Notes under the pieces: generated by a model
Seen by the model: only the letters and a program-made list of their open reading frames with translations
Told to the model about the DNA's origin: nothing
The model's database searches: none
Source of the DNA: Cytauxzoon felis
Taxonomy: Eukaryota; Apicomplexa; Aconoidasida; Piroplasmida; Theileriidae
Direction: 5' to 3'
Length of the DNA: 47,373 bases
Assembly: GCA_020283715.1 (NCBI GenBank)
Contig: JAIQCW010000077.1
Span: forward strand, 1 to 47,373
Position numbers and translations under genes: made by a program
Shown here: one piece after another, positions 1 through 47,373 of the stretch
Layout: each line of letters begins with the position of its first letter
Position numbering within the stretch: position 1 is the first letter of the stretch

Positions 1-2
1 TT

Positions 3-1472
3 AATAATTTTAATATTACACATTTATTTAATCTATGCTATGATAATAATTTTATTGGATTCAAATCTTTTCAACATAATTTTATTATACATTTACCCAA
101 TAAAATCATTACATTATTCTATTTCCTATTCAATACTAAATCAAATAATAAAATATATCAATCCAGAAATCATAACCATTTCATCAATTGGGGATCTATC
201 ATTAATAAAAATTTTATAACATACTCATACCAAACATATTCCAACTCTCCACTCGAAGTGCAATCCAACTCTCCTTCCACTCGCCGTGGAGACTCTCCAC
301 CTGAGGTTACAACCTCGCGTTCTCCTGCAGAGAGCTCTTCCAATTATCTATCTCTAAAGAGTAAAGCCACTCCCAGAGATCGTGGCGAAGATGGGGTAGT
401 GGGGGAATGTGGGGATAAAAAACACTATAAATTTCCACCTGAGGTTACCTCCACCGTTGATCTTGCAGAGAGCTCTTCACCACTAGGCGTGGAGCCTTCT
501 CCACTTGAGGTCGGTCCTGCCGTCAGCTCTCCCAATTACCTATCCCTGAAGGGTAGAGCCACTCCCGGAGATCGTGGCGAAGTATCCGAGACGATCCATG
601 GGAGTCGAGGCGAGTTAAATAGAGAAGCCTCCACGGCGAGTGGAAAAGAGAGTAGGATTGGACCTCAAGTGGAACCCGTAGCTGATCTCAGGGAAGCGAA
701 GGGGGAAGTAAATGAAGGATCTTTCTGCAAGACGACCTCAGGTTATATCCCTTGTGGAATGGAAAGTATTACAGGACCTCGAGTGGAACCCGAAAGTGAT
801 CTACGGGAGCTTGAGGGGGAAGTAAATAGAAGAGGCGCCACGCCTAGTGGAAAGGTAGAATATAGTGATGTAACCTCGACTGGAAAACGATTTATGAATA
901 GTGATGTTAAATCATTTGATGTATTATCTGATGATACGATACCATCAACGATGATACATTCTGAGAGTATACCTTGTTCATCTACATATACATCTATAAT
1001 GGATGCGATAAGGAGTGATTTGAGATCATTTGATATTGAAGATGAAGAGATAACATATACACAGCAATTATCATGGATGAGATTATATTCTTTATTACAT
1101 TTATTAAAATGTTCTCAATTATTAAATAATCTTGCAATTGATACATTTAATTCAATTGATTTATCACATATGAATATTACTAATTTTGATAATACAATTA
1201 AAAGTCAAAATACACCAAATTTTATTGGTATCAATAAAGTATTAAAATATGTACAAGAATTTATTGATTCATTAATAGATGTTGTAGCAGGTGAACGATA
1301 CAATTTAGAAATCTGCCCATCAGAACTCATGATCTGTAATTTTAATAATCCAAATCTTATTAATGAAATCAATAAATTCATCGCAGACGCTACCAAATTT
1401 GGTAACGTTATACCAACTTATCATGGACATAATAATAATGATCAATATGATATACTCACACTACTCAAATGA
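3..1472 (+). CDS. Unknown protein, 5' partial, with in-frame mosaic element
   Basis: The reading frame is open from the first bases of the window to the TGA at 1470-1472, so the gene begins upstream; the GTG at 258 is not a credible start. Residues encoded by about 3-240 are Asn/Ile/Phe-rich host-type sequence. Positions about 242-900 encode a double mosaic element (two SNYLSLK-type D units, two LREAKGEVN/LRELEGEVN E units). From about 905 the host-type protein resumes, with an acidic stretch (SFDIEDEEITYTQQ) and a helical C-terminus (LLHLLKCSQLLNNLAID; VLKYVQEFIDSLIDVVAG). I recognise no family. The frame runs through both element-host boundaries without shift. Confidence is high that this is coding and low on function. 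Confidence 0.6.
   Translation, partial: NNFNITHLFNLCYDNNFIGFKSFQHNFIIHLPNKIITLFYFLFNTKSNNKIYQSRNHNHFINWGSIINKNFITYSYQTYSNSPLEVQSNSPSTRRGDSPPEVTTSRSPAESSSNYLSLKSKATPRDRGEDGVVGECGDKKHYKFPPEVTSTVDLAESSSPLGVEPSPLEVGPAVSSPNYLSLKGRATPGDRGEVSETIHGSRGELNREASTASGKESRIGPQVEPVADLREAKGEVNEGSFCKTTSGYIPCGMESITGPRVEPESDLRELEGEVNRRGATPSGKVEYSDVTSTGKRFMNSDVKSFDVLSDDTIPSTMIHSESIPCSSTYTSIMDAIRSDLRSFDIEDEEITYTQQLSWMRLYSLLHLLKCSQLLNNLAIDTFNSIDLSHMNITNFDNTIKSQNTPNFIGINKVLKYVQEFIDSLIDVVAGERYNLEICPSELMICNFNNPNLINEINKFIADATKFGNVIPTYHGHNNNDQYDILTLLK
242..900 (+). repeat. Exonic mosaic element, sense, two D units
   Basis: Order of units: A, B, A, D, K (GGGGATAAAAAACACTATAA), A, C, D, J (an E variant with CGAGACGATCCATGGGAG), B', A', E', F', A', E', B'. 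Stop-free in the host frame for about 220 codons. Confidence 0.85.
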
Positions 1473-1532
1473 AGTCATATAAAATATACACATACACATA
1501 CATATAATATCATATTATATAATCTATATTCC

Positions 1533-2075
1533 ACATGAAGTTCAATCCACTGAGGTCAGTCCTGCCTTCAGCTCTCCATTAGAGGTTACAGTCGTACTCT
1601 CTTTGCCATTGCATGGAGCTTCTTCCATTTACTTCCCCCTCCGCTTCCCTGAGATCAGCTACGGGTAGTCCACTTGAGGTCTCCACTCGAGGTCCAATCC
1701 AACTCTTCTTCCACTTCTTCATTATTACCTCTGAAATTTGAAGGAAATCCTGAATTTCTGGGGAAACTCATGAAGATTGTGGAATGACTATTAAATGAAT
1801 TCCTGATCTCAATACTTCATTGAAGAGGACATTGATGGTTTTATCTAGTATTATCATCCTCCCTTCATCCTAATTTATATTCATTGAGATGCCTTAAATT
1901 ATGTGGATTTCATCACTTTAGACGTATCTCGTTGAGATTATGAATTACCTCTAACGGAACCTGAAAGCGATCTACGGGAGCTGGAAGGGGAAGTAAATAG
2001 AGGAAGCTGTCTGCAAGACGACCTCGGGTAGAACGGCGAGTGGAAGGAGAGTTGGATAGGACCTCGGTGGTGTAG
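1533..2075. repeat. Intergenic mosaic element built around unit I
   Basis: The left arm (A, C, B variant CCATTGCATGG, E, A) runs to about 1730. A ~210-bp unit I (about 1735-1942, containing TTTCTGGGGAAACTCATGAA and ending in the small hairpin ATCTC-GTT-GAGAT) forms the middle. The right arm (A', E', F', A', B') is roughly the reverse complement of the left, so the block can fold as one long imperfect hairpin. It contains stop codons, unlike exonic copies. Confidence 0.8.
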
Positions 2076-2085
2076 ATTAAAATTT

Positions 2086-2355
2086 TCAGATAGGTGGTGT
2101 CCAATTGACGGCGATGGTGGATGCGATAGCGAAAACGATGGTGAATCCGAGTATGGATAATGATGTGATTTTTTTTGAGGGTATATTGAAATAATTGAAA
2201 TTTTTGGTTGATTTAAATTTATCGAATTGTTTTAGATATAGATAATGATCATTTCTTTTATAATTTTGTATTGAATATAATCGATTGATATCGAAATTAT
2301 TGATAGGCCTTCTAGATTCATTATATGGGTTATTAATATTATCATAGTCTTTCAT
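2086..2355 (-). CDS. Small single-pass membrane protein, unknown
   Basis: This 89-residue ORF has a polar Asn/Tyr/Lys-rich N-terminal two thirds and one hydrophobic segment near the C-terminus (SLSILGFTIVFAIASTIAVN), followed by the short tail WTPPI. The layout suggests a tail-anchored or mitochondrial inner-membrane protein. Its ATG lies inside the 3' end of the upstream minus-strand ORF (2342-2503), overlapping by 14 nt in another frame. It ends about 10 bp from a mosaic element. No family is recognised. It may be a real small gene, since the hydrophobic segment and the absence of element sequence argue against a shadow ORF. Confidence 0.45.
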   Translation of the reverse strand: MKDYDNINNPYNESRRPINNFDINRLYSIQNYKRNDHYLYLKQFDKFKSTKNFNYFNIPSKKITSLSILGFTIVFAIASTIAVNWTPPI

Positions 2356-2503
2356 TATTAATTGAATCTATACGATTATAGATATATTTTAATACATTTG
2401 AATGCCTTTTACGATGATTTAATTCCTTTTGATATAATACACCGAATATAATACCAATTGTTATGCAAGTAGTACATAATACTAATCTTGGTCCTTTGTT
2501 CAT
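2342..2503 (-). CDS. Small N-anchored protein, PET117-like (tentative)
   Basis: A 53-codon ORF starting at the ATG at 2503. It has a Lys/Arg flanked N-terminal hydrophobic segment (residues about 6-24, RLVLCTTCITIGIIFGVLY) followed by a basic, helical tail (QKELNHRKRH...YNRIDSINNERL). This plan matches PET117, a small cytochrome c oxidase assembly factor of the mitochondrial inner membrane, whose homologues also have a short N-terminal membrane anchor followed by a charged helix. The match is by architecture and feel, not by alignment. The stop TGA overlaps the start region of the next minus-strand ORF. It shares the ~430-bp divergent upstream region with the exportin-like gene. Confidence 0.4.
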   Translation of the reverse strand: MNKGPRLVLCTTCITIGIIFGVLYQKELNHRKRHSNVLKYIYNRIDSINNERL

Positions 2504-2933
2504 TACTACTATGAGTTAATGGTAATGAGTAATGGTATAATCAATTTCATATAACATCTCTAGACAGATGAAATTTAATGATATTAACCTTGTTGAATAT
2601 AAATAAAATGTAATTAGTCGTTGAAAGATATAAGAATTGAGGTGAATCTCACTGATAGGTAGATAGGATTCTAGGTAGGAGCGATATATACTGGAATTTA
2701 GTAATTAAACTTTTAATTAATGAAATATATATATTAAAATCAAGTTAATTAAAGAACTTGTTGGAATTATATAAATTGAATTATGTATCATATCTAATGG
2801 TAGTAGTGTTATGAATGATTCCACTATGTAATTGGGAATGTTATCAATTTAAATATAAATTTTAATTAAAAAAAATGTAGATGTATATATTAATTTTATT
2901 TATAATAACAATGAAACATGTAGAATTGTAATA
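2504..2933. other. Intergenic, divergent promoter region
   Basis: AT-rich spacer between the minus-strand small ORFs and the plus-strand exportin-like gene. I see no mosaic element, RNA gene or ORF here; it presumably carries both promoters. Confidence 0.4.
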
Positions 2934-5900
2934 ATGATGATAAATAATGAAATTTTAAATGTAGTATTTTCTGCACAGGATGGTGACCTGAATGCCACCA
3001 AATTATTAAATAGTTTAGTTGATCTAGGATGTATAGATAATATATCTACTGATGAATTGAATAATAAATTATTATTATCATATGATTTATTATTATCATT
3101 AACTCATTTAGATAAAGATATAAATAATGATATGATTATAAATTATTTAAAGAATACTTTTGGTAATGTTAATAATGAAAAATATTTAGAATGTATAAAT
3201 ATATTAAGATTCTATGGTTATACTCTTTTAATTAAATTAATTGAAAATAATTGGAAATATATGACTATTGAATTGAAAGATCGTATTAAATATAATCTTG
3301 AATTACTTTTTACAGATGATTATATTGTTAATCCTACTATAATTTCTCAATATAATTCACTTGTATTACATAAACTTGCTCAACTCATATCCACCATTAT
3401 CCTCATCCACCATCCAAATAATTGGAATCAAATCCTCGATATTTCAATCCAATCTATCAATAAATTACTCAATTATTTTGAACATGAATACAATTCATCA
3501 AATATTAATACCAATATACCATACAAGGTACAATATAACTCAACTTCCACTAGGCATGGAGCCTCTCCACCTGAAGTTACAACCAGTGTTCCACTCGCCG
3601 TGGAGGCCTCTTCCAATTACCTCCCCGTAAACGGTAATGCCACTCCCGGAGATCGTGGCGATTTATACCCGGAAGAACAGGAAATGTCTACCCGTAAGAA
3701 CGTAGATGTTCAACCCCTAAGAACAGGAATTCTACCCGGAGGAACGGGAATTGTTAACTCGGAAGAACAGACATCTACAGTTGTCCTGCCGTCAGCTTCC
3801 TCAATTTACCTCCCCGTAAACGGTAATACCACTCCCGGAGATCGTGGCGGAAGTGAAGGTATGGATTGGACCTCGAGTGGACCTGGAAGCGATCTACGGG
3901 AGCTGGAAGGGGAAGTAAATAGAGGAGCTGTCTGCAAGACGACCTCAGGTGGAACGGCGAGTGGAAAGACATCGGATGGAAAGGAATTGATGGCTGATAA
4001 TGTAGGTGATATGATATTAATGGATATTGGTAATGTATATATACCATATCAATTATATAATGAGTTATTATTATTTTGTGGTTATTTGAGTGAATTATGT
4101 TCGAGTATAAAATTAATGAATAGGAGAGGTATAAATGTGATAAAATTATATATAAATGATATATTTTTTATTATAAATCGTATAATTTTTATGGATTTAT
4201 TTAGTAATGATAATAAATTTCTTATAAATTTAATTATGAATTTATCATTTATAATTGATGGTTATATATTTATTGAATTTAATTTAGATGATTTTCTTAT
4301 TAATAATATTAATTTATATAATAATTATGATATTATACAAATATTTCTTAATATTTCTAATAATATATCTGAAGATTCAAAGAATAATTTTATTTCTTTT
4401 AATTCTCCTACATTCACATCTTCAACCCTGGATAACAGAAGTGTGATACAGAATTCCAATAATCAATTCCCATCTTCAACCCTGGATAACAGAAATTTCA
4501 TACAATCTCTAGATAACACTAACTTCATACAATCTCCAATGAATTATAATCAAAAAACATCTAGATTTCTAATGAATGTATCAAGGTTATCAAGAATGAA
4601 TTATGAGAATATAAATGAATTAATACAAACAATAATGATATTGAGGACATTAATAGAAAAAAATTTATTAATATTAATGAAAATAACATCATTTAATATA
4701 TTAATTGATGAATTAATGAATTTAATAATACATCCATCATTAGAGATTACATTAACATCTATAAATGTAATTATATTATTATTAAAGAGAATGATTAAGA
4801 ATAATTATATTGATAAAATAATTGATGTTATAAATATAAAAAAATTTATATTAATTTTATATTTAAGATCATTAAAATTAGGTAATTTAAATTATCAATT
4901 GAAATCTAATGATAATTTCATTTCACAACAACAACAACAATCACAATCACAATTAGATATCGTCATTGATGACGTCATTGATGATAATATATTAATAGAT
5001 TTAGATAATAAATATTTAAATTTAATTATTACTACAACAATAAATAATAACATTACATTAAAACAATGGATAAAATTATTATTTAAATATGTAATTATAG
5101 ATAATGAATTATCTATTGGACAAATGAAATCATTTGATACTAGATTTTCATCATTAAGATCTGCTATACAAAATTGTTTATCTATTATATCAACATTAAA
5201 TGAATATTATATGAAAATTACATTAGAAACTATATATGAATTATTTAATACTATTAAAAATAATTTTATACAATCTACTTGTCATAAATGTAATATAAAA
5301 AATCTACATTGGACATGTATACAATACATACTCTTTGATTCCATATGCTTCATATTCGAATCTACCATACATAAACTCAAATTTATCTCCAATGATCATA
5401 AAACACCCAATTGGATGAAAATCTTACATAAACAACAACAAATACCTCCAATCGAGGTCCAATCCAACTCTCCTTCCACTCGGCGTGGTGCATCTTCCAC
5501 CGAGGTCCAATCCAACTCTTTTCCACTCGCCGTGGAGGCCTCTTCTAATTTGTTATCTCTAAAGAGTAAAGCCACTCCCGGAGATCGTGGCGATTTATAC
5601 CCGGAAGAACAGGAAATGTCTACCCGTAAGAACGTAGATGTTCAACCCCTAAGAACAGGAATTCTACCCGGAGTAACAAAAGATGTCTACCCGGAAGAAC
5701 AGACCTTGAATGTATTTAATGGACCTCAAGTGGAGACCTCAAGTGGACTACCCGTAGCTGATCTCAGGGAAGCGGAGGGACAACTAAATAGAAGAGGCAC
5801 CACGCCTAGTGGAAAGACCTCAGGTGGAACGACCTCAAGTGGAGAAGCTCCATGCAATGGAAAAGATATAACTTCGTGTGGAAGTATAGATGGCAATGAT

Positions 5901-8900
5901 TGGTATATATTTGGAATAGGTATATTATATGAGATATTGAGTATGTCGATGTATAGTGATCATGGTATGATATTAGAGATACGTCGTATGGATATGTTAT
6001 CATATAATTGTATAATATTAGTATATGATAGTGTTAATATATATAATATAATGGAATATATAATTAATTATATAATAAATAATGATGATATAATAATGAA
6101 TAGATCATCATTATATGCATTAGATAATATATGTAAATATAATATTAATAATATAATAGATTATATAGAAATATTTATTATAAAATTAAGAGATAAATTT
6201 ATTAATTGTAATAATAATAGATATAGAAATATATTATTAGAATCATTAATAATATTAATATCATATATAAATAATAATAATATTAAACGTATATTATTAT
6301 TAAATATAATACAACCATATTATAATGAATTATTAAATATAAATTTAATTATAAATAATTCTAATGATTTATTAAAATTTATATTGAATGATGATGTTAA
6401 TCATAAAAATTTATATAAATTATTAATTATATTAATATTAATAATAAAAAAAACCAACAACAACAATAATAAACATCCATTATATGAATTATTTAATAAA
6501 TTATTAATTGTGTTATTAAAATTATTTAAATGTATTGAATACATGTGGGAACCATTATTTTTTAAAGAAGATCAATTTATAAAATTAATATTAAGACCAG
6601 GTGAAGATGAATGGTTAATTTTAAATGGAAGATGTAGCGATGCATCCAATGATGCGTTGAATGATGCATTGAATGATGATAATGTTCTTACATCTAATGG
6701 TACTACAACTTCTGCATTGAATGCTTCGTCCAATGATGATAATTCAAGTACTCTACATTCTAATGACATCAATTCAACACATACATCCAATGACATCAAT
6801 TCAACACATGCATTGAATGCTACTAGTATAAAATATTATCAACATTTTATATTTATATTAAGACAACTTGTATTGAAATTTATAGGATTATTATTATCTT
6901 CATCATCACCTCCTCTTCCTCCATCTTCACCTTCACTTCCTCCTTCTTCCTCTGATGGTAATGATTTAATAAATAATTCGTTAATATTGCCATTGAAATG
7001 GACAACAATATCACATATATTACATATGATCAAATATACATTTATACCATCTATACATAACATCAACATGTATATTATCAACATTATCAATATCATTACA
7101 GAAAGAATTAGCTGTGAATGGAAATCATTAAATAAATTCAGATTATTAATCATCAATCATCAACATGATGATAAATTCATACAACTCTATTATCTCAAAG
7201 TATACGCCACAATCAATACAGGATTACAACTACTCACACTCATCAATCATATCATCAAACCCAATAATACACACACAAAGAAAATTAATACACACAATGT
7301 ACAATCTAACTCCACCGAGGTTACCACCACCGTAGGTCTTCCACTCGCCGTGGAGGCCTCTTCCAATTACCTATCTCTAAAGAGTAATGCCACTCCCGGA
7401 GATCGTGGCGAGATACCCGAGACGATCTATGGGAGTCGAGGCGAGTTAAATAGAGAAGCTGACGGCAGGAATGTAACCTCAAGTGGACTACCCGCAGCTG
7501 ATCTACGGGAAGCGGAGGGACAACTAAATAGAGAAGCTCCATGCAATGGAAGAAGAGCTGACGGCAGGACGACATCAGGTGGAACGGCGAGTGGAATGAC
7601 ATCAGATGCACTGGTGGATATGTATAATAATGATGGTAATATGATATCTGATGATGTAGATATGATGGATGATGATAGTAATATGTCATTAATTACATAT
7701 GATTTAATGAAATGTATATTTACATCATTATGTTCAGCTGTTTGTTGGCCACATTGTAAATGTATCTCTGAATCTTTAAGATTAATCAGATTATTCAATA
7801 ATCTCACACATAAAATACAAAATCTCAATCAACAATATATCACACTTCAAATCAATATCATACTCTTCCTTGTCAAACAAATCAATCAAAAAAGGTACGC
7901 TCACAACACATAGTATGACAATCAATCCAAACGAAGTTAATTCATCTGAAGTCCAATCCAATTCTCTTCGTCTTCCAGACAGCTTTCTACCTGAGGTTAC
8001 AACCTTCCCTTCCACTCGCCGTGGTGGCTCCTCCAATTACCTATCTCTAAAGAGTAGAGCCACTCCCAGAGATCGTGGCGGAAGTGATGAGGATGTAACC
8101 TCAAGTGGAACCCGCAGCTGATCTATGGGAAGCGGAGGGGGAGGTAAATAGAGAAGCTGTCTGCAAGACGACCTCAGGTGGAATGGCGAGTGGCAACGGC
8201 AGGATGGACCTCAGGTTAAGAAGACAACATTTAAGTATCAAGATATTCAATATATATCTATAGGTCATTTGATCCATTGAATTTGGATGTGGGTGGTAAT
8301 AGTATGTATAGTATGTATTGGTCATTGGGTAATGAGGGTAGTTATTTAAAAGAATTTGTAAATACAATTGTATCATGTTATGAATCACTTGTTAAATGTA
8401 CACCAAAATTAAATGAAGTTATAATTGATGATAATGTCAATATACAAAAACTATTACAATATACTCATATCATTAATGCTATACAAATCATCACACCATA
8501 TCTTAATGAACAAGAATGCCTACTATTCATCAAACATATCATACTTTCACAAAAAAATGAACCCAGACAACTACTCAAAACAATTATCGAAAATAAACTA
8601 CAAGTACGTTTATAATCATAACAACACTCCACTCGAGGTCCAATCCACCTCTTTTGGTCCTGCCGTCAGCTCTTCCAATTATCTATCCCTAAAGGGTGAT
8701 GCCACTCCCAGAGATCGTGGCGATGTCTACCCCTAAGAACAGGAAATCTACCCGGAGGAACAGAGTGTGTTAACCCGGAAGAACGTGATATAGTTAATCG
8801 ACCTCAAGTGGAGGTGTAATACCTGGAAGAGATCTACGGGAGCTGGAAGGGGAATTAAATAGAGAAGCTGTCTGCAAGACGAAGGAAAGGTGGATTGGCC

Positions 8901-9644
8901 TAAGGTGGAGAGTCTATTGGAAATATATGATATATTATTTCTGTATTTCAATTCATATATAATATTTATAGGGTACTGATTATAAAAAACAAGTACAATA
9001 TGATTCGGATATGATAATTGAACTTAAATCCGCTAAAGGTATGTTATAAAATGAATCTAACCACTTGTACCATTTACCACACTCACTCCACTTCCATCCC
9101 ACCTGAGGTCCAATCACTATCTTCTCCACCTCTTCTTCCCACTCGCCGTGGTGGCTCTCCTAATTACCTATCCCTGAAGGGTAATGCCACTCCCGGAGAT
9201 CGTGGCGGAGGCGAAGGTAGTGAGGATGTAACCTCAGGTGGAACCCGTAGCTGATCTCAGGGAAGCGAAGGGGGAAATAAATAGAAGAGCTCCATGCAAT
9301 GGAAGAAGAGCTGACGGCAGGACTAGACCTCAGGTGGAGAGTAGAGTAGGGTTGTAACCTCAGGTGCAGTGGACAACACATCAGTTATGATCTCTTTCGG
9401 ATGGAAGGTTGAGATTATGACATAGAAAATTAATTAGTGTATTAAATATTATTATATCGAGGTTGATTGTCTGACTGATGTGTACTGGTGATGTCTGTTG
9501 TGTATTGTTCATACACATTTTAATTTTATACTTAAGATTCCAATTTATTAATAATAATTTTTTATAGATATTGAGGTTATTGATTCAGATGAAGGTGATG
9601 ATTGTATATTTGGTAGTGATATATTGTATTTGTTATTAGAATAG
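2934..9644 (+). CDS. Exportin/importin-beta-like large protein, 4 exons
   Basis: Exons inferred from splice signals and phase: 2934-7894, 8264-8603, 8972-9038 and 9568-9644 (5445 nt, 1814 codons plus stop). Donors are GTACGC, GTACGT and GTATGT; acceptors are CTATAG, TTATAG and TTATAG. Phases join cleanly, and the protein ends with the acidic tail DIEVIDSDEGDD...LLLE. The N-terminus is all-helical, and around residue 140-165 it reads HKLAQLISTIILIHHPNNW, resembling the Xpo1-type segment of exportins (KLAQ..., then a Trp-containing helix). The rest is Asn/Ile-rich helical sequence, consistent with HEAT repeats, and a CxxC...WTC cluster lies at about 775-790. Exportins carry RNA or protein cargo through nuclear pores with Ran-GTP. 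Exon 1 carries three in-frame mosaic elements and each of the three introns carries one more. Family assignment is tentative; the gene model is well supported. Confidence 0.6.
3530..3992 (+). repeat. Exonic mosaic element 1 of the exportin-like gene
   Basis: Units B variant, A, B, D (CCGTAAACGG type), five tandem G units (CCCGGAAGAAC family), C, D, A', E', F', A', B'. Sense and stop-free over about 155 codons. The flanking host sequence is Asn-rich. Confidence 0.88.
5440..5900 (+). repeat. Exonic mosaic element 2 of the exportin-like gene
   Basis: Units A, B, A, B, D (CTCTAAAGAG), five G units almost identical to those of element 1, two A', E', B', A', A', B variant (CCATGCAATGG). In frame with the host on both sides. 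The shared G run suggests that copies 1 and 2 are related by recent duplication or conversion. Confidence 0.88.
7298..7612 (+). repeat. Exonic mosaic element 3 of the exportin-like gene
   Basis: Units A, B, D, J (E variant), C', A', E', B variant, C', A', B'. In frame and stop-free over about 105 codons. The host N-flank is Thr/His/Asn-rich and the C-flank is Asp-rich. Confidence 0.88.
7930..8222 (+). repeat. Intronic mosaic element (exportin-like intron 1)
   Basis: Lies between donor 7895 and acceptor AG 8262-8263, leaving about 40 nt on each side. Units A, F-like, A, B, D, A', E', F', A', B', C', A'. Confidence 0.85.
8626..8912 (+). repeat. Intronic mosaic element (exportin-like intron 2)
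   Basis: Lies between donor 8604 and acceptor AG 8970-8971. Units A, C, D (CCCTAAAGGG), G units, A', E', F', A'. Contains stops in the host frame. Confidence 0.85.
9078..9375 (+). repeat. Intronic mosaic element (exportin-like intron 3)
   Basis: Lies inside the 529-nt intron 9039-9567. Units A, B, D (CCCTGAAGGG), A', E', B variant (CCATGCAATGG), C', A'. About 190 nt of AT-rich sequence separates it from the acceptor. Confidence 0.85.
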
Positions 9645-9741
9645 TTTATATGATACCCCATATTGCAGTTTTGATATTAAAAACACATTAATTAATATGA
9701 CTAATAAATAAATGTATATATTTAAATAATTTTAAAAAAAT

Positions 9742-11514
9742 ATGAATTTAACAAATTGCAGTTATTGTGGTTCTCAGCAGATTGAGAGTTATAAACATTT
9801 GGGTGAGTTAGTATGTCAGGATTGTGGAGCTGTCTTGCAAGAGAATGCAGTATTAGAGGATGTACAATATTCTGAAACACCAGCAGGAAATACTACATTG
9901 GTAGGTCAATTTATACCAACAGCTGGTAGTCGTCGTTTAACATTAGCATATGGTTCATGGCAGAGTCGTGAACAGGTTATAAAGCGTGGTTATCATAATA
10001 TACAACGTATCGCAGATTATTTACATTTATCATCGGAGCATGTGGAATCAGCACAGCGTATATATTTATTAGCGGTACAGCGTAATTTTACAATGGGTAG
10101 GAATAATTTACATGTAGCATCATGTTGTTTATATACAATTTGTAGACGTGAAAAAACGCCACATTTATTAATTGATTTCTCAGATATTTTACAGACACCT
10201 GTTAAAACTATAGGACAAATTTTTATGAAATTAGTACGTATGCTACATATTTCTGTACCTAATGTTGATCCATCTATATTTTTTGAACGTTTTGCAACAC
10301 AATTACATTTAAAAAATAATATACAAAAGATTATAACAACTGGTGTACGTATAATACAAGCAATGAATCGTGATTGGTTATGTACTGGTAGAAGACCAAC
10401 TGGATTATGTGGCGCTGCATTAATAGTAGCCGCTAGACTACATGATATTTCATTATCAGCAGAAGCTGTTGCATCTGTTGTACGTATATCACATCCAACT
10501 ATTATGAAAAGATTATCAGAATTTAAAGAAACATGTACTGCACAATTAAAAGCATCAGAATTCGATAAAGTCGATCTTGATACTCTACCTAATGTTAAAT
10601 TACCACCATGTTTAATCTCCAAGTTGAAAAAACAATACGATATAGATACATTATCAGATTTATCCAAAGATAATACAACATATGAATCATCGTCAAATTC
10701 ACCAAGATACTATTCTACACATACACCAACCTTCTCAGAATTACACATCAATGATGATCATAACCTACAATCTACACCCAATAATGGACATATAACACCA
10801 CCTGAGGTTACAACCTTGTCTTCCACTAGCCGTGGAGGCTCTTCTAATTACCTCCCCGTAAACGGTATAGCCACTCCCAGAGATCGTGGCGGAAGTGTAA
10901 GTAGTGATGTAACCTCAAGTGGAAGTGGACTACCCGAGAGCGATCTACGGGAGCTTGAGGGGGAACTAAATAGAGGAGCTGTCTGCAAGACGACCTCTGG
11001 TGGAATGACCTCAGGTGAAAAAGATGGTATGACTGACACATTGGGTAGTATAATTGATGGTAGGTTATTAGATTTGGGTTTACCATCGGAGGTGTTATGT
11101 AAGGATGAGCCATCTGCTGATGATATAAAGGGAATAGCATCGAGTATAATGGAGAAGTTTGCAGAGGTTACGGTTGAAGAGGAAGAAGTGTTATCATCAG
11201 ATGATGAAGAAGATTTAATGGTTTTTAATGAGATGATATTAAAGGAGGATGATAGGAAGATGAAAATGATATTATGGGATGAAATTACAAAAGATGTTAT
11301 GCCTAAAGTATGGCGTAGGCAAATGGAAAGAAAGAGACAAGAAAGTGAACAAAATGTCAAAAAAAGAAAATATTGTAGAAGAGTTTATACTGAATATCCT
11401 GAAGCACAAGATGCAGCAGAATCCGCCAGAATGGCACTAGAAAGACATGCAAAAGGTTTCATTCATCATATCAATAACGATGTATTCAATACACTACTCT
11501 CACAAAGCACATGA
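9742..11514 (+). CDS. BRF1: TFIIIB subunit BRF1 (TFIIB-related factor)
   Basis: This 590-residue protein is the Pol III initiation factor that bridges TFIIIC, TBP and RNA polymerase III at tRNA and 5S genes. Evidence: an N-terminal zinc ribbon (Cys6, Cys9, Cys25, Cys28 in CSYCG...CQDCG), followed by two cyclin-fold repeats (about 70-270), including the GRRPTGLCGAALIVAARLH stretch typical of the second repeat. An acidic C-terminal segment (about 470-530, EEEVLSSDDEEDLMVFNEMI then WRRQMERKRQ) matches the TBP-binding homology region of BRF1. An in-frame mosaic element occupies about residues 352-428, in the linker between the cyclin folds and the C-terminal homology block, a position likely to tolerate it. 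Single exon. The start lies 97 bp after the exportin-like stop, on the same strand. Confidence 0.92.
   Translation: MNLTNCSYCGSQQIESYKHLGELVCQDCGAVLQENAVLEDVQYSETPAGNTTLVGQFIPTAGSRRLTLAYGSWQSREQVIKRGYHNIQRIADYLHLSSEHVESAQRIYLLAVQRNFTMGRNNLHVASCCLYTICRREKTPHLLIDFSDILQTPVKTIGQIFMKLVRMLHISVPNVDPSIFFERFATQLHLKNNIQKIITTGVRIIQAMNRDWLCTGRRPTGLCGAALIVAARLHDISLSAEAVASVVRISHPTIMKRLSEFKETCTAQLKASEFDKVDLDTLPNVKLPPCLISKLKKQYDIDTLSDLSKDNTTYESSSNSPRYYSTHTPTFSELHINDDHNLQSTPNNGHITPPEVTTLSSTSRGGSSNYLPVNGIATPRDRGGSVSSDVTSSGSGLPESDLRELEGELNRGAVCKTTSGGMTSGEKDGMTDTLGSIIDGRLLDLGLPSEVLCKDEPSADDIKGIASSIMEKFAEVTVEEEEVLSSDDEEDLMVFNEMILKEDDRKMKMILWDEITKDVMPKVWRRQMERKRQESEQNVKKRKYCRRVYTEYPEAQDAAESARMALERHAKGFIHHINNDVFNTLLSQST
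10797..11025 (+). repeat. Exonic mosaic element in BRF1
   Basis: Units A, B variant (CCACTAGCCGTGG), D (CCGTAAACGG type), A', E', F', A', A'. Sense and in frame; adds about 76 residues to the linker before the C-terminal TBP-binding region. Confidence 0.88.
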
Positions 11515-11596
11515 TAATAATCTAATAAATTCCATTACATGAACAAATACATATGGAAAAATTCCTTTACCAATTATATATCCATCCTTTCCAACC

Positions 11597-11945
11597 GAAG
11601 TATAATCCACCTTATTTCCACCTGAGGTTACCTTCACCTTTTCCACTAGGCGTGGAGCCTCCTCTATTTACTTCCCCCTTTGCTTCCCTGAGATCAGCTG
11701 CGGGTCCTCCACTTGAGGTCTGTTAACTATATCACGTTCCTCCGGGTAGACACTCTTTGTTCTTCCGAGTAGAATTCCTGTTCTTAGGGGTTATATATTT
11801 ACGTTCTTCCGGGTTAACACTTTCTGTTCTTCCTCATTAACTTCGCCACGATCTCCGGGAGTGGCATTACTCTTTAGAGATAGGTAATTGGAGGAGGCCT
11901 CCACGGCGAGTGGAACGGAGGTGGATTGGACCTCGAGTGGAGTGT
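11597..11945 (-). repeat. Intergenic mosaic element
   Basis: Lies between the convergent ends of BRF1 and a FAINT gene. Units A, B, E, A, four G units in reverse, D in reverse (CTCTTTAGAG), B', A'. The orientation by unit D is minus. Confidence 0.8.
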
Positions 11946-12054
11946 TCACTGTGTTATATATACTTTTATAAAATTATTAAAATATTATACATGAGTTATG
12001 TGTGATAAGCTACATTTAAAAGTGTTACAAATGTCTGAATATGTATTTGACAAA

Positions 12055-14220
12055 TTATAAAATTTTATCGGAGATTCTCCATTCTCCTTTAATGACAGTA
12101 TCTAAATAACATTTGGTGAGAGGTTCTTTGTATATTTCCTTCCATCCGTATAATAGTAAGTACTTAAAATATATAACGTGTGATTTTTGAGGATTTACAT
12201 CAATTACAAATAGTACAATGAGTTCAAGGTCATTAGCGTCAACGAGTGCTACTACAGCATATTTATTATTCTTATATCTCTTCCATAACATCTCATTACG
12301 TTGTGAATCATATAATGAGTCGAGTATATATCCATTTTTCGGTCTACATGTGTGAATAGTAGATGTATAATTTGGGTATTGTTTAACCTTAATATCCAAT
12401 CCTTCAGTCTCGTGATTGTAAATGTCCAGAGTAATTGGTTTCAAATCTTTAAAGTAATCATCGATACCACATCTACCATATGGGAGTTCATCTAAAGGTT
12501 CAACAATTTCCATCACTCGACTGTAATCCGAGTAATCAATGATACCCCCAATGGTGTCAAATGTGAATTTAAATTCATTCCACATATATACGAAGTTCTC
12601 ATAATTGAATTTATAACATTCAAAATCTCTACTACAGCTATAGAAACCAGGGAGGATTGAAGAGGTTTTATCGTTGAGGATGGAGAGTACCATTAAATCA
12701 TTTCCATTTTTACTAAAGATATCAATGATCTTACATTGATCATCAATATTCTCAGATTCCCATAATAATAAATCACCATACTTTACTTTAACAGCACGAT
12801 GAGGAGATATGAATGCTATAGTATGTGTAGTCTCGCCATATGTTCTCTTGACATAACATGATGGATCCAACAAAAGTACATCAACCTCTATATTGTCAAC
12901 CCCAGGTACCATTAAATCATCTACATCTATAGATTCATATGATAATCCCTGTGTAATATCCTTTACAGGCTCTTGTACTTTTACGCTCTCCTTCACATCC
13001 TCGAGATCGACTTCATGTTCAATATCTTCTCCACTAGGTGTTGTATCTTTTTCAACTACAACCACTTCCAACTTTTCTTGCTGTACTTCTTCTATGCTTT
13101 CCTTCACCTCCTCGAGATCTACCTGAGATTCAATATCTTCTCCACTAGATGTGGTGCCTTCTTCAATTACATCCCCCTCCACCTCCCCGATATCGGCTTC
13201 AGGTTCAATATCTTTCTTTCCTTGTTCAGCAATTTCTAGCTCTGGTAATTCGGCCACTACAAATTCTTCATGTGCTTCACCCCTAGCTTTCCTTTGTAGA
13301 TATTCAGCCAATTTTTCAGCCTCTTCTTCAGTGACTTCTACCCCATCTGTCCATTCATATTGATCTTCTATTACTCCCTGTTCATCATCTTCATCTTCAT
13401 TGACATCAGATTTCACCTCACCTATTTTCTTTTTAACATCAAGATCATTACGCAAAGAACGACTGTGTTTGGATAACATTGAATCTAATCTAAAGTTAAT
13501 AATCTCAGGTTCCTTTTCACCTTTAGGGTCTTTGAAATTTAGTGAAACAACAACTTCATCTGTAATTAATACATTAACTTCATTTGGTAATTTACAATCT
13601 TTGTCAACTTCCCATATAATTCCTTCATCCGCGGTAATAACTAGTATATGATGACCACTCTTGGGAGTAAATTTTATATTCCAAACATCATCTTCTTCAT
13701 TGCATTCAACATCTATAGCATCATTACTCTTTCTATTATTAAGATTAAGACTTAAAAATTTTGGTAATTTTAAAACACCTTCAGCATCAGGTATAAAATT
13801 ATTTATTTCATTGATCACAAATGTTAAAACATTCGTGGATATTGAAATCCACCTATCATAGAGGTAAATATAATGAATATTCTTGAATATATTAAAAAAC
13901 CTATGCCTTTTAAATTTCAATTTTATAATTATGGACTTGTTGCTCCATTTCAGATAGAAAAGTTTGACAGATTTAAGTCCACTGTTCCTGAAATTACTGT
14001 AAATTATATCATTACCATCTGTTATATCAGTAAAATTGTAATTACGTTTAGGTTCGATTTCAACAACTTTAAAATTACCAAAATTCGTTGAATCAATATA
14101 GAATACGTCCGTATTAAATCTATTCTTAATATTTAGTGATACGTTTTTACCATTTACTATCCAACATGCGAAAAATTGATATATCCATAATGATAAATAT
14201 AAGAATGTAAGATGATACAT
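12055..14220 (-). CDS. Secreted FAINT-domain (DUF529) protein, long, with acidic repeats
   Basis: This 721-residue protein has an N-terminal signal peptide (LTFLYLSLWIYQFFACWIV, cleavage near NGKNVS). Two or more FAINT-like modules follow: one at about 25-110 (KVVEIEPKRNY...DGNDIIY) and several at about 440-700 (AVKVKYGDLLLWE; TYGETTHTIAFISPH). FAINT proteins are expanded in Theileria and many are secreted into the host leukocyte. The middle (about 270-430) is highly acidic. It contains degenerate tandem copies of TTPSGEDIE...VDLEEVKES, which look like a decayed mosaic element (see findings). Single exon; divergent from the next FAINT gene across a 1.3-kb spacer. The individual function is unknown. 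Confidence 0.8.
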   Translation of the reverse strand: MYHLTFLYLSLWIYQFFACWIVNGKNVSLNIKNRFNTDVFYIDSTNFGNFKVVEIEPKRNYNFTDITDGNDIIYSNFRNSGLKSVKLFYLKWSNKSIIIKLKFKRHRFFNIFKNIHYIYLYDRWISISTNVLTFVINEINNFIPDAEGVLKLPKFLSLNLNNRKSNDAIDVECNEEDDVWNIKFTPKSGHHILVITADEGIIWEVDKDCKLPNEVNVLITDEVVVSLNFKDPKGEKEPEIINFRLDSMLSKHSRSLRNDLDVKKKIGEVKSDVNEDEDDEQGVIEDQYEWTDGVEVTEEEAEKLAEYLQRKARGEAHEEFVVAELPELEIAEQGKKDIEPEADIGEVEGDVIEEGTTSSGEDIESQVDLEEVKESIEEVQQEKLEVVVVEKDTTPSGEDIEHEVDLEDVKESVKVQEPVKDITQGLSYESIDVDDLMVPGVDNIEVDVLLLDPSCYVKRTYGETTHTIAFISPHRAVKVKYGDLLLWESENIDDQCKIIDIFSKNGNDLMVLSILNDKTSSILPGFYSCSRDFECYKFNYENFVYMWNEFKFTFDTIGGIIDYSDYSRVMEIVEPLDELPYGRCGIDDYFKDLKPITLDIYNHETEGLDIKVKQYPNYTSTIHTCRPKNGYILDSLYDSQRNEMLWKRYKNNKYAVVALVDANDLELIVLFVIDVNPQKSHVIYFKYLLLYGWKEIYKEPLTKCYLDTVIKGEWRISDKIL
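12985..13210 (-). repeat. Decayed, exonised mosaic element inside a FAINT gene
   Basis: Plus-strand 13142-13205 reads as a mutated B plus E run: CCACTAGATGTGGTGCC, then an AATTAC segment, CCCCCTCC, and CCCCGATATCGGCTTC, in the same order as intact blocks such as 30890-30960. Partial copies follow at about 12990-13040. The coding frame and orientation match intact exonic copies. Confidence 0.65.
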
Positions 14221-14640
14221 TCTATCAATGCGATAATACTACAATAATATGCAGAATATATTTGTGAATAATATTCCATTTGAGTTATAAATTCATTGGA
14301 TAACATTTATATATCAATTATAGGTGAAAAACATTACACATTATCAAATTACATTTACACATTTCGTCGCTTAACAGGCGAACTACTACAGGATTATTAC
14401 ACGTATATATACATATATAGGGGACTTCATTTAGTTTATTTACTTTACTTTAGTTAAAAAACGACAGCATTTACTCCATTCTTTAAAAACATCAATTAAA
14501 TTAATTCCTGGAAATCTAACATCAATCATGGGGCATATGAACACGATGTTTTCCATATAATTTTAAATACAAAATAATAATTGTAATCATTTTGGTAAAA
14601 GTATATATAATGATATCCCAATGTGTAACTCTATCTCATT

Positions 14641-14672
14641 CCCCCTAGCTTCCCTGAGATCAGCTGCCGTGT
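14641..14672 (-). repeat. Isolated E-unit stub of the mosaic element
   Basis: A single E unit (TTCCCTGAGATCAGCTGC) without neighbours; either a relic or a minimal insertion. Confidence 0.6.
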
Positions 14673-14883
14673 GTATGGTACATGGTAAACTAGTGTGTAT
14701 AATCGACACTATTATCAAACTAACTAATTTTGCCACCATTTTTCCTGGTAAATATAAATTTTAGATAAAATTTAAAAAACACCGATAACCTTGGGTTATA
14801 GCGATAATAAACACCATTTCTACTACTTTTTAAATGTCTATTGATGATACTGGGGTAACTATAAGATATAATACTATAATAAC

Positions 14884-15055
14884 ACAATTGAAGGATGATA
14901 TATAGTTATATGAATGTATATAAGTATTCATATAAATAATATATACAATATATACACTATATAACTACTAACATGATATAAAGTATACCACCTATAAAAA
15001 TGATAATATAAATATATAATTAATAATGCCTCATAAAATTATTATAATATTATAC
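14884..15055. repeat. Inverted duplicate of 42372-42545
   Basis: The start (CAATTGAAGGATGAT), the middle (ATAACTACTAACATGATAT) and the end (CATAAAATTATTATAATAT) match the reverse complement of 42545-42372 in the same order and with similar spacing. Confidence 0.65.
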
Positions 15056-15555
15056 GATGTCTGTAAATGATTAGATCATCAATTATATTTATCGACATTA
15101 ATTATAAAATACTTTAAACATACTTATCAATTCTATTTAAAAATTAGCCACACAATTATTTAGCACTACCTTTTGTTCCATTATTATCAGTACCAAAAAT
15201 TTTGATTAAGAATTAATTTACATCACAGTTGCAATAGTTAAATCACATTTATATATCATTCTTAGTGGTATTAAAAATATACAGAGAATAAGTACGTGTA
15301 AAGTAATAATTAAATTATATCATTTGTAATGAATTGCACGGCTTCATGATGTTTACATATTTGATATAGACTATAGTTAATAATCTATGGGCGAATTATA
15401 TCATCCAATTTAAGCATATACACTTTATTCGTTTTGCATAGTGTTTTTATCCCCATTCTTACGTATAAATAATTAGGTTTCAAGATCTCATGCATTTGCT
15501 GTAATAGCAAAATGTTTATATTATTAATAAATTAGAAATATTTTCCTTGTAAATT

Positions 15556-16683
15556 ATGATTGTGTTTTTTATGTTTATTATTGTCTATGCACACTATTGT
15601 GTTGCTATATTACCAGAACAGGTATTGGATATAAATAACCCTCCAGAAGAAACTATACATTATCAATTTATACATGACACTATAAATTATCGTTCACTAA
15701 TACCGAGATCTGCTACTAACATTCGTCGTCTTGTGGATGGCGATGTAATTATATGGGAAAGTGATCATGATCAAAGAAAGTGTAGACATGTAACGTATCA
15801 TAGGAATGTGTTTGGACGTGCTGTAATATCGATAGAAATTTATGAACGCCAAGCTTTATATGATTATGTACATTTTTCGTTTACAAATGGATCATGGCAG
15901 CGTGAAGAACAAGAAAATTATGGTTTAGTATTAGATAAGTTATTATCAGAACGCAGGTTAGATGTTAATGCATGTTCCTCAGTAATAACGTGTAATAAAG
16001 AGAGTACAATATTTGGTAATACTATCTCATCATTTGATCCTACTGGTGAACATAATATCATTGAAGTTACTGAGGGTAATGAAGTTATTTGGAGACGAGA
16101 TTCAGATGAGGTATGTAAACATGTTACTTTGTATAATAGACTTGGATTAAATGTATTATTATTTATGAAAATAGCAAATGGTGATATTTATACTGCAAAA
16201 TATTTGGAAAAAAATGACGCAAGCTGGGTTGAGATTCCAGTTGATTTATTTATTGAAAGAAGGGAATACATATTATCAGAATTTAGATTGGATTTAACTT
16301 GTAAAGAATCACAAGGTAGATTCCGTGTGGTTGAACATCATCCTTATGGATTATTAGCAAATATTTTTATTGAAAATTCTAATGTACATACTACTGAAAT
16401 AGTAGAAGGTGACAATATTGTATGGAAGAGTCCTGATGGTATTGAGAAATGTACCATGGCTGTTGCACATTTAAAAGAGGATAAACCAATATTAGTTCAT
16501 TTGTGCATTAAAACTAAACAAGTATCCGATTGTAATATATATTTTATTAAATTAGATGATGGAAGTTGGATCAAAACCACAAAAGAAGAATTCTATACCA
16601 AACTAGAAGAACATGACAGTGAAGATGAAAGCTTACCAGACTTAGAAAGCATACATGAAGATGATGAAAGTATGACTCAATAA
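15556..16683 (+). CDS. Secreted FAINT-domain protein
   Basis: This 375-residue protein begins with a strong signal peptide (MIVFFMFIIVYAHYCVA). It shows three repeated modules, each with a segment ending in a polar residue plus Trp: GDVIIWESDHDQRKCRHV, GNEVIWRRDSDEVCKHV and GDNIVWKSPDGIEKCTM. Each is followed by a SW-containing strand and a helix. That spacing is the FAINT/DUF529 pattern. The tail is acidic (EEHDSEDESLPDLESIHEDD). No transmembrane segment is seen after the signal, so it is probably secreted. The architecture is shared with 39133-40287, suggesting paralogues. No mosaic element lies inside. Confidence 0.82.
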   Translation: MIVFFMFIIVYAHYCVAILPEQVLDINNPPEETIHYQFIHDTINYRSLIPRSATNIRRLVDGDVIIWESDHDQRKCRHVTYHRNVFGRAVISIEIYERQALYDYVHFSFTNGSWQREEQENYGLVLDKLLSERRLDVNACSSVITCNKESTIFGNTISSFDPTGEHNIIEVTEGNEVIWRRDSDEVCKHVTLYNRLGLNVLLFMKIANGDIYTAKYLEKNDASWVEIPVDLFIERREYILSEFRLDLTCKESQGRFRVVEHHPYGLLANIFIENSNVHTTEIVEGDNIVWKSPDGIEKCTMAVAHLKEDKPILVHLCIKTKQVSDCNIYFIKLDDGSWIKTTKEEFYTKLEEHDSEDESLPDLESIHEDDESMTQ

Positions 16684-16769
16684 TTTCATCACATAATGCA
16701 CATACATAACCACAACTAATATCATTATATATCAACACTGAAGAATATAAAACTTAGAGAAAAATGAGA

Positions 16770-17045
16770 TATCCACTTGAGGTCCAATCCAACTCTTCTT
16801 TCCACTCGCCGTTCCACCTGAGGTTCATCCTGCCGTCAGCTCTTCTATTTATCTATCTCTAAAGAGTAAAGCCACTCACAGAGATCGTGGCGATGAGAAG
16901 GTATGGATTGGACCTCGAGTGGAACCCGAGCTGATCTCAGGGAAGCGGAGGGGGAGGTAATTGGAAGAGCTGTCTGCAAGACGACCTCAGGTGGAGGAGC
17001 TGACAGCAGGATGAAGAAGAGTTGGATTGGACTTCGGGTGGAGGC
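16770..17045 (+). repeat. Intergenic mosaic element between convergent genes
   Basis: Lies in the 400 bp between the stop of a FAINT gene and the stop of the ATPase gene. Units A, B, A, C, D, A', E', F', A', C', A'. Confidence 0.8.
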
Positions 17046-17084
17046 GAATGTAATATAGATAGAAAATGAGATTATATTGTGTAT

Positions 17085-20000
17085 TTAGAGTATATGATTG
17101 ATGAATTTATCGATGGAGATTGAGATTGCGATATCGAGTGTGAGTGTAATGATAGTGATGAATTTGAGTGTATAATTTGGTATTGGTACTAATGATAGGA
17201 ATTGTGAGATAGGTTTGGCTAGATCGAGTATGAGTATAATGAGTAATATAAATGATGCTAATATAGGTTTATATACGAATTTATTATTTTTTAATGGTTC
17301 CATATATGGATAATCTTGATAATTAGAGATAAAGCTAGAGATATTAATAGCATAACAAGTATAATATACCATTGTATTAACAATATTTGGTTCAAATTCT
17401 TTATCTAAATCACCTATATAATTAGATGATCTATAACCTTTAGATAAATCCCATATAAATAATAAAATAGTACCATGTACTATTAATTGTAATATTAAAG
17501 ATATAAAATGGCATGGACTAAATATAGATGATGCTGGTTTTTTTATTGTTATTTCATCTGATGGTTTTGATTTTGATAATGCTACAACTAAATATGTATA
17601 TAATATACTATATAATGTAGTTTGTGCATCACTAAAATTTACACCATCTAATGCTAATATAGACATACCCATTGCTGTTACTAATGAATTTATACCCATT
17701 AATTTATATAACATTACTACATTTGATAATGTACAACGACCACTTTTTATTAATGTTGGCATACATAATACATCACTTCTATGATATGTAAATGGTGATG
17801 CTATAGATGCTTCACCTAATTTCAATTGAGGTAAATCATCATTAATACAATCATTAAATAATTCTAATTTTATATCTCTCTTAAATGGATTCTTATTATA
17901 TAATAACTTCACCTCTGGAACTTTTTTTTTAATAGGATTATTTAATAATGATAATCCAACATGAGCTTCTTTAAGTGCTGAAATATCATTAGTACCATCA
18001 CCACACATTGATGTAATATAACCATTATTCTTAAATGTACGTATTATTAATTCTTTTTGTTGTGGTGACATACGTGCAAAAATAGTACAATTAAGAATAA
18101 TATTAATAACATATTTTTTATCCAATGTACCATCCAATAAATAATCCAATGTAGAACCAGTTATACATAATCTATATCTATCAACCAATTCATCTATATC
18201 ATCCTCATCAATATCAATACCATCCCTAGTCTTCCAATAATATCTACCATTTATATAAGTCAATATTATAAAATCACCATAATTTATACCATTAAATAAT
18301 ATATTCGTCAATCCACTTGAGGTCGTCCTGCCGTCAGCTCTTCTATTTACCTCCCCCTTCGCTTCCCTGAGATCAGCTACGGGTTTTCCACCTGAGGTTA
18401 CATCCTTACCTTCGCCACGATCTCTGGGAGTGGCTTTACTCTTTGGAGATGAATAATTAAAAGAGGGCTCCACGCCTAGTGGAAGAGTAGATGATACTGG
18501 TTGGACCTCGTGTGTGGGATCAAGAGAGGTTGGAGTGGAACGTCTGGTGGAAGACAGGGTTGTGGCTTCGGATTGATTCGAATGATCGATGGCGGATGAT
18601 TTGGCGGTATTATTGTTATATTCTTTTATTGGTTTGGAATGTTTATTATTATATCTTTTATCAGCAATTTCAGTAACTTCTGCTACATGGCATGCAGTTA
18701 GAACATTATCACCAGTGATCATAATGATTTTATGTCCTAATAATCTTCTCATACATAAAAGACATGATGGTTTAATAGGTGCTTCTAATGCTAAAAATCC
18801 AGTAAAATGTAAATCACATTCAATTAAATTACGTTGTATAGTATTAATATCAAATTCAAAATCAATTTTTTTATATGCTAATGCTAATACCCTTAAACCC
18901 CTTACAGCCATTCTCTGATACATAGTATCATAATATTCCGGTACATTAATCAATAAACGCTTTATCTGATCCGGTGATCCTTTACATAATACCAAATATT
19001 CACCATCCATAGATGATCCATAGAACCTTCCTGAGGTTACAGTTCTACTCTCCTTCCCACTGCCGTGGTGGCTCTCCTTATTTAGTTGTCCCTCCGCTTC
19101 CCGTAGATCAGCTGCGGGTATTCCACTTGAGGTTACATCAGTAGATTCACGTTCTTCCGGGTTGACAGTTTTCGTTCCTCCGGGTTGATTACCTGTTCTT
19201 AGGGGTTGAACATCTACGTTCTTCCGGGTAGACATTCTCTGTTCCTCCGGTTTACTTCCGCCACGATCTCCGGGAGTGGCTCCACCCTTTAGGGATAGAT
19301 AATTAGAAGAGCTGTCTGCAAGACGACCTCGGGTGGAAATGGAAGAGTTGGATTGGACATCTGTGTGTGATGATTTATTATTACGTGTCCAAATGACAGG
19401 GTTTCCTTGTATGTATGCGATGGTGGACATTCTTCCTAATTCTGATGTGAATTGGAATCTTTTATGTATATTAATTTTGATATTATCAGGTGAACCATAT
19501 TTATTAATAAATTTATTACAGTTTGATTGTATTACATTATTATTAATTAGATTCCAATTGAAATATTCAAATGAAGATTTTTCCATTGGATCACCAGTAA
19601 TATTATTACCTAATTTTATTAATGAATTACAACCACCTATTACTAATGGTGCTGTTATTGGTAATATTTCATCATTAAAATCAATACCATAATATGATAT
19701 ACCAACAACACTCATTGAATCATCAGATAATGTACCAGTTTTATCGAATGCACATACATCAATAATACCAGCTAAAGGTAATCTAAATGGTTCTGTACAA
19801 TATAAACCTTTTTTTCTTAATTGTATTATAGCCATTGTAACAGCTATAGAAAGTGTAATTGGAAATTCAGGTGGTATAACTGATGTTATTATACGCATAG
19901 ATACTAAAATTAATTTTTTTAAACTTGTACTTGGACTATTTTTAAATACTATTATACATGCTATAATAGCAAATGATAATAATATACCTAAAAAACACCA

Positions 20001-21353
20001 TCCTTCTTTTGTTGATGCTGTTACTCTATCACCTGAATGCATTATTGCATGTACTAATCTACCTTGATAACTTTCAAAACCTGTCCTCATTATTATACAT
20101 AAACAACCAGATTTATTATTAGGCATTTTAATACCATTCCAATTAGTACCTGATCTACATGTTATTATAGTAGTACCAGCAAATATAGTACTAGATCTAA
20201 TATTTTTTATACCAAATTCAATACATGATTTAAATTGTGGTATAGATTCACCAGTAAGTATAGATTCATCAACAATAACTTCTCCAGATAATATTAATGA
20301 ATCAGCTGGTGATACTGTAGGCTTATTATCATTCTCTACAGTTAAAAATATTAAATCACCAGGATATACATCTAAAGATGATAAACATAACCATTTATTA
20401 TCACGATAAACTATTAATTTTGATGGTGGTAAACGCATTGAATTTATACGATCATATTCTATAATACGCTTATATACCATCTGTGCCTCTATAATTATAA
20501 TCGATATTATAGACATTAATGAATAATACATATAATCATCCAATATCCATAATAATGTCGATATTATTTGAAATTGAAAAAATGGTGCCATAAATGCTTC
20601 AAATAACATCTTCCAAAAATTACATTTTGGAATTTCATAATCATTCAAACCATACAATTCATTACAAATAGATATAGATCTATTCAATTCATTACCAATA
20701 CAATATAATTTATTCATCCCATCATCCAATGTATACTTAGCTGTTAATCCTTTCCAATTATTTAATAATGATAGATCAATATCATCTAAATGACGTACAG
20801 GAACAAATTTACATTTACTATCATCAAATATAAACTTTTTATGATCGTGAATATAATAAATAAATCTATTCGAACGCTTAATCTCTATAATAACATCACC
20901 AATACGATGCTTAGGCTCATTCAATAAATCCTTATCATCTATAATCTCACGTATATATACATGAGTAGCAAATAATAATATAAAGTCAGCAAAACCTTGA
21001 GTACCCTCACGATGTATACATCTACGATAAAATATCAATAACTTTAATGATATAAACCATGTAGTACTTAAATATAATAATGTAACAATACTAGTCAGAA
21101 TAATAAAACATATGTATACATACTCTTTAGTACGTAAATTCTTTAATGTATATAGTAATCTCAATATAAATAAACCATTACCACTAGTCAATATAACCTC
21201 AGAATTATAATAAGATAATTTTAACTGATCAATTAAATCAGTACCAATTATAATAGAAAATGATACTAATAATAAGATTGGTACTAGTTTCATAAGAAAC
21301 AAAGACTGATTAGAATATCTATAAGCGGTTCTACATAACTTTATCTCCGCCAT
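17085..21353 (-). CDS. P5A-type P-ATPase (Spf1/ATP13A1 family) with two in-frame elements
   Basis: This 1422-residue ER-type P-type ATPase belongs to the P5A group, which in other eukaryotes removes misinserted helices from the ER membrane. Seen in order: N-terminal membrane segments, the actuator motif LTGESIPQFKS, the P5A-diagnostic M4 motif VIPPEFPITLSIAV, and LYCTEPFRLPLAGIIDVCAF running into the phosphorylation site DKTGTLSDDS (Asp about 536). The nucleotide-domain motif LVLCKGSPDQI, then MITGDNVLTACHVAE and MCGDGTNDISALKEAHVG, and a C-terminal membrane bundle follow. Mosaic elements add about residues 664-777 (nucleotide-binding domain, before KGSP) and about 924-1016 (after TGDNxLTA). 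Both are sense and in frame, and all catalytic motifs are intact. Single exon. Shares a 320-bp divergent upstream region with the MFS gene. Confidence 0.93.
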   Translation of the reverse strand: MAEIKLCRTAYRYSNQSLFLMKLVPILLLVSFSIIIGTDLIDQLKLSYYNSEVILTSGNGLFILRLLYTLKNLRTKEYVYICFIILTSIVTLLYLSTTWFISLKLLIFYRRCIHREGTQGFADFILLFATHVYIREIIDDKDLLNEPKHRIGDVIIEIKRSNRFIYYIHDHKKFIFDDSKCKFVPVRHLDDIDLSLLNNWKGLTAKYTLDDGMNKLYCIGNELNRSISICNELYGLNDYEIPKCNFWKMLFEAFMAPFFQFQIISTLLWILDDYMYYSLMSIISIIIIEAQMVYKRIIEYDRINSMRLPPSKLIVYRDNKWLCLSSLDVYPGDLIFLTVENDNKPTVSPADSLILSGEVIVDESILTGESIPQFKSCIEFGIKNIRSSTIFAGTTIITCRSGTNWNGIKMPNNKSGCLCIIMRTGFESYQGRLVHAIMHSGDRVTASTKEGWCFLGILLSFAIIACIIVFKNSPSTSLKKLILVSMRIITSVIPPEFPITLSIAVTMAIIQLRKKGLYCTEPFRLPLAGIIDVCAFDKTGTLSDDSMSVVGISYYGIDFNDEILPITAPLVIGGCNSLIKLGNNITGDPMEKSSFEYFNWNLINNNVIQSNCNKFINKYGSPDNIKINIHKRFQFTSELGRMSTIAYIQGNPVIWTRNNKSSHTDVQSNSSISTRGRLADSSSNYLSLKGGATPGDRGGSKPEEQRMSTRKNVDVQPLRTGNQPGGTKTVNPEERESTDVTSSGIPAADLREAEGQLNKESHHGSGKESRTVTSGRFYGSSMDGEYLVLCKGSPDQIKRLLINVPEYYDTMYQRMAVRGLRVLALAYKKIDFEFDINTIQRNLIECDLHFTGFLALEAPIKPSCLLCMRRLLGHKIIMITGDNVLTACHVAEVTEIADKRYNNKHSKPIKEYNNNTAKSSAIDHSNQSEATTLSSTRRSTPTSLDPTHEVQPVSSTLPLGVEPSFNYSSPKSKATPRDRGEGKDVTSGGKPVADLREAKGEVNRRADGRTTSSGLTNILFNGINYGDFIILTYINGRYYWKTRDGIDIDEDDIDELVDRYRLCITGSTLDYLLDGTLDKKYVINIILNCTIFARMSPQQKELIIRTFKNNGYITSMCGDGTNDISALKEAHVGLSLLNNPIKKKVPEVKLLYNKNPFKRDIKLELFNDCINDDLPQLKLGEASIASPFTYHRSDVLCMPTLIKSGRCTLSNVVMLYKLMGINSLVTAMGMSILALDGVNFSDAQTTLYSILYTYLVVALSKSKPSDEITIKKPASSIFSPCHFISLILQLIVHGTILLFIWDLSKGYRSSNYIGDLDKEFEPNIVNTMVYYTCYAINISSFISNYQDYPYMEPLKNNKFVYKPILASFILLIILILDLAKPISQFLSLVPIPNYTLKFITIITLTLDIAISISIDKFINHIL
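18305..18560 (-). repeat. Exonic mosaic element 2 of the P5A ATPase
   Basis: Sense to the gene. Read on the minus strand: A, B variant, D (imperfect CTCCAAAGAG), A', E', C', A'. In frame in the loop that follows TGDNVLTACHVAE. Confidence 0.87.
19020..19360 (-). repeat. Exonic mosaic element 1 of the P5A ATPase
   Basis: Sense to the gene. Read on the minus strand: A, F, D (CCCTAAAGGG), five G units, A', E', B', A'. In frame within the nucleotide-binding domain; adds about 113 residues. Confidence 0.87.
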
Positions 21354-21673
21354 TTAACTATAAGACCCAAATTTAAACATAATTAAACTACATTTTCATT
21401 ATTTATACACAATTAAGTTAACAATCTAATATTTTATATCTATTATTGTAATGTGTATCCAATAGAATCCAAAAGAAGAAGATTAATATATATTTACTAA
21501 TGGGGTTAAGATATTTGTATTTTGGATTCCATACGATTATAAATATACTTTACTAATGATAATTTTATCTTCTAATGTACCTTAAATAGTTTTGCTACAC
21601 TTTTGTATGTACAATTATTATTACTCGCCAATAATTATATAAGAAATGGATACATAAGTTATCATACCTAATC
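21354..21673. other. Divergent promoter region, ATPase / MFS
   Basis: An AT-rich 320-bp spacer with no ORF and no mosaic element; presumably holds both start regions. Confidence 0.35.
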
Positions 21674-24577
21674 ATGTCTACACTTATGGAAGACCTTCTA
21701 AGCAGCTCAGAAACTTCTTTAGGAAGTTCATTAGCTGAAGATGATACAAGCCATGAAAACTATTCATCCGGATATACCATCATCGGTTCTTCACTACTCT
21801 ACACTATACTCAGTAAGTCAATGTGTAATTATAACAACCGTATAATTCATCATTCACAACGAAAACACCACCTTATATACATCCTCTTCTATTCGTAGTT
21901 CCACCGTTCGTCTTGCAGACAGCTCTTCTTTTTACCTCCCCTCGGATTCCCGTAGATCATCCTCGGTATATCTCGGAAGAACAGACCTATGGTATAGTAG
22001 ATTGGACCTCAAGTGGAAGACCCGCAGCTGATCTCAGGGAAGCGAGGGATAACTAACTAAGAAGGCCACCACGGCGAGTGGAAAGGAAGGTGTAGTGGAA
22101 GAGAGTAGGATTGGACATCAGGTGGAATGTTATGTCAAATGAAGGCTGTATGACTATACATATAATATAATTACAGATTATTTGAATACATTTGGTAATT
22201 TGGCGATATATTTGGTATCATATTTGCATTTAATTGGTGATGATACTTTATTGAATTATTATAATGTATCTATGATATATTCGATTGCTGTATTATTACA
22301 AAGCCTTAGTGGTCTATTTAGTGCTAATTTAGAACAAGCATTAGGTACAAAAGGGGCATTAATATTTGGTTGTAGCCTTACATCATTATCACTCATACTC
22401 TCATCACTCAGTATCAATAATCTCTACCAATTCACATTCACCTATGCCGTAATCGGTGGAATCGCATCCGGTATGTCAATAACGAAATTTATCCTATAAT
22501 CACCATCCAATCGAGGTTAATCTTCTCCATTTCTATTCGTCTTGCAGACAACTCTTCCACCTGAGGTCTTTCCTGCCCTCAGCTCTTTTAATTATTCATC
22601 TCTAAAGAGTAGAGCCACTCCCAGAGATCGTGGTGAAATATCCGAGACGATCTATGGGAGTCGAGGGGAGGTAAATAGAGAAGCTGACGGCAGGAAAGAC
22701 CTCAAGTGGAGGGCCACCACGGCGAGTGGAAAGGAAGGTGGAGGTAATGATGTAACCTCGGGTGAAGTATACAACAGTTAATTAGGTCTTTTCGAGTATT
22801 ATTTTATTTTTATGTCATGCATTGTTTATTTTATAGGATTGGCAATGCCATTACCATTGGATTGTGTGATGAGATTGAATCCTAAGCATCGTGGTTATTC
22901 ATGTGGTTGTGTATATTTTTTGGGTGGTATGTGTAGTATAATATTGGGGCCGTTGCAATCGTTATTTATTAATGATGGATATAATGGCCTTAGAGACTTG
23001 AAATTAAGTGAGGGTATGTTTTTATTATCAATTTTCAAAATGAAAAACAATTTTATAATTATTTAATCATTTATCATCTGTTATACAGAAGAAAAATTAT
23101 ACTTCAATGATCCAATCATTCTCAAAAGATTACCACGACTTTTATGCATACAAGGAATACTCTATCTCATACTTCTTGTACGTCTACACATATAATGAAG
23201 TCTATTCACCTGAGGTCTTTCCTGCCGTCAGCTCTTTTAATTATCTCCCCTCGGATTCCCGTAGATCATCCTCGGTATATCTACCCGGAAGAACGGACAT
23301 GAACTTAGCCACGATCTCTGGGAGTGGCTATACCCTTCAGGGATAGGTAAATAGAAGAGGCACCACGCCTAGTGGCAACGTAAGGATAGACCTCAGGTGG
23401 AGCTGACGGCAGGACGAAATGAGTTGGATTGAACCTCGGTGAATGATAATATTTCGTATCTAATGAATTACATAGGTGATTTCATTGAGGATGGTAACAT
23501 TTGTTTCTAAGGACAGGGTGATTGACGATTATATTGATGATCAGGTGATAGAGTATGAGACATTTAGGACTAAGCGTAAGTGATTAAGATATTGATATAT
23601 GAATATATAAAGGTGTTGATAATAAATTATCTGATAATGAGGATAAGGGTAGTTATAGTGTATATGGACGTCATTATTATTATTTATGGTTTCTTATTTA
23701 TTTAAGTTGGCAATCAATTATATATTTACATTCTTATTGGAAAATTGTAGCATTAGTTAAAATTGATGCATCAGATGTTGCTATTACATTTATCGGCGCT
23801 ATTGCAAATTCAGCAAATATAGCAGGACGTATTATATGGGGAATACTTTTCGATTATCTAGGATGGAAAAAATCATGGAATACACTCGTATACGGTACAC
23901 TCATACTCACCATCGGTGCACATCTAGTACTCAAAAAAAATCTCATCATCTACGCAATGTGGTTTGTACATACATTCACTATTCATAATAATTTCAACCG
24001 AAGTCTAATCCACCTCTCCTCCACCTGATGTTACAACCTTGTCTTCCACTAGGCGTGGTGGCCTTCTTCTATTTATCTCCCCCTCCGCTTCCCTGAGATC
24101 AGCTGCGGGTTCCGCTTGAGGTCAAATCAGTACCTTTTCCACGATCTCTGGGAGTGGCTTTACTCTTTAGAGATAGGTAATTGGAAGAGGCCTCCACGGC
24201 GAGTGGAAAGACAAGGTTGTAACCTCAGATGAATGGGTGATCATAATATTTGTTATTATTTTTTTTGCACGTATTGATTAATAGGGTGACGGGTGTATAT
24301 TTTATTCATTCTGGTGTATTTTCGATTGGTCCGATGACTGCTCATCGTTTATTTGGATCTACGGTATGTTTGGGTGATGGATAATAATATATTGTTATAG
24401 AAATTTATAATGACTGTTGGTTTTTTGAATACAGCAAAGGCGGCCGCTGGTATAACAGCTATATTATATTCTGGTTTTAAAATGACAAATTGGGATGATC
24501 ATTTACCAATTACATTATCATTAATATGTTTATTAAGTCTTGTAATTATCAGATTATTTAATGAAACTTCACAATAA
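21674..24577 (+). CDS. Major facilitator superfamily transporter, 8 exons
   Basis: Exons inferred: 21674-21812, 22177-22470, 22837-23013, 23089-23177, 23476-23575, 23613-23961, 24285-24363 and 24440-24577 (1365 nt, 454 residues); all phases join. About 12 membrane segments. The first half contains LNYLNTFGNLAIYLVSYLH, SMIYSIAVLLQSLSGLF, VIGGIASGLAMPLPLDC and LNPKHRGYSCGCVYFLGG, which follow the MFS pattern R-x-x-P/xxRG of the oxalate/formate and monocarboxylate-type antiporters. The second half has a long charged loop, then IAGRIIWGILFDYLGWKKSW, the canonical motif A-like G[R/K]xxDxxGxK. Introns 1, 2, 4 and 6 each hold a mosaic element (298-366 nt); introns 3, 5 and 7 do not (75, 37 and 76 nt). 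The last acceptor (24438-24439) was chosen because it alone keeps the frame. The substrate is not inferable. Confidence 0.8.
21896..22130 (+). repeat. Intronic mosaic element (MFS intron 1)
   Basis: Inside intron 21813-22176. Units F, E variant, G, A', E', B', A'. No intact D unit. Short F and E arms in inverted arrangement. Confidence 0.8.
22503..22775 (+). repeat. Intronic mosaic element (MFS intron 2)
   Basis: Inside intron 22471-22836. Units A, F, A, C, D (sense), J, C', A', B', A'. Confidence 0.83.
23200..23445 (-). repeat. Intronic mosaic element (MFS intron 4), antisense D
   Basis: Inside intron 23178-23475. Units A, C, E variant, G, D reversed (CCCTTCAGGG), B', A', C', A'. Antisense to its host gene. 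Confidence 0.82.
24000..24235 (-). repeat. Intronic mosaic element (MFS intron 6), antisense D
   Basis: Inside intron 23962-24284. Units A, A, B, E, A, D reversed (CTCTTTAGAG), B', A'. Antisense to its host gene. Confidence 0.83.
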
Positions 24578-24768
24578 ATTATTTTTAATTTTGTTGCTTA
24601 TTTTTATTCTTTGGCTTGTAAAATTCCCTAAATAAACTTCTCGGACCCAATTTACTAAATATATGCCTCCTCGATGGACACGTTGGCAAATCACGCAAAT
24701 TTATATCAAAACTAGGTGATGATTTCTATAATATTTTTATCATGAAGTTGAAGGAAGGTAATGAAGCG

Positions 24769-25388
24769 AAGGAGCCTGCGACTGAGACGAACGAAGTATG
24801 AGTGAGGTGTTGTCCACACGACGTGTCTTCCACTCGAGGTCCAATAATTGTCTTCATTCCACTCGCCGTGGTGGCCTCTTCTATTTACTTCCCCCTCAAG
24901 TTCCCTGAGATCACTTTCGGGTATTCCACTTGAGGTTACATCATTATCTTCATTTTACCCTGAAATTTTCAAGGAATTTCATAATTTCTGGGGAAACTCA
25001 TGAAGATTGAGGAATGATTATTGGATGAAATAAACACCTCAATACCTCATTCAAGAGGACTTTGATGATTCTATTGAGTTTACCGGATTTCATTAGATTC
25101 TCGGTTATATTCATTGAGATTCATCCATTTATATGAAAACCACTGCCTTCGACATATCTCGTCGAAATTAGAAATATAACCTCGAGTGGAACCCGAGAAC
25201 GATCTCTGGGAGTTTGAGGGGGAAGTAAAAGGAAGAGCTGACGGCAGGATGACGAATGGTGGATTGGACCTCAGGTGGAGAGCTGTCTGCAAGACGAAGA
25301 CAAGGTTGTAACAGGTGGAGTAACACGTCGTGTGGACAACGTCTCAGTCATTACATTCCTTCGACAGTCGCAGGTTCCTTCGCTATAC
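24769..25388. repeat. Long inverted-repeat element around unit I (MITE-like)
   Basis: Outer arms of about 55 bp: 24769-24826 (GCGAAGGAGCCTGCGACTGA ... GTTGTCCACACGACGTGT) and 25335-25388, its approximate reverse complement, with an exact 18-bp match over GTTGTCCACACGACGTGT. Inside are A, B, E, A, unit I (24956-25172), A', E', C', A', F', A'. It lies between the convergent MFS and symporter genes. Confidence 0.75.
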
Positions 25389-25397
25389 TATTTTCAA

Positions 25398-27764
25398 TCA
25401 ACATACTAGGAATGGGTGTGTGGCGATGATGAGAATGAAAATGGCCCATATAAAGAGTGTGATAATTTTCGATTTATGATTGATATGATTGAGATTGACG
25501 ATATTATTGGTAGAGATCATTTCTTCGATGATATCTGCTAGTGATGAGGATAGGAAACAGATTGCGATCCATTTGATTGAGATTGACCAGAAGATTGTCA
25601 TTGTGATATTTGATACTGTAGACATTGGTGATAATCTAATGAATTCTTTTCTTAATAAATCTACATTACCGATGTACAGCCAATATACTAGTGATTTTTT
25701 ATCATTTCCTTTGAATGACAAGAGTGCTACGATACCAGCTACGATGATTGCTGTGATTCTCAATGACCACCAAATTACAAGTGGTATTTGTTCATCTATA
25801 ATTTCACATATAGATACTATAATATTAGTGATCCAAAATATAGAATTGAAGGTATATAATTGTTTTTTACCAACATGATTAATTTGTTCTCTAGTACCAT
25901 AGAGCCATCCAACAACTAAACATGTCATAAAGACCATAAAGACTCTACCAAGATCACCAACAGCAATTTCTAGAAACCATATTATATGTTTACCATTTCT
26001 ATTACATAATGGTATAGTTATAATCATTAAGAATATAGAGACGATTATACCAATAAATTTTCTATTTATATTTTTAAATATAGAAAATTTTTCAATAGAC
26101 ATTATAGCAACTTCAATTTGTATAGTTAAAGTAATAGATACTAATAGGAAACTACAACCAAATAATAATACACATAAGGTATGTTCCATATTTTTAGTAG
26201 TTTGAAAACCTAATGGTAGCAAGATGAAATTACAATCTTGTTCAATCATAGATAATATATAATTAGGTAATGTTTTTAATAGATTAGTATAAAATCCTAC
26301 AAGACCAGATGCAATAATAAATAATAACATAGTAATATAACCAGAACATATACCAACACCAACAGCTTCTGAAGATAAATCATAACCTATTCTAGATTTA
26401 GATGATAATGTAGAATATATACCATTACCAATTATATATTCATATATACAACATCTAATAGAATGTGTCCATATACGACTATTTGTATATAAATATTTAA
26501 ATTCCCAATTTTTAAAACTATTCCATAAATAATTTAATGCACCATCTAATATCATTGTACAATATACTTGCATATGATAGAGGAAGAAGACTAATATGAG
26601 TAATATAAATGTACAGAAGGTAAAATTAGTAAATCCTATATAAGATAATATAGATACAAATATATATATACATATTATAGATATTACAAGTTCATAATTT
26701 AATTTATCCATTGGTATATTAATATTATCAAATTTATTTTGATATATTAAATATGCTTTACCTAATTCATTTGCAATACATTTATTATCTACTATACTAC
26801 ATAATGGTGATAATTTATTACATTCATCTAAATTTATAATAGATATACATTTATTTATATCATCTTGTGTTAATTTCCATGGTATTTTTTTATTAAATAC
26901 ATCTATAAAATATAACATATATTCAGCTGATATTCTACTACATGCTACACAACCAGATATAATACATAATAATACCATTGTAGTACCTATACCACCACTA
27001 CCATATACTAATTTATCATATATATTTGTTTGTGATATACGATATAATTGTCCTAATAATAATTCTAAACATATTACTGGTTGTACTATAAATATATATG
27101 ATAAAAAATATGTTAATAAAAATATCATACCATCCCATGTAGTATTCAATTTAAATATTGTCTCTAAACTACCTACACTTAATGCTATTGTTAAACATAA
27201 TATAAATAATGATGCATTATTTGACCAATAACCAATCAATTTCTGATATTCTAACCATGATATCATTGATAAATTCACATTCTTAAATATACTAGGATAT
27301 TCAAATACATCTGATAATTTTGCAACCTCACCTGGTGACATACCATTCAATACTAATTCTTCTATAATACCATTACATTTCTTACCAACCTCTATCATTA
27401 CATTATTATCATCACGTGTATTATTAATAGATTCTAATCTTAAATCTAATCCACCATCATATATATTCTCTACAGATGATGGTATATAATCAGCAAAATT
27501 CGCCTCATTACAATCCTTACGTAATACAACTATATTAGCATCATTCTGTATACCATCACGCTCCAAATTACGATCTATCCTATCATCCTGATACATCAAT
27601 AAACGCCTATAATTAGCAGATTTAGAATACTTTAATGACTCTTCTATCATGTAATTCTTAAATAAATACTTTTCATATATCTGCCTATTACGAACATCAT
27701 CCACCAACATCTCATTCTCATACATTATCGATGAATTCATACCCACACCCACAGATGAATCCAT
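25398..27764 (-). CDS. Sodium:neurotransmitter symporter family (SLC6/SNF) transporter
   Basis: This 788-residue polytopic membrane protein has a ~190-residue acidic cytosolic N-terminus. The first membrane pair (SLFILCLTIALSVGSLETIF; LLTYFLSYIFIVQPVICLELLLGQL) follows the SNF pattern: an unwound first helix, then a helix ending in xPxxxLExxLGQ. About ten further hydrophobic segments follow, with a Cys-containing extracellular loop (ISIINLDECNKLSPLCSIVDN) between helices 3 and 4. The N-W-R-F-P signature of metazoan SLC6 is not conserved (NTTW instead), as expected for a divergent apicomplexan member. It probably transports an amino acid or similar solute, coupled to Na+ or H+. Single exon and free of mosaic elements. 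It converges with the MFS gene. Confidence 0.78.
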   Translation of the reverse strand: MDSSVGVGMNSSIMYENEMLVDDVRNRQIYEKYLFKNYMIEESLKYSKSANYRRLLMYQDDRIDRNLERDGIQNDANIVVLRKDCNEANFADYIPSSVENIYDGGLDLRLESINNTRDDNNVMIEVGKKCNGIIEELVLNGMSPGEVAKLSDVFEYPSIFKNVNLSMISWLEYQKLIGYWSNNASLFILCLTIALSVGSLETIFKLNTTWDGMIFLLTYFLSYIFIVQPVICLELLLGQLYRISQTNIYDKLVYGSGGIGTTMVLLCIISGCVACSRISAEYMLYFIDVFNKKIPWKLTQDDINKCISIINLDECNKLSPLCSIVDNKCIANELGKAYLIYQNKFDNINIPMDKLNYELVISIICIYIFVSILSYIGFTNFTFCTFILLILVFFLYHMQVYCTMILDGALNYLWNSFKNWEFKYLYTNSRIWTHSIRCCIYEYIIGNGIYSTLSSKSRIGYDLSSEAVGVGICSGYITMLLFIIASGLVGFYTNLLKTLPNYILSMIEQDCNFILLPLGFQTTKNMEHTLCVLLFGCSFLLVSITLTIQIEVAIMSIEKFSIFKNINRKFIGIIVSIFLMIITIPLCNRNGKHIIWFLEIAVGDLGRVFMVFMTCLVVGWLYGTREQINHVGKKQLYTFNSIFWITNIIVSICEIIDEQIPLVIWWSLRITAIIVAGIVALLSFKGNDKKSLVYWLYIGNVDLLRKEFIRLSPMSTVSNITMTIFWSISIKWIAICFLSSSLADIIEEMISTNNIVNLNHINHKSKIITLFIWAIFILIIATHPFLVC

Positions 27765-27779
27765 AACCTTTTATTAATT

Positions 27780-28065
27780 AATGAAGGAAGTTCCAAATGA
27801 AATGAGGGTGATAGCACTGAATAAAGTGAAGTCAATGGAGTACAACGAAGTTGAAAAAAGTGTATTGAACGAAGTGAAGGAGGTAACTTCACCGAACGAA
27901 GTGAGGGGAAATTTTTGAACGCAGTGAAGTGAAATGAAAGAGTACTGAGAGTAGTGAAGTACAGTGACTATCTTCAATGGATGAAATGATAAGCTTCAAT
28001 GAAATGATAAACTTCAATGGAATGAAATGATAAGCTTCAATGAAATGATAACCTCAGGTGGAGGA
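27780..28065. repeat. Degenerate tandem GAAGTGAA / AATGATAAGCTTC repeats
   Basis: A run of imperfect GAAGT(G)AA words, then four copies of a ~20-bp AATGAAATGATAAGCTTC-type unit (27975-28050), ending in a single A' unit (ACCTCAGGTGG). It lies just upstream of the symporter start. Confidence 0.6.
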
Positions 28066-28872
28066 GGTGATGGACATACTAAAGTGATTATCTTCAATCC
28101 ATCAACCTTTGATTGAATGTCTAATATTATACACGCATACACATCAATTAATTATCAACATCAATTATATATTACATCAATTAAATATCAAAACAATTAA
28201 ATATTATACATTAAAAATCAAATTTAATAACCAATTACATTTAAATTAACAATTCTACATCCATACATCCACCCAAGATAATATCAATCCTATATACACA
28301 ATTTCAAAAGTTATACAGTAATATAGCCAATAATTCGATTTCACACATAATAATGAAAACATATACAATAATTATAAACACAGATACACTATAAAATTTT
28401 AAATATCATAATATAGCTATTTATGCAGTTAAAAAATTATTTTAAAGCGCTAAGAAGTAGAATATAGCTAGATTTTAATGCTTTATAAAAATTACAACGC
28501 TAAATATAAATAAATACTGAATAAAGATGCCCTGGAACCGACATTTGGATGTGATGATGTAGTTGGGAGTAAGGAACATGAAAAATTTTTTAAAATTAAA
28601 GAAATGTAAATAATGAATTTACAAGTGAGTTTAAAATGAAATTAAATGTCGGAAATTTTTTAATAATTCAGAATTAACAGATTAATATGATCAAATGATA
28701 ATCCCCATGACAATAATATCCGTCTATAAGCACATTCAAATATTGAAAGGTCACTCGTAAAAAAAATAATAATCAATACAGTCTTAAAGTGTTTACAATT
28801 AAATTTCTATGACAATTTAATATTTATTTACCATAATTAATGAAGAATATGTTTTTTTTATAAATTATAATC
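28066..28872. other. Intergenic, no gene seen
   Basis: AT-rich DNA upstream of SEC61G. No ORF with protein-like composition, no tRNA-like cloverleaf and no mosaic unit. Confidence 0.4.
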
Positions 28873-29121
28873 ATGAAGTTTCAAGTACCCAAAGTTTTCA
28901 TGGACCCATCCAATCCAGCCGGATATACAGTACGTGTAATACTCGATTTTGTAAATGGTAGCACTCGTCTAATACGCAAATGTACAAAACCCGATCGTAA
29001 AGAATACCTACGCATCCTCAACGCTTGCGCTGTCGGCTTCTTCATCATGGGATTCATTGGATACTTTGTCAAACTACTCTTTATACCAGTCAATAATATA
29101 CTAGTCGGTACACCCTCATAA
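28873..29121 (+). CDS. SEC61G: Sec61 gamma subunit of the ER translocon
   Basis: An 82-residue single-exon gene. The SecE/Sec61 gamma family clamps the Sec61 alpha channel in the ER membrane. Features: an amphipathic N-terminal helix with conserved spacing ([20 protein letters not shown]), the family motif CTKPDRKEY, and one transmembrane helix ([20 protein letters not shown]) followed by the tail IPVNNILVG. Length is normal (about 70-80). The residues before VRVILDF are a slightly longer N-terminus than in animals. The start is preceded by AT-rich sequence. No intron or element. Confidence 0.95.
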
Positions 29122-29761
29122 TATCTTCTCTCATTCATTACATACTAATCATCAATCAGTTCATTTACCAATGACAAATAAGTCTAGGCCATATTCTTCA
29201 CCTACTCTTACAATTCCCTCAACTTCTCTTCCTCTTGCAGCTCCACTTGAGGTCAATCCTGCCGTCAGCTCTTCTAATTATCTCCCCGTAAACGGTTAGC
29301 CACTCCCAGAGATCGTGGCTGAAGTGTAGCGATTGGACCTCAAGTGGAAAACCCGTAGCTGATCTCAGGGAAGCGGAGGGGGAAGTAATTAGAAGAGCTG
29401 ACGGCAGGACGAAGAGAAGTGTATGAATCTACAGCGGTGATAAAGACAAGGAAATGTAGAACACTGTAGTATAGTCTTCAGTGTACAGTTTAAATAGCCG
29501 TATTTTTTTGAAGAATTCCTTTGTAAAATGGAAACTTTATAGTACACATAATATGTATGGTATGATTTCATATGATATTCGTTAGCTTGTAGTAATGTGT
29601 TGATATGTTGAATACATATGCCATCGAGTGTAGGTCTAAGATACCCTTGTAGTCGACCCCCCATATGTAGAATGTATTATGGATTCTATGTAATAATAAT
29701 ACTTCTATTATATATCGAGAGTATATATTGTTTTAATTATTTGTATTAATTTATTATTGAA
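29122..29761. other. Intergenic with one mosaic element
   Basis: Holds the element at 29236-29420; the remainder shows no supported gene. Confidence 0.4.
29236..29420 (+). repeat. Intergenic mosaic element, compact
   Basis: Units F-like, A, C, D (CCGTAAACGG), A', E', C'. A clean short inverted arrangement: C at the left and C' at the right. Confidence 0.8.
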
Positions 29762-30478
29762 ATGGCCAAGCGTACCAAAAAGGTAATTTTTAAGTTTATA
29801 ATTTCATCATATACTTCAGGTCGGAGTAGCAGGTAAATATGGTACCAGATACGGTGCCTCATTAAGAAAACAAGCAAAAAAAATCGAATTACTACAACAT
29901 GCCTCATATAACTGCCCATTCTGTGGAAAGGTAAGCACATCTCTCATCAGTGATCCATCGTTTCCCTCCACATTTCTACTAATTCCATTCAACCGAGGTT
30001 ACCTCCACCTCTCTTCGTCTTGCAGACAGCTTCTCTATTTACTTCCCCCTCCGCTTCCCTGAGATCAGCTACGGGTTCCACTTGAGGTCCTGTATTAACT
30101 CCACTCGCATCACTACCACTACCTTCACCACGATCTCCGGGAGTGGCTATACTCTTTAGAGATAGGTAATTAGAGGAGGCTCCACGCCTAGTGGAAGGAG
30201 AGTTGGTTGTAACCTCCAGTGGAAAAGATGTACCTCAGTTTAATGTCGAATATAGTAGAGATTGTGGTGTTTGTGATCTATTATCTTTAAAATTTTGTTC
30301 ATTTATGTTTTATATTTTATTATAGGATACAACTAGGCGTAAGGCTGTTGGAATATGGCAGTGTAAATGTTGTAGGAGGAAGATAGCTGGTGGAGCATGG
30401 TCATTGGTGACATCATCAGCTTCATCAATAAAGGCCACTATAGATAGATTGAATAAACAAAATTTAGAAACAAATTAA
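29762..30478 (+). CDS. RPL37A: 60S ribosomal protein eL43 (L37a)
   Basis: Three exons, 29762-29782, 29820-29930 and 30326-30478, give 94 residues, the normal length. Intron 1 is only 37 nt (GTAATT...TTCAG); intron 2 is 395 nt and contains a mosaic element. The protein shows [21 protein letters not shown], the zinc-binding C-x2-C pairs CPFCGK and CKCC, and AVGIWQCK. eL43 is a zinc-ribbon protein of the large subunit near the exit site. All phases are 0. Because the family is so conserved, this gene is the best proof that the element-bearing intron is spliced out exactly at GTAAGC and TTATAG. Confidence 0.96.
29990..30240 (-). repeat. Intronic mosaic element (eL43 intron 2), antisense D
   Basis: Between donor 29931 and acceptor AG 30324-30325. 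Units A, F, E, A, D reversed, B variant, A'. Antisense to its host gene. Confidence 0.85.
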
Positions 30479-30539
30479 TTTTATTTTACTATTATTATAT
30501 GTTCTGACTGCTTTAAGTGTTGTTATTGTCTTTATAAAT

Positions 30540-31546
30540 TTAAAATAAACGCGATTTATAATTTGGATGAACGTAGCCCATGAGTGCTACCTGATTTATA
30601 AATGTCTGCATTGTATCATCAAGATTCTTATCAATAAATATAGATAAACATTTTACATGTGTAAATCTAGTCCCCTTCAATTTCACCGTACACTCATCAT
30701 CCAACATCTCCACACTCTGATCCGCACATATCGTATCCGATTCAGAAAAATCAAACTCTGGACGATTACAATATATCTGTAAAATTATTATCATTATTAA
30801 ATTACAAAAATTATCATCAATAATACTCCACACGATGTCCATCCTGCCGTCAGCTTCTCCACTTGAGGTTACAGTCTGACTCTCCTTTCCACTAGGCGTG
30901 GTGCCTTCTTTATTTACCTCCCCCTCCGCTTCCCGTAGATCAGCTACGGGTATTCCACTTGAGGTTACATCCTTAACTCTACATTCATCTCCACCTTCAC
31001 TTCCGCCACGATCTCCGGGAGTGGCATTACCGTTTACGGGGAGTGAATTGGAAGAGCTGACGGCAGGACTAACCTCAGGTGGAACGCCTCCACGGCGAGT
31101 GGAACACTGGTTGTAGCTTCAGATGGAGATAATTTCGGGTAGAGTGTGTGTAGAAGGTATTTGATATATATATAGTGTTGATGATATAAACGTACATGTA
31201 TAGATTTTGGTTGAGAAGTATTGATATTATTATCTTTTGGTTTATTATTTGCTCTAATATGTATAGAGTGTAGTAATACAGGGTCTCTGAAGAAAATTTT
31301 GAAAATGAGTTGTTCATCTACATCTGAGACTACGATAGTATTGGATGATTTGGTTGAGAAGAGTAGATCTCTAATATGATTAAAATCATCAGATAAATTA
31401 AGTCCGATTGTAGTAGTTAGATCTATACATCTTTCTTCTAATGCTAGATTACGTATTTCATTATATTCTAATTTATATTTATTACAATTATCAGATTGTA
31501 TAATACGGTGTTGTAATAATTCAGCACAATATAAATCACCATTCAT
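30540..31546 (-). CDS. PITH-domain protein, 2 exons
   Basis: Exon 1 is 31546-31196 and exon 2 is 30776-30540 (195 residues). The PITH domain is a beta-sandwich found C-terminal to thioredoxin in TXNL1 and as stand-alone proteins linked to the proteasome. Seen: DVDEQLIFKIFFRDPVLLHS (family DCDEQLL...PVKLHS), then across the splice PKSIH-IYCNRPEFDF (family APKTVKLFINQP.LDF), then KGTRFTHVKCLSIFIDKN and TFINQVALMGY (family RFVKFQNVNSLTIFI...I..I.L.G). Donor GTACGT and acceptor TTTACAG fit phase 0. The intron (419 nt) carries a mosaic element in sense orientation. The stop lies 61 bp from the eL43 stop (convergent). Confidence 0.85.
30835..31140 (-). repeat. Intronic mosaic element (PITH gene)
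   Basis: Read on the minus strand: A, B, A, C, D (CCGTAAACGG), A', E', B variant, A', C'. It includes the perfect 7-bp hairpin CCCGTAG-ATCAG-CTACGGG. Confidence 0.85.
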
Positions 31547-32095
31547 TATATTAAATAATTTAATTAAAATATAAATTCACACAAATAATTTCATTAATTA
31601 TATTAATTAACATTATATAATTATATCTCCAATGTGCATAAATATCAATTATATATAGTTATAATATATATATAACAACTTAATGCTTTTATTTGCTAAT
31701 TAATATTTATATATAAAAATTATATATTTATTAATTTTATATATTATATTTACATATTTCTTATATAAGATCTATTATATATTATATATTCATATATATA
31801 TTTGTACATTTATGTACATACATATACACATTTAATATAATTCATTATATCTATAAGAATCCTCAATTATATATTATTATTATAATATTATATTATTATT
31901 TAATCATATATTAATATACACATTCAATATATTAACTACACATCTTATAATTATATCATCTAATATAAATATAATATACTATTGTCCTTCCTAATATACT
32001 TATACCATATATATCATCATCAATACTTTAATATATATATTAAATCATATCAAATTTCAATCTATTACATAATCAATTAAAACCTATTAATACAC
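31547..32095. other. Very AT-rich intergenic tract
   Basis: Nearly pure A/T with many TATATA runs and no ORF. Upstream region of the PITH gene. Confidence 0.4.
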
Positions 32096-32097
32096 AC

Positions 32098-32540
32098 GAG
32101 GTCCAGTACTATTCTCTTTCCCATTGCATGGAGCCTTCTCCACTTGAGGTTACAACACTAACATCTAGTACAACCTTTCGTTGTCTTGCAGACAGCTCTT
32201 CCAATTACCTATCTCTAAAGAGTAAAGCCACTCCCGGAGATCGTGGCGAAGTATCCGAGACGATCCATGGGAGTCGAGGTGAGGTAAATAGAGAGGCCAC
32301 CACGGCGAGTGGAATGAAGAGTAGTACTGGACCTCAAGTGGAACCCGCAGCTGATCTCAGGGAAGCGAAGGGGGAGGTAAATGGAAGGGGCTCCACGCCT
32401 AGTGGGAATACAAGGTGTACTATAACCTCAGGTAGATAGTATAAGAGATGTGTGGACTTCAAGTGTAATACCCGTAGCTGATCTCAGGGAAGCGGAGGGT
32501 GAGGTAAATAGAGAAGCTGACGGCAGGACGACCTCGAGTG
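32098..32540 (+). repeat. Intergenic mosaic element, large
   Basis: Units A, B variant (CCATTGCATGG), A, F, D, J, B', A', E', B variant, A', A', E', C', A'. Stop-free for 103 codons although intergenic, so stop-freedom partly reflects unit design. Confidence 0.82.
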
Positions 32541-32542
32541 GA

Positions 32543-32613
32543 GCGAGGAAAATATATCATGTGGAATTTTCCTCGCAAAAAATTTTCTCCGCCTTTGGCG
32601 GAGGTTTTTTTTT
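32543..32613 (+). terminator. Two consecutive hairpins followed by T9
   Basis: Hairpin 1: GCGAGGAAAAT (32543-32553) pairs exactly with ATTTTCCTCGC (32566-32576). Hairpin 2: CTCCGCC-TTT-GGCGGAG (32587-32603), then nine T (32605-32613). It resembles a Pol III stop or an intrinsic terminator; role unproven. Confidence 0.35.
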
Positions 32614-32664
32614 CTCCCTTCAGCTCCCATAGATCGCTTACGGGTATATGTTATTATGTTAATG

Positions 32665-33671
32665 TTATTTTTCTATATGTATAGGTGCAAGTGTAAATGT
32701 AATAATAATCTTTATTATAGGATGTATATTATATCTTGTTATTAATTGTATATCTTTATTAGTTCCTATTGTATCATTAGGTACATCATTATTATTAGCA
32801 TTTGTGGCATTATCATTAGACCAAGTATCACTAGGTACTTTAGTATTATACTTTTCGATTCTCGTATATTTATATGCTATAGTGGCATTCCTTAAGCTAA
32901 CCTTATCTTGTCCATTGACCTTTAATAGAACAGCAAGTATAGATATTGTGGTCAATACAGAGGATGATATCCCTGTAATAATGAATATCTTATCATTGGA
33001 ATCTCTATCAGTGTTGAGTAATCCAATTGTAAACAAGAAACACAATATTCATCCAACTACAGTTAATATACATATAGGTACTTGGAATGGTTTATCCTCC
33101 CATAACTTCTTCCATTTCTGTGGTCCAGAAACACTGCTCCAAGCATTTTCAACTCTCCCTCCAACACCATTATTTCCATCATTAAGTTTCCCAACTAATA
33201 GATTATTTTTATCATTCACATTTAAACACTATAAATATTATTCACTTTAACTATAAATTTGGATATATCAGTTACTTGAAAATAATATTTGTTAGCTGTA
33301 CTACTAGCAGTTTCAACCTGAGTTACTGTAGGATTATCATTAGCACCACCAGTATTACTCGTATCAATTTTATACCAATTGGTATGACCGGTATATTGAA
33401 GTTGGGCCTTTGGAATATTAACCTTATAGTAAAAAGATTGCAAGACATATAATGACCATAGATATTTCAAGAGGTTTATCAATAGGATCATTAGTAATAG
33501 TATCTTTCCAATCAGTTCCAATAGGAGCTTCGCTAAGTTTTCCTTCAACTTTTCCACCAAGATAATTGGCAACAGCCCACCATCTATTACCAAGATCATC
33601 TTCATCAGAAACTTCTTTAGCACCAGTAGGAACACTATAAGTAGTACCACTACTACCAGTAGGATTTTGAT
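32665..33671 (-). CDS. Multi-pass membrane protein, Tpr/Tar-like (tentative), 5' end unresolved
   Basis: Proposed exons on the minus strand: 33671-33457, 33422-33276 and 33228-32665, with 34- and 47-nt introns. The phases agree and the three frames join without stops. The first exon starts after an acceptor (TTTAAG), so a 5' exon is missing from the model, perhaps beyond the element at 33768-34040. The protein has polar domains (GNRWWAVANYLGGKVEGKLSEAP; NIPKAQLQYTGHTNWYKI), then WKKLWEDKPFQ leading into membrane segments (ICILTVVGWILCFLFTIGLL; FIITGISSSVLTTISILAVL), an Asn-rich loop and a last hydrophobic segment. This resembles the C-terminal halves of Theileria Tpr/Tar multigene family proteins, but only by general look. 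The 34-nt intron is the least certain junction (GTCATT donor). Confidence 0.45.
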
Positions 33672-33767
33672 CTTAAATAGTCATATAATAAACTCATTAT
33701 TTCCAAATAACTCAAATATAACATATCTATCATAAAATTCATCGAATATTACAGTGCATCTCTCATT

Positions 33768-34040
33768 CCACCTGAGGTCCAATCCAACTCATCTTCCACT
33801 CGCCTCCACTTGAGGTCCTGCCGTCAGCTCTTCTATTTACCTCCCCCTTCGCTTCCCTGAGATCAGCTGCGGGTATTCCACTTCCACTTGAGGTCAAGTA
33901 CTACTCTTCATTCCACCCGAGGTTACATCCATACCTTCTCATCGCCACGATCTCTGGGAGTGGCATTACTCTTTAGAGATAGGTAAATAGAAGAGCTGAC
34001 GGCAGGACGAAGATAAGGTTGTAACCTCAGGTGGAGAACG
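33768..34040 (-). repeat. Mosaic element, intergenic or 5' intronic
   Basis: Units A, B, A, C, E, A, A, A, D reversed (CTCTTTAGAG), C', A'. It sits between the Tpr-like and FAINT-like genes; it may lie in an unresolved first intron. Confidence 0.8.
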
Positions 34041-34142
34041 AATAGAGTTCTATTGTACATCGTGTGGGATGTTGATTGTGATTATACGTATATTATTAGG
34101 TATTAGTATATTATGTATTGGTTTCTATTCTGAGAGAGAGTT

Positions 34143-34589
34143 CTAAAAGTAATTCATAGTGTGGTAGTGATGGTAATTCAGTTTTATTTTCTTTGGCAAT
34201 GGTACAACACATGAAAAAAAGTTATCTAATGTTACATTATAAACAGCTTGATTAATGATATCTTCTTCATATATTAATGAAGTCTCTTTCTTATCAGTTC
34301 CTTTTAATACGATAATATGATAATTTACACATCTACCTGTTATATCAGTCATTCTAATATATGATAAAAATAATTTACGAACACTTGATTTATCCCATAA
34401 ACTAGTACCATTCCATAAAACTGAAGTTGTTCTTATACCGTTATTCGGTGTTCCTATATAAATCCTTATACCAGAATATGTATAATTAATATAAGAATAT
34501 GCTGACGTATTCACAACATTCACATCCAATACTGCATCTATCGCAACACAACCACCTATCAAACACATAAATATAAACACATAATCCAT
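34143..34589 (-). CDS. Short secreted FAINT-like protein
   Basis: About 148 residues when started at the second ATG (34589), which places the signal peptide (MDYVFIFMCLIGGCVA) at the N-terminus; an upstream in-frame ATG at 34634 would add MNYYVDISYIYLIII. One FAINT-like module follows: DVNVVNTSAYSYINY, then TTSVLWNGTSLWDKSSVRK and CVNYHIIVLKGTDKKE. It has a single domain, much shorter than the other FAINT proteins here, and could be a truncated or ancestral member. No membrane segment after the signal. Confidence 0.6.
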   Translation of the reverse strand: MDYVFIFMCLIGGCVAIDAVLDVNVVNTSAYSYINYTYSGIRIYIGTPNNGIRTTSVLWNGTSLWDKSSVRKLFLSYIRMTDITGRCVNYHIIVLKGTDKKETSLIYEEDIINQAVYNVTLDNFFSCVVPLPKKIKLNYHHYHTMNYF

Positions 34590-35589
34590 TATTATTATAA
34601 GATAGATATAAGAAATGTCTACATAGTAATTCAATGGGGAATTATATAATTAGATCCGTAAATCTATAGAGAAATAACATATACTCGTCTATTATGGTAA
34701 AGGATACCGAAATATAATACCAACTCAATCGTAGTAGTACACTCGAGGTCTAATCAATATCCCTTAGTACTGTCGTCAGCTCTCCGCTCGATGTTACAGC
34801 CTTATCTTCCACTAGGCGTGGAGGCTTCTTCTAATTACCTCCCTCTAAAGAGTATAGCCACTCCCAGAGATCGTGGCGGAAGTATAGTCATTGGACCTCG
34901 AGTGGAGGGAGGAAAATATATAGTCTGTGATCAGGGAGAATGAAGGATGGATAACTATGATCAATGGAACAGATAATTTTACAAACAGACTAATGTTCGA
35001 GATGAATATATATTGATAGAAATCAATATATACGTGATGAATCCCTTGACATCATGAAAAACAATCTCTGTTTCCTGAGGTGTTGGAGAATGACAGGCGA
35101 ATCCACGACATTTCAATCTAGAATGGAATCACTAGATAATTTAATCTAGAAGCCATTATATATTAGATTTGAAGCGGTATGGAGTGTAAGGCAGTGGAAT
35201 TACCGGGAAATAAAGGTGTCTAGACTGTGATCCATGATGATGGATATCTGAGGTGAAATTAAAGAGTAATTCTACGTCTTGAAGACGAAAATTGTACATC
35301 ATATAATAAGAACCTAATATGTAATGGATTGATAATGAGAATTTGATGGTTGTAGTAATGGAATTGGGTATGACTGCTTGTAGAACTCGGGGGTGGGGTG
35401 GTTGGATATGGTATTAGTTTAATAAAGTTGCCGAATTTGTTGTTGATTCTATGGAAGGTTATAGAGTACATTGAAATTTACGGTAATAAGTTTGTGTTAT
35501 AGATTTATTAGAATTGCATGAATAATTTGTTTATGAATTGATATTTGTAGATTGATTTATTGGAGTATATATGAGATATTGTATTGATA
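34590..35589. other. Intergenic with one small mosaic element
   Basis: Contains the element at 34735-34910. The rest, about 34910-35589, has no supported gene; a minus-strand open frame at 35259-35471 has weak protein character. Confidence 0.35.
34735..34910 (+). repeat. Intergenic mosaic element, partial
   Basis: Units A, C, A, B variant, D, A', then GGAGGAAAATATAT, which matches the left arm of the hairpin at 32543. Confidence 0.75.
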
Positions 35590-37031
35590 ATGGCTAAATC
35601 GACAAAACAAGTACCAGCGGAGGATTTGGTGGATTATGAAGAGGAGGAGGGTGATAAGATATCTACAAAGGATGTGATAAAATCAGCTGGTGATAAGAAG
35701 AGTCGTAGTGATGGTGTAATGGGTCGTGGTAGTTATGTAGCAATACATGCTAGTGGTTTTCGTGATTTTTTTTTAAAGCCGGAGATATTACGTGCTATAA
35801 GTGATGTTGGTTTTGAGCATCCATCAGAGGTTCAGCATGAGACTATACCTCATGCTATAACAGGTGTAGATATATTATGTCAAGCAAAATCTGGTATGGG
35901 TAAAACAGCTGTATTTGTATTATCAATATTACAACAATTAGATGTACAAGAAGATGGTACAGTAAGTGGTGGTATTAAAAGAGTATCAAATGGAGATGTA
36001 AAATTACCTAGTGATATAGTATGTTGTATTGGTATATCACATACACGTGAATTAGCATTTCAAATAAAAAATGAATTTGATAGATTTTCAAAATATTTAA
36101 ATAATATTAGATGTGAAGTAGTATATGGTGGTATACCAATACAAAAAGATATATTAATGTTAAAAGATCCATTAAAATGTCCACATATATTAGTAGGTAC
36201 ACCAGGACGTATATTAGCACTTGTTAAAGGTAAACATATAAATATGGAAGGTATACGTCATTTTGTATTAGATGAATGTGATAAATGTTTAGAAAAATTA
36301 GATATGAGACAAGATGTACAAAGTATATTTTTATCTACACCTAAAAAAAACAGGTTATGTTTTTTTCTGCTACTATGAATAATGAGATACGTGATTTATG
36401 TAAAAGATTTATGCAATCACCAGTAGAAATATATGTTGATGATGAATCTAAATTAACTTTACATGGATTATTACAATATTATATTAAATTACAAGAATCT
36501 GATAAAAATAGAAAATTAAATGATTTATTAGATTCATTAGAATTTAATCAAGTCATTATTTTTGTTAAATCTGTATCTAGAGCACATACTCTTAATAATT
36601 TATTAACCGAATGTAATTTCCCATCTATTGCTATACATGCTGGATTAGATCAAGCTGAACGTATATCAAGATATACACAATTTAAAAATTTTGATAAAAG
36701 AATAATGGTCGCTACTGATTTATTCGGACGTGGTATCGATGTTGAACGTGTTAATATCGTTATCAATTATGATATGCCCGATTCTACCGATTCTTATCTA
36801 CATCGTGTAGGACGTGCTGGTAGATTCGGTACTAAAGGTCTTGCTATCACTTTCGTATCATCACCTGAAGATTCTTCTGCATTAGCCGATGTACAAAAAC
36901 GATTCGAAGTCAATATCGCCGAAATGCCACAAACTATTGATACATCACTATATCGTAAGTTGAAGTCTACAATCTTATCATCTACATATATTAGTCAACC
37001 AATAATCTCATACCCATCATTTATATGCTAA
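35590..37031 (+). CDS. UAP56: DEAD-box helicase UAP56/Sub2 (DDX39), frameshifted
   Basis: A spliceosomal and mRNA-export ATPase of the TREX complex. Motifs in order: an acidic N-terminus (DLVDYEEEE), the Q-motif region ([14 protein letters not shown]), motif [22 protein letters not shown], the family-specific box [19 protein letters not shown] ([11 protein letters not shown]), [20 protein letters not shown] and [14 protein letters not shown]. The frame breaks at an A8 run (36343-36350): the N-terminal part is in one frame and everything from FFSAT onward is in another. A ninth A would join them, so an assembly error, a polymorphism or slippage are the options. The annotated C-terminus (after DTSLYR) is atypical; a strong donor (GTAAGT) at 36955 suggests a last intron that may hold the element at 37118 and a short final exon not identified. 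True ATG at 35590. Confidence 0.93.
36343..36350 (+). other. A8 homopolymer at the UAP56 frame break
   Basis: Eight A between CCT and CAGG. The two UAP56 frames meet here with no residues lost relative to the family apart from one lysine-like codon position. Confidence 0.85.
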
Positions 37032-37117
37032 ATTATTAATCGCAAATTCATCACAATATTAAAACCACCCAATTACAATACTATAATATTTGCAACATCC
37101 TTGGTAAGTCTTGCAAC

Positions 37118-37590
37118 TCTACACTCGAGGTTACATACACCTTTCTTCGTCTTGCAGACAGCTCTTCTATTTACTTCCCCTTCCAGCTCCCGTAGATCGC
37201 TTCCAGGTTCCACTTGAGGTCTAGTACTAATCTCGATGAGATAAGGATAAAGTGACGGAATCCATGTTTGGACGGATATCTCAATGGATATAACTGAGAA
37301 TCTAATGAAATTCAGTAAATTCAATACAATCATCAAATTCCTCTTCAATGAAGTATTGAAATAGAAATACATCCAATAGTCATTGAGTAATCTTCATATA
37401 TTTCCCCAGAAATTCAGGATTTCCTTGAAATTTTGGGGTTATAAATGAAGTAGTGAAATTAGTGATTGGACCTCAAGTGGTACCCGTAGCTGATCTCTGG
37501 GAAGCGGAGGGATAACTAAATAGAGGAGGCCACCACGGCGAGTGAAAGACCTCGGTGGATTGTAACCTCGAGTGGAGTTGCAAGACTAAA
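37118..37590. repeat. Mosaic element with inverted unit I
   Basis: Units A, F, E, A, unit I reversed (about 37222-37447), A', E', B', A', A'. Possibly in the last UAP56 intron, otherwise intergenic. Confidence 0.78.
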
Positions 37591-38154
37591 ATAAGGTGGA
37601 CAAAGCGAAGGGTGGTAATATAAGATGGAGTACAATGAGTGGTAGTATATTAAATATTGACCAGTGTGTAATGATAGACTTTAGTTGTTAATGGTCGAGA
37701 TGAAGAAAGGTACTGAGATATGATTAAGTAACGCTATTTTGTGATTATTAAAGCTATATGTAAATGTTATAATTTCAATTTCATCCTAGACTTTGGCGCT
37801 TGCTATAAAAGTCGGAATATATTATTAATGATTTATAATATGAAAGTTGACGTTGGTGATTTATCATTACTATACTTTTGACAACAACCGGTCAAACAAT
37901 GGTAGAGTGCTATGATTGTTATAATACAAACGACCTTTATCGATAATAGTACAATCAAAGGATTATATACTGATGTATCTATTATATTAATGTCGAAGAT
38001 TATAACGATATGAATTAAATTCAAGATTTTAATTTACCCCATAAAAAAATAATAAACCCCATATGATTTTGACGTAGCTGCCATAACATTAAGACTATCC
38101 AGTATCGTACATTATTTTTATCAACATTATCCGATCTGATCATGTATACTACAC

Positions 38155-38300
38155 TTTCCAGTTGAGGTGCGATACACATTCACCTCTTCATTCCACTCGC
38201 CACTCCACACAAGGTCTTTCCACTCGCCGTGGTGGCTCTTCTATTTATTCATCTCTAAAGAGTATAGCCACTCCCAGAGATCGTGGCGATTGACCATTGT
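38155..38300 (+). repeat. Intergenic mosaic element, half unit set
   Basis: Units A variant, B fragment, A variant, B, D (sense) and then an abrupt end with no right arm; a truncated copy. Confidence 0.75.
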
Positions 38301-38587
38301 AATTTAATACTTTTGATAGCAGTGATAATTTTCAATTAAACACACGATAACTTCACGTAAAAATTACACTCTCCAATGTTCCAAGAGATATTTTCAGATT
38401 TCGTCATGTCTAGGGTGCCTCGTGTCAATTGGTGCTGTTTCATCTCTACAAAATTAATTTACCAGATGATTTGATGAGATTATCAATAACTCAGATTATT
38501 GATCACTATTATAACATAATCTTGATGGAAAATATAGATTGGTCCAAGGACGCTGTTTCGCATGAGTCATGATGTATACATCTTATT

Positions 38588-38805
38588 ACACCTCTTCCAC
38601 TTGAGGTTACAACCTTGTGTTGCCACTCGCCGTGGTGGCCCCATATTTGGCTCCCCCTCCGCTTACCTGAGGTCAGCTACGGGTACCACTTGAGGTTACA
38701 TCACTACCTCCGCCACGATCTCCGGGAGTGGCTTTACTCTTTAGAGATGGGTAATTAGAAGAGCCACCACGGCGAGTGGAAAGAGACCTCATGTAGAATA
38801 TCTCA
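38588..38805 (-). repeat. Intergenic mosaic element
   Basis: Units A, B, E, A, D reversed, B', A'. A compact, complete inverted arrangement with B outside and E and D inside. Confidence 0.8.
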
Positions 38806-39132
38806 TGCAATGGATTACGAGGTGTATAGATCGATTTCAATTAGAGTGCTGACTATATGATATAGATCCTATAATTGTATTTCAGTTAGTTTTTTCTATT
38901 TACTTGTATCTTTGCATGTTGGTTTTATTTATTTATGTTCAATTGTTTATGAGGTGTAGAATGGCAGATATGATGGATTTGGAGCTGTAGATTGTTCACT
39001 GGAGTATGTGTTGAGTATATAGTGGCGAATATTAGGTTATAATTCCCCATCTATTTGACAATATCGCTAGTTATGCTTATAGATTCGATGGTAGAGATAA
39101 TGTAGTAGAGAATATATAATTCTATATTAGAG

Positions 39133-40287
39133 ATGAGGGGTATTTTAACTATTGTCTTTATATTTTATGGACATATGATTTGTAGAGGAGATAATAATAG
39201 AGTATTATTAGATATTGACAATTGTAATGATGGTAATATTCATTGTATTGTTAATGAGAAAAAGAGAGATGAATATATTAAACATAGTCCTTGTGGTAAA
39301 TTATTAGCATATAAAGTAGTTGATGGTAATAAAGTAATATGGGAGAGTCCAGATATAAATATAGGATGTTTATATGCAACAGTATATAGTAAAAATGGTA
39401 TAAAAAAATTATTACATTTATTAATACAACAATCTAATAATATAAATAAATCATATTATTATGAAAATATTGAGATACAAAATGATGATTTAGTAGCTGG
39501 TATATCATATAATTGGAAATGTATAGAATTAAAAGAATATTATGAAAAAGTTTATAGATTAATATATGAAGGTACATTAGATATAGATCAACCAGGTGAT
39601 TTAGTAGAATTTCATTCAACAAATATAAATAATGGTAATTCTATAATTGAATTAGAACCATATTTAATATATCCAATTGATAAAATAACACAAGGTAATA
39701 TAAATATATGGGAAAGTAATGATAATACAGAATGTATAGAAATAAAAATTTTATATAGAGGTCATATAAAATTTTTATTATCATTAAATATTTTACAACC
39801 AAATTCTGATGAATTTTTATATTATAAATTTATTAATAATTATTGGATTAAAATTATTAAAGAAGAATTTGATGATAAATATTTTAAAATTTTAAATGAA
39901 TGTAAAATTAATATTACATCAACATTATATCAATTAGATCATTGTATAATTAAAAAACATAATCCATTTGGTATACCAGCCATAATATTTACACCAGATG
40001 TTAATATACATGCAACACAAGTATTAGATGACTTCAATCTTATATGGAGTGATGATGATTTCAATGAATATATACTCGATTGTGTATTGTATTATAATAA
40101 TGATATACCTGAACTAGTACAAATATACGTTACTAATGGATCCAATCAAAGATATATCTTCTATGAATGTAATAATGGACATTGGATCAATGCCAATGAA
40201 GATGAATTCTACGCCAAACTAGGAAATCTAGAAACTGGAAATAATTTCATCCATACACATTATGATCCGATAAACATAAACGAATAA
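39133..40287 (+). CDS. Secreted FAINT-domain protein
   Basis: 384 residues. The signal peptide is MRGILTIVFIFYGHMICRG. Three FAINT-type modules follow, each with the W-anchored strand: GNKVIWESPDINIGCLYATV, GNINIWESNDNTECIEIKI and DFNLIWSDDDFNEYILDCV, each ending in a helix with an EEFxxK-like motif (KEEFDDKYFKIL; EDEFYAKL). The architecture and module count match 15556-16683, including the C-terminal W...EFY.KL segment, so the two are probably paralogues. Very AT-rich and Asn-rich; no mosaic element. Probably exported or secreted; specific role unknown. Confidence 0.8.
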   Translation: MRGILTIVFIFYGHMICRGDNNRVLLDIDNCNDGNIHCIVNEKKRDEYIKHSPCGKLLAYKVVDGNKVIWESPDINIGCLYATVYSKNGIKKLLHLLIQQSNNINKSYYYENIEIQNDDLVAGISYNWKCIELKEYYEKVYRLIYEGTLDIDQPGDLVEFHSTNINNGNSIIELEPYLIYPIDKITQGNINIWESNDNTECIEIKILYRGHIKFLLSLNILQPNSDEFLYYKFINNYWIKIIKEEFDDKYFKILNECKINITSTLYQLDHCIIKKHNPFGIPAIIFTPDVNIHATQVLDDFNLIWSDDDFNEYILDCVLYYNNDIPELVQIYVTNGSNQRYIFYECNNGHWINANEDEFYAKLGNLETGNNFIHTHYDPININE

Positions 40288-40299
40288 AGCAAAAATTAA

Positions 40300-40680
40300 A
40301 GTCTAACTGAAGTTACAACCTTATCTTTGTCCTGCCGTCAGCTTCTCCACCGAGGTCCAATCCAACTCTTCTTCCACTCGCCGTGGTGGCTCTCCTAATT
40401 ATTCATCTCTAAAGAGTATAGCCACTCCCGGAGATCGTGGCGGTAGAGAAGGTAGTGATGAAGGTTGTGATGGATCATCCATTATGGGAATGATGGAAGA
40501 TGGTGCTAAGGATGTGTTGGATCTAACCTCGAGTGGACTACCTGGAAGCGATCCACGGGAGCTGGAAGAAGAGTTGGATTGGACCTCGGTGGAGAAGCTG
40601 TCTGCAAGACGAAGGAAGGATGAAGAAGATAGAGGTTGTAACCTCAGGTTGAGGAGTTGTATAACCTTCGGTGGAGTTGT
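40300..40680 (+). repeat. Intergenic mosaic element with unit H
   Basis: Units A, C, A, B, D (sense), H (GATGGATCATCCATTATGGG, encoding IMGMMEDGAKDVL), A', E', A', F', A'. Confidence 0.82.
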
Positions 40681-41079
40681 ACTTACTGTACGAGTGATTT
40701 GATGAATAAAAGTATAATATTCGAGTATTTATCGTATAATTTAACCTATTTTGCCTTAAATTTGTACAGATTATTTCCAGAAATGATTTTATTATTCCCC
40801 ATTATTTTTAAATTACCCCAGATTCAGAATATTCTGGAATTAGGAATTTCGTAATGATGTCGTTGAAATATCGTATACTAGAGGTTCTATATTGTTCTAA
40901 TAATTCTATGAAATCATAGTTAATTCAATAATATCATTTGTACATGTTTTTTTTTCACGATATACATTGTTTAGCTGCTGTCTTGATTAATTCAACTATT
41001 TATTCCTTTTATAAATAATATGATGATATGCATTCTCAACTATATACAACATTTAAATAAGTTGATTTTTGTTTAAAGG

Positions 41080-41955
41080 ATGCATAAATTTTCGATATTC
41101 ATCATTGCGTTATGTGAGTATGCCTGTATCGCAGCAAACAATAATGGAAGTTCTGATACTAAGGTAGACCTAGATATTTATTCTAGGAATAGTACAGATA
41201 AAGTTAATGTAACCATTAAAGAAGATGGTAATATGATAACATATAAGATTGAACCAAAAGGTAAATATAAAGTTGGTAGATTTACAGATGGTGAGAAGGT
41301 AATTTATGAATTAACTCAGCAAGATACCTATAAGTATCTAGAGGTTAAATGCCTTAAATCTACAGATGAGCCAATGTTGGTATCCTTGTGCTATTCACAA
41401 GGCATTTGTCGTTCAGAATTACATTATTATTTTCAACACCCTGATGGTTGGAGTGTGATAGATAAAGGTTTTGCTGATTTCCTTGTAGAAAAGATGAAAG
41501 CTTGTAAATTAATTAAAAAGGATACTATATTTCATGAGTATAATCAACACATTGGAGAATTGGATAAACAGAGGGTTGAAGTTGATTTAACGAAGGAGGA
41601 AGTTCCATCCGGTATTACAAGGAAGGATTGTAAAGAAGGTGATACAGATTCATGTTTATATACTGTTGATGAAAAGACTGTCATCTCCAAAATTGTAATT
41701 GGATCCAATGAAGTTTGGAATAAAGGTGATGATTTATATGGATGTTATAAGATGAAAGTATATTACCTACCCCAAGATGAGAAGTTGCTTATATTAGCAA
41801 TAAAGGGTCCTGCAGGTATGAGATTGACCTTTTGCGGAAAGACATCCGAGGGTAGTTATGGTAAAATTAAAAAGGAAGAATTTGATAATAAAGCCAAAAA
41901 CATACAAATGAATCCACTAAATGTAGATTTTAAAGAATGTGTTTGTTCAAATTGA
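41080..41955 (+). CDS. Secreted FAINT-domain protein
   Basis: 291 residues with a signal peptide (HKFSIFIIALCEYACIA). Two FAINT modules: about 27-140 (KVDLDIYSRNSTDKVNVTI; YKIEPKGKYKVGRFTDGEKV; PMLVSLCYSQG; DGWSVI) and about 165-285 (TRKDCKEGDTDSCLYTVDEK; GSNEVWNKGDDLYGCYKMKV; LLILAIKGPAG; EEFDNKAK). The terminal CVCSN is Cys-rich. Codon use is less extremely AT-biased than in 39133-40287. No transmembrane helix after the signal peptide. The ATG follows a short AT-rich leader. Probably secreted. Confidence 0.8.
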   Translation: MHKFSIFIIALCEYACIAANNNGSSDTKVDLDIYSRNSTDKVNVTIKEDGNMITYKIEPKGKYKVGRFTDGEKVIYELTQQDTYKYLEVKCLKSTDEPMLVSLCYSQGICRSELHYYFQHPDGWSVIDKGFADFLVEKMKACKLIKKDTIFHEYNQHIGELDKQRVEVDLTKEEVPSGITRKDCKEGDTDSCLYTVDEKTVISKIVIGSNEVWNKGDDLYGCYKMKVYYLPQDEKLLILAIKGPAGMRLTFCGKTSEGSYGKIKKEEFDNKAKNIQMNPLNVDFKECVCSN

Positions 41956-42371
41956 GGGTATAAATTTAGACACCAACGTCAATATATTCAAAAGTTTACA
42001 CATTTAAATATGTTATTTCTTTTATCAAGTTTTATTTTTATTGATTTTATTCCAATGATGAATATTTTATCTGTTGGAAAGATCAAAATTTTAAAAGTTT
42101 TGAAGGCCCAATTTATTTATAATGTCTAGTGACAAGAAGGAGAACATATCATTTTAGAATGAATTGACTTGAAAATTTTAAGCATTCCTGTATAGTTATA
42201 ATTAAATTTAATATATTAAGATTATTACACATATCCTCATGTTGTTAATTAATAATGTAAATTAAACGTTGGTAAAATGGGGGCAATTCCTATTATTTAA
42301 AGATGTTTGATATTGTATATGTAATGCCAAAAATAGGCAATTGTAAGCTGTAATTAATCATTTATATTCTT

Positions 42372-42545
42372 TTTATAATATTATAATAATTTTATGAAGT
42401 GTAATTATTTATATATATCTACTATTATCTTATATAGATACTATACTTCATATCATGTTAGTAGTTATATGGTATATATATTATAATAATTATTTATATT
42501 AATAGATATATACCATCATACAACTATACATCATCCTTCAATTGT
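42372..42545. repeat. Inverted duplicate of 14884-15055
   Basis: Reverse-complement match in three ordered blocks (ends CATCCTTCAATTG and TTATAATATTATAATAATTT). Both copies flank FAINT genes. Confidence 0.65.
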
Positions 42546-42644
42546 ATTTATATATAAGTATATATTATATTAAGAGAGAAATCTTGAATAGACGATGATA
42601 ATGTAGTGGAAATAGTGTTTTTTATCCCTATAACCCGCTATTAT

Positions 42645-42995
42645 CCCATCTTCTCCACTTGAGGTTACAACACTATTCTCCATACTATCTTCACCTCCAA
42701 CCTTTCTTTGGTCTTGCAGACAGCTTCCTTTATTTACCTCTCCCTTCGCTTCCCTGATATCAGCTACGGGTGGTCCACTTGAGGTCACATTCAACACATC
42801 CTTAGCACCATCTTCCATCATTCCCATAATGGATGATCCATCACAACCTTCATCACTACCTTCACTGCCACGATCTCCGGGAGTGGCTCTACTCTTTAGA
42901 GATAGATAATTGGAAGAGCTGACGGCAGGACTGACCTCAGGTGGAGAGGCTCCACGGCGAGTGGAAGAAGAGTTAGATTGGACTTCGAGTGGAAT
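42645..42995 (-). repeat. Intergenic mosaic element with units K and H
   Basis: Preceded by a K-like tract (GTGTTTTTTATCCC). Units A, F, E, A, H, D reversed (CTCTTTAGAG), C', A', B', A'. Confidence 0.82.
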
Positions 42996-43035
42996 TATGT
43001 ATTAATAATAGTATTTGTATTATATAAATTGGTTA

Positions 43036-46000
43036 TTAGATTGAGTTTAGTAATTGTGGTGTGAGTTTATTATAGATTTTTTTTTCTTGTGTGAGTTTGA
43101 TAGATTCTTGATGTAATTGTTGTACGAGTAGTATAGATGATTGTAGATTTTTGAATGGTGTTAGATCGAGTGTAGATTTTTGTAGTGATTGTATACCAAT
43201 ATTTGTTTTAATATTATTATTATTAATAATAATAAATTTATTTAAAAATTTAATGGTAATTTATTATTATCCCATTTAATATATAATTCATTATTAATAA
43301 TAAATTCAATACCACCAATATTTTTAATAAATTTTTAAATTATTTAATGTATTATCATAATTTTTTATTATACCTTCATTTATACCAATAGACATTATAT
43401 AAGATATATTTATATTCAAATCATTATTATTTAATAATTTATATACATAATATAATAATGGATCCAATCTTTTACCCCTATAATTCAATGTCCTCTTATA
43501 TAATCTATATAATGTATTCAATGATACTATACCTTCATCCATCTCATATATAGCCTCACCTTCATCATCATTCTCTATCACTCTAACACTCCGAACACCC
43601 AATGTTATATTCCTACCATCAGATTCTACACCTGAAGTCGTTCCTTTGTCTTGCAGACGGCTCTCCACCTGAGGTCTAGTCCTGCCGTCAGCTCTCTTAT
43701 TTATTTCCCCCTCCGCTTCCCTGAGATCAGCTGCGGGTTCTCCACTTGAGGTTACATCCAACATATCCTTAGCACCATCTTCCATCATTCCCATGATGGA
43801 TGATCCATCACTACCTTCATCACTACCTTCTCTACCGCCACGATCTCCGGGAGTGGCTCTACTCTTTAGAGATAGGTAATTGGAAGAGCTGTCTGCAAGA
43901 CCAACGGTGGTTGTAACCTCAGGTGGATGGGATGTATTGATATTATTAGGATGTGCGATATGTTCGAGTCGATTTTTGGATAATTTGAGTAGATTGATGG
44001 TGACATGTAATCTATCTTTAGTAATGGTATGATTATTATTAGATTTATATATAATAAGTGGTGGTTTAATTATAATATTTAACATTTTAAATAATTGTTT
44101 AATACCAATTAATATATTACCAGTTGGTATATTATTAAATACAGTTTCAACTTTATCTAATAATTTACATGTATCTAATAATTTTAATGATTCATTCAAC
44201 ATATTTAATAATATTTCCACTATATTCTCATCATATTCTAATATCATAATCAATATATTCGCTATATCCCTACTCGTTACATTACCAGATCTTATCTTCA
44301 TATCAAATCCACTAAACCTATCCAATATCATATGTTCTTCCTTTCCACTCGCCGTTCCACTTGAGGTCCTTCCTTTGTCTTGCAGACGGCTTTCCTTATT
44401 TACTTCCCCCTCCGCTTCCCGTAGATCAGCTCCGGGTAATCCACCCCCACTTGAGGTTACATCCAACACATCCTTAGCACCATCTTCCATCATTCCCATG
44501 ATGGATGATCCATCACTACCCTCTTCACTACCTTCACCGCCACGATCTCCGGGAGTGGCATTACCGTTTACGGGGAGGTAATTGGAAGAGGGCTCCACGC
44601 CGAGTGGAACACTGGTTGTAACCTCAAGTGGAGAGCTGACGGCAGGATGTGGAGAATTGAAGGTAACCTCAGGTGGGGCATTATAGTGTTTTTTACCCCC
44701 ACTATCCCCCATAATAATATCATTATCATTTACATTGAATATTGGTATATTTTTGATATCATCATCGACTATTAGATTGGATGGATTCTTTAATATATTT
44801 AATAATGGTAATATATTATTATAATTATTAGGTAATATCCATGATCTTATAGATAAACATTTCAATAAACCATTAAATTCATTACTATTCAATAATGATT
44901 GTGATGCCATTAATGGCTCTATAATCTCACATACAACATCTGTACCACCCAATTTCTTCATCTCTATCGCCTCCATTATATTCTCATACAATTCATTCAT
45001 TACTAAATCATACTCATCCGAATAATTCCTACTCAACTCTAACATATACCTCTTCATCAATCTTACAAATTTAACAGAGGTATCATCTACACCACCTGAG
45101 GTCTTTCCACTCGAAGTTCCACCTGAGGTTACATTCCTGCCGTCAGCTCTTCTATTTACTTCCCCCTCAAGCTCCCGTAGATCGCTCTCGGGTCTTCCAC
45201 TTGAGGTCTCCACTTGAGGTCCACTACTACCTTCTCTACCGCCACGATCTCCGGGAGTGGCTCTACTCTTTAGAGATAGGTAATTGGAAGAGCTGACGGC
45301 AGGACTGACCTCAGGTGGAGAGCCACCACGGCGAGTGGGATCAATGGTTGTAACCTCAGGTGGAGGACGAAAAGAGTTGGATTGGACTTCGGGTGGATGT
45401 GTTGTGAGTAGATGTTCGAGTCGATTTTTGACATCATTGGTATTTTTTCCGAGTAGTTCTGCGATATAGCTGTATGGTTCTTGTAGGAATGAGAATTTTT
45501 GATAGTATTTGAGTAGTGCATTATCATCATCTGGGTTCCATTGTTTATATGTGTATTGATTTTTATTTATATTATGTTCTTTGATGACATCATATATTGT
45601 CCAATCATCATAGATTAGCATATCTTTTAATATTGTATAATTATTATAATTTGTTAACATTGGTATTATATTATCTTTACTACATACATTTAATATACCT
45701 TTTGTATTCATTGATGATTTATTAAAAAATAATTCTATTGGTAAAAATAAATTTCCCCCACTTTCGTCATCATCCCCATCCCCACAAATTAGCCAATTAT
45801 CGAAGAATTTTTCGAGTATATTGATACAGAATTCTCCAATCCATCTCCAGTATGCATTTTGCCAAATACATTTATCATTGATGATATTATAGAAGATGTA
45901 GAAATATTTTAAATCATACATGATAGGTATAGGTATTAATTCTAGATGACTAATTAGAAGATCATTTAAATCATTGGAATTATTACGATAATCTGATAAT

Positions 46001-46931
46001 AGTATTAAACAATTATATACTATTCTACCACAATATAAAATATCATTTGAAGTAGAGGGAGAAGTGGTGGGAGATGTGGAGGAAGAAGGTGCATTAGTAT
46101 TTTTTGTAGAATAGACATTATTAGCATCACATGTAACAGTTTTCAAATTATAATCACCACCACTACCCTCATCACTTCCATCATCATCACTTCCTTCATC
46201 ATAAATATCCATAGTATTAAATCTTGAATTACGTTGTATATTAAAAGTTATAGGGCCTAATATTTTAATAATTTTATGTAATGTATGTATAGATGATAAT
46301 GCAAATGTAAATAAATTAATATCATGTGATGTATATTTAAAATTTTTTAATATCCAATAAATAGCTAATTTTATATTATTAGATAAATAAGTAGATAATA
46401 ATTGACGACAAATAGTATTTACATGTAAATTATTATTACATAACATATATATTAATATTAAATCACTATAAAAACTACGTAATGATGATATACCACTTAT
46501 ACTTGTTAATTTTCTCATTGATTCTTTACGTATTAAATTCCATAAATAATTACATGTTACTTTAGCCATTATATTATTATTACCTATATATCTTCTTAAT
46601 GCTAATAATACAAATGCTTCAGGTATAGGATCTAAATTTTTATTTTTCCTTTTTTCATTCTCTATACTATATAAACAACGATAATATGTTATTATCCATG
46701 TATGTATATCCATCAATATATCTATATCATATTCTTCATTATAACGCTCTTTAACATCCCTCATTATATCACTATAACATAATGATAATAATAAACCCAA
46801 TTCATAATATAATACAGGCTCCTCACTTGACCAATAACAATGCTCAAAATCTGAATCTATACCTATCAATGAATGCAACTCCAATTGCAAACCCTTCACA
46901 TCCGATATAACACATGAATCACCAGATGAAC
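43036..46931 (-). CDS. Large unknown protein, 5' partial, SANT-like segment, three elements
   Basis: The main frame is 46931-43324. The minus-strand ORF has no ATG near its start (the apparent start at 46899 is GTG); the frame runs up to an acceptor (TAATAG) at 46932-46933, so earlier exons lie beyond the window, across an intron holding another element. At the 3' end the frame breaks in an A-run at about 43336 and again in a T-run near 43255; the host-like protein continues (IGGIEFIINNELYIKWDNN; then QSLQKSTLDLTPFKNLQSS) to a TAA at 43036-43038. The protein is helical and Asn-rich, and a Myb/SANT-like stretch (WNPDDDNALLKYYQKF ... YIAELLGKNTNDVKNRLEHL) lies near the middle. Some fork-protection (Timeless/Tof1) proteins have a similar layout, but I cannot assign a family. 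Three mosaic elements are in frame and sense. Confidence 0.55.
43628..43930 (-). repeat. Exonic mosaic element 3 of the large unknown gene
   Basis: Minus-strand order: A, F, D (CTCTAAAGAG), H, A', E', C', A', F', A'. In frame and stop-free. Confidence 0.87.
44338..44710 (-). repeat. Exonic mosaic element 2 of the large unknown gene
   Basis: Minus-strand order: K (GGTAAAAAACACTATAA), A, C, A, B, D (CCGTAAACGG), H, A', E', F', A', B'. In frame; adds about 120 residues. Confidence 0.87.
45090..45410 (-). repeat. Exonic mosaic element 1 of the large unknown gene
   Basis: Minus-strand order: A, A, B, A, C, D (CTCTAAAGAG), A', A', E', C', A', A'. In frame, 7 bp after the SANT-like segment's last codons plus a short linker. 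Confidence 0.87.
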
Positions 46932-46967
46932 CTATTATTATCAGTTATAACAAAAATTTATTGAAAT

Positions 46968-47373
46968 ATACTACACCCGAAGTCCAGTACTACTCTTGTT
47001 CCACTCGCCGTGGTGGCTCTTCCATTTACTTCCCCCTACGCTTCCCTGAGATCAGCTGCGGGTTCCACTTGAGGTTACATCCAACACATCCTTAGCACCA
47101 TCTTCCATCATTCCCATGATGGATGATCCATCACTACCTTCTACTCTACCTCCAAAATTTGAAGGAATTCCATCATTTCTGGGGAAACTACTGAAGATTA
47201 CTCAATGACTATTGAATGAATTTCTAATGTCAATACTTCATTCAAAAGGACTACGTCGATTCTATCGAGTATACTGAACATCACTTCATTCCAATTAATA
47301 TTCATTGAGATATCCCAACAAACATGAATTACGTCACTTTATTCTTATCTCATCGAGATTAGTACTAGACCTC
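46968..47373 (-). repeat. Intronic mosaic element with H and unit I, cut by the window end
   Basis: Units A, B, E, A, H, then unit I (about 47150-47362, ending ATCTC-ATC-GAGAT) and the start of another A'. It lies upstream of the acceptor at 46932, within the intron of the large unknown gene. Confidence 0.78.

Follow-up and report, generated by a model that had tools for sequence, protein, structure and literature searches.

Genes of nuclear type (BRF1, ATPase, FAINT) lie in the window, the whole 47,373-nt stretch of Cytauxzoon felis DNA analysed here; introns were assigned by a simple splice/ORF heuristic. The species follows from two published cf76 primers (PMC3748084), each with a single exact match, and from an agreeing cf76 CDS length; cytochrome b, tried for the same purpose, had no match. 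Repeated GC-rich 12-mers formed 36 runs covering 9,255 of its 47,373 bases (20%), with a GC content of 0.509 versus 0.275 for the rest; five Markov-2 shuffles used as a control for run detection gave 0 blocks each. This agrees with the original prediction, which described about 30 GC-rich mosaic blocks filling about one fifth of the window and lying in exons, introns and intergenic DNA: exons, introns (as called by the heuristic) and other positions were all occupied. Scanning the window against Rfam at gathering thresholds returned no family. The elements are listed below by coordinates, strand (a dot where none is assigned) and description; "intronic" is the heuristic label, and some of these rows are possibly wrong.

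248..878, +, double element, in frame in ORF 3-1469
1550..1768,., half element, F centre (runs and token strings); probably one element with the next, split by the F centre
1965..2070,., half element q2' C' b4' A' b1' (runs and token strings)
3544..3970, +, element in frame in a 1,684-codon ORF
5452..5862, +, element in frame in the 1,684-codon ORF
7310..7599, +, element in frame in the 1,684-codon ORF
7948..8216, +, intronic element, P core on +
8626..8884, +, intronic element, P core on +
9099..9366, +, element, P core on +
10798..11017, +, element in frame in BRF1, not in 8 relatives
11615..11943, -, element, P core on -, E centre
16772..17040, +, element, P core on + with changed loop
18312..18486, -, element in frame in ATP13A-like P-type ATPase, not in 7 relatives
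19030..19358, -, second element in frame in ATP13A-like P-type ATPase
21907..22129,., intronic element, q5 replacing d P
22536..22760, +, intronic element, P core on +
23207..23418, -, intronic element, P core on -, antisense to host gene
24016..24228, -, element, P core on -
24828..24998,., left half of F-centre element, outer inverted repeats extending to 24749; with the next, apparently halves of one element
25177..25312,., right half, outer inverted repeats extending to 25400
29241..29413, +, element with strong foldback (DNA z -6.3), P core on +
30012..30216, -, element, P core on -
30840..31115, -, intronic element, P core on -
32121..32639, +, long element with q4, two q1 and trailing q2, end set by token scan
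33764..34037, -, element, P core on -
34774..34907, +, left-arm element (P, no q)
37122..37222,., half element (q2')
37401..37578,., half element (q1'), F centre
38184..38291, +, left-arm element
38593..38784, -, element, P core on -
40329..40649, +, element, G centre
42648..42993, -, element, G centre
43646..43927, -, element in frame in a 1,206-codon ORF
44337..44676, -, element in frame in the 1,206-codon ORF
45092..45395, -, element in frame in the 1,206-codon ORF
46974..47189,., half element, G and F centres, probably extending to or beyond the window end

An abundant, apparently lineage-restricted family

The original prediction proposed that a mobile family should recur across the genome rather than at this locus only, and thousands of copies were found. 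The core loop occurred 7,128 times as an exact match in the 8.62 Mb genome (reversed-pattern control, 7) and the P core 2,726 times at no more than two mismatches (control, 0). A sample of 245,373 bases held 180 blocks, with a median element of 234 bp and one element per 1.2-1.3 kb. The sample is denser in core loops (311 per 245 kb) than the genome on average, and the block total was therefore scaled down in proportion to about 4,000. Extrapolated from the sampled blocks and the genome-wide loop count, the palindromic family may occupy ~1 Mb of the 8.6 Mb genome.

Repeats can mislead assemblers, and an assembly artefact had been named in advance as one way in which the blocks could prove spurious. 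We consider this practically negligible: 176 of the 180 sampled blocks had distinct cassette strings, their sequence surroundings were varied, reading frames were preserved, and the cf76 CDS, elements included, measured 2,172 bp, identical to the published length.

Shared insertions at the same sites in all related genomes would likewise have spoken against mobility. In alignments with relatives from other genera, the BRF1 insert was missing from 8 and the ATP13A inserts from 7. A tree of the two proteins gave a placement near the base of Theileria, with weak support (61 and 49). The exact 21-base core had no occurrence in the GTDB or IMG/VR collections, and the element peptide had no match at E 0.001 among 512 candidate proteins (0.55-1.75 x 590 aa). 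The family is apparently lineage-restricted. A survey of transposable elements in 64 apicomplexan genomes, in the portion available, lists none in C. felis and states that Apicomplexa seem devoid of class II transposons (PMC9141347).

Slot grammar and hairpin cassettes

The elements are built as imperfect inverted repeats. Their slots follow one another in an almost invariant order, and most of the cassettes that fill them are mini-hairpins. In tokens that we defined, the common grammar reads (A b)+ C d P, centre, A' q' C' (b' A')+, and the slots take interchangeable cassettes. C, d and P stood in that order in 125 of 132 P blocks; q' was followed by C' or b' in 162/163 cases, and P came after q' in only 1/180. 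The claim that no two blocks are alike in order is misleading: nearly all cassette strings differ, but the order of the slots hardly varies. The proposed inversion of blocks about their centre was confirmed in all four blocks checked for it. TTCCACYYGAGGT-like ends on both sides constitute terminal inverted repeats (125 pairs), and divergence among copies was low (P, 1.3-1.5%; q1, 2.5-2.8%). A matched pairing of left and right b cassettes was considered and rejected; the two sides are independent (19 same, 21.9 expected, n=92).

The P, q and d hairpins combine conserved loops with stems whose changes are complementary. The three bases on either side of TCCCNKAGATC were perfectly complementary in 293 of 311 copies, with seven perfect stem types, and the d hairpin was perfect in 122/131. 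Among 42 distinct 19-mers, 88.1% of paired cells were complementary versus 54.5% in shuffles, and the covariation score was 0.952 versus 0.325; 0 of 500 shuffles reached either value. Two of five covariation measures did not exceed the shuffles, namely pairs changed on both sides (297/500) and further pair types (500/500). When loops were located through their stems (no more than four mismatches), they fitted TCCCNNAGATC in 106/113 P, 103/109 q1, 28/32 q2 and 16/17 q5 copies. The pattern is less clear for the b slot, in which a perfect 4-bp hairpin was present in 49 of 76 slots (17% in shuffles) and 148 of 256 TGC-loop matches, mainly b5, were non-complementary. The stem covariation could come from selection, from homogenisation of the arms or from both. 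That loops are more conserved than stems fits better with recognition by a factor than with plain fork stalling. RNA wobble, used as a strand test, gave too few cases (GT 6 versus AC 10; in a second count, 2 versus 4), and changes in P copies fell on third positions in 6/11 cases inside exons and 12/27 outside, with no clear difference.

Exonic copies are open and in frame

An open host frame flanked the element on both sides in 38 cases among the 180 sampled blocks, and in 33 of these the element was itself open and in the host frame. Exonic elements are open and a multiple of three in length, and with few exceptions they share a single orientation and codon phase: P was read in sense phase 2 in 33/34 and q in antisense phase 0 in 36/38. 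The P-q spacing kept one frame in 26 of 27 exonic copies versus 32/25/19 across the three frames in non-exonic ones (p 2e-7). Intronic copies were of mixed orientation (23:19). The absence of any transposase-like frame, as predicted, stands for the blocks; they do, however, carry an open frame, in a single codon phase, that is used in exons. The family and its in-frame insertion are well supported, the latter read from DNA for all copies other than those of cf76.

The gene for the antigen cf76, which contains two elements in frame, is described as a single exon with a CDS of 2,172 bp, and the C-terminal part of the protein as its most seroreactive (PMC3748084, as far as its accessible text goes). 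Judged by element position, that C-terminal part should hold one element copy. Table 2 of the same paper gives 202,774 raw EST reads for C. felis. The inserts occupy linkers or variable loops of the compared proteins, or else gaps that separate their aligned parts. An AlphaFold model of BRF1 had a mean pLDDT of 54.9, with the cyclin repeats mostly at 70-94 and the insert at about 25; a low value is expected for a region without homologues, so the model only hints that the insert may be disordered.

Exonic copies might alternatively be introner-like or exitron-like and be spliced from the mRNA, as the many intronic copies (58 in the sample by the heuristic) could suggest. An open frame, a single codon phase and a multiple-of-three spacing would all be needless for splicing; together with the location of the inserts and the published single exon of cf76, they make this very improbable.

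Mobility and known systems

Repeats of at least 4 bp flanked 21 of 125 elements, against 23.6 expected from a swapped-flank control, a test in which duplications of 2-3 bp are unresolvable. Joined flanks compared by self-BLAST within the sample gave 0 spanning hits among 717. Y1_Tnp (PF01797), rve, DDE_3 and Cas12f1-like_TNB had no match, and the RVT_1 search returned only one ORF, which looks like telomerase. Neither an insertion event, an empty site nor a presence/absence polymorphism was seen in the one assembly and sample studied, so we infer mobility from dispersal and from absence in other genera. The original description of a non-autonomous, mobile mosaic family is thus sustained as to dispersal, inverted repeats and lack of a transposase-like frame, and gains nothing from target duplications or empty sites.

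These results bear on the idea that the elements are ordinary non-autonomous DNA transposons, foldback or MITE-like with the terminal repeat TTCCACYYGAGGT, whose transposase was missed and whose grammar arose by later recombination. Clear inverted termini, high copy number, dispersal, low divergence of P and q1, and conserved hairpin loops that an enzyme could read all favour it. We nevertheless regard it as rather doubtful, given no excess of flank repeats, the outcome for the five families searched, elements that are GC-rich, mosaic and exon-dwelling where typical MITEs differ, and a flanking asymmetry (below) that it does not predict. The elements resemble MITEs and foldback elements in being short, with inverted termini and no encoded enzyme, and differ from them in lacking a detected target duplication, in GC richness and in their combinatorial cassettes. 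Introner elements, too, are inverted-repeat elements that number in the thousands within the genes of a protist; the C. felis elements, unlike these, are not intron-making, their exonic copies being open and in frame.

Yeast mitochondrial GC clusters (GC42), as portrayed in the accessible part of PMC4478555, are likewise multicopy GC-rich palindromes in AT-rich DNA, with merged and shuffled units and with substitutions beside the element that are read as a co-conversion tract. They are mitochondrial, 42 nt long and mostly intergenic, with a putative 2-nt target duplication, conserved stems and variable loops (PMC4478555). The C. felis elements are instead nuclear, much longer in the median, governed by a slot grammar, frequent in exons, conserved in core loops with variable stems, and flanked by a directional, strand-specific footprint. 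The parallel drawn originally with Rickettsia palindromic elements held by description: those are ~150-bp palindromes that encode a conserved peptide and lie in frame in genes unrelated to one another, with 44 integrations of ten families in R. conorii (PMC10969869, from the part available), and the palindromic inserts of C. felis likewise keep the frame of unrelated genes and carry a conserved peptide. The Rickettsia elements are bacterial, while the present ones are eukaryotic nuclear, an estimated 4,000 or so in number, multi-cassette and also intronic; the family is a nuclear eukaryotic counterpart of in-frame palindromic elements. REP/BIME sequences also form mosaics of hairpin units in alternating orientation (PMC2817692, in the section available). 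They are extragenic and associated with RAYT transposases, whereas the C. felis elements are often intragenic (33/180 blocks exonic in frame) and the genome gave 0 matches to the Y1 transposase family.

A mirror-image footprint in flanking host DNA

Up to about 300 bp from the elements, the base composition of host DNA is asymmetric, in mirror image on the two sides, and this extends to synonymous sites. GC skew switched at elements from about -0.35 on the left to +0.35 on the right and had faded by ~300 bp; the mean jump was 0.597 at elements (n=180) and -0.016 at controls (n=12,795). Read 5' to 3' outward from the element, the strand was richer in G, poorer in A and C, and slightly richer in T. 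The switch was strongest at synonymous sites, with a skew at four-fold sites of -0.78 on the 5' side, +0.83 on the 3' side and -0.29 far away, and its sign was right in 29/33 and 33/33 exonic blocks. Orthologue-aligned residues of BRF1 and ATP13A gave 17C:7G on the 5' side, 0C:39G on the 3' side and 41C:104G far away, G3 thus exceeding C3 in these genes already far from elements. Longer elements had a stronger footprint (rho 0.42). Half elements at first seemed to have a footprint on one side only, an effect that vanished once F-centre halves were set apart and was dropped. The skew switch is a new observation here; a narrow query of open-licence PMC papers found no report of such a flanking footprint. 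It goes beyond the original prediction, as do the fixed grammar, stem covariation and constant codon phase.

If the footprint were older than insertion, elements would have chosen sites with an existing skew jump. Such sites exist: about 5% of control positions reach J of at least 0.59, and with elements removed, 43 of 142 up-jumps of at least 0.7 lay away from junctions. At a threshold of 0.9, however, 57 of 66 up-jumps and 0 of 37 down-jumps fell at junctions, which make up 10.9% of the element-removed sequence, so that hardly any strong site could have been left without an element. The strength of the jump at synonymous sites and its increase with element length also render this explanation quite improbable.

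An excess of G and T on the outward strand is the sign typical of origins and of divergent transcription. The elements might therefore be host-functional, serving as dense replication initiation sites or bidirectional promoters under selection, with the skew as an origin or TSS signature and with the conserved loops and compensating stems in keeping. Judged by its sign, the footprint could come equally well from an origin, from bidirectional transcription or from errors of a polymerase. We find host function unlikely in view of the spacing of elements in the sample, conserved enzyme genes included, and a skew range of only about 300 bp; the absence of elements from the related genes compared also argues against an essential function.

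A model for spread and footprint

The reading to which we give an even chance is that massively amplified, apparently lineage-restricted, non-autonomous modular palindromes populate the C. felis nuclear genome, are translated where exonic, and provoke outward error-prone synthesis through their hairpins. Hairpins would stall forks or be cut, new DNA would repeatedly be made outward from each copy, and an error-prone polymerase would leave the flanking footprint. Template switching is described, in the portion available, as homogenising short inverted repeats, coding DNA included (PMC8604942). Together with ectopic conversion among thousands of copies, it could shuffle cassettes, keep stems complementary and sometimes copy an element to a new site. 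A putative factor may recognise the folded hairpin, as the conservation of the loops suggests. Exonic copies would be translated as mostly disordered peptide inserts and persist only where the protein tolerates them. The mechanism behind both spread and footprint is in this respect one that we infer.

More tentatively, the family may represent transposase-free selfish DNA, in which arrays of swappable hairpins spread via replication or break repair and each copy, as a permanent site of error-prone synthesis in the outward direction, imprints on host DNA a ~300-bp mirror-image mutational gradient that extends to codons. Any gene holding a copy would then be exposed to a local mutator, and perhaps hundreds of otherwise unrelated proteins would have a translated peptide in common. 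The flanking asymmetry makes hairpin-launched outward DNA synthesis a directly testable question. Many C. felis ORFs, that of the antigen cf76 included, share the element peptide, and shared epitopes should therefore be weighed in C. felis serology.

Abundance and architecture of the elements

The genome assembly comprises 8,623,106 bases in 181 contigs, the window being one of them (C43). Repeated GC-rich 12-mers form 36 runs in the window, 9,255 bp in total, with a GC content of 0.509 versus 0.275 elsewhere in the window; five Markov-2 shuffles of the window gave no runs. Together with C9:1-130000, C8:1-58000 and C17:30001-40000, the window makes up a sample of 245,373 bp, in which 180 blocks with a median length of 234 bp cover 20% of the window and 17, 19 and 6% of the C9, C8 and C17 stretches, respectively. 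The core loop TCCCNKAGATC has 7,128 exact copies in the whole genome versus 7 for a reversed-pattern control, and scaling by proportion (180 x 7,128/311) gives a total of about 4,000 blocks. No description of these elements was found in searches of open-licence PMC papers, and a mobilome survey lists no transposable elements in C. felis (PMC9141347). The elements are of the palindromic-element kind; the footprint on their flanks, described below, could make them more than that.

The common order of a block is (A b)+ C d P, centre, A' q' C' (b' A')+, in which letters denote cassettes and primes their inverted forms. Cassette strings are distinct in 176 of the 180 blocks, and slot order is nevertheless almost constant: C-d-P is kept in 125/132 P blocks, C' or b' directly follows q' in 162/163, and P lies downstream of q' in 1/180. 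The b cassettes of the left and right arms are independent of each other. The P and q cassettes are hairpins with 11-nt loops. The three bases on each side of the core loop are perfectly complementary in 293/311 (CAC/GTG, 129; GCT/AGC, 108; AGC/GCT, 31; GAT/ATC, 16; AAC/GTT, 5; AGT/ACT, 2; GAC/GTC, 2). Across 42 distinct hairpin sequences, pairing was 88.1% versus 54.5% in shuffles and the covariation score 0.952 versus 0.325, with slid (offset) structures scoring at most 0.306; two further covariation measures on the 42 sequences, both-side-changed pairs and further pair types, did not exceed the shuffles. A 4-bp hairpin with several stems fills the d slot and is perfect in 122/131. The b slot is less uniform: 49 of 76 slots hold a perfect 4-bp hairpin, versus 17% in shuffles; of 256 matches with a TGC loop, 148, mostly b5, lack complementary stems and 108 have them (GTCT, CCAT and CTCT). 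For three chosen blocks, four folds yielded z values between -2.9 and -6.3. At 24749-25400 of the window, inverted repeats extend about 80 bp beyond the A motifs, pointing to further outer modules in some elements.

Exonic copies nearly always share orientation and frame

Blocks were tested as exonic when at least 60 open host codons lay on both sides on the same strand. Of 38 block-strand cases passing this test, 33, spread over 25 ORFs, are open through the block in a frame matching the host; two of the remainder are antisense strands of exonic blocks, and three are intronic by a simple splice/ORF heuristic. Exonic P cores are sense and in phase 2 in 33/34, exonic q is antisense and in phase 0 in 36/38, and every exonic E centre is sense (46:0); F centres and q5 were confined to non-exonic blocks. 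A single exonic block, C9:44223-44586, has the opposite direction. Among 94 non-exonic P blocks, the exonic-type frame is open in 30 and any other frame in at most 5. The P-q spacing frame is fixed in 26/27 exonic cases versus free (32/25/19) in non-exonic ones (Fisher, 2e-7). The heuristic places 58 blocks in introns (P sense in 23, antisense in 19, absent in 16), and P orientation differs between exons and introns (28:1 versus 23:19; Fisher, p 1e-4). At position 10 of the P core, Gly (GGA) outnumbers Arg (AGA) 30:5 in exons versus 46:54 elsewhere in the 245-kb sample, a hint of selection at the amino-acid level or of separate sublineages; for other P changes, codon-position bias was no different between exonic and non-exonic copies.

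The window carries a BRF1 gene at 9742-11514, with closest matches from Theileria and Babesia. Its element insert is missing from 8 aligned relatives, and those of ATP13A from 7. The insert positions are a linker and variable-length N-domain stretches, and just 19-23% of host positions in the two alignments are near an indel; the Theileria proteins carry their own long linkers at the second of the ATPase sites. In five more comparisons, against solved structures (two adjoining PARN-like ORFs, a CAF1B-like ORF, a Yju2/Saf4-like ORF and a GTPase), aligned parts flank the block, and the relative bridges the same gap with about 4 to 43 residues; the Yju2/Saf4-like alignment extends a few residues into the block. 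In the GTPase, a 248-residue block lies between the P-loop and TTRGINV stretches, which are four residues apart in the relative PH1320. The ATP13A-like metagenome protein P0125 ranks among Babesia proteins.

A mirror-image skew footprint in the flanking host DNA

GC skew is close to -0.35 to the left of the blocks and +0.35 to their right, fading by 300 bp, and AT skew is about 0.1 with the opposite sign. The jump (right minus left) averages 0.597 at the 180 blocks and is positive at 94.4% of them; at 12,795 control positions the corresponding values are -0.016 and 45%. With the elements excised, their junctions hold 57/66 up-jumps and 0/37 down-jumps of at least 0.9, and 99/142 and 0/109, respectively, of at least 0.7. 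The footprint is present beside genes of both strands. At third positions in exons, the fractions of C and G are.20 and.05 to the 5' side of the element,.02 and.21 to the 3' side and.06 and.08 at a distance; the skew at four-fold sites is -0.78, +0.83 and -0.29, respectively. The expected sign was found on the 5' side of 29/33 exonic blocks and the 3' side of 33/33; two of the four wrong-sign flanks belong to fragments of 66-68 bp. At orthologue-aligned residues beside three blocks, counts were 17C:7G (5'), 0C:39G (3') and 41C:104G (far away). Toward the element, the outward strand changes from A.361 to.315, G.133 to.199, C.137 to.100 and T.370 to.386. Such a footprint is the trace that outward DNA synthesis, or exposure of the outward strand, would be expected to leave at each element.

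Possible mechanism

These findings fit a model in which the hairpins stall forks or are cut, error-prone synthesis runs outward, and template switching and conversion act among element copies. Element mobility, the polymerase and any recognising factor we infer. No target duplication was detected at element ends, no empty sites were found in the sample, and searches for four transposase-type families (Y1_Tnp, rve, DDE_3 and Cas12f1-like_TNB) gave no match. RVT_1 matched a single ORF, whose motifs we take to be those of telomerase. Template switching is reported to homogenise short inverted repeats (PMC8604942), and yeast GC42 combines unit shuffling with flanking substitutions (PMC4478555).

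cf76, FAINT genes and possible decayed copies

PCR primers for cf76, a vaccine candidate of C. felis, are given in PMC3748084. Each has one exact genome match, facing the other across 2,307 bp of C114 (6472-8778), and the ORF between them encodes 723 aa (2,172 bp including the stop), equal to the size published for the genome isolate (PMC3748084); these matches identify the assembly as C. felis. The gene carries two in-frame elements, one in its C-terminal third. In the second element, (b5' A') is present as a tandem copy of 33 bp, which is presumably the '30 bp' tandem repeat reported in two copies in 10 of 11 samples and in a single copy in the remaining one (PMC3748084). An adjoining GTPase-like ORF has two further elements.

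FAINT (DUF529) genes of the window
12055-14220, minus strand, FAINT (DUF529) gene, no in-frame element called
15556-16683, FAINT (DUF529) gene, no in-frame element called
39133-40287, FAINT (DUF529) gene, no in-frame element called
41080-41955, FAINT (DUF529) gene, no in-frame element called

Unlike these four, a C9 FAINT gene (L011:1640-3271) carries one in-frame element. By eye, the stretch 13030-13200 within the first gene, where no block was called, reads ADIGEVEGDVIEEGTTSSG, near the element peptide, and is possibly a decayed exonic element. Intergenic DNA at 27780-28080 holds degenerate GAACGAAGTGAAGG-like repeats with no called element and may likewise be a decayed copy; a strong skew jump lies nearby, at 27768.
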